Assembly (NCBI RefSeq): GCF_019428685.1
Contig: NZ_CP080096.1
Coordinates: forward strand, 372,001-436,000
Length of the DNA: 64,000 nucleotides
Direction: 5' to 3'
DNA from: Paraburkholderia edwinii
GTDB taxonomy: Bacteria > Pseudomonadota > Gammaproteobacteria > Burkholderiales > Burkholderiaceae
The notes under the pieces are model-generated. The model had not been told where the DNA came from, did not search any database, and saw nothing but the letters and a program-made list of their open reading frames with translations. Position numbers and translations under genes: made by a program. Within the stretch, counting starts at the first letter, position 1; every line of letters begins with the position of its first letter. Below, one piece after another: positions 1 to 64,000 of this stretch.

Positions 1-32
1 CGCCGGGCATCCGCTGTAGTCTGGACTGCTGC

Positions 33-986
33 CTACCTGTGCGCCTGGCGAAACGCCATCGGCGATACGCCGAAGGTCTCCTTGAACACGCGGCTAAAGT
101 GCGCGGCATCGCTGAAGCCCCAGCTAAACGCGATATCGGTGATGCTGCGGCGGCTGCGCGGATCCGCGAGTTCCGTCCGGCACCTGGCGAGACGCCGGGA
201 GCGGCACCAGCCCGCCACGGTCAGTTGCCGCTCGTTGAAGGCCCGCTGCAGATATCGAACCGAAACGCCGAAGCGGCTGGCGATCGCGACCGGTGTCAGT
301 TCAGGATCGTCAAGCCGTTGCTCCATATAGCGCATCACGCGCGACAAAAATTCGTCCTTCGGCGACGCGGCGCTTTCGCGCACGCGTACGGCGATCGTCG
401 ACGCGAGCAGATCCAATGTGGTGTCGATGCAGGACGCGAGCGGCTCGGTGCCGCGTTCGATTACGTCATCCGCGAGCGTCGTCATCCAGCTTCCGAGCAG
501 TGCGCCGACCGGGCTGCCCGCTTCGATGCGCAATCCGTCGTAGGAAATCGCTTTTGGAACCACCTGCTGGAAATGTTGAAGCGGCACCACCATGCAAAGC
601 TTACGGAACGGTTCGGGCATCGCGAATCTTGCCTGGTAGCCGCTAAACCAGAACGCGATATCGCCCGGTGCGATCACGGTGAGGGCGCCGTTGCGCTCGT
701 AGATCGTTCGGCCCGCGCGCTGATAGGTGATGCCGATAAACGCATCGATGTCCCGGTTCAACTGCCGCTCGCCGCGTAGCGCGGCAAGCGGAGCGCCCGA
801 CACGGACAGTGCCCTGATCCGGCCTACGTTTCGCTGCACGAGGTTTACTGAAGGCGGCGGCGCTGCATCGATCAGACAGACGTCCCAGCTGACATGGTCG
901 ATATGCATGGCGTGGTGGAGTTCGTCGCCCTCGAAGTGCAGGTGAGGCGCGGTGGCTGCATCAGCGGTACTGAGTGGTTCGTCCAT
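33..986 (-). CDS. AraC family transcriptional regulator
   Basis: A 317-residue one-component regulator. The C-terminal ~100 residues carry the double helix-turn-helix of the AraC/XylS family: a first helix-turn-helix around IASRFGVSVRYLQRAF and the conserved second one around ITDIAFSWGFSDAAHFSRVFKETFG, ending in SPMAFRQ. The N-terminal ~200 residues resemble the AraC-binding-like domain used for effector sensing. The frame stays open much further upstream, but the family homology begins near MDEPLSTADA, so I place the ATG at 986. It is divergent from the alpha/beta hydrolase at 1212, with 225 bp between them, so it probably controls that gene. The effector is unknown. Confidence 0.85.
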   Translation of the reverse strand: MDEPLSTADAATAPHLHFEGDELHHAMHIDHVSWDVCLIDAAPPPSVNLVQRNVGRIRALSVSGAPLAALRGERQLNRDIDAFIGITYQRAGRTIYERNGALTVIAPGDIAFWFSGYQARFAMPEPFRKLCMVVPLQHFQQVVPKAISYDGLRIEAGSPVGALLGSWMTTLADDVIERGTEPLASCIDTTLDLLASTIAVRVRESAASPKDEFLSRVMRYMEQRLDDPELTPVAIASRFGVSVRYLQRAFNERQLTVAGWCRSRRLARCRTELADPRSRRSITDIAFSWGFSDAAHFSRVFKETFGVSPMAFRQAHR

Positions 987-1211
987 CGAGGCTTCATTCG
1001 AACTGCGGAAGGAGCGGCAAATCATCCTAATACACGTGCCGATCGGAAACCGCGAGAAACCACGAGAAATCGTACACGCTTCGCACATTTCGCCGGCCCT
1101 TCGCATCTGGCGCACCCGCAAAAGTGTGCGGACGCGCCACGACATGCGGCAGAACAGCTCTCTAACTAACATTTCGACAACGTTAAATTTTCGAGTCGAT
1201 ACGGACAACAC

Positions 1212-2162
1212 ATGACCGGCAAATTTCATGAAGATGGTCAGAAACCTAGCGGCAGCGTGCCACCGTTTGGCGACGAGCCGTCGACGCAAGCGGTCAAGCT
1301 GCCGTTTGTTCTTGTGCATGGCGGCTGGTGGGGCGCCTGGTCTTTTGAACGACTGATTCCCTTGCTCATGAGCCGCGGCCATGCAGCCCTTGCGCGAGAC
1401 CTTCCGGGGCATGGACTCAACGCGCGATTTCCGTCGTCGTATATGCGTCGCCCGATGGAACGGGCATCCTTTGAAAGCGAGCAATCACCGAATGCGCAAT
1501 TCACGAGAGACGAATACGTCGATGCGATTCTCGGCGCGATTGATTGCGTGAGTGCATTTGGTAACGGCCAGGTCGTACTCGTCGGACACAGCATGTCTGG
1601 AGCGCTGATATCCATGGTGGCCGAGCGTTGTCCCGAACGCATCGCGAAGCTCGTCTATCTCTCGGCATTCATGCCGCGGACCGGCACCGCGATTGTCGAC
1701 TATATCCATGCACCGGAGAACGAAGGTCAGCTGATTCCCCTTTTGTTTACAGGCGATCCTGCCGCGACGGGCGCATTGCGCATCGATCATCGTGCCGACG
1801 ATCTGGCGTCGCGCGAAACCGGACGGCGTGCATTCTGTGGCGACATGAGCGAGGGGGGCTATCACGCCCTCGTCAATCTGACGACTCCCGACGAAGCGGC
1901 CGCACCCATGGCAACGCCGGTCCAGACCACCGTGGAACGATGGGGCAGCGTGGAACGCCACTACATCATGTGTCTGCAAGATTATGCGATCCGGCCGGCG
2001 ATGCAGCGGCGCTTCGTTGAGGAAGCCGACGCGTTTGTTCCGCAACGGCCTACTGTCGTGCACAGCCTCGATGCGAGCCACGGCGCCGTTGTTTCGCAAC
2101 CGGGCGCGCTAGCGGAACTGCTAGTGGACATTGCAAACGGCGACATGCTGTCGCAGCCCTAA
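1212..2162 (+). CDS. alpha/beta hydrolase (esterase-like)
   Basis: A 316-residue cytoplasmic alpha/beta-hydrolase; no signal peptide is evident. The oxyanion region VLVHGGWWGAWSF comes early, the nucleophile elbow is GHSMSG (Ser in the centre), and a candidate catalytic His lies in LDASHGAVVSQP near the C-terminus. The pattern resembles the EstC/hydroxynitrile-lyase/salicylate-binding-protein branch of small carboxylesterases. Substrate cannot be read from the sequence. The ATG at 1212 follows an AT-rich leader. An AraC regulator is divergently oriented upstream, and nnrS follows about 70 bp downstream but behind its own regulatory box, so co-transcription is not implied. Confidence 0.85.
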   Translation: MTGKFHEDGQKPSGSVPPFGDEPSTQAVKLPFVLVHGGWWGAWSFERLIPLLMSRGHAALARDLPGHGLNARFPSSYMRRPMERASFESEQSPNAQFTRDEYVDAILGAIDCVSAFGNGQVVLVGHSMSGALISMVAERCPERIAKLVYLSAFMPRTGTAIVDYIHAPENEGQLIPLLFTGDPAATGALRIDHRADDLASRETGRRAFCGDMSEGGYHALVNLTTPDEAAAPMATPVQTTVERWGSVERHYIMCLQDYAIRPAMQRRFVEEADAFVPQRPTVVHSLDASHGAVVSQPGALAELLVDIANGDMLSQP

Positions 2163-2194
2163 GGGAACACTATCATTGCGTCCCTGCGCGCTAT

Positions 2195-2217
2195 AACATG
2201 CATTAAACGTGCATGTT
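2195..2217. promoter_or_regulatory. Putative NsrR-type nitric oxide operator upstream of nnrS
   Basis: A 23-bp inverted repeat, AACATGCA-N7-TGCATGTT, ends 14 bp before the nnrS ATG. Its ATGCAT half-sites, spacing and total length match the known proteobacterial NsrR box layout (AAGATGCATTT half-sites). The location so close to the start suggests it overlaps the core promoter, as expected for a repressor. That NsrR is the binder is inference; no nsrR gene is in this window. Confidence 0.7.
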
Positions 2218-2231
2218 GTGCGGGAGGCGGG

Positions 2232-3419
2232 ATGAAGATCGACGACCCTGCGACGAACGGCTTGCCGGGCTTGCCGGTCCTGAGACTTGGTTTCCGGCCG
2301 TTCTACCTGGGCGGTGCGTGCTTTGGCGTGGTCGCCATGCTGCTCTGGCTCGTCACCCTGCACGGTCACCCTCTCGCGGGCCGCTCACCAGCGATAAGCG
2401 GCATGCTCTGGCATGCGCACGAAATGGTCTTTGGGTTTGCCGCCGCGATCGTCGTCGGCTTCCTGCTGACGGCCGTGCGCGCCTGGACCTCGCTCGACAC
2501 ACCGCGTGGCGCGTCGCTCGCGTGGTTGTGGCTGTTATGGGCCGCAGGTCGCGTGCTTATCTGGTCCGGGCCGGAACCGATCGCCGCGGTTGTCGATTCC
2601 GCGTTTCTGCCCGTTGCGGCCATCGTGCTGTTGCGTGTGCTGATCGCCGCGCACAATCGACACAATATTTTTCTGCCCGTCGCATTGGCATTGTTCGGGT
2701 TGCTCAATGCGCTATCGCACTGGTGGGCGTGGCACGGGCGTATCGACCTTTCCTTGCATATGGTTTATGCGGCAACGGGGCTCGTGATTCTCTTCGTTAC
2801 CGTTATCGCGGGGCGCGTGGTGCCGATGTTCACGATGAACGCCATGCCCGGCTTTTCGATCAGGCGCTGGAAGACTGTCGAGGCGCTTGTTGTCCCCGTG
2901 GTACTCCTGACCTTCGTTGCGGAGCTGGCCAATGCGCCGCCCTTATTGACCGCTTCCTGTGCAGGCGCAGCCGCGTTGATCCATGGCATCAGGGTGGCGG
3001 GATGGCATTCATGGCGGACCGGTTCGCGCCCGATTCTCTGGATCCTGCATGTCGCCTATGCGTGGATTCCAGTCGGCTTTGCGATGCTCGCGCTCGCATC
3101 CCTTGGCGTCGTGCAGCATTCGCTTGCGATTCACGCCTTGACGGTCGGCGCGATTGGATGCGCAATCATTGGAATGATTACGCGTACCGCCCTTGGCCAT
3201 ACCGGACGTCCGCTTGTCGCAGGCCGTGCAGAAATTGCGAGCTACGTGCTGATGATCGTTGCCGTGGTGGTGCGTATCTTCGGGCCGTGGTTCGCCGCAA
3301 GCGCGAGTGCTTTCTGGATCGACATAGCCGGCGCGTGCTGGTGCGCGGCATTGGTCCTTTACCTGATCAAGTACGTGCCCTTCCTCACCCAACCCCGCAC
3401 GGATGGCAAAGCGGGTTAG
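2232..3419 (+). CDS. nnrS: NnrS family protein (NO-response heme/copper membrane protein)
   Basis: A 395-residue integral membrane protein with about 12 hydrophobic segments, the usual size and topology of NnrS. It opens with LRLGFRPFYLGG and contains WHAHEMVFGF and GRVVPMFT, all NnrS family signatures; the family is known to bind heme and copper and to protect against nitric oxide stress. The ATG at 2232 has a strong purine-rich ribosome site (GGGAGGCGGG). The gene lies behind an NsrR-type box and ends before a good intrinsic terminator, so it is probably a single-gene, NO-inducible unit. Together with norR/hmp at the other end of the window it belongs to the nitrosative stress repertoire. 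Confidence 0.92.
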   Translation: MKIDDPATNGLPGLPVLRLGFRPFYLGGACFGVVAMLLWLVTLHGHPLAGRSPAISGMLWHAHEMVFGFAAAIVVGFLLTAVRAWTSLDTPRGASLAWLWLLWAAGRVLIWSGPEPIAAVVDSAFLPVAAIVLLRVLIAAHNRHNIFLPVALALFGLLNALSHWWAWHGRIDLSLHMVYAATGLVILFVTVIAGRVVPMFTMNAMPGFSIRRWKTVEALVVPVVLLTFVAELANAPPLLTASCAGAAALIHGIRVAGWHSWRTGSRPILWILHVAYAWIPVGFAMLALASLGVVQHSLAIHALTVGAIGCAIIGMITRTALGHTGRPLVAGRAEIASYVLMIVAVVVRIFGPWFAASASAFWIDIAGACWCAALVLYLIKYVPFLTQPRTDGKAG

Positions 3420-3461
3420 GTACTTTGGTCCGCCAACTTTGAACTCGCGACAAACTTGATT

Positions 3462-3496
3462 CAGAGCATTCTTGATGATGCTCTGCGGATTTTTTT
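3462..3496 (+). terminator. Intrinsic terminator after nnrS
   Basis: Arms CAGAGCAT (3462-3469) and ATGCTCTG (3478-3485) form a perfect 8-bp stem with an 8-nt loop, followed by CGGA and seven T residues (3490-3496). It lies 43 bp past the nnrS stop and before the ribosome site of the next gene. Confidence 0.8.
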
Positions 3497-3572
3497 ACAC
3501 TATTTTTGCGCCTCGCCGACTAGCCTAGCGACGGTCGAAACACTGCATTGGACCCTTGAAGGAGGTATCGCA

Positions 3573-4568
3573 GTGAGTGACCCGATAGACGAAAACACCT
3601 GGAATGGCAGGCGCATGTGTCGTGATGAATGGATCGACGTGATGTCGTCGATAGGCTTGCAGTACCGGTTCGATTCCTCCCGCGCCGGAGCGTCGATACA
3701 TAGTAGTGCGTATGCCGGGCGCAGCGCCGTCGTGAACCTCGATATCGCGTGGCAGTCGGTCTCGCCTATCATGCAACACGGCGACGGCGACGATCTCTTT
3801 GTGCAAGTGGTAAATAGCGGCACGAGGTGGATCGAACAGCGCGGGCAGACCGTCGCGCTCGGGCCCGGCGATGTGGCCGTACTCGACCCGCTGACCTGGT
3901 ACAACGCAACGGTGCGCGAACGGACAAGCCTGTCGATCCTGCGCATCCCGAGGTCGGCATTGCGCGATCGCGGGATGCGTCACCGCTTTCCGATGGTGTG
4001 TTGTCCGAATCCGTCGTCGGCGGATGTTTGCGCGACACGCGACTTCGTGCTTTACCTCGCCGCGAACGCAGGCAAGGCGAGCAAAGAATTATTCGCGCGG
4101 CTTGGCGAGCAGTGTCTCGATCTAATGGACGTGCTGGTTTACGACCGCAGCGAATCTTTGCCTGCGCGCTCGAATGAAGTCACGGTATTGCGCGCGAAGC
4201 AACTGATCTCCCGTCATTTCGCCAACCACGACCTGAGCGCTGGACGCATCGCAGCCGAGCTCAGCATGTCGACCAGCAGCCTGCGTCGTGCGTTGCAGGC
4301 CCACGGGCTATCGGCAATGGACTATGCGTCGTCGGTGCGCCTCGAGCATGCGGCGCGACGGCTTCGCGTCGGCGCATCGCATGGCTTGATCAAGGCAATT
4401 TCGTATCAGTGCGGCTTCAAGAGCCAGGCGCACTTTTGTCGCCTGTTCAAGGCTCGTTATGGGATGACGCCGCGTGAGTATTCCGTATGTCACGGAATGG
4501 CGAGCTGCGAGACGGCGCAGATGATGGAAACGAGTGGTACGGCAAATAGGGAGAAGTCAGAATTCTAA
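3573..4568 (+). CDS. AraC family transcriptional regulator
   Basis: A 331-residue AraC/XylS regulator. N-terminal ~200 residues look like an AraC-binding-like sensor domain (ESP-like segments such as GQTVALGPGDVAVLDP). The C-terminal DNA-binding domain includes LSAGRIAAELSMSTSSLRRAL and IKAISYQCGFKSQAHFCRLFKARYG, then MTPREY. The reading frame is open from 3456, but a textbook ribosome site AAGGAGG seven bases before a GTG at 3573 and the terminator upstream make GTG 3573 the likely start. It resembles the FeaR-type subgroup by layout, which is only a guess. It converges with cdiB (16 bp between stops), so its target is not evident from position. Confidence 0.85.
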   Translation: MSDPIDENTWNGRRMCRDEWIDVMSSIGLQYRFDSSRAGASIHSSAYAGRSAVVNLDIAWQSVSPIMQHGDGDDLFVQVVNSGTRWIEQRGQTVALGPGDVAVLDPLTWYNATVRERTSLSILRIPRSALRDRGMRHRFPMVCCPNPSSADVCATRDFVLYLAANAGKASKELFARLGEQCLDLMDVLVYDRSESLPARSNEVTVLRAKQLISRHFANHDLSAGRIAAELSMSTSSLRRALQAHGLSAMDYASSVRLEHAARRLRVGASHGLIKAISYQCGFKSQAHFCRLFKARYGMTPREYSVCHGMASCETAQMMETSGTANREKSEF

Positions 4569-4584
4569 AGACGCTTTCCGCATT

Positions 4585-6345
4585 TCAAAACTGCGCCGTC
4601 AACTGAAATCCGAACGTCACGCGCGCAGTATCGAAATCTTTTGGCTTGTACACCGGCGTGCCCGCAAAGAGATCGTACGCATAGGCGCCGAAGCGCGTCT
4701 GCACTGAGCCGCGCACACCAATCACAGCGCCGGCAAGCTGAGTGCCCGCAAGAAACTCGGTGCTCGGTCCATACAGATGTCCGTAGTCGAGGCCGACGTA
4801 TAACGACTGCCCTGTCTGCGCGATCGGCACCTGCAGCTCGTTACGCCAGTAAAAGCCGCGTTCGGCCGCGAGCATCGTTTCGCCGTCGAAACCGCGCACC
4901 GTGTAGCGGCTGCCGATCGCGAGATCATCGATATAGAACAGCAAGTCGTTCGTGTACTGGCCGTGCACGGTTGTGACATAGCGCAGGTTCTGGCTCGCGA
5001 CGGAGAATGGCACCGATAGGTTCGCGTCGAGCACCGCCATGTGATAGCGGTATGTCGGACCACCTTCAGGTGAAGTATCGGGCGTTGCGCCGAGCCAGCC
5101 GATCCCCTGCCTGTAAGCGAGCGTCCCGTCGAACTGTGCCGCACCGAAATAATGACGATCGGTCACACCGGCCTCGACGAATGTGTTGTCGCGGCGCTGC
5201 TGCTCGATTTCCGTGTCGTCGATAAAGCTCGCGCCCCAGCGTTTCGTCAGCTGGAACTCGACACCGAATACATCGTTCTGCGTGCGGCTCAGCACGCGCT
5301 GCAGCTTCGCGCCGAGCGTCTGCTGATTACCGCTCGAGACGAAGGTCTGATTTACGCCGGCGATCTGCTGGTAGTAGGTGTTTGCGTTGCCGGATACGGT
5401 GGCGGTCCAGTAGCCCCACGGCACCGAATAGAAGCTGTTGAAGCCGTGCGAGCCGAGTCCCTTGTCGCCGAATTCGAGATCCTGATTGGCGCCGATGTTG
5501 AAGAGGTCGTTCAGACCGAGCGGGTTGTCGATGCCGAGCGAGAGATTGCCTTGCAGCTTGCCGGTCGCGCGCTGTCCGGAGTTGTCGACGGATGCGACGA
5601 CGGTCCATGGTTTCGTGCGCTTGACGCTGATGACCACATCGCTTTCGCTCGGGACGTTGGCCGGTTCGATCTTCATGTCGACATCCTGGCTCGGGACGCG
5701 CTTCATCTGCTCAAGGCCTTGCTCGAGATCGCGAAGGTTCAGGACGTCACCGCCGCGAGCGGGGAAGGCTGATTTCCATGTGCCGCGGGTGTTAGGGTCG
5801 GCGTAGCGGAGTTCGCGGATCACGCCTGGGATGAGCGACAGATGCAATGTGCCTTGCGCCAGGTCTTGCTCGGGGATCAGTACGCGCGTCGTGACGTAGC
5901 CTCGATTCAGGATCCGTTGCGATAGGCCTTTGACGATGAGTTCGACACCTTGTTTACCGATGCATTGGCCGCTGTAGTGGTCGAGCCATTCGCGGGCGAA
6001 GGCGAAGCGATCTTGTGGCAGTGCGGATGCGCCTTGGGCGCGGACTTCGTCCGGTAACGTGGGTGGGACGTCGAGTGCGAATGATTTGACTTCGAAGCAA
6101 GGGTGTTCGATTGGTAGCTTTGGATAAGGCTCGGCCGATGGGGCGGTGGAGCGTACCGTAGGCGCGTTTAGTGTGCGTTCGCGCTCGGCCGCTTCGCGCT
6201 GCTGGTCGATTAGCTGCTGCGGCTGGACGGTGCTGCGGGCGGCGTTGGCGAGGTCGGGCGGTGGCGGTGGCGTTTGTGCGAATGCGCCAACTGAAACTAC
6301 GGTAAGTCCGGCGGACAGCATTGCTGCGATGTGTGGCGACTGCAT
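4585..6345 (-). CDS. cdiB: TpsB outer membrane transporter of the CDI/hemagglutinin locus (CdiB)
   Basis: A 586-residue ShlB/FhaC/HecB-family pore that exports the large TpsA partner across the outer membrane. It has a signal peptide ending near GAFAQ, a Pro-rich N-terminal helix segment (PPPPPDLANA), a Gln/Arg/Glu-rich stretch, the POTRA region from about residue 80 (HPCFEVKSF) to 245, and a C-terminal 16-strand beta-barrel ending in a phenylalanine (QLTAQF). The conserved L6-loop motif VRGF is present in SRYTVRGFDGE. It is the last gene of the minus-strand locus, six genes and about 5 kb away from cdiAI, rather than directly after cdiI as in the usual Burkholderia order. Confidence 0.92.
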   Translation of the reverse strand: MQSPHIAAMLSAGLTVVSVGAFAQTPPPPPDLANAARSTVQPQQLIDQQREAAERERTLNAPTVRSTAPSAEPYPKLPIEHPCFEVKSFALDVPPTLPDEVRAQGASALPQDRFAFAREWLDHYSGQCIGKQGVELIVKGLSQRILNRGYVTTRVLIPEQDLAQGTLHLSLIPGVIRELRYADPNTRGTWKSAFPARGGDVLNLRDLEQGLEQMKRVPSQDVDMKIEPANVPSESDVVISVKRTKPWTVVASVDNSGQRATGKLQGNLSLGIDNPLGLNDLFNIGANQDLEFGDKGLGSHGFNSFYSVPWGYWTATVSGNANTYYQQIAGVNQTFVSSGNQQTLGAKLQRVLSRTQNDVFGVEFQLTKRWGASFIDDTEIEQQRRDNTFVEAGVTDRHYFGAAQFDGTLAYRQGIGWLGATPDTSPEGGPTYRYHMAVLDANLSVPFSVASQNLRYVTTVHGQYTNDLLFYIDDLAIGSRYTVRGFDGETMLAAERGFYWRNELQVPIAQTGQSLYVGLDYGHLYGPSTEFLAGTQLAGAVIGVRGSVQTRFGAYAYDLFAGTPVYKPKDFDTARVTFGFQLTAQF

Positions 6346-6414
6346 TGTTTTCGTTCTCTATCGTGCGCTTATCTGATGCTCATCATCCCGTTGACTACGA
6401 GCTTCCTCGCTGCG

Positions 6415-7992
6415 CTAGTTACCCGGAAGAAAAGGCGCGTTGACGTTAAACACGCCCAGCCCAACGTATCCAGGCGGCTCTGGCGCGAGCTCGATGTCCT
6501 TCCCCACCCTCCAGGAGGCAGCCGCTGCTTTTGCCTGCCTAATCTGATCGCGAGTGAGATAAACAGCATTCTGAGGTAGCGTCTTTTTGGCGAACTCATA
6601 CCCGCGTGTCGCAGAGAGAGTCTCCCAAGCGTAGCCTCGACGCAAGTCCTTCTGGACGCCGGAGCCAGTCATGTAAGCCCAACCGAGTTCGAACTGTGCG
6701 TCGCTGACACCCGCGATTGCGGCTGGCTTCAGCCATCTAGCCGCCAGCACGTAGTCCTTAGGCACACGTGTGCCGTGCTGATAAAGCGACCCGTACAATG
6801 CTTGCGCATTCGCGCTACCGCGCTCTGCCGCGAACCGTATCCAGTCAAGACCTTCCCGGTCGTTCCGTGCGACGCCTTCGCCCAGCAGCAGCATTCGACC
6901 TGTTTTAACCTGCGCATCAGGGTTGCCATGTTCGGCTGCCTTTCGATACCAGACATATGCAGTCGTCGTATTCTTCTCGACACCGGCTCCGCGCTCGTAC
7001 AAAAACCCGACGCCCGATTCTCCGACGGCAATGCCTAGTGCGGCAGCGCGCCGGTACCAGTCCATGGCGGCCTTATAGTCCGGTTTACCGTCGATGCCCT
7101 TATACAGCAGCCCCGCAAGCTCGGCGAACGCATTTGGCTCGCCTGCATCCGCGGCCTTGCGAAACCAGCCAAGCGCTATTGACTCGTTTATCGCGACGCC
7201 ATACCCGCGCTCATAGCAGCGCCCCAAATTTGTGTATCCATAGGGAACGTTGGCATCAGCCGCTTTGCGATAGTGAAGCAGCGCACGATCATAGTCGATC
7301 GGCACCCCAGGGGCACCAGACTCGTAGACTGCGCCGATATTGTTTTCTGCGGTGACTGCGCCCAGTGCTCGAGCTTTCTCAAAGAACTTGAGTGCTTGCG
7401 CAGCGTCTCGTGAAACACCGGTTCCATTCAGATACATTGAACCCAGATTATTAGCCGCAGTAGCGTCTTTGTCCGCCGCGAGACTAAGCCAATGCATTGC
7501 CTGCGCATTGTCACGCGGAACGCCTAGTCCCCACGTATACAGCACGCCGAGTCCGGCCTGAGCGAGGGGCTGTCCCCGCTCGGCATACTTGCGAAAGACA
7601 GCGACTGCATTCGGATATTTCTCTCTATCCGTCTGGCCGAACATATACCATGAGGCGAGACCAATTTCGCCTTCCTCCGCCCCTACATCGGCTGCACGCT
7701 TGAATAGAGTGAAAGCACCGGCTGTATCGCGCGGCATACCGACTCCGTACATCATCATCGTGCCGAGATCGGCTTGAGCGCGCGGATCCCCTGCGGACGC
7801 AAGACTGCGCAATTCCGTAGCGGCATCGGCAACTCGATATTCCAGAAGCGCTCGCTCGGCGGACTCGACATCGGCGTGTGCGAATCGAGTTCCAACCGCC
7901 GAGCAAAGCACAAAAGAAATAGCAACGCTCTGACTAACAAAGCGGTAGATGGTCGATCTATGCATAGCCTTGAAAGGGTGATTAAAATTCAT
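6415..7992 (-). CDS. Exported Sel1-repeat protein
   Basis: About 525 residues: a signal peptide (hydrophobic SQSVAISFVLCSAVG, cleavage near AHADVES) followed by about eleven to twelve Sel1-like repeats of ~36 residues, recognisable by repeated A..LG..Y..G.GV..D...A..W...AA. blocks, ending with a short non-repeat tail. Sel1 arrays are alpha-solenoid protein-binding scaffolds, often periplasmic; some are immunity proteins for type VI lipase effectors. It lies 69 bp upstream of cdiB and is probably co-transcribed. Role here is unknown; periplasmic immunity or a TPS assembly factor are both possible. Start is uncertain among GTG 8001, ATG 7992 and ATG 7965; none has a strong ribosome site. Confidence 0.8.
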   Translation of the reverse strand: MNFNHPFKAMHRSTIYRFVSQSVAISFVLCSAVGTRFAHADVESAERALLEYRVADAATELRSLASAGDPRAQADLGTMMMYGVGMPRDTAGAFTLFKRAADVGAEEGEIGLASWYMFGQTDREKYPNAVAVFRKYAERGQPLAQAGLGVLYTWGLGVPRDNAQAMHWLSLAADKDATAANNLGSMYLNGTGVSRDAAQALKFFEKARALGAVTAENNIGAVYESGAPGVPIDYDRALLHYRKAADANVPYGYTNLGRCYERGYGVAINESIALGWFRKAADAGEPNAFAELAGLLYKGIDGKPDYKAAMDWYRRAAALGIAVGESGVGFLYERGAGVEKNTTTAYVWYRKAAEHGNPDAQVKTGRMLLLGEGVARNDREGLDWIRFAAERGSANAQALYGSLYQHGTRVPKDYVLAARWLKPAAIAGVSDAQFELGWAYMTGSGVQKDLRRGYAWETLSATRGYEFAKKTLPQNAVYLTRDQIRQAKAAAASWRVGKDIELAPEPPGYVGLGVFNVNAPFLPGN

Positions 7993-8008
7993 ACGACGCA
8001 CGAAGCGT

Positions 8009-8899
8009 TCATGAAAAATCAGGAAGATTCAAGGTTGCGCGCGGAGGTCTGGATCCGCGTATAAATTGATCTGCAATACCAATGACAAAAAAAACCATCA
8101 TTAATGCACCACTCCATAGAATTGAAAAGACATGAGCAGGTGCACCAGGTAGATTTGCGAGCGGTTGCCAGTAAGGTAAATAGCCAATCAAGGCATTTGC
8201 CATTGCAGCAGCAGAAACGCCGAGCGCGATGCCTGCGCGCCAGCGGCGGCTCTCTCTGGGCGAAAGCACAAGGCCGGCTGCAAGTAAAACGGCGCTGACC
8301 GGAAAATCAAGCAAGCTCGGAACTTTGTACTGGAAAAATACATCCACTCCTCCGCCGACAAAGGACGCAACATAGGCACGGTAGAGAAGCGCTGCGGCGC
8401 CGATCAGACATGCAACTGAGAACACATCGCGAGCGCCGATTCGTTGGTCCGCAGGTTGTTCGGCAAAATATCTGGAGCCTCTGCGGCCACAAAGTACAGC
8501 GAGCATTGCGACGCACGCGGGCACCGCGCTCAGCGCGAGCGCGCCCGGAGACACAGCAAAATAAAACGCAATAGCGACGATGGCGGTCGTCATATACAGC
8601 GCACGCCCCCAGCGTTTGCGCCTCATCATAAGTAATCCGGCAACTATCTGAATCAACGAACATAGCGCTGCTACTAACCACGCCGCACGTTCCGATGAAG
8701 TGTAGAGATTGTTCAGCTCTCGCCATCCGATCGAACGGTAGCTGATCAATGCAAGAATGCTCGATACCGATTGAAGTATCAGTACGTAGATTGCGATGCG
8801 CACGCTGGTGTGACGTTGTTGCATGAATTCTTTCTTAGCGAAAAGACGAATTATCGGCGTCGCGATTTCTGATTGCGCCGTCGTGATGTGATGCGCCAT
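8009..8899 (-). CDS. Multi-pass inner membrane protein of unknown function
   Basis: Up to 296 residues with about seven to eight hydrophobic segments (for example IAIYVLILQSVSSILALI, AAWLVAALCSLIQIVAGLLMM, FSVACLIGAAALLYRAYV, GALMMVFFVIGIADQFI). I recognise no family. The first 25 residues before MQQRHTSV are polar and the ATG at 8899 lacks a ribosome site, so the start may be 8824 (271 residues), which has a weak AAGAAAG upstream. The gene ends 8-17 bp before the Sel1-repeat gene and is probably co-transcribed with it. Base composition is lower in GC than the flanking cdiA and acylase genes. It could be an orphan membrane immunity protein, by analogy with cargo of polymorphic-toxin loci; this is inference only. 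Confidence 0.65.
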   Translation of the reverse strand: MAHHITTAQSEIATPIIRLFAKKEFMQQRHTSVRIAIYVLILQSVSSILALISYRSIGWRELNNLYTSSERAAWLVAALCSLIQIVAGLLMMRRKRWGRALYMTTAIVAIAFYFAVSPGALALSAVPACVAMLAVLCGRRGSRYFAEQPADQRIGARDVFSVACLIGAAALLYRAYVASFVGGGVDVFFQYKVPSLLDFPVSAVLLAAGLVLSPRESRRWRAGIALGVSAAAMANALIGYLPYWQPLANLPGAPAHVFSILWSGALMMVFFVIGIADQFIRGSRPPRATLNLPDFS

Positions 8900-8942
8900 C
8901 GTTTAAAAATCACCCGTTTAGCCGTCGATGGCGTGAATCGCA

Positions 8943-9596
8943 TTACGGCCCGCGTTTTGTCAAACCCTCGTTAACCTCTGGCACAGGACATTTCGGCGCG
9001 AAGCGTGTTTCGACCGGTTCATCCAGTCCATTCCCGTCGATATGGCGAACCTCGATCGCGCATCCGCGTGAATGGCGACTGTTTCCTTCGAAGCCGAGAT
9101 ACACGTCGTAGTCTTGTCCGGCAACCGGCGTGAACATTCTGTCTTGCGCCGTGCATGACCACGAGTACCCACCGTACTTACTGCTTCCCGAATCGCCTGC
9201 GGTTCGCATCGAAAGCGTGACCGGACGCCCATAGGGGACGATGTATTCGCGAATCATGTCCTTGAAATGCAGACCCTCTACACGCATCCCCGGCCTCGGA
9301 CTTTGCGGCATGCCGATCACGATGCTGCGTGACGAGTATTTGTAGCGCGCGAGGAAACCGTCATCGACGTCGATGCGGTCGGGATCGTTCTGCAATCTGC
9401 TTGTGGCGCAACTGCCCAGTCTGAATGAGGCGTTCTGCATGTCGTTTCCGGTGAGGATACGGATGCGTGCAGAAACGGTTGGGTCGTAGGTGGGCGTTTC
9501 GATTGTTACATGGTGAGTCGGGGAGCATGCGCTTAGGAGCATCACGCAACTGGCAGCGTATGGCAAAAGAACACGATGTGCTTTGGAAATATTCAT
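8943..9596 (-). CDS. Hypothetical lipoprotein
   Basis: A 217-residue protein with a lipoprotein signal: positive N-terminus, hydrophobic LLPYAASCVML and lipobox LSAC, giving a mature protein starting at Cys24. After the lipidated Cys there is SPTHH, with no Asp at +2, so outer-membrane sorting is expected. The mature part is beta-rich and contains several Cys (GSCATS, WSCTAQD, RGCAIEV, PKCPVPE) that could form disulfides in the periplasm. No family recognised. It lies 23 bp downstream of the TPR-like lipoprotein gene and 43 bp before the membrane protein gene, in the cargo interval between cdiAI and cdiB. Confidence 0.7.
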   Translation of the reverse strand: MNISKAHRVLLPYAASCVMLLSACSPTHHVTIETPTYDPTVSARIRILTGNDMQNASFRLGSCATSRLQNDPDRIDVDDGFLARYKYSSRSIVIGMPQSPRPGMRVEGLHFKDMIREYIVPYGRPVTLSMRTAGDSGSSKYGGYSWSCTAQDRMFTPVAGQDYDVYLGFEGNSRHSRGCAIEVRHIDGNGLDEPVETRFAPKCPVPEVNEGLTKRGP

Positions 9597-9619
9597 GTTT
9601 CTATTAGACGACGGAAACC

Positions 9620-10555
9620 TTATTGCAAAACACGCTTACCGTGAATCCACTCGATACTTCCGTAAGGCGCTAGCTGGTTGAGCTGCTGCAACATTGCAAG
9701 GCCACCATTCGAGTTATGCCGGACAAACTTGGCGTATGCACCGCCATAGAAAAGCGCTTCGCCAAAGGCCTCTTGCTGGTCGGCTCCTCTCATCTTCCCG
9801 ATGACCACCGCAACGTCATGCACGCTGTCCTGGCCTTGCCACATTCGAAGCAACGGACCATATTGAGTCTGATCATGGGAAGCGTAGTACTGCGCTTGTT
9901 TATCGAGTTCGGCATTCGCTATGGAAGTGTCGTTAGCTCGTGCCATGATGTAGCGGTACACCAGACTCCTGTAGGCATAGAAGCTCGGCCCTTCAAGCAG
10001 AGCATTGGCATCCGCGAGGTCATTGACGGCCTCTTGCCATCGTTGCAACTCGATATTCGCAAACGTGGCGGCGATAAACCCGTCAGTGAATATGCCTAAA
10101 GCCGCGGCGCGTTCATTTGGAGGTTTACTCGCGGCAAACTCTCGCGTCCTCGCGATCTCCGGATCCAAGGTCTTCAACGCCGCCTGCGGGTCGCCCAGCG
10201 AGTACAAGATTTCGGCCTTTGTCGCGATCCATGCTCCTTGCCTTGATGGATCGACTAGCGTCATGGCTTGGTCAATTACGACTAGCGCCTCTTGCGAGCG
10301 GCCCAACGAGTCGAGCGCTGCGGCTTGCTGTTGCATGGCCGATGCTCGCGCGGAGTTTGAGGTCGCCGCCTTTTCTTTTTTTATAGCTTCGGTAAGAGCT
10401 TGCTCATGCTGGATTTTCAGGTAGTTCGGGACTGATGTGGGCCGGCTGTCGGACTTACTCTGTGATGCAACTGGGGCCCGTGTATTGGAACATCCAACAA
10501 TTGTGCAGACCAACGTTGTTGCAACGATGAATGTGCGGAGGTGGATTGTATTCAT
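9620..10555 (-). CDS. TPR-like lipoprotein
   Basis: A 311-residue lipoprotein: signal segment LRTFIVATTLVCTIVGC with lipobox TIVGC and Ser at +2 (outer membrane retention expected). The mature protein is helical and Ala/Gln-rich, with tetratricopeptide-like helix pairs (ALDSLGRSQEALVVIDQAMTL, AEILYSLGDPQAALKTLDPEI, ANIELQRWQEAVNDLADANALL). Proteins of this type act as periplasmic adaptors. It sits inside the cdiA-cdiB interval, on the same strand and tightly spaced with the next lipoprotein. Some Burkholderia loci have a small lipoprotein gene (bcpO) between cdiI and cdiB, but this protein is much larger and I do not equate them. Confidence 0.7.
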   Translation of the reverse strand: MNTIHLRTFIVATTLVCTIVGCSNTRAPVASQSKSDSRPTSVPNYLKIQHEQALTEAIKKEKAATSNSARASAMQQQAAALDSLGRSQEALVVIDQAMTLVDPSRQGAWIATKAEILYSLGDPQAALKTLDPEIARTREFAASKPPNERAAALGIFTDGFIAATFANIELQRWQEAVNDLADANALLEGPSFYAYRSLVYRYIMARANDTSIANAELDKQAQYYASHDQTQYGPLLRMWQGQDSVHDVAVVIGKMRGADQQEAFGEALFYGGAYAKFVRHNSNGGLAMLQQLNQLAPYGSIEWIHGKRVLQ

Positions 10556-10680
10556 TGATTCTTCGGTCCGAAATCTTTGTATCTATTTCAAGGTTGCTAT
10601 CTTCGTTGCGAGCTGCTGCCTGCATGACAGCGCCAATAGTCCGTCGCCACCGTCACAACATGGGCGCGTCCAAGATTTAC

Positions 10681-11208
10681 TCACCTTGAATGCTCGACGC
10701 TCACCCAGTTTGCTATGTCGTCTACCACGTGCTTCAGCCATGCCCAGAAGTCACTGAACCCCTTCGAGAGCTCATAGCCATTTCCAGTCCATCCGTGAAT
10801 CAGTGCGACCCCTTGAACTGCCTTGTCTCCTGCAACTACGAAGCATGCAAGATCGTCGCAGTCCTGCCTCTTTGCGAACGCGAATAGTCGCTTATCAGTA
10901 ACCCCAGGCCACCGGTCCGACGCCCAAAAGGTTTGTTGCATGGGTAGGTAATGCCATGGTTGTAGTTGGGTAAAAGGCTCGTACCCAACGAGCGCTTTAT
11001 CTAGCAGCCATTGATATCCAGAAGGCAACGCCAGCTTTGCCGGTGAATTCACGATGAGCCTCCATTTTGGCGAACAGCTAGCTTGAGCGGCACCGTCGTA
11101 TCCCTTGTGGTATTGGCGGCCATCGATCCGCGCCTCGATACGCCGCGCGGCTCCTTCCGACATCGATGCGCGTCCGAAGCACGGTCGTCTATTGATTACT
11201 GCACGCAA
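10681..11208 (-). CDS. SUKH/SMI1-KNR4-like orphan immunity candidate
   Basis: Up to 175 residues. The C-terminal half (about residues 75-165) has the feel of the SMI1/KNR4 (SUKH) superfamily of toxin-immunity proteins: an aromatic-rich central part (WHYLPMQQTFWASDRWPG), a strand ending in CDDLACFVV, a GVALIHGW strand and a final helix FSDFWAWLKHVVDDIANW. The first ~45 residues are Arg-rich and look unlike the rest; the start could be the ATG at 11163, or the N-terminus may be remnant sequence. The 5' end overlaps the end of the preceding gene by 13 bp. In CDI loci such genes downstream of cdiI are commonly orphan immunities. Family call is by pattern, not by search. Confidence 0.6.
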   Translation of the reverse strand: MRAVINRRPCFGRASMSEGAARRIEARIDGRQYHKGYDGAAQASCSPKWRLIVNSPAKLALPSGYQWLLDKALVGYEPFTQLQPWHYLPMQQTFWASDRWPGVTDKRLFAFAKRQDCDDLACFVVAGDKAVQGVALIHGWTGNGYELSKGFSDFWAWLKHVVDDIANWVSVEHSR

Positions 11209-11627
11209 CTCCTGCGTGTACGCAAGCTATAGGACATCGCGAATCTGTACACCCATTGTGGCGAACCGCCGGAAGTATCTGTGGACGGGATTTCGTTGAT
11301 CCTTGCAAGCATTCCATCTTTGCAAAGCAAATAACTGTGCTCCGTTGTCGCGTCATTTATTTTCCAACCCCTTTCTAGCAGTATCCTTTGGTACTGGTCG
11401 GCTAGACCCGGTGTCCAAGATGCCCCCTCTATGTTTACAATCATCAACGCACCACCAAATTTCGGATTCGAATACTTGGAATAGACGCTTCCGCCAGCAG
11501 TCAAAGCGTCGTCCATATCTTTTTTCATCGACAGCAAATGGCTTTCACTATCGACTTTTGACGGATTCGCCACGCCCGCGATAATCATTACTGTGATACC
11601 GAAGGCTACTACCAGGCAAAACAACAC
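11196..11627 (-). CDS. Small membrane-anchored protein downstream of cdiI
   Basis: A 143-residue protein with an N-terminal membrane anchor (LFCLVVAFGITVMIIAG) and a ~120-residue soluble part. It starts at a GTG preceded by AGG six bases upstream. It lies in the same reading frame as cdiI: the cdiI stop is a single TAG, followed by 11 sense codons and then this GTG, so any TAG read-through would join the two. The soluble part (AGGSVYSKYSNPKFGGALMI, SWTPGLADQYQRILLERGW) is not recognised; a second immunity protein or an accessory is plausible. Low GC compared with the cdiA body. Confidence 0.6.
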   Translation of the reverse strand: MLFCLVVAFGITVMIIAGVANPSKVDSESHLLSMKKDMDDALTAGGSVYSKYSNPKFGGALMIVNIEGASWTPGLADQYQRILLERGWKINDATTEHSYLLCKDGMLARINEIPSTDTSGGSPQWVYRFAMSYSLRTRRSCVQ

Positions 11628-11660
11628 TGACCTGATATCCGATAACCTTGAATTCGCATC

Positions 11661-12113
11661 CTATTGGTCGACACCAAATCTCTTAAGAAAACTCTTTTCG
11701 ATATTTGCGTAACGCGCCTCTATCTGTTTCGGAAATTCAACGAATTCCTCTTGATTATCTTTAAGAAAATCGACCAAATCCTCTGTGCAAATTCTCGCGT
11801 ATTCATCCGTGATTTCGAAGCTTCGCCGCTTTTCATCGTCGGTGTCCGTTAATTCACGTAGAAGCCTCCTCTTTCTATCCAGGCGCTCTGGATCGATTAG
11901 CTCCTCGAGAAGTGAAACATCAAACACCTTACCGCTGTTATCTAGCACTGCGACCGAAATGATGGGTTCGATCGAACTCTCGATTAAAAATCTGACTGTC
12001 ATCACATTATTTGACGCTTCGATCACATAGGTGTCGTTGCGGCTGATCGCAAACGGGGGCCCGGGCAATGCTCCAAGAGCGCGCTGAACGTGAGATAAAT
12101 ACGGTTCGATCAT
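11661..12113 (-). CDS. cdiI: Predicted CDI immunity protein (CdiI)
   Basis: A 150-residue soluble, acidic protein (cluster ELTDTDDEKRRSFEITDEYARICTEDLVDFLKDNQEEF) with no signal peptide, as expected of a cytoplasmic antidote to the CdiA C-terminal toxin. It begins only four bases after the cdiA stop codon, the diagnostic position for cdiI. The sequence is markedly AT-rich: 47 of 120 bases are G or C in 11701-11820, against 38 of 60 in 15001-15060 inside cdiA, typical of horizontally exchanged toxin-immunity modules. No known immunity family recognised. Function is assigned from position and composition. Confidence 0.75.
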   Translation of the reverse strand: MIEPYLSHVQRALGALPGPPFAISRNDTYVIEASNNVMTVRFLIESSIEPIISVAVLDNSGKVFDVSLLEELIDPERLDRKRRLLRELTDTDDEKRRSFEITDEYARICTEDLVDFLKDNQEEFVEFPKQIEARYANIEKSFLKRFGVDQ

Positions 12114-12117
12114 AGTG

Positions 12118-15100
12118 TTATCGCCGAGTCATCATTCCTGAAACGCTATCATATGAGTACCCATTCTTCTGCAGATACTGCATCTCGCGCCCAAAACCCG
12201 TCAGGCTTCCATCCGGTCTCACTAACACATCCGGGGTTGGCTTCGTCGCAATAAATATGTTGTCACCACGCTGAATGGCTTGATCAAGAAACGGCATGTT
12301 GACCTCGCCCCAAAACTGATCAGGCGTCTTGTACATATTGTCAGGAACATTAAGTACATTAAATCCACCCGGTTTCGCGTCAAAATTCGTTGTCTTCGGA
12401 TAACCAAGCTGCTCATTAATAACGTTATTCATGTCTAACGCAAAGCTACCAAGAACCGTTGTAGTCTTGTTAGGGTCCACAGTCACGACGATACCACTAG
12501 GCGAGCCAATAGGATCCAGACTTGGACTACCGTCTCGGTAAAAGTTATTAGTGATTTTTGCTTCTTGTGTCGCCGCACTCCCTCCGCTCGCCGTCGGAAC
12601 GCCTTGACTTGTAAGCGTAGTACCCGCTGCCGCGCCAAGATTGATCGCTCCATAAGCAAGAGCAGCCGCCTGCGGACTCAATCCAAGTGACTGCAAAACC
12701 TGCTCACCATACGTCGACGTGACGTTGCCGCTCAGCATCTGCGCGAATCCGGCATTCGAATAGTCCAGACTCGTAGTGGCAACTGCCGCCCCAAGGCTAC
12801 AGGCAATAACCGTCGGGCACGCGACACTAATCGCCCCCGCAGCGGCTGCAGCACCGGTAACACCTTGCACGGCGCCAACCGCACGGACAGGAACCTGGTT
12901 CCTGTCCGACCAGTCGCCGAACGCATCGGCTACACCGTATCCATCGAAGGCTCCGGCTTTTACGAGCGTGCTTTGTTCAGCGGTGAAGTATTGGCCCGCA
13001 TCCTGCATTTGCTGAAGCGCTGCTTTGGACGCGTCGTTATCGGGAACGCCTGCCGCACACAGCACCAACGCGCATTCGGCGGCAGCCAGTCTGTACTGTT
13101 CGTCGGTCGACTTCCCTTGCATGAGTTGAGCGAGCTTCTGCGCTTCGGTCGGATGCAACTGCCGGTTAAAAGCATCCACATTCGAAGCCGCAGCCGCCCC
13201 AACACCCCCACCCACCGCCCCGCCCGCCGCAGTCGCCAGCAAGTTCGCAATAACATTGCCGACCCCATGCCCCACGGTCCCAGGATCGCCAAACTGGTTC
13301 GCAACGTCATTCAGCGCCGGCGCGAGATAAGCAGACGCACCAGCCCCGGCCGCACCGCCCGCAGCACCTACAACACTGCCCCCACCCAATCCGCCAAGCA
13401 GCGCACCGCCAGCCACATGAAGGATGATGCGATTGGTCCCACCTTCACTCCACGCGTCGGCGTCCGCCTTGTATTCGCCCGCAAGTTCCGTATCACCGAG
13501 CAACGCCGCGGCCTTCTGGCCGTCGCGCGCCTTCGCCTGCTTATAATCCGCGTACGTCCCGATATCCTTAGCAACCGCCTGCCCCGCAGCATTCGCTGCG
13601 CTCATCACGTCGAGTTCGTCGCCCAGCACACCGCTCACATCAGGCAGCTTCGAAACCGTGCCGTTCAGATTCGACGTATCCCGGTTCAGGTTCGATACAT
13701 CTTGCGTCTGGCCCGCCGAATCGGTCACCGTAATCGTCCCGGCACTGATGGCGGTCTTCGTCGTGGCGGTCGAATTGCTATGGTCGGACTGGCCTATCAT
13801 CGGCGTGAAGCCTTGCGTGCCCACACCAAAGCCACTCGTCGACGAGTTGTATTCCGAATGATTCTGGATATCGGAGTACGTCAGCGTGCCCGTCGTCAGG
13901 TTGTTCTTCGATGCCTCCGCGTCGCTGCCGATATACGCGCCCGTCAGGTTCGTATTGCCCTTCACGCTGATGTCGAACCCGCCGCTGCCGGCCTGAATTC
14001 CCGCCTGCTCGTTCACCGCCGCATAGTTGCCGTTCGCGCTGCCGTGCTGACTGCTGATGCTCGCGCTGCCGCCGCCCTGCGAAATGCTGAATCCGCCACC
14101 CGTACTCGACTGATGCGCGGCGCTCACCGTTGTGTCCTGCACACTCTGGATATTCAGATTTCCGCCGATGTCCGCAGCAACGTGATTGCCGCTCACATCC
14201 GCACCGACAATATTCGTGTCGCCGCCCGACACGATCGTCACGTTATTGCTTGCCGTTACGTGCGTGTTGTTCTGCGTCACGGCATCCGAATTCGAATCGC
14301 CATGCGAATTGGACATCGATGCCGATACACCCCAGCCTTTCGTGCCGTACGACACACCGACGCTCGCGCTGCTCGATTCGTTCGTGCTGCGCGTCGAATC
14401 GGTGTTCGTCGAGTTCACGAGGTTCACCTGATTCTGAGCCACCAGTGCAACGTTACTCGCGCTAACGTCCGAGCCCGCGATGGTCAGGTTGCCGCTTCCC
14501 GGCGTGCCGTTGCCGGTTGCGATGAACGTCGCGTTGCCGCCGGCGTTAATCGCCGAACCGGTCTGCGTGGTCTGATCCTCGGTGAACGTGTTCTTCGTAT
14601 GACTGGTTCCCCAGCTCAGCTCAATGCTGACATCGGGCGTGCCACCCGATGCGAGTTGCCCGACCGCGTCTCCGGCATTGCCGGCGGCCGCGACCGCATG
14701 CAAGGCTTTCGCGCGCCCATCGTGGCTGTCCGAGGCCGCATGACTCTGGTCAACCGCGCTTGAAATCGCCTGCGCGACGGAACCGCCTACGCCTAGCGTG
14801 AATCCGCTCGTCTTCGTTTCTTGCGTTTCATCATGGTGGTTCGTATTCGTCGCCGAATCGATCGTCACGTTCGCCGCGACGCCCGTGATGTTCTGCGCTG
14901 CAATGACATCGCTGCCCGTAATGTGCAGATCGTTGCCGGCCGCCATCGTCACGCTACCGTTCGTGCTGCCGACGAGGCTGCTGTTCTGCGTTACAGAACT
15001 GTCGTGCGTGGTGTCTTTCTGATCGCTGCTGCCGTACGAGATGCCAGCGCCACCAGTCGCTCCCAACCCCGACTTCGTCTCCTCATGAAAACTACTGCTC

Positions 15101-18100
15101 TCACTCGTGTTCTGGGTCGTCGTAATCGTGAGGTCATGCCCCGCCGACAACACCATATCGCTCGTCGAAGCGACAGTCGAACCCGCAATAGTCAGATCAT
15201 GACCGGCCGTCACGCCGACCGTATCGCCCGCCACCGTCGCCCCCACCGCATCCACTTCATGCGACGACTTCTGGTCCGTCGTCTTGTCGCTCGACATGAA
15301 ACCGGAATGTTCGACATGCTCCCAGCTCTGCGAATCGTGCGTTTCGTTGACGGCACCGATCGTCACATTGCCTGTTGCCGCAAGCGTGGTCGCGCCGCCG
15401 CTCATGCTGCCGTCCGCGGCGGTCGAACCTGTCGTCACGCTCGACCCCAGAACGGAGAGATTGCCACCGCCGGTCGCCGCGTCCTTCGCCACGCCCACGC
15501 CATACTGCGATAACAACGCCGAAGCGGTCGCGCCCTGTCCTGCGCCCAGCGTCATGTTGTTGTTCGCATTCAGATCGCTGCCCTGCACCGCTTCGTCATA
15601 ACTCGACGCCGTATGCTTCGCCTGCGGGCCGCCTAGCGACTGCTCGCTATGCGTGGCCGTATCCTTTGCCGCCGTCACGGTCAGGTCGTTGCCCGCGATC
15701 ATCGTCGCGTCGCCGGCTGACTTCACCGTGGCATCGGTCAGCGTCGTGTTGCCGCCCGACACGCTCGTGAAACTGCCGCCCGTCGTGATCGTGCTGCCCA
15801 CGTTCTGCGTGACGCTATCGTGGCCGCCATTCAATCCGTCGTTGGTGCCCGCGTCGCGCGTGCTCGTCAGCGTCGTCGTACCGACATTGATATCGCGGCC
15901 CGCGCCGACCATCGCGCTCCCGCCCGACTCGATCGACGCACCGCTCAGGTCGACGTCGCGGCCGGCAAGAATCAGCGCATTGCCCGATGCCGAGATCGTG
16001 CCGGTCGCAAGCGTGCTTTGCGACGATGCGCTCGACGTGAAGCCACTTTCGTTCAGCGTCTTCGAAATGTCCGTGGTCGCCGTTTCGTTGATCACATCGC
16101 GGCCGGCCTGCACCAGCGTATCCGCGCCGCCGATGCGGCCGCTCACGTTGCGCACGTCCTGCACAGCCGCCACCGCGGTCGTGCCGCCGCTGCCGATCAC
16201 GCCACTGTTCACGACGTTGTTGCCGATCACCGTCGTCGCCACGTTGCTGACGATCTGGCCGCTGTTGTTCACGTCGCCGGTGGCGTTCAGGTTCACCGTA
16301 TTGCCCGCGACAATCGCTCCGCTATCCTGAAGATCGACCGTGCTGCTCTGCGCGAGATACAGCTTCGGCACTAGCACCGTCTGCTGCGTGCCGTCCGGCA
16401 GCGTTACCGTTTGCGACACGAGCCAGACCATGTCGGTCGTCAGCTGCTGCATCTGCGCATCGGTCAAGCCAACGCCGGGCGTCAGGCCAAACGCCTGTGC
16501 GTACGTCACGCCGTTGTTCATCAACGCGGTGTACTCGTCCATGTTGTCCGTGTAACCGGTCAGGAACGTGCGTCCCGTCAGCTGCGTGACCTGGTTCATC
16601 ACGAGCTGCTCTTCATACATGCCGTCGCCGAGGCGCTTCTCTGTCGTCTGCGGGTTCAGGCCCAGCTGGCCCAGCATGTAGTCGCTCGAAACAAACTTGC
16701 TGTAGGTCGTGAATCGCGGGTCCGTTGCGACGAGGTACGTGGCGGAAGGCGCGGGCTGCAGCGAAAACAGTCCATTGATGGGCAACGTCAGGTTCGGAAT
16801 GCCGCCCGATGCGCTGCCGAGCGTCTGTGGCCGGTTCGTCTGTCCCGACAGGTTGCCGAGCTGCGTGCCCGTCGCGTTGCCGCCCGTCACGCCGGAGCCG
16901 AGCACGGTCTGGCCGACGAGATTCACGCTGCCGATGTTGATGTTCGCGCCCGTGGTCTGCACCGCGCCGCCCGCGGTCGCAATCGCGGCGAGCGCGCCGA
17001 CCGTGGTCGTCGTCGAGCTCACGCCGTCTTCAACGGTCTTCGTGTCGGTGCTGCCGCCCGTCTTCTGGTGCCAGAAGAACGTCGACTGCGTATCGGTCGT
17101 CACGGTTTGCTGCAGCACCGTGCCGGTGTCGTTAACGGTGCCGCCGTTCGCGCGGCGCACAAGATTGCCGCCTGCGGCCATCGCCGACGACTGGTTGTTG
17201 ATACTGCCGCCATCCGCGTTGATGCGGATCGAACCCTGCGACTGGATCGTGGCGGCGGTGCCGGCACTCAGGAGCTGATCGGTCGCGATCGTTGTCTTCG
17301 TGGTGCGCGACAGTTCGACGTAGTCGTGACTGTCCGAGCCGAGGTCCGTCCGTGTCTTGACATCGTCGGGCCGGATGTTCGTGTTCGGATTCCAGTCCGG
17401 CCACAGAGTAATGGTGTACGTGTCGCCGTTGTCCGTAATGCTGTTGTAGTACTGCGTCGCGTTGTTCGTGATCGTGCGTGTCTGCGCGACAGGCACCTCG
17501 ATGCAGAAGTTTTTGCAGACCTCGGTCGTCGGGCTCGAAGCATCGATATAGCTGTCGAACAGCGGGGTCGTCAGCGATAACGTCTGCGCCGCCGTGTTCA
17601 AATTCGCCACTTGCGACTTCGGAACGGTAACCGTAATCGGCTTCATCAGACCGCCGATCGCTGCTATGCCGATTGCTCCGGCGTCGAAATTCCAATACCC
17701 GCTCTGGTATTGGCCGAGATCGCCGGTTGGGATGCCCGCCGTCCATAGCGAAAGCGTCGTCGTGCCCGCATCCTGCGCGGTGCCGGCCTGTGTGACGACG
17801 CCCGTGCGGCTGTTGTTGACCGTATGCGCGGCGATGTCGATATCGCCCGCTGCCTCGATGTTCGCAGCGCTATTCGTCAACGTACCGGTCTGGTCCGCGA
17901 GCAGACCCGATGCGTCGCGCGCGCCATCCCTTGCGATCTCGAGATTGCCGGCGCTGTACATCAGCGCGCCATCCGCATTCGTCACCGAGTTCGCGGCGTA
18001 GACCTTCACGCCTTGTGCGCCGGCGATCACGGCGGCCGCGCCGCTGTTCTGCACATCCGACGCGTTGACCTGCACGTTGTTGCCGATCACCGCGCCCGTG

Positions 18101-21100
18101 TTCGCGAGCGTCGCGCTGTTCGTCGTGACCGTATCGCCTTCGATACGCCCCGCGTTCGTCAGCGTGTTCGATGCGGTGACGGTCGTGGTCGCGCTGTCGA
18201 TATCGGCGTTGGCCGAATTCACGACGTTGGCGCCCGATGCATTGATCGACGTACCTGCGGCAAGCGTGCCCGTGTTCGTCAGCGTGCCGGTCGCGGAGAG
18301 CGACAGATTGCCGTCCGCATGCAGACGATTCGCCGCGCTGTTCGTGTAGTCGCCTGCAACAGCGAGCGACAGATTGCGCCCGGCCGTCATCTCACCATCG
18401 CCGATGACGCCGCCGCCCACCGCGATGTCGCGGTTCGCACGGATCGCGCCGCCCGCATTCGCGAGCAACGCGACCTGCATCGATACGTCCTGGCCACCTT
18501 CGATCTGGCCGCCCGCGTTCGTCACGGTAGCGCCCGCCTGCTTCAGGTTCAGCGCCGTCGCGCCGTAGACGGTGCCGCCCGAATTGTTCACGCTTTGCGC
18601 GACGTTCAGATTCGCCGCGCCGCCTGCGACGAGTTGCGCCCCCGCAGTGTTGGTCAGCGACTGCGCGTTCAACGTGACGTCGCCGTTGCCGCCAAGCGTG
18701 CCGCCCGTGTTTGCGACGGCTGTAGACGACGTCACCGTGAGTGCGCCGTCGCCTGCGTTCGTCAGCGTGCCCGAGGTGTTGTCGATGCTCGATGCGGATA
18801 CGGCGGTGCTGCCGTGCGCGCCGTTCGCGGATATCGAGCCTTGCGCGTTCGACAGCGCGCCGCCGGCCGCTATCGACAGATTGCCGTTCGTCTGTGTCGA
18901 ACCGGCGCTATTGTCGAACGTGCCTTGCGTAGTTGCGGTGAGACCATCGGCGCCGTAGAGCGTGCCGTCGTGATTGACAAGCGCGTTCTTCGCATCGACG
19001 CTTGCCGAACCCTGCGCGGACAGCGTGCCGTTCGTATTGTGGATGCTCACGGTTTGCGCGTTGAGTGCGCCGTTCGTCGCAACCTGGCCGCCAACGTTCG
19101 ACAGCGTACCGCGCGCGTCGACCGCTAATGTGCCTGCGCCCGCGTGTTCGATCGAACCGTGATCGTCGTTCGTGATGTTCTGCGCTGATACGGTAAGGTT
19201 CGACGCATTGCTCGCAATCGTGCCGCCCGTGTTGTCGATCGAACCGCCGACAGCGAGCGTCTGGTCGGCATCACCATATTGCTGGATCGCGCCGCCACGA
19301 TTGATCAGATCTCCGGAGGTGGAGAGCGCAAGCGTGTTGCTCTCGATCGCACCATTCGTATCGTCGATTGAGCCTGCCGAAACCGTGATCGAATCGCCGG
19401 ATAGCGTTCCGTTGCGGTTGCCGAGCGCGCCGGCCACCCTCATACCTAGACTGCCGCCTGCCACGATGCTGCCGGCCGGGTTGTCGAGCGATTGCGCCCT
19501 GATGGCCGTGTCGCCGTTCGCTGTGAGCTGCCCCTGGTTCGCGATCGCGCCAGCCGATACGTTCAGCGATCCATTGGTGCCGATTACGCCGCCCGTTGCG
19601 CCCGTCGCCGTGTTGCCCGCGCCATTCACCAGGGCGCCGCTCGTTGCGACATCGAGGCCATCCGCGTTCAGCGAGACGATGCGGCCCGCTGTGTTGTCGA
19701 TCGAACCCGCGCTGATGCTTTCACGTCCCGCGGCCTGAACGATGCCCTGCTGGTTGTTCAGCGCGGCATTTGCAGCGACGTCGAGCGTGGACTGCGAAGC
19801 AATCTCGCCACCCTGATTGGACAGCGCACCGGCTGACAACGTTTGCGCGCCCGATGAAGACAATACGCCACGATCGTTCGTCAGCGTCCCCGCTGCATGA
19901 GCGGACAATGCGCCGCCCGCGACAGTCGTCGCGCCAGCGAGACCCAGATCGCCAGCGGATGCATTGAGCGTGAGATTGCCGTTTGCCGAAGTCTGGCTGC
20001 CGGCCAGATTCATCGATGCGCCGGCAAGCGATGCGTTGCCGCCCGCCACGTTCTCGCCCGTCGCCGCAAGCATGCCGGTCGCCGATACGGTCAGTTCGCC
20101 GCTGCTCGCAGTCGAGCCATCGCTGTTGATGCCTGCGCCGAGCGTGCCGGTCGAATTGACGCTGCCCGCGCTGATGCTCGTGTTCTGCTGTGCCGCGAGG
20201 GTGCCCCTGTTGGTCACATCCGCCGCGGTATTGACCGCTACGCTTTGCTGCGCGTAAGTCGTCCCGCTGTTGGCGATGCCGCCCGCCGCCGCGATCGACA
20301 GGTTGCCGCTCGCCGTGGTGCGGCCCGACAGCACGACGCGGCCCTGCGCGGTGAGCGAGAAGTCGCCGCTTTGCGCGGCGAGTACGCCGGCATTCGCTAC
20401 GCCCACGCCGTACTCGTTCGACACGAGATAGATCCGGTTCGCGTACATGCCGCCCAGTTGAGCGACGTCGATTGCAAGCGCCGGCGCGCTACCGTTTCCG
20501 GCAATCGGCGTGGCCGCGAGCGTGTCGTGATTGACATGGTTCGCGCCTGCGATCACGTTCAGTGAGTTGCCGTAGATAGCCGCGTTCGCTTGCACGGCGC
20601 GCGCGATCAGGTCCACCTGATCGACGTTTGTTGCGTTAAGACCCGCGCCTTGCACCGTGATCAGGCCGCCCGTTACATTGAAGCCGGTCAGCGCGCCGTT
20701 GCCGTCGAACAGCGGTGTGCCTGTCGTCAGCACGCCGCGCGTCGTGTTGATAAAGCCGCCGCCGTCGACGACGATGCCCGAGCCGTTCGCGACGACCACC
20801 TCCGCCCGGCTGCCCGCCACCTCAATGTAGCCGCGCAACTGGCTCGGCGAATTGCTGTTGACCTGGTTGAGAATGATCCGTGCCGACTGTCCCGGCGCGA
20901 GATTCGGATTGCCGTTGACGTAACCCGCCTGCTGCGTATTGACGATCGTCGGCGAGTTATTGAGGATGACACCCGCCTTCGGAACATCGAATTGCGAATA
21001 GGCGTTCTGCGACACGCCGGCACCCGACGGTGTCGTGATGTTGACCTGCTGGATGCCGTTGGCTGTTTGAACGACCGATGGCCTGTGCGCGCCGCCGTTC

Positions 21101-21234
21101 GGATCGGCGACGACCTGCGCACGTGCGGGATCCGCTAACGCGGCAGCAAGCGTTAGTGCAATCAACGTGTCTTCAACAACACCCCGTAAACCCCGTAGCC
21201 CGCTTTGAGCAAGCCGATATTCGCTCTTATTCAT
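12118..21234 (-). CDS. cdiA: CdiA-type contact-dependent inhibition / filamentous hemagglutinin (TpsA)
   Basis: A 3038-residue TpsA exoprotein. Residues 1-40 form an extended signal peptide (MNKSEYRLAQ, cleavage near ARAQ). Residues ~45-170 are the TPS secretion domain, with NPNL at 109-112 and the VANGSGIVVDGGGFINT segment. Then come long degenerate FHA-type repeats (roughly 17.8-20.4 kb), a receptor-binding/FHA-2 region, and a pretoxin region with the motif DAFNRQLHPTEAQ (His about residue 2694). After it lie an Ala-rich hydrophobic segment (VTGAAAAAGAISVAC), probably a cytoplasm-entry domain, and a ~130-residue toxin tail from about residue 2900. The tail carries GGFNVLNVPDNMYKTPDQFW and LTGFGREMQYLQKNGYSYD, resembling an uncharacterised polymorphic-toxin tail family. 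The toxin activity is not known to me. Confidence 0.92.
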   Translation of the reverse strand: MNKSEYRLAQSGLRGLRGVVEDTLIALTLAAALADPARAQVVADPNGGAHRPSVVQTANGIQQVNITTPSGAGVSQNAYSQFDVPKAGVILNNSPTIVNTQQAGYVNGNPNLAPGQSARIILNQVNSNSPSQLRGYIEVAGSRAEVVVANGSGIVVDGGGFINTTRGVLTTGTPLFDGNGALTGFNVTGGLITVQGAGLNATNVDQVDLIARAVQANAAIYGNSLNVIAGANHVNHDTLAATPIAGNGSAPALAIDVAQLGGMYANRIYLVSNEYGVGVANAGVLAAQSGDFSLTAQGRVVLSGRTTASGNLSIAAAGGIANSGTTYAQQSVAVNTAADVTNRGTLAAQQNTSISAGSVNSTGTLGAGINSDGSTASSGELTVSATGMLAATGENVAGGNASLAGASMNLAGSQTSANGNLTLNASAGDLGLAGATTVAGGALSAHAAGTLTNDRGVLSSSGAQTLSAGALSNQGGEIASQSTLDVAANAALNNQQGIVQAAGRESISAGSIDNTAGRIVSLNADGLDVATSGALVNGAGNTATGATGGVIGTNGSLNVSAGAIANQGQLTANGDTAIRAQSLDNPAGSIVAGGSLGMRVAGALGNRNGTLSGDSITVSAGSIDDTNGAIESNTLALSTSGDLINRGGAIQQYGDADQTLAVGGSIDNTGGTIASNASNLTVSAQNITNDDHGSIEHAGAGTLAVDARGTLSNVGGQVATNGALNAQTVSIHNTNGTLSAQGSASVDAKNALVNHDGTLYGADGLTATTQGTFDNSAGSTQTNGNLSIAAGGALSNAQGSISANGAHGSTAVSASSIDNTSGTLTNAGDGALTVTSSTAVANTGGTLGGNGDVTLNAQSLTNTAGAQLVAGGAANLNVAQSVNNSGGTVYGATALNLKQAGATVTNAGGQIEGGQDVSMQVALLANAGGAIRANRDIAVGGGVIGDGEMTAGRNLSLAVAGDYTNSAANRLHADGNLSLSATGTLTNTGTLAAGTSINASGANVVNSANADIDSATTTVTASNTLTNAGRIEGDTVTTNSATLANTGAVIGNNVQVNASDVQNSGAAAVIAGAQGVKVYAANSVTNADGALMYSAGNLEIARDGARDASGLLADQTGTLTNSAANIEAAGDIDIAAHTVNNSRTGVVTQAGTAQDAGTTTLSLWTAGIPTGDLGQYQSGYWNFDAGAIGIAAIGGLMKPITVTVPKSQVANLNTAAQTLSLTTPLFDSYIDASSPTTEVCKNFCIEVPVAQTRTITNNATQYYNSITDNGDTYTITLWPDWNPNTNIRPDDVKTRTDLGSDSHDYVELSRTTKTTIATDQLLSAGTAATIQSQGSIRINADGGSINNQSSAMAAGGNLVRRANGGTVNDTGTVLQQTVTTDTQSTFFWHQKTGGSTDTKTVEDGVSSTTTTVGALAAIATAGGAVQTTGANINIGSVNLVGQTVLGSGVTGGNATGTQLGNLSGQTNRPQTLGSASGGIPNLTLPINGLFSLQPAPSATYLVATDPRFTTYSKFVSSDYMLGQLGLNPQTTEKRLGDGMYEEQLVMNQVTQLTGRTFLTGYTDNMDEYTALMNNGVTYAQAFGLTPGVGLTDAQMQQLTTDMVWLVSQTVTLPDGTQQTVLVPKLYLAQSSTVDLQDSGAIVAGNTVNLNATGDVNNSGQIVSNVATTVIGNNVVNSGVIGSGGTTAVAAVQDVRNVSGRIGGADTLVQAGRDVINETATTDISKTLNESGFTSSASSQSTLATGTISASGNALILAGRDVDLSGASIESGGSAMVGAGRDINVGTTTLTSTRDAGTNDGLNGGHDSVTQNVGSTITTGGSFTSVSGGNTTLTDATVKSAGDATMIAGNDLTVTAAKDTATHSEQSLGGPQAKHTASSYDEAVQGSDLNANNNMTLGAGQGATASALLSQYGVGVAKDAATGGGNLSVLGSSVTTGSTAADGSMSGGATTLAATGNVTIGAVNETHDSQSWEHVEHSGFMSSDKTTDQKSSHEVDAVGATVAGDTVGVTAGHDLTIAGSTVASTSDMVLSAGHDLTITTTQNTSESSSFHEETKSGLGATGGAGISYGSSDQKDTTHDSSVTQNSSLVGSTNGSVTMAAGNDLHITGSDVIAAQNITGVAANVTIDSATNTNHHDETQETKTSGFTLGVGGSVAQAISSAVDQSHAASDSHDGRAKALHAVAAAGNAGDAVGQLASGGTPDVSIELSWGTSHTKNTFTEDQTTQTGSAINAGGNATFIATGNGTPGSGNLTIAGSDVSASNVALVAQNQVNLVNSTNTDSTRSTNESSSASVGVSYGTKGWGVSASMSNSHGDSNSDAVTQNNTHVTASNNVTIVSGGDTNIVGADVSGNHVAADIGGNLNIQSVQDTTVSAAHQSSTGGGFSISQGGGSASISSQHGSANGNYAAVNEQAGIQAGSGGFDISVKGNTNLTGAYIGSDAEASKNNLTTGTLTYSDIQNHSEYNSSTSGFGVGTQGFTPMIGQSDHSNSTATTKTAISAGTITVTDSAGQTQDVSNLNRDTSNLNGTVSKLPDVSGVLGDELDVMSAANAAGQAVAKDIGTYADYKQAKARDGQKAAALLGDTELAGEYKADADAWSEGGTNRIILHVAGGALLGGLGGGSVVGAAGGAAGAGASAYLAPALNDVANQFGDPGTVGHGVGNVIANLLATAAGGAVGGGVGAAAASNVDAFNRQLHPTEAQKLAQLMQGKSTDEQYRLAAAECALVLCAAGVPDNDASKAALQQMQDAGQYFTAEQSTLVKAGAFDGYGVADAFGDWSDRNQVPVRAVGAVQGVTGAAAAAGAISVACPTVIACSLGAAVATTSLDYSNAGFAQMLSGNVTSTYGEQVLQSLGLSPQAAALAYGAINLGAAAGTTLTSQGVPTASGGSAATQEAKITNNFYRDGSPSLDPIGSPSGIVVTVDPNKTTTVLGSFALDMNNVINEQLGYPKTTNFDAKPGGFNVLNVPDNMYKTPDQFWGEVNMPFLDQAIQRGDNIFIATKPTPDVLVRPDGSLTGFGREMQYLQKNGYSYDSVSGMMTRR

Positions 21235-21535
21235 CCTTGCAACCGCTCTTGTTTTTTTACCGCTTTTGTTTTTCTTGCGGGGCGTAACTTAAGCGCACAT
21301 GCAGATGAAAGGCAAGGCCAAACATTGTGAAATGTGAAATCAGGCCGCATTTGATGCAGGATGAATATGAATATTACGGATCTTTAACCATTGAAAGGAA
21401 TGGAATGGACCGAAGCCGGTGGCTTGATGCCTCACTCCGCATCGACTAAGACATACCCGCCCATGGCATGCTAAAAAGACCTAAACAAGGGAAAGGCTAT
21501 CGATACCAACCCGCAAGCCATAAAGGAGGAGACAA
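21235..21535. promoter_or_regulatory. Divergent intergenic region between cdiA and the acylase gene
   Basis: 301 bp without a credible gene, lower in GC than either neighbour. It must hold the promoters for cdiA (minus) and the acylase (plus). The cdiA ATG is directly preceded by AAGG with no spacer, so its ribosome site is poor, whereas the acylase has an AAGGAGGAG site. No clear palindromic operator was found. Confidence 0.5.
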
Positions 21536-23977
21536 GTGCCGGCAAGGACCACTCTCGCAGCCATTTTTGCCTGTACGGCGCTAAGCGCCGTATCCGTTCA
21601 ATGCGCATATGCCGATGCTGATGCGGACGCTGTTCCCGAGGAGACCATTACCGTCGAAGGGCTCACGCATCCCACCGATATCCTGATCGACAAGTGGGGC
21701 GTGCCGCACATCTTCGCGGACAACGAGCGCGATGCGTTCTTCGTGCAAGGCTTCAATGCCGCGCGCGATCGCATGTTCCAGATCGATCTATGGCGCCGCC
21801 GCGGACTCGGCGAACTCGCCGAAGTGTTTGGCCCCGCCTATGTCGAGCAGGACAAAGCGACGCGCCTGTTCCTTTATCGCGGCGATATGGCCGCTGAATG
21901 GAAGCGCTATGGGCCCGATGCGAAGCCTGTTGCGAGCCGCTTCGCGGCGGGCGTCAACGCGTATATCGATTGGCTTGCCGCGCATCCTGACCGCTTGCCG
22001 TACGAGTTTCGCAAAGTCGGCTACTGGCCCGCGAAATGGAGTGTGGACGATATCGTCCGCATACGCAGTCATGGCCTGACGCGCAATCTGACCAGCGAAG
22101 TGGCGCGCGCAAGAGTCGCGTGCAAAGGCTCGGTCGCCGACGATACCGTGCGTTTCGGCTTGCAACCACCGTGGCAAACGAAGGTGCCCGAAGGACTCGA
22201 CCCTTGCCTGCCCAACGATGTGCTCAAGGTTTTTACGCTCGCCACGCAAAGCGTGCACGTCACAAAAGAGTCGCTGAAAAGCGCCGATGCTGCAACCACA
22301 GTGATCGCGGCGGCAGACAACCCTGAAGAAGTGACCGAGGGCAGCAACAACTGGGTGATCGCCCCGGATAAATCCGCCACAGGCCGCGCGATCATGGCCA
22401 ACGATCCACATCGTGCCTATGCGGCGCCGAGCCTGCGCTATATCCAGCAGATCAGCACACCGACGCTCGATATCATCGGTGGCGGCGAGCCGTCGGCGCC
22501 GGGCATTTCGATCGGACACAACGGCTCGATTGCGTACGGCCTCACGATCTTCAATATCGATCAGGAAGATCTGTACGTCTACCAATTGAACCCGGCGAAT
22601 CCGCACGAGTACCGCTACAAAGGCCGTTGGGAACCGATGCATATCGTGCACGAGAAAATCGCCGTACGCGGCGGCGCGCCTGTCGATGCCCAACTCGCGT
22701 TCACGCGTCACGGCCCGGTGATCTACACGGAAAGCGCCAGGAATCGCGCGTTTGCCGTCCGCACCGCGTGGCTGCAACCGGGCATGTCGCCGTACTTCGA
22801 TTCGATGCGCTATATGCGCGCAAAAAACTTTGCGGAATTCAAACGCGACCTTTCGACGTGGGGCGCGCCGACCGTCAACCAGGTGTACGCCGATATACAA
22901 GGCAATATCGGCTGGGTACCGAGCGGACTCGCGCCGAAGCGTCCGAACTGGGACGGCCTGATGCCGGTGCCCGGCGACGGACGTTACGAATGGGCGGGCT
23001 TCTGGCCCCGCGACGACATGCCGTCCGCCTATGACCCGAGCGACGGCTATTTCACGACCTCAAACGAAATGAATCTGCCGGCCGGCTATCCGTACAAGGA
23101 GCGCAAACTCGGCTTCGAATGGACGAACGGATCGCGTCATCAACGCATCGATGAAGTGTTGAAGTCGTTGCCGAAGGTGTCGATTGAAGATAGCGAGCGC
23201 TTGCAGAACGACATCGTGTCGATTCCCGCACGCAGGCTCGTGGCCTTGCTCGCACCGCTTTCGAGCGACGATCCCGACACGCGCGCCGCGCTTGCAATGC
23301 TCAAGGGCTGGGATGCGCAAATGCGCGCGGACTCCGCGCAGGCGGCGCTCGAAGAGGTGTGGCTAAGCCGGCACCTTGGCCGTGCATTCAAGCAAGCGGT
23401 GTTGCCTAAAGCCACAGCCGATGCGTTCAGCGCGCCAGATACAGCCGTGATGCTCGATTCGCTCGAGCGTCCGGAGGCGCGCTTCGGCGGCGACGCGCAG
23501 ACCGCGCAATCGAAACGCGACGCTGTGCTGCTTTCGAGCCTGCATGAGGCATATGAGGAGATGGTGCGTCTGCAGGGCGCGGATCAGAGCGCATGGCAAT
23601 GGGGCAAACTGCAGACCAACCTCAATGCACATCCGTTCGCCGATCTCGTCGATGAGCAGACGCGCGCAAAGCTTAACGTCGGTCCCATCGGCAAAGGCGG
23701 CAGCGCCTATACACCGAACCAGTCGACGTACCGCGCAAGCGACTTCCGGCAAACGAATGGCCCGTCGTTTCGCGTGATTGTCGATGTCGGCAACTGGGAC
23801 AATTCGCGAGCGGTCAATCTGCCCGGCGAATCCGGCGACCCGGATAACCCGCATTACCGCGACCTTACGCAGATGTGGCTAGACGGCGAGTATTTCCTGC
23901 TGCTTTACACACGATCCGCGGTAGAGAAGGCAACGCAAAAGCGGATTCATCTCGTGCCGGGCTCGCAGACGCAATAA
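21536..23977 (+). CDS. Penicillin acylase family N-terminal-nucleophile hydrolase
   Basis: An 813-residue exported amidohydrolase of the penicillin G acylase/AHL acylase family, made as a precursor that self-cleaves into alpha and beta chains. GTG start at 21536 with ribosome site AAAGGAGGAG; signal peptide ending near CAYADA. The alpha-chain motif FNAARDRMFQIDLWRRRGLGELAEVFG is present. The beta chain should begin at Ser270 in EGSNNWVIAPDKSATG, the predicted nucleophile. SNNW at this point is closer to penicillin-G-acylase types than to the SNA start usual in acyl-homoserine lactone acylases. Substrate is therefore open: beta-lactam-like or phenylacetyl amides, or N-acyl signals. It is divergent from cdiA. 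Confidence 0.9.
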   Translation: MPARTTLAAIFACTALSAVSVQCAYADADADAVPEETITVEGLTHPTDILIDKWGVPHIFADNERDAFFVQGFNAARDRMFQIDLWRRRGLGELAEVFGPAYVEQDKATRLFLYRGDMAAEWKRYGPDAKPVASRFAAGVNAYIDWLAAHPDRLPYEFRKVGYWPAKWSVDDIVRIRSHGLTRNLTSEVARARVACKGSVADDTVRFGLQPPWQTKVPEGLDPCLPNDVLKVFTLATQSVHVTKESLKSADAATTVIAAADNPEEVTEGSNNWVIAPDKSATGRAIMANDPHRAYAAPSLRYIQQISTPTLDIIGGGEPSAPGISIGHNGSIAYGLTIFNIDQEDLYVYQLNPANPHEYRYKGRWEPMHIVHEKIAVRGGAPVDAQLAFTRHGPVIYTESARNRAFAVRTAWLQPGMSPYFDSMRYMRAKNFAEFKRDLSTWGAPTVNQVYADIQGNIGWVPSGLAPKRPNWDGLMPVPGDGRYEWAGFWPRDDMPSAYDPSDGYFTTSNEMNLPAGYPYKERKLGFEWTNGSRHQRIDEVLKSLPKVSIEDSERLQNDIVSIPARRLVALLAPLSSDDPDTRAALAMLKGWDAQMRADSAQAALEEVWLSRHLGRAFKQAVLPKATADAFSAPDTAVMLDSLERPEARFGGDAQTAQSKRDAVLLSSLHEAYEEMVRLQGADQSAWQWGKLQTNLNAHPFADLVDEQTRAKLNVGPIGKGGSAYTPNQSTYRASDFRQTNGPSFRVIVDVGNWDNSRAVNLPGESGDPDNPHYRDLTQMWLDGEYFLLLYTRSAVEKATQKRIHLVPGSQTQ

Positions 23978-23987
23978 CGACGGGCAC

Positions 23988-24034
23988 GTGCGCCTGATGA
24001 GGGGTTTATGTGTGGGTTGACCCATCAGGCGCAC
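23988..24034. terminator. Hairpin between convergent acylase and MFS genes
   Basis: A perfect 12-bp inverted repeat, GTGCGCCTGATG (23988-23999) and CATCAGGCGCAC (24023-24034), with a 23-nt loop, lies between the two convergent stop codons. No long T-tract follows on either strand, so it may work as a Rho-aided or RNA-stabilising hairpin. Confidence 0.5.
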
Positions 24035-24066
24035 CGCTAGCGTGTTGCTTCTATCGCTCTCCAACG

Positions 24067-25476
24067 CTAGATATTCCCCTCCAGGATGGCCTGCGTGCGA
24101 TGCTCCTCATCGCTTTCCTCGATGTTCGCGCCGACCGGTTCCCATTTGATCAGCAGCGCCGCGATCAGCCCTAACGCCGGCGCAAGCATCAGAAACCCGA
24201 TCATGTTGTAAAAGCCCACGGTGGCGACTAGGATCGGGAAAAAATAGAAACCCGTAATGCTTCCCACACGAACCATGCCTTGACCCCAGCCGGTACCGAC
24301 GCCGCGAATACGCGTCGGATATGACAGCGCAGCCATCGTCATGCCTTGTGCACCTGGCCCAAACGCATGACCGAGGATCATCAGGCCGACCAGCACACCC
24401 ATATATCCAATGGGCAGCACATCGTGCAGTTTGAACATGCCGAACAGCGCAAGTAGCACAAGTACGTAGCCGGCTATGGCCATTCTTCTTGCGCCCATAC
24501 GCCTCGTTACCGACACGCCTAGCACCGCACCGACAATCCCGAATGCGTTAAAGGCAATCGCACCAAGAATCGCGTTGATGAATTCCTTGCCGAACAGAGA
24601 CTGCGAAATCGACGGCAAGTTGAATCCAATTGCGAAATACTCGAGACTCTGCGTGGCACAAATCACCGATACGAGTAGGGTTCGCTTGATAAAGCGCGAC
24701 GTGAAGATCTCGCTGAAGGTCGCGTGCTCCCGCACTTTTGGCGCGCGTTGTACCGTGTCCCTCACGACACGTGTCTTGATCTTGTAAGTCGCCTCGAGAA
24801 TGCGCGCCGCCTCGTCAAGGCCCAGGTTTTGCGCAGCCCAGGGCGCACTTTCTTTCACGTACTTGAAGCGCAGAATCAGAATGACCAAAGCGGGCAGCGC
24901 ACCGAACCCAACCGCAATGCGCCACAAGTTCTCGCCAAAGCCTGCAAAGTAGAACGGCACGATAATCAGGCCTGTGCACGACGCGGCGACGTACCACATC
25001 AACTGCCATAAATTGACGCCGCCGCCGCGCTTGCGCTTGTTGACGAATTCCGCAATGAAGCTAAGCGCCACCGGAAAGTCGAGACCCACTCCAAGGCCGA
25101 GCAGAAACCGGAAGACGAGCAGCATCGGCAGGTTGACGGAAAGCGCGGCGCCAAGCGCGGCGACCACGAGCAAAATCAGATCGACGAGAAACATCTTGTA
25201 GCGGCCGACCTTGTCCGTTGCCTTTCCGCCCCAGATCGCGCCGATAAATGCACCGATCGCCATCATCGCGGTAACACTGCCTACCTCAAACGGGCTGAGG
25301 CCGAATGTCTCCTTGAGTGCGGGCACGCCGATGCCAAGGCTCGTAAAGTCATACGCATCGACGAACACACCGCCCAGCGCAATGATCACGATCAGGAAGG
25401 TCGACCGGCCTCCGGGGTGCTCATCGACAAAGTCCGAAACGTCCTTAGCGCTTCGTATGGTTAGCTCTTGTTGCAT
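24067..25476 (-). CDS. MFS transporter (SP/AAHS-like organic acid symporter)
   Basis: A 469-residue major facilitator with 12 predicted membrane helices and the loop 2-3 motif GGKATDKVGRYKMF, and after helix 5-6 the sugar-porter-like VNKRKRGGG. Layout matches the metabolite:H+ symporter/sugar porter group. The ATG at 25476 follows GAGGAGGCAGC. It is the last gene of a minus-strand block with a zinc dehydrogenase, an SDR and a HisD-like dehydrogenase, so it most likely imports the substrate that those enzymes oxidise. In dihydroxypropanesulfonate (DHPS) clusters an MFS protein (HpsU) has this place; a sugar-acid substrate is the alternative. Confidence 0.85.
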   Translation of the reverse strand: MQQELTIRSAKDVSDFVDEHPGGRSTFLIVIIALGGVFVDAYDFTSLGIGVPALKETFGLSPFEVGSVTAMMAIGAFIGAIWGGKATDKVGRYKMFLVDLILLVVAALGAALSVNLPMLLVFRFLLGLGVGLDFPVALSFIAEFVNKRKRGGGVNLWQLMWYVAASCTGLIIVPFYFAGFGENLWRIAVGFGALPALVILILRFKYVKESAPWAAQNLGLDEAARILEATYKIKTRVVRDTVQRAPKVREHATFSEIFTSRFIKRTLLVSVICATQSLEYFAIGFNLPSISQSLFGKEFINAILGAIAFNAFGIVGAVLGVSVTRRMGARRMAIAGYVLVLLALFGMFKLHDVLPIGYMGVLVGLMILGHAFGPGAQGMTMAALSYPTRIRGVGTGWGQGMVRVGSITGFYFFPILVATVGFYNMIGFLMLAPALGLIAALLIKWEPVGANIEESDEEHRTQAILEGNI

Positions 25477-25567
25477 GCTGCCTCCTCATGGGTTCTCCAT
25501 TGGCAACGGACTCAGGAACCGGATTCCGTTGCCCCCTTTAGGCGCTTAAGCGCTCTTTAGTCTCCAT

Positions 25568-26584
25568 TCAGCGAGTGATGCTCGCGGGCGTCAGAATCAC
25601 CTTGCTTGCCGCAATACGGCCTTTGTCGAGTTCGACGAACACATCGCCGCCTGTATCGAGCGGACGGATGTCGAGCCATTCGAGCGAGCCGAACGCGCCG
25701 TCATGCAATGCGGCCACCGTCGCGCGAAGGTCGGCCATCGAATAGGTAAAGCTGCCGAGCAGCGTGATTTCGGCGAGCGTCAGCTTGCGCATGTCGATGT
25801 CGCTCGCCCAGTCCTGCAGGCCGATATGCATGACGACCCCGCCCGGCTTTACCGCGGCGAGCGCAAGCGTGCGCGTCGGCTTGGCGCCGACGGCATCGAT
25901 GACGAAGTCGAAGCGGTTCTCGGGCACTGGCGTATCCAAAGGATTGAACGCCGTGCAGCCGGCGTATTTCTCCGCCGATGCGCGCCTGAGCGGATTGACC
26001 TCCGCGAGTTCGACTGAACGGCAGCCATACGAGCGCAGCAGCAGCGCGGACAGCATGCCGATCGCGCCTCCACCGATAACCAGCGTACGCGTTTCCGGCA
26101 ACGGTCTCGTCATGGCCCGCATCGACAGGTTCAACGCGTGCAAAGCGGTCGCCGCCGGCTCGGTGACGGCCGCATGCGAGGCGGGCATGTCGGACGGAAT
26201 TTCGATCACACTCGAAGCCGGAATCGACATGTATTCGGCAAACGCGCCCGGACGCGTCATGCCGACCATCGTGCGATTGACGCAGAGGTTGTCGCGCCCC
26301 TGTTCGCAGTACTCGCAATGGCCGCACGTAATCAGCGGATTGCCGGTGACGCGCATGCCCGCCTTCAGGCCGTGGGCGCGCGTATCGGCAATCGTCCCTG
26401 AGAACTCGTGGCCGAGCACGAGGCCTGGCTTGCGGCGCGGATCGTGACCGTGAAACGCGTGCATGTCGGAGCCGCAAATGCCGACCGCGTCGATCCTGAT
26501 GATCACCTCGTTATCGGCGATTTCCGGGTACGGGCGTTCCTGTAGCCGGATTTCATTCGGCTGCGTGTAAACAAGTGCTTTCAT
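25568..26584 (-). CDS. Zinc-dependent medium-chain alcohol dehydrogenase
   Basis: A 338-residue MDR-family polyol/alcohol dehydrogenase. Catalytic zinc region GICGSDMHAFHGHD and GHEFSG, structural zinc lobe with four Cys in CGHCEYCEQGRDNLC, and Rossmann motif VIGGGAIGMLSALL. The frame is open to 26752, but the family start MKALVYTQPNEIRL and the ribosome site GGAGG place the ATG at 26584. It resembles idonate 5-dehydrogenase, threonine dehydrogenase and galactitol-phosphate dehydrogenase. It is 31 bp downstream of the SDR gene and clearly in the same operon. It probably interconverts a hydroxyl and a keto group in the pathway substrate. Confidence 0.88.
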   Translation of the reverse strand: MKALVYTQPNEIRLQERPYPEIADNEVIIRIDAVGICGSDMHAFHGHDPRRKPGLVLGHEFSGTIADTRAHGLKAGMRVTGNPLITCGHCEYCEQGRDNLCVNRTMVGMTRPGAFAEYMSIPASSVIEIPSDMPASHAAVTEPAATALHALNLSMRAMTRPLPETRTLVIGGGAIGMLSALLLRSYGCRSVELAEVNPLRRASAEKYAGCTAFNPLDTPVPENRFDFVIDAVGAKPTRTLALAAVKPGGVVMHIGLQDWASDIDMRKLTLAEITLLGSFTYSMADLRATVAALHDGAFGSLEWLDIRPLDTGGDVFVELDKGRIAASKVILTPASITR

Positions 26585-26615
26585 CCCTAGCCTCCGTATT
26601 CCTCCATATCCGCAT

Positions 26616-27383
26616 TCAACGCGCCGTGTAGCCGCCATCGACCATGATCGTCTGCCCGGTGATATAGGCCGATGCCTCGCTCGCGAGAAAAACGGCGATA
26701 CCGTAGAGGTCTTCGAGACGGCCGTTGCGTCCGATGCAGGTCTGCTTCGCATGACGGTCGGCGAGTGCCGGATCGTCGAAGATCGGTGCGGTCAGATCGG
26801 TCGGAAAGAAGCCCGGACCGATCGCATTGCATGTAATGCCGTGCATCGACCATGCCTGTGCAACTGCGCGTGTCAGCTGCACGATGCCGCCTTTTGCCGC
26901 GCCGTAGGGCGCGCCCCTGTCGAAAGCGCGAAACGACTGCAATGACGCGATATTGAGAATGCGGCCATAGCCATGTGCCTTCATTTGCGGCGCCAGCGCT
27001 TGTGTCAGAAAGAATGGTGCACTGAGTTGAACGGTGAGCTGCTGCTGCCAGGTTTCCGGCGTGATCTCGTCGAATGGCTGACGCAGATTGATGCCGGCGG
27101 CGTTGACGAGAATATCGATCGGGCCGTGCTTTTGCGCGACTTCGAGCGCGCATGCACGAGCGGCCGGCAAATCGCTCAGATCGCATGCGCGTGTATGCAC
27201 GTCAATGCGCTGCGACCGCAACGAGTTCGCCGCGTCGTCGAGCACGGCTTGACGACGCGCCACAAGCACGACGCGCGCACCCGCACTTCCCAGCGCATGC
27301 GCTACCGCACCGCCTATACCTGCATTTCCGCCGGTGACAAGCGCCGTGCGACCATGCAGATCGAACAGCTTGTTGATGTCCAA
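26616..27383 (-). CDS. Short-chain dehydrogenase/reductase
   Basis: A 255-residue classical SDR: cofactor motif [12 protein letters not shown] (in LVNAAGIN), catalytic Ser in NIASLQS and YxxxK in PYGAAKGG. The start is a TTG at 27383 supported by AAAGGAG seven bases upstream; no ATG is available in frame nearby, so this start is fairly certain. It resembles gluconate 5-dehydrogenase (IdnO) and the 2-dehydrogenases of DHPS catabolism. It lies 54 bp after the HisD-like gene in a four-gene minus-strand operon controlled by the divergent LacI regulator. Confidence 0.88.
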
Positions 27384-27437
27384 ATCGAACTCCTTTGACC
27401 TTACGGATAGCGAAACATCGAAGCTTGGCCGGCGGCA

Positions 27438-28772
<1,335 letters not shown>

Positions 28773-28776
28773 TCAC

Positions 28777-28798
28777 AAAATGCAAGCGCTTGCATTTT
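28777..28798. promoter_or_regulatory. LacI-family operator O1
   Basis: A perfect 22-bp palindrome around ATGCAAGCGCTTGCAT (core 28780-28795), just upstream of the HisD-like gene. The central CG and symmetric AAGC-GCTT half-sites are typical of LacI/GalR-family operators. Its centre is 92 bp from that of the second copy. Confidence 0.88.
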
Positions 28799-28870
28799 TG
28801 AGTAAATCACGAGATCGAAGCGAACATCCGAGCAATACTTTCGGCATTGAATGTTCCGTACTGCGTCATA

Positions 28871-28888
28871 AATGCAAGCGCTTGCATT
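28871..28888. promoter_or_regulatory. LacI-family operator O2
   Basis: A perfect 18-bp palindrome with the same core ATGCAAGCGCTTGCAT, in the same divergent region and closer to the LacI gene. Two identical sites allow cooperative binding or looping and suggest repression of both the catabolic operon and the regulator itself. Confidence 0.88.
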
Positions 28889-29014
28889 CAACTCTAGGCT
28901 CATTACGCATAGCTTCCATCGGTATTTCCACCAACCCGATGCACGGAGTTTGTCTTGCGTTTGCAGGAGCGGATTAAAATCCAGCAACCGAACGAGTCCC
29001 GCACCGCTGCAATC

Positions 29015-30052
29015 ATGAGTACCCTTTCCCGCGCGCGCATCAGCGATGTCGCTGCCCTCGCCGGCGTCTCCACATCGACAGTTTCGCGTGCGTTATCCAA
29101 TCCGGATGTCGTGAAGCCGGACACGCGGGCCCGCATTCGCGATGCGATCGCCGCGCTCGGCTACGTGCCGGACGGCTCCGCACGCGCGCTCGCGCTCGGC
29201 CGCGGCCGCATGGTCGGCGCAATCGTGCCGACGCTCGACAATGCAATCTTCGCGCGCGCGGTGCAGGGCCTGCAGACCACGCTGTCGAGCTCCGGCTATC
29301 AGCTGCTGATTTCCGCGCACGAATACAACCCGGCGGCTGAAATCGAAGTGGTCCGTGCGCTGCTCGAGCGCGCGGTCGACGCGATCGTTCTGGTCGGTAT
29401 CGATCACGCGCCGCAGACATTCGAACTGATCCGCGCGAGCCGCGTTGCATTGCTGCTGATGTGGACGTATCCGGGGCAAGCGCAGCACGGCGACGAAAAC
29501 GTCGCACCGGTGATCGGCTTCGACAATCGTGAGATCGGGCGGCTTGCCGCGCAACATCTGCTCGAACTCGGGCACCGCCGCTTCGGCGTGATTTCGGGGT
29601 TCATGCGGCAAAACGATCGCGCCCGTCAACGGGTCGAGGGCTTTCGACAAACGCTCGCCGAACACGGCATCCGTCTGCCTGAAGCGAATGTCGTCGAGCA
29701 GCCGTTCGGCTACGAAGGCGGACGCGCCGGCCTCAAGCTGCTGATGCAATTGCGGCCCGCGCCCACCGCCGTCTTCTGTGGAAACGATGTGCTCGCAATG
29801 GGTTGCCTGTTCGAAGCGCAAGGCAGGGGTATCGACGTGCCGCGGCAGTTGTCGATTGTCGGTTGCGACGATCTGCCAATTGCATCACAGATCACGCCAT
29901 CGCTCACCACGGTGCTGCTGCCGACTTACGACCTCGGTGTGCATGCGGCACGCGCCGTACTGCACTGGATGAAGAACGATGCGATGCCGGAATCCGAATG
30001 CTTGCCGATCGAACTGGTCGTTAGGGGTACGAGCGGACCACCGGCCGTGTGA
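29015..30052 (+). CDS. LacI family transcriptional regulator
   Basis: A 345-residue LacI/GalR repressor. The N-terminal helix-turn-helix ARISDVAALAGVSTSTVSRALSN and hinge helix region (DGSARALA) are followed by a periplasmic-binding-protein-like effector domain with GAIVPTLDN, FGVISG and CGNDVLAMG motifs. The frame is open from a TTG at 28955, but ATG 29015 (MSTLSRARIS) fits the family. It is divergent from the HisD-like operon and the intergenic region holds two perfect palindromes with the CG centre that LacI proteins recognise, so it very likely represses that operon and itself. The inducer is presumably a sugar, sugar acid or related small acid. Confidence 0.9.
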   Translation: MSTLSRARISDVAALAGVSTSTVSRALSNPDVVKPDTRARIRDAIAALGYVPDGSARALALGRGRMVGAIVPTLDNAIFARAVQGLQTTLSSSGYQLLISAHEYNPAAEIEVVRALLERAVDAIVLVGIDHAPQTFELIRASRVALLLMWTYPGQAQHGDENVAPVIGFDNREIGRLAAQHLLELGHRRFGVISGFMRQNDRARQRVEGFRQTLAEHGIRLPEANVVEQPFGYEGGRAGLKLLMQLRPAPTAVFCGNDVLAMGCLFEAQGRGIDVPRQLSIVGCDDLPIASQITPSLTTVLLPTYDLGVHAARAVLHWMKNDAMPESECLPIELVVRGTSGPPAV

Positions 30053-30256
30053 TGTTCGAATGATTTAGTGTTCGATACGCGGCGCAACTACGGCAGGTAA
30101 GCCGCAAGAAACCTTTATGAAATCTCCGTCAGCCCGTGACGAATGTGGCCCGACCAATTTGCGCTGCATCGAGCGTGCACTCACCATATGCGGGCAATGA
30201 CAGTAACGCGGTAAAGCGGCCGATGCGGCTGCGCGGTTTGACGGAGACAATTCAAC

Positions 30257-31246
30257 ATGAAGATCAAGGAAGCCATCGAGCGATTTCCCGGTGGCATGAT
30301 GGTCATCCCGCTGTTGTGGGGTAGCCTGCTCAACACCTATTTCCCCCACGTCCTTTCGATCGGCAGTTTTTCGACGTCGCTCGCGCATGGTGCGTTGCCG
30401 ATTCTCGCGGTGTTCTTTGTCTGCATGGGCGCCGAGATTCAGCTGAAGACCGCGCCGCGAGCGCTTAAAAACGGTGCCGCGATTACCCTTTCGAAACTCG
30501 TTAGCGGCGTCGCAATCGGTTTGCTCGTTAGCTATGTCTTCAAGGGCAAGCCGGTGTTCGGGCTGTCCGGCATGGTGATTATCGCGGCCATGACCAATGC
30601 GAACATGGGTCTCTATGCAGCACTGACCAAACAGTTCGGCGACGAGGTCGATCGCGGCGCGCTCGCGGTGCTGTCGATTCTCGAAGGCCCATTCATCACG
30701 ATGGTCGCGCTCGGCGTATCGGGGCTCGCCAAAATTCCGTTTATCGAATTACTCGCGACAATTCTGCCGATTCTGATCGGCATGGTGCTCGGCAACCTCG
30801 ACCGCAACATGCGATCGTTCCTCAAATCGGGTGGCGATCTGCTGATCCCGTTCTTCGCATTCGGCCTCGGCGCACAGATCAATCTGCACGCGATTCTCGG
30901 TGCGGGCGTATCGGGCATTCTGCTTGGGCTCATCACGCTTGTATTCGGCGGCATCGTGAATATCATCGCGTCGCGGCTGGCGGGCGGCATCGGTGTAGCG
31001 GGTGCAGCAGTGTCGACGACCGCGGGCAATGCGGTCGCCACACCGACCGCGCTCGCGGCCGTCGATCCGCATCTTGCGTCGCTGATCGCGGTGGCCACGC
31101 CGCAAATTGCGGCATCGACGATTGTGACGTCGCTGCTGGCGCCGCTGTTGACCGCGCTGTACGCGAAGAAATTCAAAGGCCGGCGCAAAGACGAAGATAA
31201 GGTTCGGGCAGCGTCGCCGCTTGCCGAGCCAGCAGACGCTGCATGA
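30257..31246 (+). CDS. kdgT: 2-keto-3-deoxygluconate permease (KdgT family)
   Basis: A 329-residue membrane protein with about ten hydrophobic segments. It begins MKIKEAIERFPGGMM, close to the MQIKRSIEKIPGGMM start of E. coli KdgT, and keeps FFVCMGAEI and TTAGNAVATPTA family segments. KdgT imports 2-keto-3-deoxygluconate, an Entner-Doudoroff intermediate. It follows the LacI gene by 204 bp on the same strand but has its own leader. No KDG kinase or aldolase gene is in view. The proximity hints that the neighbouring LacI/MDR/SDR operon may handle a sugar acid. Confidence 0.88.
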   Translation: MKIKEAIERFPGGMMVIPLLWGSLLNTYFPHVLSIGSFSTSLAHGALPILAVFFVCMGAEIQLKTAPRALKNGAAITLSKLVSGVAIGLLVSYVFKGKPVFGLSGMVIIAAMTNANMGLYAALTKQFGDEVDRGALAVLSILEGPFITMVALGVSGLAKIPFIELLATILPILIGMVLGNLDRNMRSFLKSGGDLLIPFFAFGLGAQINLHAILGAGVSGILLGLITLVFGGIVNIIASRLAGGIGVAGAAVSTTAGNAVATPTALAAVDPHLASLIAVATPQIAASTIVTSLLAPLLTALYAKKFKGRRKDEDKVRAASPLAEPADAA

Positions 31247-31251
31247 TCCCT

Positions 31252-31287
31252 CGGCTTGTCTCAGGCCTTTAAGCCGCATACTTTTTC
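31252..31287 (+). terminator. Weak candidate terminator after kdgT
   Basis: CGGCTT (31252-31257) and AAGCCG (31271-31276) can pair over a 13-nt loop, with five T residues shortly after (31282-31286). The stem is short, so this is tentative. Confidence 0.35.
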
Positions 31288-31496
31288 GCTACATCTCCGG
31301 TTACATCGATCCGCCTCCGGTGAAGATAACGGCGCGCACAACCGCGCGAATCGCAGCATGGAATAAGCCCATTACATGGGTTGTTCTGGCTTTGCTGTCG
31401 ACTAAGAACTCACGTCAAACATAGCCGGCAGTGGCCCGTTCCGACTTCGCGATCAGCGCCATCGAACGGGTTATCTTCCCTAGGACGGAGATTTCG

Positions 31497-31988
31497 ATGC
31501 GTACGTCAATTCGCGATGCGAAGCAATGCAAGGCTGAAACGAAACGCAGGAAACACCTGGCCATGCGCACCCGCGCCCGTGAGGCGTTGTTGACTGTGCT
31601 ACTCACCGCGTCGATCGCCGACGCCGCCCAGGCCAAAGATGCCCCGATCGACATCAGCGGCGACTACGCCTGCGTCGGCCACGACGAGCATCTCGGCGAT
31701 TTCAAGGACAGGCATGAAATCCGCCGCAACCCGCATCACGGTTTGCATAGTAGAGGCTACAGCATCACCGGTTACGTCGAGGATCAGGCTGCCTATACCG
31801 GCGAGGCGATCGTCGAAGGCAAGCGCGTCGCATTCAACTTCGCATCCGCGACCGACCACGACGATCACGGTGTGTTGTTGGCCGCGATCGTTGCGAAGTC
31901 ACCGATCACAATCAGGGGTGAGTACTTCGAATCGCAGTTCAAGGGGGGAGACAGCGGCACCGTGACCTGTACGCAAACGGCGAAGTAG
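31497..31988 (+). CDS. Small exported protein of unknown function
   Basis: About 163 residues. A hydrophobic signal stretch EALLTVLLTASIADAAQA ends at a likely cleavage site before KDAPIDISGDYACVG. The mature ~100 residues look like a small beta-barrel or lipocalin-like domain (ISGDYACVG, YSITGYVEDQAAYTGEAIVEGKRVAF, ITIRGEYFE, SGTVTCTQ) with two Cys that could form a disulfide. ATG 31497 has a GGACGGAGA ribosome site but leaves a long N-region; ATG 31563 would give a standard signal peptide. Codon use is ordinary, and the gene stands alone between kdgT and the convergent GNAT gene. Confidence 0.65.
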   Translation: MRTSIRDAKQCKAETKRRKHLAMRTRAREALLTVLLTASIADAAQAKDAPIDISGDYACVGHDEHLGDFKDRHEIRRNPHHGLHSRGYSITGYVEDQAAYTGEAIVEGKRVAFNFASATDHDDHGVLLAAIVAKSPITIRGEYFESQFKGGDSGTVTCTQTAK

Positions 31989-32035
31989 AGCGCGGGCGAA
32001 GGCTGGCTGCCAACGCCTCGCTCCCGCGGCTTGCG

Positions 32036-32752
32036 TTATGCGCAGTCAAGCACCGTTAGCCGAAACGCTTGCCGGTCGACAAAGCCGAGTGCACGGTAGA
32101 GGGCGATTGCCTGCTCATTCGCCGCGAAAACATGAAGGAACGGTGTCTCCCCACGTGTGCTAATCACCGAGATCAGCAGCAGCATCAGTCCGCGCGCATA
32201 ACCTTGCCCGCGGAACGCCGGGTCGACGCACACGGCGCTGATCTCGGTAAATCCATCGAGCCTCATGCGTTCACCCGCCATCGCGACCAGCCTTCCGTCT
32301 TTGCGAACACCAAAGTAGGAACCGAGTTCGATGGTGCGCGGACCGAATGGACCCGGCTGTGTCGCATGCGTCAACGCCAGCATTTCCGGCACGTCGCGTC
32401 CGGTAAGTCTCACAGGCTGCAATTCGCCCTGCTGAACCACTTCGGCGTCTTGCCAGATCATTTGAAGCAGCGTCGCGCGCCGGACGACTGCGAAGTCTGG
32501 TGGTACATCGATATCGGCTTTTTCCATGAATGCAGCTGGACCATGCGCTTCGATCAGCAAGCGCAAGCTTGCGAACGATTCCGCACTCGAATCGACGATC
32601 GCCGCAAAAGGCGCGATCGTCGCCGGGTACCGCACCGCCCTTTCATCGCCGACGGCGAAGCGGCTTTGCGTCGTAGTGAGCGCATTCCATATCGCATGAT
32701 CGAGCGGATGAATTCCCGCCGCCGCTCGTTGAGGTTCTACCTCAGACATCAT
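32036..32752 (-). CDS. GNAT family N-acetyltransferase (FR47-like)
   Basis: A 238-residue acyltransferase with its GNAT fold in the C-terminal half: strand/loop EISAVCVDPAFRGQGYARGLM carries the acetyl-CoA-binding R/QxxGxG/A motif (RGQGYA), followed by FLHVFAANEQAIALYRALGF. The N-terminal half is the divergent extension seen in FR47-like proteins. Its start codon overlaps the SDR stop (ATGA), so translation is coupled to the upstream SDR gene. Substrate unknown. Confidence 0.85.
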   Translation of the reverse strand: MMSEVEPQRAAAGIHPLDHAIWNALTTTQSRFAVGDERAVRYPATIAPFAAIVDSSAESFASLRLLIEAHGPAAFMEKADIDVPPDFAVVRRATLLQMIWQDAEVVQQGELQPVRLTGRDVPEMLALTHATQPGPFGPRTIELGSYFGVRKDGRLVAMAGERMRLDGFTEISAVCVDPAFRGQGYARGLMLLLISVISTRGETPFLHVFAANEQAIALYRALGFVDRQAFRLTVLDCA

Positions 32753-33633
32753 GCGTCCGCTTCCGCGGGAACCGTCCGCAATTTGTCGAGAAACCCGAGC
32801 CCGAGACCTTCGAGCAGATGCGCCTGCACCTGCGCGGCCTGCGCGTTGACCGCATCGGCGCCCAACGATTCGCCGACGATCACGCGCGCCGCACGCGATC
32901 CATTCGGTTGAGCGACGATCCGGCTGATCGCTTCGGCCACGTCATGCGGGTTCGGCGCATTCTCGCTGGCGAACAGGTCCATCAATCGCTCCACCATCTT
33001 GCCCGGAATCGCGCCGATTTCGCCATAGCCGGCAGCGCGTTCCGCATCGCCCGCCTTCTGCGCGCTCGAGAACATATTCGTCGGATAGCTGCTCGGTTGA
33101 ACGAGGACCACGTCGACGCCCAGTTGCGAAAGCTCGTAGCGGTAGCTGTCGGTCAATGCCTCCAGCGCGAACTTCGACGCGCCGTACAGGCCGAAAAACG
33201 GAAACGTCACGCGGCCGAGGAACGAACCGATATTCACCACGAGCCCCTCGCCCTGGCGACGGAACGCCGGCAATGCGGCGCGCAGTGTCCGTTGCACACC
33301 GATCACGTTGACGTCGAAAAGTGCGCGCACCTGGTCCGCCGTGAACGATTCGGAAATGCCCGCCGAGCCGAGGCCTGCGTTGTTGATCAGCACATCGAGC
33401 CGATCCGCTTTCGCGATGACGGAAGCCACGCCTTGCTCGACCGACTTATCGTCGGTCACGTCGAGTTCGACGACTTCGATCCCCTTCGCGCGCAGCGCGT
33501 CGGCATGCGGCCGGTTGCGGCCCGTCGTATCGCGCATCGATGCGAATACGCGGTGTCCCGCTTTCGAGAGCGTCTCCGCGGTGTCGCGTCCGAAGCCGCT
33601 GCTCGCACCGGTGATAAGAATGATCTTTGACAT
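32749..33633 (-). CDS. Short-chain dehydrogenase/reductase
   Basis: A 294-residue SDR with TGASSGFG cofactor motif, NNAG (INNAGLGSAG), Ser in NIGSFLGRV and YxxxK in YGASKFALEA. The ~50-residue C-terminal extension fits the 17-beta-HSD-like SDR subgroup. I use ATG 33633 (MSKIILITG) rather than the upstream GTG, as an AAGG precedes it. It stands third in a minus-strand run TetR, NmrA-like, SDR, GNAT and is translationally coupled to the GNAT gene. Probably an NADPH-dependent carbonyl reductase in a TetR-controlled stress or detoxification unit. Confidence 0.87.
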   Translation of the reverse strand: MSKIILITGASSGFGRDTAETLSKAGHRVFASMRDTTGRNRPHADALRAKGIEVVELDVTDDKSVEQGVASVIAKADRLDVLINNAGLGSAGISESFTADQVRALFDVNVIGVQRTLRAALPAFRRQGEGLVVNIGSFLGRVTFPFFGLYGASKFALEALTDSYRYELSQLGVDVVLVQPSSYPTNMFSSAQKAGDAERAAGYGEIGAIPGKMVERLMDLFASENAPNPHDVAEAISRIVAQPNGSRAARVIVGESLGADAVNAQAAQVQAHLLEGLGLGFLDKLRTVPAEADA

Positions 33634-33703
33634 GGGGTTGCCTTCGTCGGGTGACACAGTTCAGAGGGATACGAATTGTTAGCGAGCGCCGATAGCGCGC
33701 CTG

Positions 33704-34585
33704 CTACACGATGAATGCATCGCGATTGGCCGCAAGAAAGGCCTCAAGCGGCTGCGGCGCGGTGCCCGTGACGTTCTCAATGACGTCGTTGGTGCCGGCA
33801 AAAATGCCGTTCTGATAGTCGATCGCCACTTCAACAAAGTGCTGAATAATGAACTCGGGCAGGCCGTACGTTCCCAGATGCTCTCGATACTGCTCAATAC
33901 TGCTGGGGCTATACACAATCGTGCGATCGAGGAAGTTGCCGACCACCTCGGCAATCTCTCGCTGGTCGAGTTCACGCGCACCGCAGAGCCGATAAATCTT
34001 GCCGACATGCGCCGCGGGCTTCGTCAGCAAAGCGGCGATCACGCGCGCTTGATCTTCACCCGAGATCGGCGCGTGGCGCCCGTTGCCGTAGGGAAGCGTG
34101 ATTTTTCCCTGCTTCAGCATCGGGTCGCGCACCCACGGAAACCGCAGCCATTCGGAAAAGAATGTCGGGCGAATGTGCACCGTCGGCGCGCCTGACCAGT
34201 CGAGCACACGCTCGGCAATCCAGTGATTGCGCGCGGCATGGCTCTTCGAATCTTCACGAGCCGAGATCTGCGACATGTTGACGACGACATCGAGCCCTGC
34301 CCGACGCGCGGCATCCGCGAAATAGGCGGTCACCTGGATAAGGTTCGGGCGCACGGGGTAACACAGGTAGGCACCCGAGACACCGTCCATGGCGCGGATC
34401 ACGGCGTCATGGTCGAGCAGATCGCCCACGACGATTTCCGCGCCGAGTTTTCGAAGTGCGTCGCTGCGCGCGTCGTCGCTATGAACAAACGCCCGAACCG
34501 CATGGCCATCGTCGATCAGATTGCGCACCGTGTGCACACCGGTTTTGCCGGTCGCGCCCGTCACCAGTAACTTGCGTTGTTCCAT
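33704..34585 (-). CDS. NmrA-like NAD(P)-binding protein
   Basis: A 293-residue atypical SDR of the NmrA/HSCARG group: Rossmann motif VTGATGKTG, then GAEIVVGDLLDHDAVIRAMDGV and VNMSQISARED. These proteins lack the classical YxxxK and act as quinone/NADPH reductases or redox-sensing regulators. ATG 34585 is preceded by GGAG. It lies 94 bp downstream of the tetR gene and 70 bp upstream of the SDR gene, same strand. Its part in the cluster is likely redox chemistry on a small electrophile. Confidence 0.85.
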   Translation of the reverse strand: MEQRKLLVTGATGKTGVHTVRNLIDDGHAVRAFVHSDDARSDALRKLGAEIVVGDLLDHDAVIRAMDGVSGAYLCYPVRPNLIQVTAYFADAARRAGLDVVVNMSQISAREDSKSHAARNHWIAERVLDWSGAPTVHIRPTFFSEWLRFPWVRDPMLKQGKITLPYGNGRHAPISGEDQARVIAALLTKPAAHVGKIYRLCGARELDQREIAEVVGNFLDRTIVYSPSSIEQYREHLGTYGLPEFIIQHFVEVAIDYQNGIFAGTNDVIENVTGTAPQPLEAFLAANRDAFIV

Positions 34586-34679
34586 GATTTCGATACTCCG
34601 TTGCAGACTACATCCTTAATGTGCATATTCACACACGTGGGTGGATAAACACTCTCCACGGCATGCTCATTGCCGTTAT

Positions 34680-35264
34680 CTAAAGCGTGTCGAGGTGTTC
34701 CTTGACGCACTGCAAGACGCGCGACGAGGCATCAGGGTCGACGATAATCCGCGACATTGTGACGGCCCCAACCATGGCCGCGACCGCAAATACAGCGCGA
34801 GACTGCGGCGCTTGCGGCTGCGAACGGCCGAGCCACTTCGTCACCATCTCGACGAGATCGTCCATCCCTTCCGACGCGGCCGTGCGCGTGCCTTCGTCGG
34901 CCCGGGCCAGTTCGCTGCCCATTGCGGCAAGCGGGCATCGGGCAACGCGATTGTCGCGATGATCGGCCGACACGTAGCGATCGACAATCGCCTGAAAACT
35001 GGCTGCAGCTTCAACGTCACTTTCGCTTTCGCTCGCCGCGCTTTCCAGTGAAGCGATCATCGATTCGAAACTCTTTGCGCATGCCTCGGCCACCAATTGG
35101 TCTTTCGATTCAAAGTGCCGATAGAAGCCGCCGCGCGTCAATCCCGCTTCCGCCATCAAGTCGTTGAGGCCCGTCGCCTGAATGCCATTGAGCCGGAACT
35201 GGCGAGCCGCCACATCGACGATTCGCCGACGCGTTTCGGCCGTTTCGACCTTTGACTTTTTCAT
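34680..35264 (-). CDS. TetR/AcrR family transcriptional regulator
   Basis: A 194-residue repressor: N-terminal helix-turn-helix ARQFRLNGIQATGLNDLMAEAGLTRGGFYRHFESKDQLVAEA, then an all-helical ligand domain with the CPLAAMGSELARAD segment typical of the AcrR/YcdC-like group that senses electrophiles or quinones. The reading frame stays open to 35432, but MKKSKVETAETRRRIV at 35264 is the natural start. It heads the NmrA-SDR-GNAT run and probably represses it. Confidence 0.88.
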   Translation of the reverse strand: MKKSKVETAETRRRIVDVAARQFRLNGIQATGLNDLMAEAGLTRGGFYRHFESKDQLVAEACAKSFESMIASLESAASESESDVEAAASFQAIVDRYVSADHRDNRVARCPLAAMGSELARADEGTRTAASEGMDDLVEMVTKWLGRSQPQAPQSRAVFAVAAMVGAVTMSRIIVDPDASSRVLQCVKEHLDTL

Positions 35265-35528
35265 CGCTTGCGACGCTCCATGTTCAATCCGTTCGGATAG
35301 AAGATAGCTGACATCTAAAACGAGATCAAGCAGATCGGCAAAAATAATGTTGCCTGTCCCACGCTCGCCCGCTGGGGTCGGATCGTCAGAAGCGTTGTGC
35401 GTACGCTTTCGCCACGGCATTGTCTTCATCAAGCCCTATGATTGCGCGCGACGAAATACGGGCAGCCCTTGCTCCACGCATAACGGGATCGAGGCCATGA
35501 AAATGCCGCATTGATCGAGGTGTCGTTG

Positions 35529-36011
35529 ATGACCAGCAACGTAAAACGGATCGGCGCCGCCGCGATCGTGACCGGCCTGGTGTTCGCCTTCTCCGCCACT
35601 GCCTGGGGACAATCGTCCGAGATACCGCAACCGTGGATTGCCTACGCGCAACTGGCGGGGCGGCAATTCCAGGCGTGGCTCGAAGCCGATAACGATGCAG
35701 CGGACGCGTTGCATACCTATCTGGAGCAGCGGCACAAAAACGCCAAAGGCGATACGTCGCTCAAGTCTGTCGTGGTTCGCGCCTGGTTCGGCGCTGACGG
35801 ATCCGTCTCGCGCGTGGCATTCGATTCGCTCGGCGACGCAAAAGCCGACGCGGACCTGCGGCAACTATTGACCGCGCGTCCGATGACCGAGCCGCCGCCG
35901 CCCGACATGCGGCAACCGTTGCGCGTGCAACTGCAGCTCGAAGAAAACCCCGACGCCGACGATGACGACTCGCCCGATCCGCCGCCGATGCCGGGAGAAA
36001 ACACGCCGTGA
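35529..36011 (+). CDS. Exported TonB C-terminal-like protein
   Basis: A 160-residue periplasmic protein: signal peptide GAAAIVTGLVFAFSATAWGQ, then a linker and a ~60-residue segment resembling the TonB C-terminal domain (VVVRAWFGADGSVSRVAFDSLGDAKADADL...RPMTEPPPPDM...LRVQLQLE). The tail is acidic and Pro-rich (DADDDDSPDPPP). ATG 35529 follows GAGGTG with seven-base spacing. Its stop overlaps the start of the protease gene (GTGA), so the two are translationally coupled and probably work together in the periplasm. There is no TonB N-terminal anchor, so this is not a canonical energy transducer. Confidence 0.75.
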   Translation: MTSNVKRIGAAAIVTGLVFAFSATAWGQSSEIPQPWIAYAQLAGRQFQAWLEADNDAADALHTYLEQRHKNAKGDTSLKSVVVRAWFGADGSVSRVAFDSLGDAKADADLRQLLTARPMTEPPPPDMRQPLRVQLQLEENPDADDDDSPDPPPMPGENTP

Positions 36012-36775
36012 ACGCGCAAGCCCTGCGCCGCCTGTGTGTCAGTGGCACAACGCTGTCGCTGATCGTTATGTGTCACGCCGCGGCGCAAGCCGCTGGTGAG
36101 TCGATGACGAACGAACCGCCGAAGCATCGCGACGCGACTGCGCTCGAGGCCAACGCAACGGGCTTCTTCGTCAACGATCGCGGCGATGTGCTAACCGCGC
36201 GGCATGTTGTACAAGCATGTCAATCGATTTTCCTGATCAAGGATGGACAAGTCGCGCGCGCAAAGATCAAGGCGGTTAGCGCGGACGCGGACCTTGCAGT
36301 GATTACCAGCAGCATCAAACCGTTCCTCGCCGCCAGTTTCCCTAAAACCGGTACCGTCGGCGGCGCGCAGCCGGTGTTTACTGCCGGCTACGAAGTACTG
36401 CACCATATGCCGGATCGAACGAGCACGATGTATAACGCCGTGACGCGCGATCAACCCACCGCGGCGACGGGTACGTTCACATTGATGTCGTCCGCCACGA
36501 ACGGCGCGAGCGGCAGCCCGGTGCTCGACCAGGCGGGACTCGTAGTCGGCCTCGTCACCGATCGAACACAGGTTTCGGGAGAAGATCCGCGTGCATTCGT
36601 CACACGCAGCGGCGCAGCCGGCTACGTGGTCGCCGTATCGGCTCAAACGCTAAAGGCATTTCTCGCAGCGAACCAGATTCCATTTAACGAAACCGACGCT
36701 GCACAACTCGAACCGATGCAGGCGCGCGCGCCCAGAGCGGCGACGCTCGAAGCCGGCGTGCTGTGCGGCGGATGA
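36008..36775 (+). CDS. Trypsin-like periplasmic serine protease
   Basis: A 255-residue exported protease with the catalytic triad of the trypsin/DegP-like fold: His in VLTARHVV, Asp in SADADLAVI and Ser in NGASGSPVLD. Signal peptide covers LCVSGTTLSLIVMCHAAAQA. There is no PDZ domain, unlike DegP. The GTG start overlaps the stop of the TonB-C-like gene by the sequence GTGA. Two Cys near the ends (QACQS, VLCGG) could be bridged. Pairing with a small TonB-C-like protein suggests a dedicated partner or substrate; the function is not known. Confidence 0.85.
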   Translation: MNAQALRRLCVSGTTLSLIVMCHAAAQAAGESMTNEPPKHRDATALEANATGFFVNDRGDVLTARHVVQACQSIFLIKDGQVARAKIKAVSADADLAVITSSIKPFLAASFPKTGTVGGAQPVFTAGYEVLHHMPDRTSTMYNAVTRDQPTAATGTFTLMSSATNGASGSPVLDQAGLVVGLVTDRTQVSGEDPRAFVTRSGAAGYVVAVSAQTLKAFLAANQIPFNETDAAQLEPMQARAPRAATLEAGVLCGG

Positions 36776-36779
36776 CGCG

Positions 36780-39320
36780 CTAGGATCCGTCGGTAAACAA
36801 AGCCTTGCGAATGATGGCGTGCACGCCCCAATTGCCATCCACCACCTGCGTCACGCCGAAATCCACCGCCACCGACATCAGCGAGATCGCCTCGTCTTCG
36901 CTAAGCCCTTTGGTGGTCATCAGAAAACGACGGGTTTTGATAAACGCATCGCGCATGGCGAGATCGAGCGTCGATTTCTCATAGACCTTGCTTTGCGCAT
37001 GAGAACCGAATTCGGTCAGGTAGTTCGGATGACTGAATCCATGCAGCACCCATTCATCGGCCGTTTCGACGAGCGGATAGGTGAGATCGGCAAACGGCTT
37101 TCCGGCAAGCGTCGCCTTCTTGTGCAGGATCAACTGGAAGTCGCCTGTCAGCGAGCATTCGATCGCCGTCCCGCACAGTTCCGAATCGCCCTGCGACGCA
37201 TGCGGATCGCCGACCGACAGCAGCGCGCCTGCCACACCCACCGTCAGATAAACGCTCGCGCCGCGCGCAACGCGCCAGTTGTCGAGATTGCCGCCGAACG
37301 CGGACGGCGGAATCGAATCGATCAAGCCGTCCTGCTGCGGTGCGACCGCGATCAGCCCGAAGTGCGGCCGCACAGGGATTCGCACGTTCTTCAGTACGTC
37401 ATGATTTTCGACAACCGTCGAATGATCGACCGGCACGCCCGGATAGTCGATGGTCGGATGCACGACGCCGAACGGATCGCGCTGCGGCGTCCACCGGTAG
37501 TTGTAGACGGCGCGCGCAAACGACGAACCATGCTCCGGCAGATCGGCATCGAGTTCGTAAATCGTGATGACTTCACGCGGCTTCGGCTCGGTCAGCAGTT
37601 CGCGATAGTGAAAGCCCCACCATGCGGCGGCATTGCTGCCGAATGTCCGGCCCGCGAAATGCGGGTTCGCGCAGCGGCGTGGATGCACATCGAGAATTTT
37701 CACTTCGAGCACATCGCCCGGCTCCGCGCCGCGCACCGCGACCGGCCCGGTGCAGATATGCACGCCGAAGCCTTCGCCTGCGCCACGTCCATAGATCGAC
37801 GCATCGATCGGTCCCGCGCCGCGCCGATTGACGTTCTTGCGCTCGGCAGTCCAGTGAAACACGCTTTCGGCGCCCGGGTCGCCGGCTACCATGCGTGCCC
37901 AGTCGTCCGACGCATGCTGCGTCAGCGTCTCGATCGTGACGGTATCGCCGCTGTCGACTTCGAGCACGGCCTTCAGGTCGTGCGAAAAGTAACCCCAATG
38001 CACCGTATTCGCGGTGGCGCGCAACAAATGGTGGCGCGGTCTCGCCGCCCGGCGGCTGCCGCCCTTGCCGCTGCCGATGGGCAATTTCGCCGGCGGACGC
38101 GCGACGATCGTATCCGCGCCGCCATCGACATCGCTTGCCATTGTTGTTAAAGATGCCGCACGCACTCCACTCGCGGGTGGCGCATGCACAAGCAATGATT
38201 CCGCATTGAGCGGCACGCCTCGCGACATGCGCTGCACGAGATGCCGCGCAAGCTCGAGACCCGCTCCGTGACGAAAGGCACGCGGCGACATCTGATACTG
38301 CTCGCGAAACGCGCGGCTAAAGTGCGCGGGATCGTTAAAGCCCCAGCGAAAGCAGATGTCGGAGATCGACATCTTGTCGTAGAGCGGGTCGACGAGTTCC
38401 GCGCGGCAGCGCTCGAGGCGCCGCTGGCGCAAATAAGCGGAAAAATTCTGGCCGATCATCTCGAACAGCTTCTGCAGATAGCGCGACGAAACGCGCTCCT
38501 CCTGCGCGATCGCGGCAAGGCTGATCGCCGGATCGCCAAGGCGTTCGTCGATCGTACGGCACACGCGCGCAAAGATCGCCGCCTGCGATGTGCTCAGGCC
38601 GTTGATGCTCGCTTCGCGTTGACGCCCGGCGAGACACGCTACGAGGAACTCGGCAAGCGCCAGTTCGAGGGGCCGCAACTCGCCGACCGACAGCGTATCG
38701 ACGCTTTCCGCAATCGACGCGAGAAACGCCGAAAACACGTGCCCGATTCCCGCGTCGGCGGCAATTCTGCCGGCGCGTATCGATGACGATGCAAACAGAC
38801 GCGCGCCGACCGCTACGCGCGGCACACGCACGACGAACACGCGAAAGTCCGTCGCAAACACGAGCGACGCCTGTTCGCGCGGCGGCAGATAAACGATGTC
38901 GTGCACCGCAACCGGTTCGCGCCGGCCATCAGCGACAAGCGTCGCGGCGCCGTCGACGGCAAGCACGATCTGCAGGCTATCGGCGGCGGACGTCTTCAGT
39001 TCGAGTGTTTGCGCAACCGACGTCAGCACGCTGAGCGCGAAGCCGCCGATCGATGTCCGCGATTCGATGATGCCGTGCAGCGCGCGAGCCGCTTGCGGCG
39101 CGCCGGCGACGCTGCTGCGCAGACCGATTCCGTCGAGCGCGTCGCGCCATGCGCGCAACCGCCCGGCTTGTGGATAGGATTCGGTCGTGAAGCGCAGCGG
39201 TTCCAACGTAAGACTCCGGGTCGTGACAAGCGACGCGGTAACGCCGCGCGGCAACGCCCGGAACCTGCCTGTTTGGCCTCCTCGCAGCACCAGACGCGTT
39301 ATCGCGGCTAGACAAGGCAA
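36780..39320 (-). CDS. AraC regulator fused to a formamidase/acetamidase domain
   Basis: One uninterrupted frame of up to 846 residues. Residues ~45-230 are an AraC-binding-like sensor domain; ~255-350 are the AraC double helix-turn-helix (ISLAAIAQEERVSSRYLQKLF, SISDICFRWGFNDPAHFSRAFREQ). A ~78-residue Ala/Gly/Arg-rich linker leads to residues ~430-846, a full-length FmdA/AmdA-type amidase that aligns end to end with the separate paralogue at 39561-40802 (NTVHWGYF, GDPGAESVFHW, NYRWTPQRDP, VVDGNWGVHA). There is no stop codon between the parts, and the only ATG in the linker (38141) has no ribosome site. Start is uncertain: TTG 39320, GTG 39290 or TTG 39254. It would be a regulator carrying its own amide-hydrolysing domain. 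Confidence 0.82.
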   Translation of the reverse strand: MPCLAAITRLVLRGGQTGRFRALPRGVTASLVTTRSLTLEPLRFTTESYPQAGRLRAWRDALDGIGLRSSVAGAPQAARALHGIIESRTSIGGFALSVLTSVAQTLELKTSAADSLQIVLAVDGAATLVADGRREPVAVHDIVYLPPREQASLVFATDFRVFVVRVPRVAVGARLFASSSIRAGRIAADAGIGHVFSAFLASIAESVDTLSVGELRPLELALAEFLVACLAGRQREASINGLSTSQAAIFARVCRTIDERLGDPAISLAAIAQEERVSSRYLQKLFEMIGQNFSAYLRQRRLERCRAELVDPLYDKMSISDICFRWGFNDPAHFSRAFREQYQMSPRAFRHGAGLELARHLVQRMSRGVPLNAESLLVHAPPASGVRAASLTTMASDVDGGADTIVARPPAKLPIGSGKGGSRRAARPRHHLLRATANTVHWGYFSHDLKAVLEVDSGDTVTIETLTQHASDDWARMVAGDPGAESVFHWTAERKNVNRRGAGPIDASIYGRGAGEGFGVHICTGPVAVRGAEPGDVLEVKILDVHPRRCANPHFAGRTFGSNAAAWWGFHYRELLTEPKPREVITIYELDADLPEHGSSFARAVYNYRWTPQRDPFGVVHPTIDYPGVPVDHSTVVENHDVLKNVRIPVRPHFGLIAVAPQQDGLIDSIPPSAFGGNLDNWRVARGASVYLTVGVAGALLSVGDPHASQGDSELCGTAIECSLTGDFQLILHKKATLAGKPFADLTYPLVETADEWVLHGFSHPNYLTEFGSHAQSKVYEKSTLDLAMRDAFIKTRRFLMTTKGLSEDEAISLMSVAVDFGVTQVVDGNWGVHAIIRKALFTDGS

Positions 39321-39560
39321 CCTTTATGCCATCGCTGCCCGAAAAGCGGCGCGCGCAATGTGCGGCGCATAGGCGTGCACGCCGCGCAAGCAAACGGAAT
39401 GCACAGGAAGCGCGCAACGCCCTGTCGACGGGCATTGGCGCGCGCATTCCTGCGCCAGAGTCGCGCACATGCACTGTGCTGGCGCGCAAAAGGCAACGGG
39501 GCAATGCGCAACGTCCAGCAGCGTCAGCAATGCGTCAGCGAAGCCGCAAAGGGAATCGAA

Positions 39561-40802
39561 TCATCCGGCAACGAACATGTTCTTTCGAATCGACCCGTGC
39601 ACGCCCCAGTTGCCGTCGACCACTTGCGTGACGCCAAAATCCGCCGCCACCGACATCAGCGCAATCGCTTCGTCTTCGCTCATCCGGTGCACCGTCATCA
39701 GAAAACGGCGCAGCTTGCGAAACGCGTCGCGCATCGCCTTATCGAGGCTTGCGTGCTGCGCGACCTCGAGTTGCGCGTTCGGGCCGAGTTCCGCGAGGTA
39801 ATTCGCGAACGTAAAGCCGTACACCGACCACAGCTCGTCGGTTTCGAGCATCGGATGCGTGAGTCCTTCCAGCGTCGTGCCGGCGAGATCGTTCTTTTTG
39901 TGGAGCACGAATTCGAAGTCGCCGGTCAGCGAGCATTCGATCGCCGTGCCGCCAAGTTCGCTGTCGCCTTGCGCCGCATGCGGATCGCCAACGGAAAAAT
40001 ACGCACCGTCGACCGCAACCGGGTAGTACATCTTCGCGCCCTTGCCGACGCGCCAGTCGTCGATATTGCCGCCCGTATGTCCCGGCGGAATCGAACTCAC
40101 GTAGTCGGATTCGGCGGGCGCGAGGCCCATCGTGCCGAAATGCAGACGTGCCGGCACTTTCACGTTCGGCAGGATGTGTTCGCGCTTGCGCACGAGCGTG
40201 TGATCGACCTTGACACCCGGATAGTCGATCGTCGCATGCACGACCCCGTCGGGGTCGGTCTGCGGCGTCCACACGTAGTTATAAACCGCGCGTGCATACG
40301 GCTCGCCGGCGGTATCGAGCTCGAATATCGTCACGACTTCGCGCGGCTTCGGTTCTTCGATCAGATCGCGGTAGTGAAAGCCCCACGACGCCGCGACATT
40401 CGAACCAAAGCAGCGGCCCGCATAGCACGCGCTGCAGCTCGGCCGCGGACGGACGTCGAGAATCCGTACTTCGAGCACATCGCCCGCTTCTGCACCTTCG
40501 ATGGCCACCGGCCCCGTCAGCAGATGCACGCCGACGCCCTCGCCGGAGCCGAGCTTGAACGGCCCCTCGGTCGGGCCCGCGCCACGGCGCGGCACAGCCT
40601 TGTGTTCGCGCGTCCAGTGAAACACGCTTTCGGCGCCGGGGTCGCCGGCAATCATTCGCTCGTGATCGTCGTTCGCGTGATGGGTCAGCGTTTCGATCGT
40701 CACGCGGTCGCCGGAACGCACGGTCAGCGAGGGTGCAACCTGCTTGCTGAAATAACCCCAATGAACCGTTTCCGGCGATACGGGAAGTGTGTGGTGCTTC
40801 AT
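39561..40802 (-). CDS. Formamidase/acetamidase family amidohydrolase
   Basis: A 413-residue FmdA_AmdA-family enzyme, which hydrolyses formamide, acetamide or other short amides to ammonia and the acid. Family segments: ETVHWGYFSK, RVTIETLTHH, GDPGAESVFHW, PHAAQGDSELGGTAIECSLTGDFEF and TQVVDGNWGVHGSI. It is a paralogue of the amidase part of the neighbouring regulator fusion. Its ATG overlaps the stop of the ABC transporter gene (ATGA), so uptake and hydrolysis are translationally coupled: the transporter likely brings in the amide substrate. Cytoplasmic; no signal peptide. Confidence 0.9.
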   Translation of the reverse strand: MKHHTLPVSPETVHWGYFSKQVAPSLTVRSGDRVTIETLTHHANDDHERMIAGDPGAESVFHWTREHKAVPRRGAGPTEGPFKLGSGEGVGVHLLTGPVAIEGAEAGDVLEVRILDVRPRPSCSACYAGRCFGSNVAASWGFHYRDLIEEPKPREVVTIFELDTAGEPYARAVYNYVWTPQTDPDGVVHATIDYPGVKVDHTLVRKREHILPNVKVPARLHFGTMGLAPAESDYVSSIPPGHTGGNIDDWRVGKGAKMYYPVAVDGAYFSVGDPHAAQGDSELGGTAIECSLTGDFEFVLHKKNDLAGTTLEGLTHPMLETDELWSVYGFTFANYLAELGPNAQLEVAQHASLDKAMRDAFRKLRRFLMTVHRMSEDEAIALMSVAADFGVTQVVDGNWGVHGSIRKNMFVAG

Positions 40803-42487
40803 ATCGTTTCGGACCTCGTGGCCAGTTCAAAACCGGTATCGGCGCCCATCACGCTGAGGAACTTCGTCGTCAGCGGATGTTGCGGATGCCTGAGCAGTTC
40901 ATGCGCCGGCCCTTGCTCGACGACGTTGCCGCCGCTCATGAAGACGACGCGATCGGCAACCTGATCGGCAAAGCGCAGCTGATGCGTGGAAATGATCATC
41001 GTCAGTCCTTCCTCGAACGCGAGCCGCTGGATCACGTCGAGCACTTCGCCGACCAGTTCGGGGTCGAGCGCGGAGGTCGGCTCGTCGAGCAGCAGCACAC
41101 GCGGACTCGGCGCCAACGCGCGCGCAATCGCGACACGCTGCTGCTGGCCGCCCGACAGATGGCGCGGCAGGGCATCGGCGCGATGGCTCAGGCCGACGCG
41201 TTCGAGCAGTTCGCCCGCACGGCGGTCGGCCTCGGCGGCCTGCATCCGATGCACCCAGCGCAACGGACCGGCGATGTTTTCGCGCGCGCTCAGATGGCTG
41301 AACAGGTTGAACTGCTGGAACACCATACCGACGCCGACGCTCGCGCGTTCGTTGGCAATATCGCGTGCGCGCATCGGCCGGCCGTCTTCGCGATAGCCGA
41401 GCCTGCGCCCGCCCACGTGAATCTGCCCCGCATCCCATTGCTCGAGATGGTTGATACAGCGCAGCAGCGTGCTCTTGCCCGAGCCGCTCGGGCCCAGCAG
41501 CGCGATGACCTCGCCCGCTTGCACGGTCAGATCGAAGCGGTCGAGCACGGTCTGCTTGCCGTAGCGCTTGTGCAGACCCGTTACACGGACCGCCGCGGGA
41601 CGCTGCGCGAGTTGTGCGTAGCGCTTTGCGCGATCCGCCGGCGACGCAACGGCTGCGCGCAACGGTTCCGGCGAGGACAGCGCGGCGGATGCGGATGTGG
41701 ACGCAGACGCCGCGGATTGCAACGCGGCATCCGCTGCTGCGCCGCCGTTACCCACTGCATTCGCCTGCACGTCAGCATCATCGGCGTCTGCGCTACGGCG
41801 ACGCCACGGCAAAAACCGCGTAAACCGCTCTGAAGGAGCGCGGTCCAGATCCAGCGCTGATTCGGCGAACAGCTGAATCAGCGCAATCGCGCCGGTCAAT
41901 AGCAGATACATCAAACCGGACGCAAAGAAGATCGAAAAGAAATCGAACGTCGAAGACGCAAGCTGCGTACTGCGCAGCGTCAGTTCGTCGACTGCAATCA
42001 CCGACGCAAGCGACGAGTTCTTCAATGCGCTCACGGACTCGTTGCCCAGCGCCGGCACGATCGTGCGGATGGCTTGCGGCGAGATGACGCGTCGCATCAG
42101 CACGGCCGGCGTCATGCCGAGCGCCTGCCCGGCCAGCAGTTGTCCGCGGTCGACGCCGAGCACGCCCGCGCGCAGGATCTCCGCGATAAACGGCCCTTCG
42201 TTCGCCGCGAGCGCAAGCCCCGCGGCGCCCAGCGCGCTCAGCTTGAGCCCGATGTGCGGCAGCGCGTCGTAGGCGAACACGAGTTGCAGGATCAGCGGCG
42301 TGCCGCGGAAAATCACCGTATAACCGCGCGCGATCGCCGCGAGCGGGCCCACCTTGCTCAACTGCATCGCCGCAAGCACGAGGCCCACCAGCAGTCCGCC
42401 GGCAAGCCCGAGCACGGTCACGGCGATCGTGAAGCCGATCCCGTGCAACAGATACGGCAAGCTCAAATAGTGCAGAAACAGATCCAT
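40799..42487 (-). CDS. Polar amino acid-type ABC transporter, fused permease and ATPase
   Basis: A 562-residue fusion. Residues ~1-215 are a PAAT-type permease (LLHGIGFTIAVTVLGLAGG, EAA loop region EILRAGVLGVDRGQLLAGQALGM). A ~70-residue Ala/Ser/Asp-rich linker follows, then from about 300 a complete ATPase with Walker A GPSGSGKS, signature LSGGQQQR and Walker B VLLLDEPTSALD plus the switch His in ISTHQLRFADQ. Fusions of this order are known in Burkholderiales and other groups. It starts 13 bp after the binding-protein gene and overlaps the amidase start by four bases. A homodimer would supply two permease and two ATPase domains. Confidence 0.9.
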   Translation of the reverse strand: MDLFLHYLSLPYLLHGIGFTIAVTVLGLAGGLLVGLVLAAMQLSKVGPLAAIARGYTVIFRGTPLILQLVFAYDALPHIGLKLSALGAAGLALAANEGPFIAEILRAGVLGVDRGQLLAGQALGMTPAVLMRRVISPQAIRTIVPALGNESVSALKNSSLASVIAVDELTLRSTQLASSTFDFFSIFFASGLMYLLLTGAIALIQLFAESALDLDRAPSERFTRFLPWRRRSADADDADVQANAVGNGGAAADAALQSAASASTSASAALSSPEPLRAAVASPADRAKRYAQLAQRPAAVRVTGLHKRYGKQTVLDRFDLTVQAGEVIALLGPSGSGKSTLLRCINHLEQWDAGQIHVGGRRLGYREDGRPMRARDIANERASVGVGMVFQQFNLFSHLSARENIAGPLRWVHRMQAAEADRRAGELLERVGLSHRADALPRHLSGGQQQRVAIARALAPSPRVLLLDEPTSALDPELVGEVLDVIQRLAFEEGLTMIISTHQLRFADQVADRVVFMSGGNVVEQGPAHELLRHPQHPLTTKFLSVMGADTGFELATRSETI

Positions 42488-42500
42488 CGGGCGGCCGCGA

Positions 42501-43436
42501 TCAGTTCGAAACGATGAGCTTCGGCGCTTCGAGGTTTTCCGACGGCAGCGACCACTTCTTCAGCAGTTCCGCCTGCGCACCCGACTTCTGCAGCGCGACG
42601 AGCGCTGCCATGACCGCCGCGCGAAACTCCGGCTTGTCCTTCGGTACACCGATTCCCACCGAATAGGGCAGCGTGACGGCCGTGGCCTTTTCGAGCTTGT
42701 CCGGATAGGCCTTGACGGCCTGATCGACGGTATTCACGTCGTTGATATAGGTATCCGCGCGGCCCGCGAGAATCGCCTGAATGCAGTTCGCGTTGTTGTC
42801 GTAGAGCTGGACGGTCGCTTCCGCTTTGCCCGCCGCCTTGCATGCGGGGGCGAGATTGTTGATCAGCGGCACTTCGACATAGCCGGTGTTTTCCGCTGCA
42901 GTCATGCCGCACATCGACGCGTTGATGCCGGTGATCTTCTTCGGGTTGCCCTTCGCAACCAGCACGCCGTCGAACACCTTCGAATACGTGATGAAGTCCG
43001 CCGCCTTGGCGCGCTCTTCGGTCGCGTAGATGTCGGAGATCACGATGTCGGCCTGGCCGCTTTGCAGCGTCGTCAGCAACGCGGCGAACGTCACCGGCTT
43101 ATAGGCCATCTTGAAGCCGAGGCAATCGCCGATCGCTTCGCCGAGGTCGATATCGAAGCCGATGTATTTGCTCGGGTCATTCGGGTCGAGCGCTTCGTAG
43201 CCCGGCGTATGCGGGTTAATCGCGTTGGTCACCGTTTTACCCTTGTATTGCGGGTACTTCGCCTGCAGCGCCTTGCACTCCGCGGGCGTCGCGGTGCCTG
43301 CAGCCATGGCGGGGCGAGTGCCCGCCACCAGCAGCGCCAGCAGACAGAGCGCGCCGATAACGAGTTCGCGCCAGCGCCCGCGAGCGGCCGCCGAGCGGCG
43401 CCGGCCATGCCCGTAGTCGATAAGTTCTGTATGCAT
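42501..43436 (-). CDS. ABC transporter substrate-binding protein (family 3)
   Basis: A 311-residue periplasmic binding protein. Signal peptide: Arg-rich start then LVIGALCLLALLVAG, cleavage near PAMAAG. The mature protein has the bacterial extracellular solute-binding family 3 signature YIGFDIDLGEAIGDCLGFKM and ADIVISDIYATEERAKAADFITYS. Five Cys after the signal peptide are more than usual. The frame runs on to 43658, but ATG 43436 (MHTELIDYG) with GGAG eight bases upstream is the right start. First gene of the operon binding protein, permease-ATPase, amidase; the ligand is probably an amino acid or amide. Confidence 0.88.
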   Translation of the reverse strand: MHTELIDYGHGRRRSAAARGRWRELVIGALCLLALLVAGTRPAMAAGTATPAECKALQAKYPQYKGKTVTNAINPHTPGYEALDPNDPSKYIGFDIDLGEAIGDCLGFKMAYKPVTFAALLTTLQSGQADIVISDIYATEERAKAADFITYSKVFDGVLVAKGNPKKITGINASMCGMTAAENTGYVEVPLINNLAPACKAAGKAEATVQLYDNNANCIQAILAGRADTYINDVNTVDQAVKAYPDKLEKATAVTLPYSVGIGVPKDKPEFRAAVMAALVALQKSGAQAELLKKWSLPSENLEAPKLIVSN

Positions 43437-43744
43437 CGGGAGACTCCGTGAGCGGCAGATGTCAACGGCACACACCATGTTTGCCTCATTGCATCGCACG
43501 GAGCCAAGCGTAGGCAGCCGAAATTCGACGGACTTGTCTCGGCGCGCACAAATACCTGGATTCAGGCGAAGAAGCGGGGCCCGACCGACGCGGGAGCGGG
43601 CCAATGGACCGGCCGCCGCGATGAGTCGAATGAGCAGTTTGCTGATCCGCGTTGCCATTCACGCGGCGCATGGCAAACCCTAAAGTTCACCCATGCTGTA
43701 CGAAAACGGTAACCCCTAAACCCCACTCCTTCTGGAGATCCATC
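43437..43744. promoter_or_regulatory. Divergent intergenic region before the ABC/amidase operon
   Basis: 308 bp between the binding-protein gene (minus) and a small membrane protein gene (plus). It must carry promoters for both. A candidate ribosome site CTGGAG precedes the small gene. I found no convincing operator and no gene in it. Confidence 0.4.
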
Positions 43745-43945
43745 ATGGTCGGAACCTTTGCTTTCGCTTACTGGGTCAGTCTCTTCGCACTGTTCGCCGT
43801 GTTCGCTGTCACGGGCATGTTCGGCATCGGCACCGCGTTTAGCGCACTGCTCAAGGTGCGCGCTTATCCGGCGCGCGTGCTCGGCGCGGTGGCCGGTGCG
43901 GTGATCGGCTTTGCGCTGCTCGGCGCGCTGCCGATCTTCGGTTGA
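43745..43945 (+). CDS. Small two-helix membrane protein
   Basis: A 66-residue hydrophobic protein with two likely membrane helices (FAYWVSLFALFAVFAVTGMFG and VLGAVAGAVIGFALLGALP). ATG 43745 has CTGGAG nine bases upstream. No known family recognised. It stands alone between the ABC operon and the chemoreceptor gene. Confidence 0.6.
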   Translation: MVGTFAFAYWVSLFALFAVFAVTGMFGIGTAFSALLKVRAYPARVLGAVAGAVIGFALLGALPIFG

Positions 43946-44124
43946 GTCGGCAAGCGGCGCGTTGCGCATCGTCAGTGACCGCGCGCGCCGCCCATTTCCG
44001 TCAAGTTATCGGGCCACGCTCACGGCTGTTGCCGTCCCTGCAGTATTTTCAAAATCTTTGCATACTACGCGCGACGGCTTTCGCGCCGAATCACGAAAGA
44101 TAGAAAATCACTAAGAGGTGGTAG

Positions 44125-45786
44125 ATGAAAACAATGACGGGGTGGACCGTCCGGGGTAGGCTGGTCGCGGGTTTCGGATCGGTTCTTGTCGCAGTGATCG
44201 CGCTCGCCGCGATCGCAATCTTTCAGGTCGAGAACGTGCGCATGCGGCTCGACGACATCATCGATGTAAACGGCGTGAAAGAACGCTATGCGATCAACTT
44301 TCGCGGCAGCGTTCATGACCGTTCGATTGCAGTGCGCGACGTGACGCTCGTCCCGCCGGACGAACTGCCGAAAGTCATCGACCATATCAACAGCCTCGAG
44401 GCCGATTACGAGCGCTCCGCGCAGCCATTCAGCCAGATTTTCGAGCAGGCGACCGACGTCACGCCCGAAGAGCGGCAGATCTACGGGCGTATCACGGCCG
44501 CGCGCGAACGGACGATGCCGCTGATCAGCCGCATCATCGAGTTGCAAAAGAACGGCGACACCGACGGCGCACGCAAGCTGCTGCTTGCCGACGCACGGCC
44601 CGCCTTCGTCGATTGGCTCGCGGCGATCAACACGATGATCGACTATGAGGAATCGCTGAGCCAGGACGAAGGCGAACGCGCGCGCGAGATCAGCAAGCAG
44701 TTCCGTCTGCTGATGGCAACGCTCACCGCGCTCGCCTGTCTGTTCAGTGCGGGCGTCGCGTGGCTCGTGGTGCGCAATATCACGCGGTCGCTCGGCGCGG
44801 ATCCGCGCGACATGATTGCGTTTGCGGAGTCGATCGAGGCAGGCGACCTGTCGCGCCGCGCGCCGGTGCGGGCCGGCGACACGTCGAGCGTCATGGCGAC
44901 CGTCACGCGGATGCGCAATAACCTCGCTGACATCGTGCAGCAGGTGCGGCAAGCCGCGCACGGCGTCGCCGACGCGAGCCGCGAGATCGCGCAGGGCAAT
45001 GGCGATCTCGACGAGCGCACGCACGGCCAGGCGGCCGCGCTCGAACAGGCAACCAACGCGCTCGGAAAGTTCGACGCCAGCGTGCAGTCAAACGCGGATA
45101 ACGCGGTGCACGCCGACGAGCTCGCGAAGCGCGCGTCGGTGACGGCAAGCGAAGGCGGCGACGCGGTCGGCCGTGTCGTCGATACGATGCATGGCATCAA
45201 TACGTCGTCGAACCGCATCGGCGAAATCATTTCGGTGATCGATTCGATTGCCTTCCAGACCAATATTCTCGCGCTCAATGCGGCTGTCGAAGCCGCACGC
45301 GCGGGCGCGCAAGGCCGCGGGTTCGCGGTGGTCGCGGGCGAGGTGCGCGTGCTTGCGCAACGCAGCGCGGAAGCCGCGCGCGAAGTCAAAACGCTCGTTC
45401 AGGAGAGCAGCGCGCGTGTGAACGAAGGAACCCGCCTCGTCGACGATGCCGGTTCGACGATCGCCGAGGTCGTCTCGTCGTCGGGCAGCGTGACGACGAT
45501 CATGAGCGAGATCAACGATGCATGCCGGCAACAGACGCAGCAGATCAGCGAAGTGCGCGCGATGATCGATCAGCTCGAAAACGGCACGCGCCAGAACGTG
45601 GCGCTCGTGCAGCAGTCGGGCGCGGCGGCCGACGCGCTGCTCGAACAAGCCGAGCGTTTGTTGACGGCGGTGGGTGTGTTCAAGCTCGACGGCAGCGCTT
45701 CGGAACGCAACTGGGACGACGCCGGATCGGCCTTCAGTGCAATGGCATCGCGTGCTGTCCCGATGCTTTCAGCCGGTGCGGCCTGA
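44125..45786 (+). CDS. Methyl-accepting chemotaxis protein
   Basis: A 553-residue class I chemoreceptor. TM1 at about residues 12-33, a ~160-residue periplasmic four-helix-bundle domain (Tar/4HB type), TM2 at about 195-215, a HAMP-like segment, then the signalling domain with the conserved hairpin tip [37 protein letters not shown]. It begins at ATG 44125 behind AGAGGTGG. The C-terminus has no NWETF-type CheR tether. Ligand unknown; it follows an amide/amino acid uptake locus, but proximity alone does not define the ligand. Confidence 0.93.
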
Positions 45787-46009
45787 GTCCGGCTTTCGTC
45801 GTTTTTGTTGTTTTCGTTGCGAGCGCAACTTTCGACTGAATTACCGCTGACTTGATCGAAAATATCGTTTGCCTAACCATAAGTAACCACAACAATCGGT
45901 AATGGAATAGCCATTCCGCCGCGCACGTTCTTCGTTCGACTCGACCGCCCCGCATTGCATGATGCCGGGCGCCGAGTCCCATCCAATCATGACGAGAACG
46001 AGGTAGAAC

Positions 46010-47194
46010 GTGGCGAATAATGTCCCCAGCAATACCGATGATTTCGATGAACCGGCTGCCGCGCCCGGCATCGGGCGCCGTTCGTTCATGCTCGGCGTGC
46101 CCGGCGCGCTGCTAGCGGGAGCGTCGCTCGCATCGCCATCCGCAGGCGCGGCTACGGCCGATGCATCCGCAAGCGACGTCCATGACGATCCTGTCAAAAT
46201 TCCGTCACGGCCGTGGAAGGTAGCCTTCGAAGAGCATTACATGACGTCGCATTTCGACAGCATCGTCCGTAAGGATACGAAAGTCGCGGCGCGCACCGGC
46301 GTTTACGCCGACCTGCTCGACGTCGACACCAAACGCATCGAATTGATGGATCGCGCGGGCATTCAATATGCGATCCTTTCGCTGAACACGCCCGGCATCC
46401 AGGGCGAGACCGATCCCGCCGCCGCGGTCAGCGACGCACGCTACGCCAACGACGAACTGCGCCGCATCGTCGACCGGCATCCGGGCAGGCTTGGCGCTTT
46501 CGCCGCACTGCCGATGCAGGACCCGGCCGCCGCCGCGGACGAACTCGATCGGGCCGTGCGCGAACTCGGATTTCATGCACCGCTCGTCAACAGCTTCTCG
46601 AATCTGCACACGGAAAACGGCGTCGTGTATCTCGACGAGCCGCAATACCTGCCGTTCTGGGAACGCGTGCAAGCGCTCGGCGTGCCGTTGTATCTGCATC
46701 CGCGCAATCCGGTGCCAAGCCAGCAACTGATGTTTCGCGACCATCCCGAGTTGCTCGCGGCAACGTGGGCTTATCTCGTCGAAACATCGACGCACGCGCT
46801 GCGTCTGATTACGAGCGGCCTGTTCGATCGCTACCCCGATTTGCAGATTTGTCTCGGCCACCTCGGCGAATCGCTGCCGTTCATGGCGTGGCGCGTATCG
46901 GCCGTCTATGCGCGGCACGCACATCGCGTCAAACTGAAACACGACCTGCTGACGTATCTGAAGACGAACTTCCGGTATACGACCGCGGGTTTCTTCGATA
47001 CCACGGCGACGGTTGAAGTCATGAATTTCGTCGGCCGCGATCGCGTCTATTTTTCGACGGATTATCCGTGGATGGATATGGTGCAAGGCGGACAATGGCT
47101 CGACAATGCGGAATTGAGCGATGCCGACCGCTGGCGGATCGGGCGCATGAATGCCGTTGAGCTTTTCAAGCTCAAGCTTGCGCCAACTGCCTGA
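46010..47194 (+). CDS. Tat-signal amidohydrolase (gamma-resorcylate decarboxylase-like)
   Basis: A 394-residue amidohydrolase_2-family protein. Residues 1-55 carry a Tat-type signal (GRRSFMLGVPGALLAGASLA...AGAA). The catalytic body resembles gamma-resorcylate/5-carboxyvanillate decarboxylases: metal-binding Glu and His in FEEHYM, His in YLHPRNP, His in CLGHLGESLPFMAWR and Asp in YFSTDYPWMD. Those enzymes are normally cytoplasmic, so an exported version is unusual. GTG 46010 follows GAGGT. It could decarboxylate or hydrolyse an aromatic acid in the periplasm; the substrate is unknown. Confidence 0.85.
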   Translation: MANNVPSNTDDFDEPAAAPGIGRRSFMLGVPGALLAGASLASPSAGAATADASASDVHDDPVKIPSRPWKVAFEEHYMTSHFDSIVRKDTKVAARTGVYADLLDVDTKRIELMDRAGIQYAILSLNTPGIQGETDPAAAVSDARYANDELRRIVDRHPGRLGAFAALPMQDPAAAADELDRAVRELGFHAPLVNSFSNLHTENGVVYLDEPQYLPFWERVQALGVPLYLHPRNPVPSQQLMFRDHPELLAATWAYLVETSTHALRLITSGLFDRYPDLQICLGHLGESLPFMAWRVSAVYARHAHRVKLKHDLLTYLKTNFRYTTAGFFDTTATVEVMNFVGRDRVYFSTDYPWMDMVQGGQWLDNAELSDADRWRIGRMNAVELFKLKLAPTA

Positions 47195-47334
47195 CCTTAT
47201 GCGCGAACGCATCTTCCAAAAGTTTGGACGCGGGGACTGAAGCGAATAGCCGGATGCGCAAGCATGCTTTACGATGCAGGCGATCGTCTTCCCGATGCAA
47301 ACCACGACAACAAAACAAACCGGAGACAGATGCG

Positions 47335-47772
47335 ATGAACGACGCAATCCGCCTGCGCGCCGCAACGCCCGACGACGAACCGTTTCTGATCGAGCTGCGC
47401 AAGATCACCATGACCGCGCATCTCGAGCGCGCAGGCGAACCGGTCGACGACGAATCACACCGGCTGCGCGCGCGTTCGAACCTGCATATTGCGCAGATCG
47501 TCTGCTGCAACGGCGAAGACATCGGTCTGATCAAGCTCGTTCGCGCCGAAACCGACTGGCTGCTTCAGCAGATACAGATACTGCCCGGCCATCAAGGCCG
47601 AGGCATCGGTACAGCGGTGATTCGTGCCATGCTTGGCGAAGCGCGCCAGGCACGCGTCACCGTTACGCTAAACGTATTGCACGGCAACCCGGCGCGGCGC
47701 CTATACGAACGACTCGGCTTCCAGGTGACCGGCGAAACCTCAATTGAACTGAAAATGACCTGCAGGCCTTAG
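47335..47772 (+). CDS. GNAT family N-acetyltransferase
   Basis: A 145-residue single-domain acetyltransferase with the acetyl-CoA motif LPGHQGRGIGTAVI and the C-terminal LNVLHGNPARRLYERLGFQVTGE. ATG 47335 has GGAGA nine bases upstream; the frame is open further but the extension is Arg/Gln-rich noise. Substrate unknown. It stands alone on the plus strand between the amidohydrolase and the exported hydrolase. Confidence 0.88.
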   Translation: MNDAIRLRAATPDDEPFLIELRKITMTAHLERAGEPVDDESHRLRARSNLHIAQIVCCNGEDIGLIKLVRAETDWLLQQIQILPGHQGRGIGTAVIRAMLGEARQARVTVTLNVLHGNPARRLYERLGFQVTGETSIELKMTCRP

Positions 47773-47893
47773 CATCGCCGCGTGCATCATCGGATCGCAT
47801 CACCTCATTTTCGTCTCACTTCCGGTCGATAGAATGGCCGCCGACGTCACAATAAACGCGCTCGATTCATCTTCCAGAACGCGAGGGCTTCCA

Positions 47894-48871
47894 ATGAACA
47901 TTCGTCGAAAACTTGCCATGACGCTGGCCGCTTCGCTGTGCGGGCTGACCGCACTTGCAACGGCGGCATCTGCAGCAACCGCGCATGCGGACATTCAACG
48001 CTATACACCGGAACCTATGTGCAAGACGATGGACCCTCAAACCGGCATCGAAGCCACCGCGCGCGAACAGATTGCTGAAACGCCGCGCGGCCAGTTCGCT
48101 TACTACCGGCTCGGCCAGGGTAGCCCGCTCGTGCTCGTAACGGGTTTTCGCGCGACGCTGACCGAATGGGACGCAGCCTTTCTCACTGAACTCGCGAAGC
48201 ATCACGACGTGATTGTGTTCGACAATCGTGGTGTCGGCCGCTCGGAGGCCGATACGAGCACGTTCTCGATCGACGATATGGCGCGCGATACAGCCGCACT
48301 GATCGATGCGCTGCATCTGCAGAAGGCGACGGTGGTCGGCTGGTCGATGGGCGGTGCGATCGTTCAGCAACTGGCCATCGATTCGCCCGCGTCGATCGGC
48401 AAGATGGTGCTAATGAGCGCGCCCGCGCCCGGCAGCTTCGGCATTCCCCTCTCACCGCAAGTCGAGGCAACACTGTCCGGCAAGCCCGGCGTCACGCTGG
48501 CCGACGTGATGGGCGTACTGTTTCCCGCCGCCGATGTGAGCAACGCCGAGCGGTGTTTCAAGCAGGATATGTTCACACCGGCGGATTACGGCAAGCACCC
48601 GATTTCGAGCACCGTGACCGCGGGCCAGACCGAAGCGCTGCGCAACTGGGAATCGAACGACCAGGCGGGGCAGGCGCTGCGCGCAGTGCGCATCCCCACG
48701 CTCGTGATGAGCGGCAACGACGATACCGTAGTGGTGCAGAAGAATGCGGAAGCGTTGAAGCAGTTGCTGCCGCATGCACGCTTGCTGGTCGTCGATGGAG
48801 CGGGCCACGCGATGATGTATCAATATCCGGTGGCGCTTGCACGCACCATCAACTCATTTGCAGGCGAGTGA
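47894..48871 (+). CDS. Exported alpha/beta hydrolase
   Basis: A 325-residue hydrolase with a signal peptide (MNIRRKLAMTLAASLCGL, cleavage near ATAHA). Nucleophile elbow GWSMGG, acid in MSGNDDTVV and catalytic His in GAGHAMMYQ; an early HG-type oxyanion loop reads VTGFRATLTEWD. ATG 47894 is preceded by GAGGG. Probably a periplasmic esterase or lactonase; substrate unknown. It converges with the response regulator gene. Confidence 0.87.
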   Translation: MNIRRKLAMTLAASLCGLTALATAASAATAHADIQRYTPEPMCKTMDPQTGIEATAREQIAETPRGQFAYYRLGQGSPLVLVTGFRATLTEWDAAFLTELAKHHDVIVFDNRGVGRSEADTSTFSIDDMARDTAALIDALHLQKATVVGWSMGGAIVQQLAIDSPASIGKMVLMSAPAPGSFGIPLSPQVEATLSGKPGVTLADVMGVLFPAADVSNAERCFKQDMFTPADYGKHPISSTVTAGQTEALRNWESNDQAGQALRAVRIPTLVMSGNDDTVVVQKNAEALKQLLPHARLLVVDGAGHAMMYQYPVALARTINSFAGE

Positions 48872-48906
48872 ATCGCGGGCACACCGCAACGCACCGCCGC
48901 TTTGCT

Positions 48907-49584
48907 TCAGGTCTTCGCGGCGGCGTCGTTCAGCATCACCGTCCAGCCGAGTCCGCGCACATTGCGTATGACGGACAGGCCGAACTTCTTGCGCACTGAG
49001 TGGATCAGCACGTCCACCGCATTGCTCTCCACCTCTTTTCCCCACCCATACAGGCGGTCTTCGAGCTGCTCGCGCGACAGAATCGTGCCGGGCCGCTCGA
49101 GGAACGCGAGCATCAGCGCGAATTCGCGCGCGGACAGCACCGACGTCACGCCTTCGACGCACAGCGTGCGCTTGTCGAGGTCGAGGCTCAGATGTTCGTC
49201 GCCGAGACGCGACACCGCATAACCGGCCTTGCGCCTGATGACCGCGCGAATCCGCGCGAGCAGTTCGGGCACCTGAAACGGTTTGAGCATGTAGTCGTCG
49301 GCGCCGAGATCGAGCCCCTGCACGCGCGCGTCGAGATCGTCGCGTGCGGTCAGGATCAGCACGGGAACCGGATTGCCTTTCGAGCGGCAGGTTTTCAGCA
49401 GTTCAATGCCGCTCATGCCCGGCAAGCCGAGATCGAGCAGCACGACCGTGTATTCGGCGGCTTCGATCGCCGCGCAACCGGCTATGCCGTCGCGCACCCA
49501 GTCGACGCTGTAATCGGCGTCTTTTAGCGCACGCAGCAGGCTTTGTCCGATCTGCAGGTCGTCTTCAATCAGTAGCACTCGCAT
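48907..49584 (-). CDS. OmpR/QseB-type response regulator
   Basis: A 225-residue two-component regulator: receiver domain with phospho-acceptor Asp51 (VVLLDLGLPG), acidic pocket EDD at 7-9 and Lys in MLKPFQ, then an OmpR winged helix (LSAREFALMLAFLERPGTILSREQLEDRLYGW, NAVDVLIHSVRKKFG). It resembles QseB/PmrA. The histidine kinase lies 500 bp upstream on the same strand, separated by a terminator, so it probably has its own promoter within 49585-49859. Confidence 0.92.
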   Translation of the reverse strand: MRVLLIEDDLQIGQSLLRALKDADYSVDWVRDGIAGCAAIEAAEYTVVLLDLGLPGMSGIELLKTCRSKGNPVPVLILTARDDLDARVQGLDLGADDYMLKPFQVPELLARIRAVIRRKAGYAVSRLGDEHLSLDLDKRTLCVEGVTSVLSAREFALMLAFLERPGTILSREQLEDRLYGWGKEVESNAVDVLIHSVRKKFGLSVIRNVRGLGWTVMLNDAAAKT

Positions 49585-49859
49585 GATGTCGTGTCACGGC
49601 AACGGGAACGGGTGTTCGATTTGCGGCGCGAGGCCTGCGGAAACCGGCCGGTGGACCGGGTTCGAGGCCAGGCCGGAGCCCGCCGGCGCGTGCAATGAAG
49701 ACCTGGAAGAAAGCGGGGGGAGCGGCGCCGGGTATCGGAATAATAGCCGACTCGCGAGCAATCAGGACAACGGAAATAGCGCACGCTGGCTTCGTTGTCC
49801 GCACCACTAGTCGGATTGCATAACGGCGCGGCAAATGATCGGCACGCGGCGCTTGATGC

Positions 49860-49893
49860 AAAAAAAAGGCCGACCGCAAAAAAGCGGCCGGCC
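49860..49893 (-). terminator. Intrinsic terminator after the histidine kinase gene
   Basis: On the minus strand GGCCGGCCGC, a T6 loop and GCGGTCGGCC form a 10-bp stem (one G-T pair), followed by eight T residues (49867 to 49860). It is one of the clearest terminators in the window. Confidence 0.85.
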
Positions 49894-49897
49894 GAAA

Positions 49898-49931
49898 GAT
49901 TCTGGCCTAAACCGATCGCCGAGCCAGAATC
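49898..49931 (-). other. Hairpin next to the kinase terminator (possible 3' UTR RNA)
   Basis: GATTCTGGC (49898-49906) and GCCAGAATC (49923-49931) are perfectly complementary with a 16-nt loop. On the minus strand this stem-loop comes directly before the terminator, so the pair has the shape of a small RNA or a stabilised 3' UTR. Confidence 0.4.
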
Positions 49932-50083
49932 AGAGGGGCCGTCAATGCGGATCAGCGGGGAGCGTGATGATTCGCGGCCTTGTCCTCGGGACACAGCTCA
50001 ATCGTACGTGCGAAGAATTAGCTTTGAATGAGCGAAGCGGCAGGCGGCCAAACCGGCCGCCCGTATTGCCGGGCGCTAACTCG

Positions 50084-51397
50084 CTAGCTCGCGCGCGTGA
50101 AACCGATCGACGCGATGATTCCCGTCTGGCCGTCGTCGCGATTTCTCAGCGACGCGGTGCCGCCATATTTGGCGACGATCGCCTTCACGATGGAAAGGCC
50201 AAGGCCGCTGCCTTCAATATCGGTGTTCGCGCGAAAGAAGCGGTCGAACACGCGCGGCAACAGCTCCTCCGCAATACCGGGACCCGTATCGATCACTTCG
50301 ATCCAGACCATGTTGTTACGCACCTCGGTGCGCAAGTCGATCTTGCCGCCGTCGGGCGTATAGCGGATCGCATTGCTGACGAGGTTGCGGATCGCGATGC
50401 CGAGGTCCGCTTCGATCGCCCGCACCTTCGCGCTCGCCATCTCTTCCGCGCCGATGTCGATATTGCGTTTCATCGCGATCGGCAGCACTTCGGCGACGGC
50501 CGCGACCACCACTTCCGACACGTCGACCTGCGTCACCGCCTCGCGCTGCAGCGACGCATCGGCGCGCGCGAGCCGCAGCATTTGCGCGATCATGCTGCCG
50601 CTACGCGCAATGCCGCGGCGCAGTTCCTGGAAGCGCTCCTGATTGCCCGGCGCGATATCGCGCTGCAAATTGTCGGCCTGCAATTGCAGCGCGGTGAGCG
50701 GCGTGCGCAGTTCGTGCGCCGCATCGGAGATGAATTTCCGTTCGCTCTCGATCGAGCGCGCGAGACGCTCGATCATGCGGTTGATCGAATCGATAAACGG
50801 GCGCAGTTCGATCGGCACGCCTGTTGTCGGCAGCGCCTGAAGATGCGCGGCGTCGACTGCTTGCACCTCTGAGCCGAGGCGGTTCAACTGGCGAAACGAG
50901 AAGCGCACGACCAGCAGCACCGCCGCACAGACGAGCGGCACCAGCACGAGAATCGGCCACAGCGTGTTGACGGCGGCCTCCTCCGTAATTTCATGGCGTA
51001 CCGACGAACGTTGCGCCACCTGAATCACCTTCGGCGGGTCGCGCAGCGTGTAGATGCGCCACTGTTCGCCGTTGACCATCTCGGAGGCAAAGCCGGCCGG
51101 CGCCTCGCGCGGCAGCGGTAGCGAAGGTTCGGTCGAGCGGTATGGCGTTTCGAGGTCGTCGCGCCAGATCGTGATCAGGATGTCGCGCGCCGGCTGCGAG
51201 CCGCGTGCCGGAATCGTGGGAATCGCATCGCCGAGGCTGCCGCGCAACCGGTTGGCGACCTGCTCGAGACGCATATCGAGCAGCGCGCTCATGCCCGCTT
51301 TGGACAGCTGGTACGAGCTGATGCCCTGCACGATGCCGACTATGCTGACGACCGCACACAGCGCAAGGACGAGTTGGGTTCTTAATGACTTGATCAT
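50084..51397 (-). CDS. Sensor histidine kinase (QseC-like)
   Basis: A 437-residue membrane kinase. TM1 at about 8-28, a ~115-residue periplasmic sensor region, TM2 at about 145-166, a HAMP-like segment, H-box with His228 in SDAAHELRTPL, N-box NLVSNAIRYTPDGG, G1 DTGPGI and G2 GSGLGLSIVK. The open frame continues to 51505, but ATG 51397 (MIKSLRTQLV) is the expected start. It comes before its presumed partner regulator, the reverse of the usual qseBC order, and is followed by its own terminator. Stimulus unknown. Confidence 0.92.
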   Translation of the reverse strand: MIKSLRTQLVLALCAVVSIVGIVQGISSYQLSKAGMSALLDMRLEQVANRLRGSLGDAIPTIPARGSQPARDILITIWRDDLETPYRSTEPSLPLPREAPAGFASEMVNGEQWRIYTLRDPPKVIQVAQRSSVRHEITEEAAVNTLWPILVLVPLVCAAVLLVVRFSFRQLNRLGSEVQAVDAAHLQALPTTGVPIELRPFIDSINRMIERLARSIESERKFISDAAHELRTPLTALQLQADNLQRDIAPGNQERFQELRRGIARSGSMIAQMLRLARADASLQREAVTQVDVSEVVVAAVAEVLPIAMKRNIDIGAEEMASAKVRAIEADLGIAIRNLVSNAIRYTPDGGKIDLRTEVRNNMVWIEVIDTGPGIAEELLPRVFDRFFRANTDIEGSGLGLSIVKAIVAKYGGTASLRNRDDGQTGIIASIGFTRAS

Positions 51398-51599
51398 GGC
51401 GGCGCGGCGACAGAATGACGTTGACGAAGACGCCCGAGTCCATCCGGAAGCGGAACACCCGGCCCGCGCAAGCGGAATCCGGCCGATCGCGAAGCGACGA
51501 AACAAGCCCTCGGCAAGGGCCTTTTAGCGAATCGATTCTACTCTACGTGCCGGCGCGTAACGCCTGATGCAACGCGCGCATGAACGGCACGCACGCAAA

Positions 51600-51626
51600 G
51601 GGCGCGCAGCTCAAAGCTGCACGCCC
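51600..51626 (-). terminator. Hairpin after the DUF4148-like gene
   Basis: On the minus strand GGGCGTGCAGCT and AGCTGCGCGCCC pair with a 3-nt loop (one mismatch-like T-G position) and are followed by only three T. It lies 65 bp after the stop codon of the 51692 gene and may terminate it. Confidence 0.5.
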
Positions 51627-51691
51627 TCGGTAAAGTTTGGCGCTGTTTCCGTTTCTTTAGCGCGTTGGCAGGAAAATGGCGCCCGCACTGA

Positions 51692-52039
51692 TCAGTGATG
51701 CTGATAGATCGAGTTCAGGCCGATATCGTTGACCGGATTGAATGCAGGGGCGCCGGACTTCGAGCTGCCGCTCGCCACGCCGCCGTAGCTATCCGCACTG
51801 GCTGCTTGCGCCGAATCGTTGGCCGGGGCTTGCGCCGCTGCTTGTGCCGGTTCATTTGCCGCGGCCGGTTGGCTTTGGTCGGCCGCAGGCGCGTACCCGA
51901 CTTCTTCAATCTGAATGATCTGCACATACTCGCCGGCATCGGCAGGCTGTTGAGCCGACTGCGGCGCGGTCTGCGCAAAGCACGCGACCGGAAGAGCAAG
52001 AGCGGCGGCAACGGCAACGACTTTGATCAGCGATTTCAT
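51692..52039 (-). CDS. DUF4148-like small exported protein
   Basis: A 115-residue protein with a clean signal peptide (MKSLIKVVAVAAALALPVACFAQ) and an Ala/Gln/Pro-rich low-complexity mature part that has the segment VQIIQIEEVGYAPA, typical of DUF4148 proteins common in Burkholderiales. ATG 52039 has GGAGGGAA nine bases upstream; the longer open frame to 52300 is not supported. Function unknown; such proteins are often stress- or two-component-regulated, and the kinase gene is directly downstream. Confidence 0.8.
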   Translation of the reverse strand: MKSLIKVVAVAAALALPVACFAQTAPQSAQQPADAGEYVQIIQIEEVGYAPAADQSQPAAANEPAQAAAQAPANDSAQAASADSYGGVASGSSKSGAPAFNPVNDIGLNSIYQHH

Positions 52040-52182
52040 GGTAATTCCCTCCAGTGGTTTTGATGGTTTGTGGTTCAGGCGTTGTGCTTCCCACGGAAAC
52101 CATCGTACTGGGCGAGAATTAGCGGAAAATGAGTGATCCTCCGTTCGCGCGACGTCATGCTCTCGTATGTCGCGTACGCGGC

Positions 52183-52947
52183 TTAGCGTGCTCCCGCGAA
52201 TACAAAGACATCTGATCGGTTGGCGTGCGGCAGCGCGACAAGCAGCTGCGATTCGTCGAGCACTGCGGCGCCCGATACCGTTGCATTGGCATCGATACAC
52301 GGCGCGCCGCTGTACGTGACCGACACGTCGTAGGCGGTAATGCCGCTACTCGGCGTCAGCGTGCCGCGAAACTCGCAGCCGTTGGCGGTCTTGCCGGCCA
52401 GCAAGCCGCTCGAGGTAACCGTCACCTGGGTGGCGGTCGCGCCCTGCAGCGAGCTCCCCGTGCCGCTATACATGCCCTGGACCGATGCGAGCGACGGCGG
52501 TTCACCGAGGATCAACCTGGGGCTAGCGTTGAACGCGACGTTGTCCGTCTTGTCGCCGGGCACTGCGACAAAGCCGCTCACGGCCGGCGAGCGTGCAAAG
52601 TCGATATCCACTTGCACCGGCGTCGCCTTGCGCGGCTGAACGAGCCGATAGCGGGTGGCCTGCTTGCTTTGGTACTTGCCGTCCTTTGCCTGTTCGGCGT
52701 TACGTACGATGACGACGTCGTCGATGGCAGGCCGCGAAGCCGATGGCGTTCGATAGAAGAGGTACGCGCTGCCGTCGAGCTTCGTGAGCAAGGTCAGCCT
52801 TTGTTGCGTGGACAACGGTCCTGTGTAGATGCCCGCGGAAGACTGAATGACAGGGGTTGCTTCAGATTCAGATTCGGAGGAGAGCTTGCTGCTGCTGCAT
52901 GCGGCAAGGGAAACGCACAGCGCGACACCAACGGCAGTTGTTTTCAT
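52183..52947 (-). CDS. Hypothetical lipoprotein
   Basis: A 254-residue lipoprotein: MKTTAVGVALCVSLAACSSS has lipobox LAAC with Ser at +2. The mature part is beta-rich and seems to hold two related halves (SSAGIYTGPLS and VQGMYSGTGSS each open a segment), as in small Burkholderia surface or periplasmic lipoproteins. Two Cys near the C-terminus (NGCEFRG, APCIDAN) may pair. No family recognised. The open frame to 53034 is not used, since the signal starts at ATG 52947. Confidence 0.75.
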   Translation of the reverse strand: MKTTAVGVALCVSLAACSSSKLSSESESEATPVIQSSAGIYTGPLSTQQRLTLLTKLDGSAYLFYRTPSASRPAIDDVVIVRNAEQAKDGKYQSKQATRYRLVQPRKATPVQVDIDFARSPAVSGFVAVPGDKTDNVAFNASPRLILGEPPSLASVQGMYSGTGSSLQGATATQVTVTSSGLLAGKTANGCEFRGTLTPSSGITAYDVSVTYSGAPCIDANATVSGAAVLDESQLLVALPHANRSDVFVFAGAR

Positions 52948-53032
52948 GGTCGAGAGCCTGCGTGGGTACGGAACTCTCGCAGTGTGCAGCGTTTTTTGCC
53001 GGTTGTCGTCAGAAAATCGGCGGTGAATCGTC

Positions 53033-53072
53033 AAAAAAATCGAAGCCGGCCCGCGCGATGCGCGAAGCCGGC
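53033..53072 (-). terminator. Intrinsic terminator after the Pro/Tyr-rich protein gene
   Basis: On the minus strand GCCGG and CGCGC arms pair with GCGCG and CCGGC around a short ATC loop, followed by TTCGA and seven T (53039 to 53033). It lies 37 bp after the stop codon of the 53110 gene. Confidence 0.7.
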
Positions 53073-53109
53073 CTCATGATGCGAGCCCAACCGGACGATT
53101 CGCCGGTCG

Positions 53110-53403
53110 TCAACGCCAGTATGTGTATCCGTAGTAGTGCGGACGGTGCCACCAGTACGGATTACCGTAGTAGCCGGCGACGACCGGCGGAGCCGCATAC
53201 ACCACCGGCGCGGGCGGCGGTGCGTAGTACACGGGCGGAGGCGGCGCATAAACCGGATAAGCAGGCGCGGGCACGACCGGCACAGCCGGCACGATAGGCA
53301 TGACCGGCGCGATGCCGACGCCGACGAACACATGCGCCTGCGCGACGCCGATCATTCCGCCGGTCAGCGCGGCGGCGACTATCAGGTGGCGGATCCCTTT
53401 CAT
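53110..53403 (-). CDS. Small exported Pro/Tyr-rich protein
   Basis: A 97-residue protein: signal peptide MKGIRHLIVAAALTGGMIGVAQA, then a Pro/Val/Tyr-rich mature part (PVYAPPPPVYYAPPPAPVVY) ending in an aromatic cluster (NPYWWHRPHYYGYTYWR). Such short secreted proteins are frequent in Burkholderiales and often annotated as envelope or hypothetical proteins. Role unknown. ATG 53403 begins the signal peptide; the longer frame is rejected. Confidence 0.75.
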   Translation of the reverse strand: MKGIRHLIVAAALTGGMIGVAQAHVFVGVGIAPVMPIVPAVPVVPAPAYPVYAPPPPVYYAPPPAPVVYAAPPVVAGYYGNPYWWHRPHYYGYTYWR

Positions 53404-53573
53404 GGTTTTTCTCCTCGAACAGTGATGCAGTCGTTCGATGCATCGTTCAATCGGGATTCTGCGCGCGGACAATGAGCAAAGAATGAGGACGGAATACGGC
53501 GCCTCATTTACCGCTCATTCGCGCTCCCTACGATGCAGGCATCGATACTGCACGACCCGCACAGGAGACAATC

Positions 53574-53762
53574 ATGTTTGCGTGGCTAGCCGAAAAACTG
53601 GAGGCGCTGTTTGCACCGGCCGCTAACGATAGCGCCGCCGCGGGCCGCTTCGCGCCAGCCGACGACCCACTGGAATTCGATTACCGGATGCGGCTGCTCG
53701 GCCTGAACGATTGTTCGTACCATCTGCATTCGAACGTGATGCCGGGCGACAAAGACCGATAA
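53574..53762 (+). CDS. Small hypothetical protein
   Basis: A 62-residue protein beginning MFAWLAEKLEALF, an amphipathic helix, then a polar Ala/Asp-rich remainder. It has an AGGAGA ribosome site with good spacing before ATG 53574, which is the main support. No family recognised. It converges with marC, 15 bp between stops. Confidence 0.55.
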   Translation: MFAWLAEKLEALFAPAANDSAAAGRFAPADDPLEFDYRMRLLGLNDCSYHLHSNVMPGDKDR

Positions 53763-53777
53763 GAAGGCGTAGCGCGG

Positions 53778-54446
53778 CTACTTCAAATGTACCGATGCGA
53801 GCAGCTCGGCCATACCGAGCCATGCGATCTGCACGCCAATGCATAACAGCACGAAGGCAAGCAGCCGCATCGCGACCTGAATCCCGACCGCGCCGAGCAG
53901 GCGTTCGAGATGCCCGGCGAAGCGCACGCAAATGTAGATGCTCGCGCACAGAATAGCGAGCGCGATGCCGACGCCGGCGAGGTGAACCGGCGCCAATCCT
54001 TCCCGCGGCGACCCCGTGCCCAAAGCAATGGCGACTGAAATCGCGCCGGGTCCGACGGTGATGGGCAGCGTCAGCGGATAGAACGCCTTCGCGCGCAGCG
54101 ATGTGCCGTGTTCGATCTGCGCTTCGGTTTCTGCGTCCTTTTCGGCGTCGTCGTCGGCGGGCGCCTGCAGCAGCGTCCAGCCGGCAGCCGCAATCACGAT
54201 GCCGCCGGCCACACGCAAGACGGGTACCGAGATGCCGAAGAACGACAGCACATAAGCGCCGATCGACAACGAGCCCAGCAGAATAAACAGGCTGTTGATC
54301 GAGATACGCATGGCCAGCTCGGCGCGTTGCGCCTGCGTCACGTGCGGGATCATCGTCAGCGTGATGATCGCGGTGGCCGGCGGGTTGATGACCGGGAACA
54401 AACCGGTCACCAGCAGCAAAGTGGTCTTGAGCAGTTCGTTCAGCAT
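53778..54446 (-). CDS. marC: MarC family membrane protein
   Basis: A 222-residue MarC/UPF0056 protein with six predicted membrane helices: TLLLVTGLFPVINPPATAI at the start and FYPLTLPITVGPGAISVAIALG in the middle are the family signatures. Physiological role is not settled in the family; it is not a proven drug pump. The frame also allows ATG 54476, but MLNELLKTT at 54446 matches the family start. An Asp/Glu-rich loop (DDDAEKDAETEAQIE) lies between helices 3 and 4. Adjacent to the EmrB gene, across a tandem repeat. Confidence 0.87.
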   Translation of the reverse strand: MLNELLKTTLLLVTGLFPVINPPATAIITLTMIPHVTQAQRAELAMRISINSLFILLGSLSIGAYVLSFFGISVPVLRVAGGIVIAAAGWTLLQAPADDDAEKDAETEAQIEHGTSLRAKAFYPLTLPITVGPGAISVAIALGTGSPREGLAPVHLAGVGIALAILCASIYICVRFAGHLERLLGAVGIQVAMRLLAFVLLCIGVQIAWLGMAELLASVHLK

Positions 54447-54532
54447 AGGCTGGGCGTTCGTGGGCTCCGACCGCATTTTTACCAGGGTCCCGCGCGCCTG
54501 GCAAGGTGAATTCGGTGCCGCCTGGGGTAGGC

Positions 54533-54610
54533 ACTCAGTGCGGCCGTTCAGTGCGGCCGTTCAGTTCAGCCGTTCAGTGCTTCCGCTCAGTGCTTCCACT
54601 CAATGCGCGG
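54533..54610. repeat. Degenerate 13-bp tandem repeat between marC and emrB
   Basis: Six tandem 13-bp units with consensus NTTCAGTGCGGCC start at 54533, 54546, 54559, 54572, 54585 and 54598. The last unit is more diverged and contains the stop codon of emrB (54600-54602). The array is probably a slippage product; it may also affect mRNA ends. Confidence 0.75.
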
Positions 54611-56162
54611 GCGACGCTGCGCCTCCCGCTCCGCCGCCCTTGGCCGGCTTCGTCAGCCAGATCAGCGGAATGATCACGATAAAGATCACCGCCGACAGCC
54701 AGAATATGTCGTTCAGCCCCAGCATCGCGGCCTGTGCGTTCAACGACCGTTCGAAGAACGCCAGCGCCTGGCTGCTGTCCCCGCCCAGCGTCGAATGCAG
54801 CGAATCGACCGCGCCGGTAAACAACGGGTTATTGACGCTCGCCTGCTCCATCAGTTGCGAATGATGGAGGATCGTACGATTGTTCCAGCCCGTCGTCGCA
54901 AGCGAGGTGCCGACGCCGCCCGCGAACACCCGCACGAAGTTCGACAGGCCGGCGGCCGCCGGAATCCGTTCGGGCGGAAGGCCCGACAGGATGATCGCCG
55001 TGAGCGGCACGAAGAACAGCGACGTCGGAATGCCTTGCAGCAGCGTCGGCAGAATAAGCGTCCAGGCGTCGACGCCGGTCGTGTAGTTCGAGCGCATGAA
55101 AAACACGATTGCATAGCCGACAAACGCGAGCGTCGCGAGAATGCGCGCATCCGATTTCGGCATGATGTTCGCCATGACCGGGGCGAGCAGCACGGCGAAG
55201 ATGCCGAGCGGCGCGGTCACGAGGCCCGCGTCGACCGAGCGATAGTTCAGGAAGCCCTGAATCCACTGCGGCAGAATCACAAGATTCGAAAAAAACACCG
55301 CATACGCAACGGAAATCGCAATCGTGCCGCCGCGGAAATTTTGCACCGCGAAGAGCCGAAGATCGACAATCGGCGCCTTTTCCGTCAGCTCCCAGATCAG
55401 GAAAAAGGTGAAGCTGATGCCCGCGACCACGGCAAGCACGCAAATCACCGGCGAATTGAACCAGTCAAGGTCTTTGCCTTTGTCGAGCATGATCTGCAGC
55501 GTCGCCACCCAGGCGATCAGCGACAGCAGGCCGATTTTGTCGATCGGCAAGCGCCGCGCCGGCGTTTCGCGCTTGCGATAGATCATCCATGTCACGGCGG
55601 CCGCGAACAGGCCAACCGGAATGTTGATATAGAAAATCCACGACCACGAATAGCTGTCGGTAATCCAGCCGCCGAGCGCCGGGCCCGCAATCGGGCCGAC
55701 CGTCGCCGTCATCGACCACAGCGCGAGCGCGGTCGAGCTTTTCGCCTTCGGATACGAAGCAAGCAGAATAGCTTGCGACAGCGGGATCAGCGGCCCCGCC
55801 ACCGCGCCTTGCAGGATGCGCGCGGCAAGCAGCACAACAAGGTTCGGTGCGATGCCGCACAACCACGACGACAGCACAAACAGCAGAATTGAGCCGACAA
55901 ACAGCTTGATTTGGCCGACCCGCTGGGTGAGCCATCCGGTCAGCGGAATCGCCACCGCATTCGCGGCGGAAAAGAGCGTGATGACCCACGTGCCCTCGTC
56001 GACCGATACGCCGAGATTGCCGGAAATGGTTGGGATCGCAACGTTCGCGATCGACGAGTCGAGCACATTCATGAACGTCGCAAGGGCAACCGCGAGCGTC
56101 GCGAGCACCAGCTTTCCGCCGGAAAGCGGCGGTGGACTGGCTGTGTTCGTCGAAGCATTCAT
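54600..56162 (-). CDS. emrB: EmrB/QacA family drug efflux MFS transporter
   Basis: A 520-residue DHA2-family pump with 14 membrane helices. Signature segments: LDSSIANVAIPTISGNLGVSVDEGTWVITLF (motif D1), GWLTQRVGQIKLF (motif A), RILQGAVAGPLIPLSQA (motif B) and ALWSMTATVGPIAGPALGGWI (motif C). It works with the membrane fusion protein and outer membrane factor encoded upstream to extrude hydrophobic drugs or aromatic acids across both membranes. It is separated from emrA by 97 bp that contain a perfect MarR-type box. Confidence 0.93.
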   Translation of the reverse strand: MNASTNTASPPPLSGGKLVLATLAVALATFMNVLDSSIANVAIPTISGNLGVSVDEGTWVITLFSAANAVAIPLTGWLTQRVGQIKLFVGSILLFVLSSWLCGIAPNLVVLLAARILQGAVAGPLIPLSQAILLASYPKAKSSTALALWSMTATVGPIAGPALGGWITDSYSWSWIFYINIPVGLFAAAVTWMIYRKRETPARRLPIDKIGLLSLIAWVATLQIMLDKGKDLDWFNSPVICVLAVVAGISFTFFLIWELTEKAPIVDLRLFAVQNFRGGTIAISVAYAVFFSNLVILPQWIQGFLNYRSVDAGLVTAPLGIFAVLLAPVMANIMPKSDARILATLAFVGYAIVFFMRSNYTTGVDAWTLILPTLLQGIPTSLFFVPLTAIILSGLPPERIPAAAGLSNFVRVFAGGVGTSLATTGWNNRTILHHSQLMEQASVNNPLFTGAVDSLHSTLGGDSSQALAFFERSLNAQAAMLGLNDIFWLSAVIFIVIIPLIWLTKPAKGGGAGGAASPAH

Positions 56163-56204
56163 GATGTCGTTTCCTTCGGTTCGCTGGTGTTTTTTTTACT
56201 AAAA

Positions 56205-56220
56205 ATCTGACTTGTCAGAT
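56205..56220. promoter_or_regulatory. MarR-type operator before emrB
   Basis: Perfect palindrome ATCTGACTTGTCAGAT, 43 bp before the emrB start, between emrA and emrB. It is the best copy of a motif found four times in this locus. Confidence 0.8.
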
Positions 56221-56259
56221 ATGCCGATAAAAAAATTGTCGACGTGCTTGTGGGTTGGC

Positions 56260-57567
56260 TCAGCCGGCTGGTTGTGCGGAGTCGCGCCGCGCAGCGGCAT
56301 TTGCAGATGCAGATTTGGCCGAACGGCCCGGCTTTGCGTCGCCTGCTGCGACCGGGCCCTCGCCTACCGAGTTCTGAGCGATGATGCGTGCGATTTCGTC
56401 GTCGGCCTGCGCGCCGTAGTCGGCGAAGACGTCGGTTCGATAGCGGGTGTTGAGCGCCGCGCCCAACTGGCTGCCCGATTCGTCGCGCGTGTCGACATCG
56501 ACCTGCATCGACAGGCCGATACGCAGCGGGTGCGCCTCGAGTTCTTTCTGGTCGAGCTCGATGCGCACCGGCAGACGCTGCACCACCTTGATCCAGTTGC
56601 CGGTCGCGTTCTGGGCCGGCAATAAGGCGAATGCCGCGCCAGTTCCCGCTGAAAACCCAACCACGCGTCCGTGATATTCGACGCCGCCGCCATAGACATC
56701 GGCGGTCAATGTCACCGGCTGGCCGATGCGCATGTGGCGCAACTGGCTTTCCTTGTAGTTCGCGTCGACCCACACGCCGTCGAGCGGCACGATCGCCATC
56801 AGCGGTGTGCCCGGCGCAACGCGTTGACCGACCTGCACCGAGCGCCGCGCGACGTAACCGGTAACCGGCGCGGGCAAGGTGTTGCGCGCATATTCGAGGT
56901 ATGCGGCACGCACTTTCGATGCGGCGGCGCGTACGTCCGGATGGTCGGCGACCGTCGTGCGGTCGGTCAGCGCGCGGTTCGACTGGGCCTGCTGACGCGC
57001 CGCGTCGAGCGCGGCTTGCGCGGCGGCCACCGCATCGCGCGCGTGAGCGACATCTTCGGCCGACACCGCGCCGGTACCGGAAACGGCTTGCCGGCGTCGC
57101 AAATCGGCAGTCGCGCGGTCGAGGTCGGACTTGCGCTGCGCGACCGTCGCGCTATAGAAGTCGTTGTTCACATACAGGCTGCTGACGCGCCGCACCGTCT
57201 GCCCGAGCGTCGCTTCGGCATTGCCGAGCGCGATCTTCGCATCGGCTGCGTCGAGCGTGACGACCGGCTCGCCAACCTTGACCGTCTGCGTATCGTCGGC
57301 GTTAACGGCCACGACAGTGCCCGTGACTTGCGGTGTCAGCTGGACGAGGTTGCCGCTCACATAGGCATCGTCGGTGTCCTCGTGGTAGCGCGCATAGGTC
57401 ATGGAATACGCGCCGTACGCCGCGCTCGCCACGACAATCGCCACGCCGAGCAGCGAGAGCAGCAGCTTGCGCTTACGCGACTGCGGTTCTGCTTGCGGCT
57501 CCGCTTTGCTTTGCGACGCAGCAGCTGCCGCAGGCCTCGTCTCGTCCCGGATATCTGTTTCGCTCAT
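56260..57567 (-). CDS. emrA: EmrA-type membrane fusion protein (HlyD family)
   Basis: A 435-residue periplasmic adaptor anchored by one N-terminal helix (LLLSLLGVAIVVASAAYGAYS). The family segment DTDDAYVSGNLVQLTPQVTGTV opens the first lipoyl half; a coiled-coil hairpin lies at about 105-215 and the second lipoyl half (LPAPVTGYVARRSVQVGQRVAPGTPLMAIVPLDGVWVDANYKE) follows. The reading frame is open far upstream, but ATG 57567 starts the family homology and overlaps the stop of the outer membrane factor gene by four bases (ATGA). The Ala/Ser/Lys-rich C-terminal tail is longer than in E. coli EmrA. Confidence 0.93.
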   Translation of the reverse strand: MSETDIRDETRPAAAAASQSKAEPQAEPQSRKRKLLLSLLGVAIVVASAAYGAYSMTYARYHEDTDDAYVSGNLVQLTPQVTGTVVAVNADDTQTVKVGEPVVTLDAADAKIALGNAEATLGQTVRRVSSLYVNNDFYSATVAQRKSDLDRATADLRRRQAVSGTGAVSAEDVAHARDAVAAAQAALDAARQQAQSNRALTDRTTVADHPDVRAAASKVRAAYLEYARNTLPAPVTGYVARRSVQVGQRVAPGTPLMAIVPLDGVWVDANYKESQLRHMRIGQPVTLTADVYGGGVEYHGRVVGFSAGTGAAFALLPAQNATGNWIKVVQRLPVRIELDQKELEAHPLRIGLSMQVDVDTRDESGSQLGAALNTRYRTDVFADYGAQADDEIARIIAQNSVGEGPVAAGDAKPGRSAKSASANAAARRDSAQPAG

Positions 57568-59039
57568 TTCAATGCTCCAAGGCTGGGTTGTTCTTGTGTG
57601 TCCGTATAGCCGCCGCCCAGCGCCTGGGCGAGCGCGATCTGCTGGTCGCGGCGATTCATCCGCAGGTTCGCGACCGCCTGATCCGCGGACAGCGCGGTCA
57701 CGTCCGCGTTGAGCACGGTCAGCTGATTCGTGAGGCCGGCCTTGTATTGAGTCAATGCAAGTTCGTCGGCGCGGCGTGCGGCGCTTTGCGCGGTCTGCGC
57801 ATCGGTCAGTTGTCCGTCGGTTGCGCGGATATCGGCGAGTTGCGTCGCGACCTGGCTCAGCGCGGTGACGAGCGTCTGGTTGTAGGTCGCGACCGCATAG
57901 TCGAATTCCGCGTAGCGTCCTTTCAGCTTCGCGCGCAACTCGCCTGCGTCGAAGATCGGCAGATGAATGGCAGGACCGACCGAGGCCGTGCGGCTCGCCG
58001 CCGTCAGGAAGCGGCCAAAGCCGAATGCGTCGAAACCGATCGCTGCGCTGAGGTTGATGTCGGGATAGAACTCGGCCTTCACCGATTTCACTTCGTGCGT
58101 GAGGCCGTCGACCCGCCAGCGCGCGGCGACGATATCGGGCCGGCGGCTCACAAGGTCCGCCGGCAGGTTGTCCGGCAGCCGCACTTCGTCGCCGATGCCG
58201 AGCGTGGGACGCGCGATCGCGAGCCCACGGTCCGGACCTGCACCGAGCAGCGCGGCGATCTCGTAGCGCGTCGTCACGATCGAGCCGTCGATCGCCTTCA
58301 GGGCCGCGCGGCTTGTCGCAAGATTCGCTTGCGCGATCTTGAGTTCGACGTCGGTATCGAGGCCCGTCGCGATACGGTCCGCGGTCAGGCGGTCGATCCG
58401 TTCGCGTTGCGCGATTTCCTGCGCGGCGATATCGCGCAACACATAGAGCCGGGCTAACTGGTTGTATGCGCGCGCGACCGCTGTCGTAAGCGTCAGCCGC
58501 ACGACTTGCGCGTCCGCTTCGCTGGCCTGCAGTTGCGACAGCGCCGCCTTCAGCGCTTCGCGGTTCTTGCCCCACAGGTCGAGTTCGTACGATGCGCTGA
58601 GCAGGCCGGTGTTCTGCGATTGCCAACTCCCGGCGTACGGCGGCGGAATATACGAGGAGCCCGAAAGCTGCTCGCGCATATACGAATAGCTCGCGTCCGC
58701 GCGCGGCAAGGTCGCGGCCTTTGCGGTCTCGCTATAGGCCGCGGCGGCCGCGACGCGGGCACTCGCCTGTGCGATGGTCGGGCTGTCGCGCAAAGCCTCG
58801 TCGATCAGCGCTCTCAGTTGCGCGTCGCCGAACTGGTCGGCCCAGTTGGCCGCCGGCCAGCGGCCGCCTTCGGCCGGCACGCTCTGCTGTGTGGCGTATT
58901 GCTGCGGTTCGGCGATCTGCTGATCGCCATGGATGCCCGCATAGTTCACGCACGCGGACAACGCCACCGCGCCGACCACTGAGATGCCCGCTCTCAGTCC
59001 GCGTGACGCGCAATGTGTCATTTTTATTTGACTATCCAT
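57564..59039 (-). CDS. Outer membrane efflux lipoprotein (NodT/OprM family)
   Basis: A 491-residue TolC-like outer membrane factor. Lipoprotein signal VGAVALSAC; mature protein with two OEP repeats, long Ala-rich helices and the segments QLRALIDEALRDSPTIAQASARV and GLTNQLTVLNADVTAL. It forms the exit duct for the EmrAB pump encoded downstream and is translationally coupled to emrA. The start at 59039 has AGG seven bases upstream; ATG 59021 is an alternative. A MarR-type box sits just before the start. Confidence 0.92.
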   Translation of the reverse strand: MDSQIKMTHCASRGLRAGISVVGAVALSACVNYAGIHGDQQIAEPQQYATQQSVPAEGGRWPAANWADQFGDAQLRALIDEALRDSPTIAQASARVAAAAAYSETAKAATLPRADASYSYMREQLSGSSYIPPPYAGSWQSQNTGLLSASYELDLWGKNREALKAALSQLQASEADAQVVRLTLTTAVARAYNQLARLYVLRDIAAQEIAQRERIDRLTADRIATGLDTDVELKIAQANLATSRAALKAIDGSIVTTRYEIAALLGAGPDRGLAIARPTLGIGDEVRLPDNLPADLVSRRPDIVAARWRVDGLTHEVKSVKAEFYPDINLSAAIGFDAFGFGRFLTAASRTASVGPAIHLPIFDAGELRAKLKGRYAEFDYAVATYNQTLVTALSQVATQLADIRATDGQLTDAQTAQSAARRADELALTQYKAGLTNQLTVLNADVTALSADQAVANLRMNRRDQQIALAQALGGGYTDTQEQPSLGALK

Positions 59040-59040
59040 T

Positions 59041-59056
59041 TTCTGACCTATCAGAT
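59041..59056. promoter_or_regulatory. MarR-type operator overlapping the start of the efflux operon
   Basis: TTCTGACCTATCAGAT matches 13 of 16 positions of the perfect copy at 56205. It lies 2 bp upstream of the start codon of the outer membrane factor gene. Confidence 0.65.
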
Positions 59057-59075
59057 ATACGAGTAAAAAAATCGC

Positions 59076-59513
59076 TCACTCTTTTATCAGCTTGTGCAGC
59101 AAGCGGCGCAATTCGTCGTACTCCACGTCGGAGAAGTCCTGCAGGCGCTCGTTGAGCACGTCAGGTGCGACTTCCGTGATGCGCAGCGCGGCCGCGTACC
59201 CTACCGGCGTAAGCTGCAGATTCACCACCCTGCGGTCCGCCAGATCGCGTGAACGGACGAGCAAGCCGAGGGCTTCGAGCTTGTCGAGGATGCGCGTCAT
59301 CAGGCCGGTGTCGACGCTCAGGTGCCGTGCCAGACTGGCAGGCGTCGTACATGAGCCACGCAGCAGCGACATCAGAATTCCGGAATGTTGGGCCCTGATG
59401 TTCAGTTCCTTCAGCGCGGCGTCCATATCCGCCGCCAGCTGGTTACGCGCCTTGTTCAGCAGGAAACCGACGCTCTCGGACTGCTGGTAGTTGTCTGGCG
59501 TATAGAACGGCAT
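59076..59513 (-). CDS. MarR family regulator of the efflux operon (copy 1)
   Basis: A 145-residue winged-helix repressor: SLARHLSVDTGLMTRILDKLEALGLLVRSRDLADRRVVNLQLTPVG is the DNA-binding wing. Start ATG 59513 is behind AGGAG. It is 36 bp upstream of the outer membrane factor gene on the same strand, so it is the first gene of the efflux unit and probably represses it via the CTGAC-N2-GTCAG boxes. It is closely related to the second MarR gene at 59673, with equal length. Confidence 0.92.
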   Translation of the reverse strand: MPFYTPDNYQQSESVGFLLNKARNQLAADMDAALKELNIRAQHSGILMSLLRGSCTTPASLARHLSVDTGLMTRILDKLEALGLLVRSRDLADRRVVNLQLTPVGYAAALRITEVAPDVLNERLQDFSDVEYDELRRLLHKLIKE

Positions 59514-59543
59514 CTCTGACTCCTCATTTGCTGCACGAACAAT

Positions 59544-59559
59544 AGCTGATATGTCAGAT
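59544..59559. promoter_or_regulatory. MarR-type operator before marR copy 1
   Basis: AGCTGATATGTCAGAT matches 13 of 16 positions of the perfect copy. It lies 31 bp upstream of the start of the first MarR gene. Confidence 0.7.
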
Positions 59560-59672
59560 ATGTTCAAGCGGATTTTTTAGCGCGCTTTTTGCACGACGCG
59601 TTTCCCACGAGCTAGCGCGGCGAAGGAGAATACAGGGAAAGAAAAGATGGCGCCGCAGAGGGCGCGAGACGC

Positions 59673-60110
59673 TTATTCGGCAATGAACTTGCGCAGCAGA
59701 CGGCGCAATTCCTCAACTTCTGCCTTCGTGAATTTCTTCAGGCGTTCGTTCAGTACGGCGGGTGCGATTTCGGGGAGTCTTGCGGCCACCGCGCGGCCGG
59801 CGCCGGTCAGCGTCAGATTGACGACGCGCCGGTCTTCGGCGTCGCGCGAGCGCACGACTAGCCCTTTGGTTTCGAGCTTGTCGAGCATGCGGGTCATCAG
59901 GCCCGTGTCCATGCCGAGCAACTTCGACAACTCGAACGGTGTGCTCGCGGTTTGCTGCTTCAGCGCCAGCAGAATGCCCATCTGCTGACTCGAGATATCG
60001 ACTTCCTTAAGCGCCGCGTCCATTTCCATCAGGATCAGATTGCGCGCCTTGTTCAGTGCGAAGCCGATACTGTCCATCAGATTGAAATTCTCTTTGGTGT
60101 AATGCCGCAC
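59673..60110 (-). CDS. MarR family regulator (copy 2)
   Basis: A 145-residue MarR protein, paralogue of the neighbour (LSKLLGMDTGLMTRMLDKLETKGLVVRSRDAEDRRVVNL against the equivalent segment of copy 1). The open frame runs to 60254, but GTG 60110 with GGAGA six bases upstream gives exactly the same length as copy 1. Two tandem MarR genes before one efflux operon is unusual; heterodimers or two-signal control are possible. Confidence 0.9.
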   Translation of the reverse strand: MRHYTKENFNLMDSIGFALNKARNLILMEMDAALKEVDISSQQMGILLALKQQTASTPFELSKLLGMDTGLMTRMLDKLETKGLVVRSRDAEDRRVVNLTLTGAGRAVAARLPEIAPAVLNERLKKFTKAEVEELRRLLRKFIAE

Positions 60111-60143
60111 GGGAATCTCCTCGATGAACGCATGCTGGTGGCT

Positions 60144-60159
60144 GACTGACAAGTCAGAT
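60144..60159. promoter_or_regulatory. MarR-type operator before marR copy 2
   Basis: GACTGACAAGTCAGAT contains a perfect 12-bp palindrome CTGAC-AA-GTCAG, 33 bp upstream of the GTG start of the second MarR gene. Confidence 0.75.
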
Positions 60160-60269
60160 ACTACCAAATCAGTTCTCGAACGACGAGCGGAGCCGGCGCG
60201 CACCCCGACGCACACCCGCCACCTATCCGGCGCACAGGCAAGCGCCGCGGCCATCGGGCCGCTGGCCTC

Positions 60270-61883
60270 TCACTTCAGACCCAGGCGCTTCGCGAGCCGG
60301 TTCAGATTGGCGCGGTCCATTCCAAGCGCACGCGCGACGGCCGCCCAATTGTTGTCGTGTCGCTCGAGCGCGTCGGCAACGAGCGAGCGTTCGAACGCGG
60401 TAACCGAGCTGCGGAAATCTTCGAGCGGCGCGTCCGCCGCGTCGGCGCCATTCTGCATGTCGTGCTGCGCGGACCGTGGCGCGGCAAGCGACCCGTGCGC
60501 CGTCGAGATGCCGAGATCGGCCGCGGTCAGCGTCAGAATGCGCGGCCGTTCGCGATGCCGCGACAGCGCCTTGAAAGCGCTGCGTCCGATCATGTGCTCG
60601 AGTTCGCGCACGTTGCCGGGCCACCGGTACGCGAGCAATGCCGTCTGCGCATCGCTCGCAAGACGGATGCTCAGGAGCCCGAGCCGCGCGCGGTTTTCTT
60701 CGAGGAAGAATCCGGCCAGCAGCAGAACGTCGCGCCCGCGCTCGCGCAGCGGCGGCACGCGCAGCGGGTAGACGCTCAGCCGGTGATACAGGTCCGCGCG
60801 GAACCGGCCGGCGCGCACTTCTTCGGCGAGATCGCGGTTCGTCGCGGCAATCAGCCGCACATCGACCTTGTGTTCGCTGTCCGAGCCGATGCGCTGCAGT
60901 TGCCCGTTTTGCAGCACGCGCAGTAGTTTCGCCTGCACGGCAAGCGGCAATTCGCCGACTTCGTCGAGCAGCAGCGTGCCGCCGTCGGCGAGTTCGAACT
61001 TGCCGCGGCGGTCCGATGACGCACCCGAAAACGCGCCGCGCACATGGCCGAACAGTTCGCTTTCAACCAGTGTGTCGGGAAGCGCCGCACAGTTCAGGCT
61101 GATCAACGCCTTGTTTGCACGCGGCGAGCCCGCGTGAATCGCATTCGCCACCAGCTCCTTGCCGACACCGGTTTCGCCCGTGACCAGCACGGTCAGGTCG
61201 CTGTTAGCGACCGTCCGGATTTCGTCAAGCAATTGTTGACGCGCAGCACTGCTACCGATAATTTCGCGCGTTTTTGTACCGCTCGCCTGCCGGTACGCTT
61301 CGGCTCGCTCACGCTCCTCTTCGGTTACGCGTGCGAGCGAGTCGATACGCTCGGCGACACTGACCGTGGCAGCAGCAAGACTCAGGAATGCCTGCAAAAG
61401 GTGCGTGTCGAGGCTATCGAAGCGCGCCGGGTCCAACGCGTCGAGTGTCAGCAGGCCCCACGGGCGTCCATTGATATAGATCGGGCAGCCGAGACAATCA
61501 TGTACTTCGAGATCGCCGCTTACGCCTTGCACCAGGCCATCGTAGGGATCCGGCAAGCCCGAATCGGCGGGAAAACGGGTGGGATCGCTGCGCGCGAACA
61601 GCGCGACGAAACGCGGATGGTCGCTGACGCGAAAGCGCCGGCCCAGCGTATCGCTCGTCAAGCCGTCGATCGCGAGCGGCACGAGCATGTCGCCTTCGAG
61701 CCGCAGCAGCGCGGCCGCGTCGCCCGGAAACAGCTCGCGCAGCGTCGCGAGGAGACGCCGGTAGCGCTCGCTATCGGACAAGTCGTGCGAGAGGTCCTGA
61801 ACCAGCGGGATCAGCGCGTCAAGCACGCCGGATGCAGTCACTTTGACTTCGTGCGCAGTCGATTCGACTCGTGTCATAGCCAC
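60270..61883 (-). CDS. norR: NorR, nitric oxide-sensing sigma-54 activator
   Basis: A 537-residue enhancer-binding protein with GAF sensor, AAA+ and Fis-type helix-turn-helix domains. Numbering from GTG 61883: Walker A GETGVGKE at 236-243, sigma-54 contact loop GAFSGA at 283-288, C-terminal helix-turn-helix NWAAVARALGMDRANLNRLAKRL. The GAF iron ligands of E. coli NorR appear kept: Arg91, Asp112, Asp115, Cys130 and Asp148 correspond to R75, D96, D99, C113 and D131. It is divergent from hmp, which has a sigma-54 promoter. ATG 61877 is an alternative start. The Thr-to-Ser change in GAFTGA is a known type of variant. Confidence 0.93.
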   Translation of the reverse strand: MAMTRVESTAHEVKVTASGVLDALIPLVQDLSHDLSDSERYRRLLATLRELFPGDAAALLRLEGDMLVPLAIDGLTSDTLGRRFRVSDHPRFVALFARSDPTRFPADSGLPDPYDGLVQGVSGDLEVHDCLGCPIYINGRPWGLLTLDALDPARFDSLDTHLLQAFLSLAAATVSVAERIDSLARVTEEERERAEAYRQASGTKTREIIGSSAARQQLLDEIRTVANSDLTVLVTGETGVGKELVANAIHAGSPRANKALISLNCAALPDTLVESELFGHVRGAFSGASSDRRGKFELADGGTLLLDEVGELPLAVQAKLLRVLQNGQLQRIGSDSEHKVDVRLIAATNRDLAEEVRAGRFRADLYHRLSVYPLRVPPLRERGRDVLLLAGFFLEENRARLGLLSIRLASDAQTALLAYRWPGNVRELEHMIGRSAFKALSRHRERPRILTLTAADLGISTAHGSLAAPRSAQHDMQNGADAADAPLEDFRSSVTAFERSLVADALERHDNNWAAVARALGMDRANLNRLAKRLGLK

Positions 61884-61925
61884 TTCGTCTATTCGTAAAG
61901 CACTGATTTTAATACAACTCAGAGC

Positions 61926-61941
61926 TGGCCCGTTCTATGCG
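61926..61941 (+). promoter_or_regulatory. Sigma-54 promoter of hmp
   Basis: TGGCCCGTTCTATGCG has the GG-N10-GC signature of a -24/-12 element (GG 61927-61928, GC 61939-61940). It reads toward hmp, leaving a ~50-nt leader, in the divergent region with norR. No clear NorR enhancer (GTCA-N3-TGAC) was spotted. Confidence 0.75.
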
Positions 61942-62001
61942 TTATTCCGCCCGAGTTTAAGCAGGGCATTCCGCCTATTTTCATTCGAAGGGGTAAGTTT
62001 C

Positions 62002-63186
62002 ATGCTGTCGACCGAACATCGCACTATCGTCAAAGCCACCATTCCGCTGCTCGAAAGCGGCGGCGAAGCCCTCATTTCTCACTTCTACAAGACGATGCTC
62101 GCCGAGTATCCGCAAGTGCGCCCGCTGTTCAATCAGGCGCACCAGGCAAACGGCGATCAGGCGCGCGCGCTGGCCAACGGCGTGCTGATGTACGCACGCC
62201 ATATCGATCAGCTCGAGCAGCTGGGCGGTCTGGTTTCGCAGATCGTCAACAAGCACGTATCGCTGAATATCCTGCCCGAGCATTATCCGATCGTCGGCGC
62301 GTGTCTGCTGCGAGCGATCCGCGAAGTGCTCGGCGCGGAGATCGCCACCGACGCGGTCATCGAAGCGTGGGGCGCGGCCTACCAGCAGCTTGCCGATATC
62401 CTGATCGGGCTCGAGGAAAGCGCGTATGCGACGAAGGCGGAGGCGCCGGGCGGCTGGCGCGGCACGCGCAAGTTCACGGTCGCGCGCAAGGTGCGCGAAA
62501 GCGATGAGATCACGTCGTTCTATCTGCGCCCCACGGATGGCGGCGCACTGCTCGACTTCAAGCCGGGCCAGTTCATTGCGCTGCGTCTGATGATTAACGG
62601 CGAGGAAGTGCGCCGCAATTATTCGTTGTCGGCCGCGCCGAACGGGCATGAGTACCGGATCAGTGTGAAGCGCGAGCCGAACGGCAAGGTGTCGAATTAC
62701 CTGCACGATCATGTGATCGAGGAAGACACGCTCGATGTGTTTGCGCCGTCCGGCGACTTCACGCTCGAAGACAGCACGAAGCCGCTCGTGCTGATCAGCG
62801 GCGGCGTGGGTATTACGCCGACGCTTGCGATGCTGCGCGTTGCGCTGAAAACGTCGCGTCCCGTGCACTTCATCCATGCCTCGCGTCACGGCGGCGTGCA
62901 TGCATTCCGTCACTTTATCGACGAGCTCGCCACGCGCAACCCGCAACAACTGAAGCGCTTCTACGTGTATGAAAAGCCGCGCGCGGAAGACAGCGCGCAT
63001 GACGCAGCGGGCTATCTCGACGAAGCGCGGCTGCGCGAATTCATGCCGGCTTCAAGCGACGTCGATGTGTATTTCCTCGGGCCGAAAGCGTTTATGAAGG
63101 CGATCAAGAAGCATCTGAAATCGCTCGGCGTGCCGGCGGCCCAGGCGCGGTATGAGTTTTTCGGGCCGGCTTCTGCGCTGGACTGA
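62002..63186 (+). CDS. hmp: Flavohemoglobin, nitric oxide dioxygenase
   Basis: A 394-residue flavohemoglobin converting NO and O2 to nitrate with NAD(P)H. The globin domain keeps Tyr29 and Gln53 (distal pocket) and His85 (proximal heme ligand). Then come the FAD-binding part (RRNYSLSAAPNGHEYRISVKREPNGKVSNYLHD) and the NAD part (LISGGVGITPTLAML, PKAFMKAIKKHL). ATG 62002 follows AAGGGG; the open frame upstream is not used. Controlled by divergent NorR and a sigma-54 promoter. An intrinsic terminator follows. Confidence 0.95.
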   Translation: MLSTEHRTIVKATIPLLESGGEALISHFYKTMLAEYPQVRPLFNQAHQANGDQARALANGVLMYARHIDQLEQLGGLVSQIVNKHVSLNILPEHYPIVGACLLRAIREVLGAEIATDAVIEAWGAAYQQLADILIGLEESAYATKAEAPGGWRGTRKFTVARKVRESDEITSFYLRPTDGGALLDFKPGQFIALRLMINGEEVRRNYSLSAAPNGHEYRISVKREPNGKVSNYLHDHVIEEDTLDVFAPSGDFTLEDSTKPLVLISGGVGITPTLAMLRVALKTSRPVHFIHASRHGGVHAFRHFIDELATRNPQQLKRFYVYEKPRAEDSAHDAAGYLDEARLREFMPASSDVDVYFLGPKAFMKAIKKHLKSLGVPAAQARYEFFGPASALD

Positions 63187-63245
63187 CGAGCCGCGTGATG
63201 CGCGAGTAATGCGCGAGCGGAGCGAGTGAAGTGACCTGATGTGAA

Positions 63246-63283
63246 AGAAGAGACGCGCGGTATGGCGTCTCTTCTGTTTTATT
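63246..63283 (+). terminator. Terminator after hmp
   Basis: AGAAGAGACGC (63246-63256) and GCGTCTCTTCT (63265-63275) form a perfect 11-bp stem with an 8-nt loop, then GTTTTATTT. It sits between convergent hmp and the MFS gene and slightly overlaps the end of the latter. Confidence 0.8.
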
Positions 63284-64000
63284 TCGCGGTCGCTGCTTGC
63301 TGAAACCTCGAACCCACCAGATCGATCATCAGGATCAGGAGAAACGCACCGGCGCCGATGGCGAACAGCGTCCGGTGACTGCCGCCGCTGCCGTTGAAAA
63401 TCGACGAACAGATATAGCCCGCCGCGGCCTGAAACGCCGCGAACATAATTGTCAGGCGACTCCATATAACATTCTGCGCCGCATGATTGCCGTGTATCAC
63501 TTCATGCACGCGCGCCAGCATCATCGGCACCATGCCCGGCGGAAAGCTGCCGATCAGCACCGCGAGCACGCCAATCGCAACGCGGTTGCTCGACGCCGCA
63601 AGCAGCGCCGCGAATACGCCCTGCGCCAACATCACAACGCGCACGCTGCGCGTGCCGCCGATCCGGTCGGCAAGCCAGCCGTATATTGGCGGCCCCGCAA
63701 TCGCGCCGACGCCGTACAAGCTCCAGATCAGCGCGCCGACATGGGTTCCCGAACCGAGTCCGCGCGCGATGAAGTCGACGAGAAATACCATCGTCGGCAC
63801 GACGCCGAACGCCATCAACGAATATTGCGCAAACAGCAAGCGCACCGCGCCACTGGCCGGCCGATGTGGCGAGGCTGCCTGCGCGTGGGCGTGCACGACA
63901 GCGGCATGGGCGCGAGCCGACGGCCAGGCTGTCCACGTGGCCGCGGTCAGTACGGCTGACAACACGCCAAGGCCGAACCACGTCTGGCTCAGTCCGAGAT
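63279..64000 (-). CDS. MFS transporter, partial (YbfB/YjiJ-like)
   Basis: C-terminal ~240 residues of a major facilitator; the 5' end lies beyond the window (frame stays open to 64000, reading LGLSQTWFGLGVLSAVL). Six or so hydrophobic segments: LLFAQYSLMAFGVVPTMVFLVDFIARGLG, a motif-A-like GWLADRIGGTRSVRVV, and FAIGAGAFLLILMIDLVG at the end. It resembles the YbfB/YjiJ group of MFS proteins. Substrate unknown; convergent with hmp. Confidence 0.8.
   Translation of the reverse strand, partial: LGLSQTWFGLGVLSAVLTAATWTAWPSARAHAAVVHAHAQAASPHRPASGAVRLLFAQYSLMAFGVVPTMVFLVDFIARGLGSGTHVGALIWSLYGVGAIAGPPIYGWLADRIGGTRSVRVVMLAQGVFAALLAASSNRVAIGVLAVLIGSFPPGMVPMMLARVHEVIHGNHAAQNVIWSRLTIMFAAFQAAAGYICSSIFNGSGGSHRTLFAIGAGAFLLILMIDLVGSRFQQAATAK

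Follow-up and report, generated by a model that had tools for sequence, protein, structure and literature searches.

We interpret the CDI locus of Paraburkholderia edwinii at positions 4585 to 21234 of the window (the whole stretch of 64,000 nucleotides that was analysed) as a mosaic operon in which an envelope module with an NlpI-type fold stands in the place of BcpO and might help to export, hold or process CdiA, a reading towards which we lean, though not strongly. It is based on gene order, protein families, linkage, gene fusion and predicted folds. The nine ORFs of the locus are all open and all on the minus strand, and they follow one another from 21234 to 4585 in the order cdiA, a cdiI candidate, Imm143, Imm175, LpTPR, Lp217, MP, Sel1 and cdiB, an arrangement that gene-order comparison identifies as the A-I-...-B order of the Burkholderia type. 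The intergenic spacing is short, with a maximum of 125 bp just 5' of LpTPR, 7 bp between MP and Sel1 and 69 bp between Sel1 and cdiB, and between positions 4300 and 12300 there is no excess of promoter-like sites (4, against 5.1 in shuffled sequences) or of terminator-like sites (4, against 7.5).

The first-pass annotation had recognized a cdiA gene with an adjoining cdiI candidate and a proper cdiB on one strand, and this is borne out by the ORFs and their Pfam domains. The cdiA gene (12118..21234, minus strand) encodes a protein of 3038 aa with a TPS domain (PF05860, E 4.7e-47), filamentous hemagglutinin repeats (PF13332, E 3.8e-51), the motif NRQLH at residue 2690 and a variable C-terminus. 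The motif Nx(E/Q)LYN is absent before the C-terminus, where NRQLH is found instead, and CdiA was not placed in the B. pseudomallei/thailandensis allele class. Its body is 45-72% identical to the long CdiA frames of other loci, and a search of 143 other genomes of the genus gave no match to its last 160 aa; by its sequence the protein carries a polymorphic C-terminus on a conserved body. The cdiI candidate (150 aa; 11661..12113, minus strand) begins 4 bp after cdiA, has no Pfam match and has, among the loci fetched, a single weak relative (21% over 117 aa); it is presumed, by position only, to be the cognate immunity gene of the CdiA C-terminus. At the other end of the locus, cdiB (4585..6345, minus strand) encodes a TpsB transporter of 586 aa with two POTRA domains and a ShlB domain (matches to PF08479, PF17287 and PF03865, the last, for ShlB, with E 1.9e-103).

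The six cargo genes noted earlier 5' of cdiB are all confirmed as ORFs: two for small immunity-like proteins, two for lipoproteins, one for a multi-pass protein and one for a Sel1 protein. As had been suggested, the two small genes by cdiI resemble ordinary orphan immunities, since relatives of theirs immediately follow other CdiA or toxin genes. Imm143 (11196..11627, minus strand), a candidate of the CdiI type with one N-terminal hydrophobic segment, has relatives in eight fetched loci, in six of which they stand directly behind CdiA or a CT frame. The sole relative of Imm175 (10681..11208, minus strand) among the fetched loci (L053, 73%) is directly behind a DUF637 toxin-type gene; since it aligns only from about residue 46-53, the true start of Imm175 is probably downstream of the first TTG.

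The genes that follow encode two lipoproteins, LpTPR (9620..10555, minus strand) and Lp217 (217 aa; 8943..9596, minus strand), with the lipoboxes IVGC and LSAC, each followed by Ser; these, together with the eight hydrophobic segments of MP, agree with the earlier placement of lipoproteins and multi-pass protein in the envelope. Lp217, a predicted beta-sandwich whose modelled fold has no strong match in the PDB, lies beside cdiB at 17 of its 23 sites, and its conservation extends to loci whose CdiA ends are unrelated. It tracks cdiB only loosely: it is absent from the cdiA-cdiB gap in 50 of 62 loci, and in one locus (L066) a CdiB with 86-87% identity to three others is paired with an Lp217 that shares only 42% identity with theirs. 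Of 14 genomes with LpTPR, 8 have it no more than 5 kb from TPS domains, against 0.17 expected, and 9 have it fused to an Lp217-related domain. Three of the 14 (G117, G051 and G018) have it 15-27 kb from a TPS domain, and a further three (G192, G194 and G379) have no TPS domain nearby; mlaA precedes it in B. stagnalis and G379. The count of 14 genomes leaves out distant relatives (up to 38% identity), and among five such loci that were read only L059 is linked to TPS genes. An NlpI-type TPR fold is predicted over ~250 residues for the fused relative of P. antibiotica, which is 62% identical to LpTPR over that part, and we infer a similar fold for the predicted outer-membrane lipoprotein of the window; PDB sequence searches, which can miss distant kin, gave no match to NlpI. 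The pair accompanies CdiB or TPS genes irrespective of the toxin end, and a related pair exists as a fusion in other genomes, so that the sequence evidence favours Lp217 and LpTPR as accessory factors rather than antidotes.

The earlier statement that in known loci cdiB follows cdiI directly or after one small gene proves too strict, since the cdiI-cdiB gap measures 311-8086 bp (median 2072) in 48 measurable loci, the window included, and since passages of published work already describe orphan modules between cdiI and cdiB (PMC9086364) and a bcpI-bcpB gap of ~8 kb in B. dolosa (PMC10449530). As to whether the cargo would be missing from the gaps of relatives, the outcome is mixed: Lp217 occurs there in 12 of 62 loci, LpTPR, MP and Sel1 in the window only (1 of 62), and one genome from a different genus (L199) has both Lp217 and LpTPR between cdiA and cdiB.

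The last two cargo genes, MP (8009..8899, minus strand; eight hydrophobic segments in a hydropathy scan) and Sel1 (6415..8001, minus strand; ten Sel1 stretches, E 3.1e-75 in Pfam), form a pair that travels, MP adjoining a Sel1 gene in seven genomes. The start of the Sel1 protein reads like an export signal; the hydropathy scan marked no segment in it. It is possible, if unlikely, that the gap is a recombination hot spot into which MP-Sel1, and perhaps LpTPR, were inserted as passengers that are expressed with the operon and have no role in CDI. The GC content of the gap genes (0.457-0.575) is below that of cdiB (0.609) and of the cdiA body (0.636), and MP-Sel1 separates Lp217 from cdiB; in the 11 other loci that carry Lp217 in the gap, 48-114 bp lie between it and cdiB. 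Elsewhere the gap contains a group II intron reverse transcriptase or pieces of CdiA. Moreover, the pair lies in a CDI/TPS locus in only two of its seven genomes (the window and G081), MP occurs without Sel1 in three further genomes of the genus, and only one TPS locus besides the window (L053) supports MP and Sel1 as members of the module. Insertion of passengers would, however, leave unexplained the position of Lp217 beside cdiB, the fusion of LpTPR to a related domain and the linkage of LpTPR to TPS genes, and the cargo ORFs are open, closely spaced and on one strand.

We consider it improbable that the lipoproteins, MP and Sel1 are instead a bank of envelope immunities that neutralise CDI- or T6SS-delivered toxins with a periplasmic or membrane site of action. 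Sel1 and lipoprotein immunities to T6SS effectors are known, two neighbouring genes resemble orphan immunities, the segments of MP are what a membrane-toxin immunity might have, and in one genome (L102) MP-Sel1 ends a T6SS locus that includes a Tle1-type lipase. On the other hand, Lp217 shows no co-variation with the CdiA C-terminus, there is no recognised toxin gene among the neighbours of MP-Sel1 in L100, L101, L192 and L193, which were Pfam-scanned in part, and in the relevant passages of one large survey Imm65 is the sole immunity family that resembles a lipoprotein (PMC3482391). The first-pass annotation had offered accessory factors and an immunity bank as alternatives; the former is favoured for Lp217 and LpTPR and orphan immunity is the likely role of Imm143 and Imm175, with MP and Sel1 assigned to neither (two of seven sites CDI/TPS, one beside a T6SS locus, four neither).

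Different envelope genes occupy this slot in sister loci: a three-gene cassette of HAD-UbiA, multi-pass and EamA-type genes in 4 of the 62 gaps of Paraburkholderia and in one of B. arboris, whose UbiA relatives elsewhere adjoin EamA/GtrA and sugar or redox genes, and an acyltransferase-SGNH gene in one gap. That such cassettes alter the envelope of the producer and block binding or entry of a sister or rival CdiA, as a second, receptor-level immunity, would accord with lipopolysaccharide being the receptor of some CdiA proteins (described in part of PMC9086364), but is very improbable here, where all of these genes are absent from the window and a Pfam search finds no enzyme domain among its cargo proteins.

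On the mosaic-operon reading, the CDI operon would have grown by layers on the A-I-...-B order. After cdiA and its presumed immunity would come Imm143 and Imm175 as remnants of earlier toxin exchanges, then LpTPR and Lp217, each probably attached by a lipid anchor to the periplasmic face of the outer membrane, then MP at the inner membrane, the Sel1 solenoid in the periplasm and finally cdiB. Lp217 and LpTPR might sit next to the POTRA domains of CdiB and act on CdiA as it crosses or waits in the periplasm, with LpTPR as an adaptor that presents or shields periplasmic CdiA, or the cell wall around it, to a tail-specific protease or to a peptidoglycan hydrolase, and with Lp217, where other Burkholderia loci have BcpO, as its docking partner. 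MP and Sel1 might extend this chain to the inner membrane or be a passenger pair. To our knowledge, it is not settled how cells keep the C-terminal portion of CdiA in the periplasm ahead of contact, or how they protect or trim it there; the lipoprotein pair offers two named genes and a specific guess, an adaptor of a CtpA/Prc-type protease or of a wall hydrolase. That unrelated envelope genes take up this slot in other loci would mean that CDI operons recruit envelope functions besides toxin-immunity pairs. Tentatively, and as something less likely than not, we extend the proposal to many Burkholderiaceae TPS/CDI systems, which would have a dedicated NlpI-type outer-membrane adaptor and a beta-sandwich partner (Lp217), often fused, controlling tail-specific proteolysis or local wall opening around periplasmic CdiA; more widely, the cdiI-cdiB gap would be a slot repeatedly filled with envelope modules (adaptor lipoproteins, lipoproteins like BamE, cassettes for surface sugars) by which CdiA export is tuned or its receptor changed.

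NlpI is a TPR lipoprotein adaptor of Prc and MepS. LpTPR resembles it in its lipid anchor, TPR-type repeats and, as modelled on a relative, predicted fold, and differs in being of a family often fused to an Lp217-like domain and linked to TPS genes, with no detectable sequence match. Imm143 and Imm175 in the cdiI-cdiB gap are like the orphan cdiI modules described in part of PMC9086364, although no displaced CdiA-CT fragment was noticed in the ORFs. The same source describes CdiC, an acyltransferase that acts on CdiA, in the cdiBCAI loci of E. coli; such loci would share with ours an accessory gene that is not an immunity but works on CdiA, as we propose for Lp217 and LpTPR, whereas the window cargo has no acyltransferase-type Pfam match. 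The closest counterparts are the Burkholderia bcpAI(O)B CDI loci, as described in passages of PMC3415462 and PMC10449530, in which BcpO (73-74 aa, directly 5' of bcpB) is of unknown function according to the relevant passages of PMC9086364 and PMC10449530. Lp217 is much longer and does not cluster with the BcpO-sized lipoproteins (66-70 aa) of the sister loci L110, L111 and L134, which served for this comparison in place of the published BcpO, and in the window the 260 bp just 5' of cdiB contain no lipobox frame. In contrast to bcpAI(O)B, the window adds a second lipoprotein, a membrane protein and a Sel1 protein, and has NRQLH in place of Nx(E/Q)LYN; in common with bcpAI(O)B, it has the one-strand A-I-...-B order, a large TPS exoprotein with a variable C-terminus and a lipoprotein gene near the transporter gene.

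The nine genes read along the minus strand of the window from 21234 down to 4585 (cdiA, a cdiI candidate, the small immunity-like genes Imm143 and Imm175, the lipoprotein genes LpTPR and Lp217, the multi-pass membrane protein gene MP, the Sel1-repeat gene Sel1, and cdiB) form a CDI locus that has the gene order of Burkholderia and is located on contig 2 of a two-contig, 8.3 Mb genome (G000; G numbers denote compared genomes and L numbers fetched loci). GC content is 0.636 in the body of cdiA, 0.457-0.575 in the gap genes between cdiA and cdiB, and 0.609 again in cdiB. Of the ten flanking frames that were scanned, one had no match and the others are regulators or metabolic genes; no tRNA was found within the window. 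Two further places with two-partner secretion (TPS) domains exist in G000, on contig 1 (~4169357-4171935) and contig 2 (~590531).

For comparison of the gap we set the window's cdiB locus beside 61 more; the resulting 62 are a non-random set of the best places listed, to which several genomes contribute two. The distance from the end of cdiA to cdiB, measurable in 48 of the 62 with the window counted, ranges from 311 to 8086 bp with a median of 2072 bp. It is 5773 bp in the window, which is the longest clean gap of the set, since the three larger ones hold pieces of CdiA that inflate their lengths. The first-pass annotation had held that in known loci cdiB follows cdiI directly or after one small gene; as a rule this is too strict, because multi-gene gaps are common in the set, orphan modules between cdiI and cdiB are described in one report (PMC9086364) and a gap of ~8 kb is on record for B. 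dolosa (PMC10449530).

Imm143 and Imm175 look like orphan immunities. Relatives of Imm143 occur in eight fetched loci, in six of which the match lies directly behind CdiA or a C-terminal toxin frame, 12-53 bp past it or overlapping it. The single relative of Imm175 among the fetched loci (73% identical) is in L053, directly behind a DUF637-bearing toxin-type gene. For the toxin end of the window's CdiA, the genus's 143 other genomes contain no relative, and cdiI is therefore assigned by position.

As read from these genomes, Lp217 tracks cdiB loosely rather than strictly. It lies in the gap of 12 of the 62 loci, window included, and in the other 11 ends 48-114 bp before cdiB. Strong matches (E 1e-30 or better) number 23 in the 144 genomes of the genus set, and cdiB is beside 17 of them; among these 17, MP and Sel1 intervene in the window, ~0.7 kb separates the two genes in G074:C7, and the order is reversed, with cdiB first, in three (G014, G021:C3:703200 and G096). 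Four of the 23 are in fetched stretches without a CdiA or CdiB match, and for one of these four the contig ends 2.3 kb away; two more of the 23 places are cut by contig ends. The CdiB of L066 is 86-87% identical to those of L059, L069 and L116, whereas its Lp217 is only 42% identical to theirs. The possibility that Lp217 is an allele-specific immunity protein is at odds with its 42-92% identity across seven loci with differing CdiA ends. Lp217 relatives with no CdiA or CdiB match nearby (L209:9073-10156 and L210:8694-9813) immediately follow a small lipoprotein gene resembling those that precede cdiB in L120, L146 and L158.

LpTPR relatives of at least 45% identity (distant ones, at 38% or less, were left out) are found in 14 genomes, 7 of the 144 in the genus and 7 more from a 299-genome family sample, as fragments in G303 and G379. 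A ShlB or TPS domain lies within 5 kb in 8 of the 14 genomes (0.17 expected) and within 30 kb in 11 (0.71 expected), the expectations being derived from the amount of such DNA per genome; with the window's genome removed, the counts are 7 and 10 of 13. The probability of the 5-kb linkage, 7e-11, ignores kinship, and G259 and G383 belong to the same genus and share nearly the same arrangement. Three of the 14 genomes have no TPS link, and the distant relatives are TPS-linked in one of five loci read (L059). In nine of the 14 genomes LpTPR is a frame of ~480-540 aa whose N-half matches that of a fusion in G081, and five of these nine are among the eight genomes with the 5-kb linkage. The C-half of the G081 fusion is a full-length LpTPR, and its N-half resembles Lp217 (profile comparison probability 92%, E 5.7e-7; BLASTP E 2e-5). 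Fused examples stand beside a small TpsA and TpsB in L053, with an SPFH protein, and in L055, with PpiC-type and SPFH proteins. In L198 and L200, which come from another genus, fused genes sit right after cdiB, and L199, from a third genus, has separate Lp217 and LpTPR genes between cdiA and cdiB. Since the two are adjacent in the window and in the cdi locus of another genus, and a related form is fused elsewhere, it is very likely that LpTPR and Lp217 function together. In L221 (B. stagnalis) and L202 (G379) mlaA directly precedes the LpTPR relative, which in G379 is split into two frames.

MP and Sel1 are a travelling envelope pair. They are neighbours in seven genomes, five of the 144 of the genus (G000, G064, G081, G107, G135) and two of another genus from the family sample (G247, G274); three further genus genomes (G058, G069, G093) have MP without Sel1. 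The contexts are the CDI locus of the window, the TPS locus with LpTPR in L053, the end of a T6SS locus behind TssM (L102), a place beside two prolyl oligopeptidases where Sel1 is split (L101), and three others. A TPR-type lipoprotein gene lies close upstream in four of the seven, that of L192 with a sub-cut-off Pfam match and that of L193 resembling it. The L102 locus comprises VgrG, DUF4123, a Tle1-type lipase, a second, shorter frame resembling it, a DUF3304 lipoprotein, and TssL- and TssM-type genes before the pair. Distant, larger TPR (526-582 aa) and Sel1 (970-994 aa) genes are adjacent in L056, L057, L058 and L059, in the last directly after cdiB.

Sister loci fill the same slot with other envelope genes, as judged in part by Pfam scans of some of the 115 listed gap frames (ten, then a few more). 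Lipoproteins of BcpO size (66-70 aa) occupy it in three of the 62 loci. Five others (L118, L120, L146, L156, L158) share one BLAST cluster of lipoproteins, encoded within 260 bp before cdiB and including one Pfam BamE member, that of L156; none of the other three scanned passes Pfam, and the L118 frame is shortened. A cassette of a HAD-UbiA prenyltransferase, a ~390 aa multi-pass protein (no significant Pfam match) and a ~112 aa EamA-type protein sits in the gap in four of the 62 (L067, L112, L131, L144) and in B. arboris L228, and an acyltransferase-SGNH fusion gene lies in at least one (L140:8886-10919). The same cassette occurs in B. multivorans L229, where the fetched 19 kb contain no match to CdiA or CdiB. 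On one Vibrio and one Rhizobium plasmid, UbiA relatives are found next to EamA or GtrA genes and to genes for sugar or redox functions.

The C-terminal prodomain of the TPS protein FhaB is reported to stay periplasmic and to be processed by DegP and the tail-specific protease CtpA (PMC8263021), and such proteases have lipoprotein partners, NlpI for Prc in E. coli (PMC5686067) and LbcA for CtpA in P. aeruginosa (PMC8764530). BcpO of B. thailandensis is described as a predicted outer-membrane lipoprotein needed for full CDI and autoaggregation; in its absence BcpA could still be detected (PMC3415462). Because of these precedents we suggest, in a step from fold to function, that LpTPR and Lp217 might form an adaptor pair at CdiB that would shield or present the periplasmic part of CdiA, or make room for it.

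The alleles of B. pseudomallei and B. thailandensis carry an Nx(E/Q)LYN motif, whereas the CdiA of the window lacks it and has NRQLH instead. BcpO is the lipoprotein of the same locus slot as Lp217, but the two are unlike in length, and Lp217 does not group with the L110, L111 and L134 lipoproteins of 66-70 aa; for these reasons we do not class Lp217 as a BcpO, although it may work like one.
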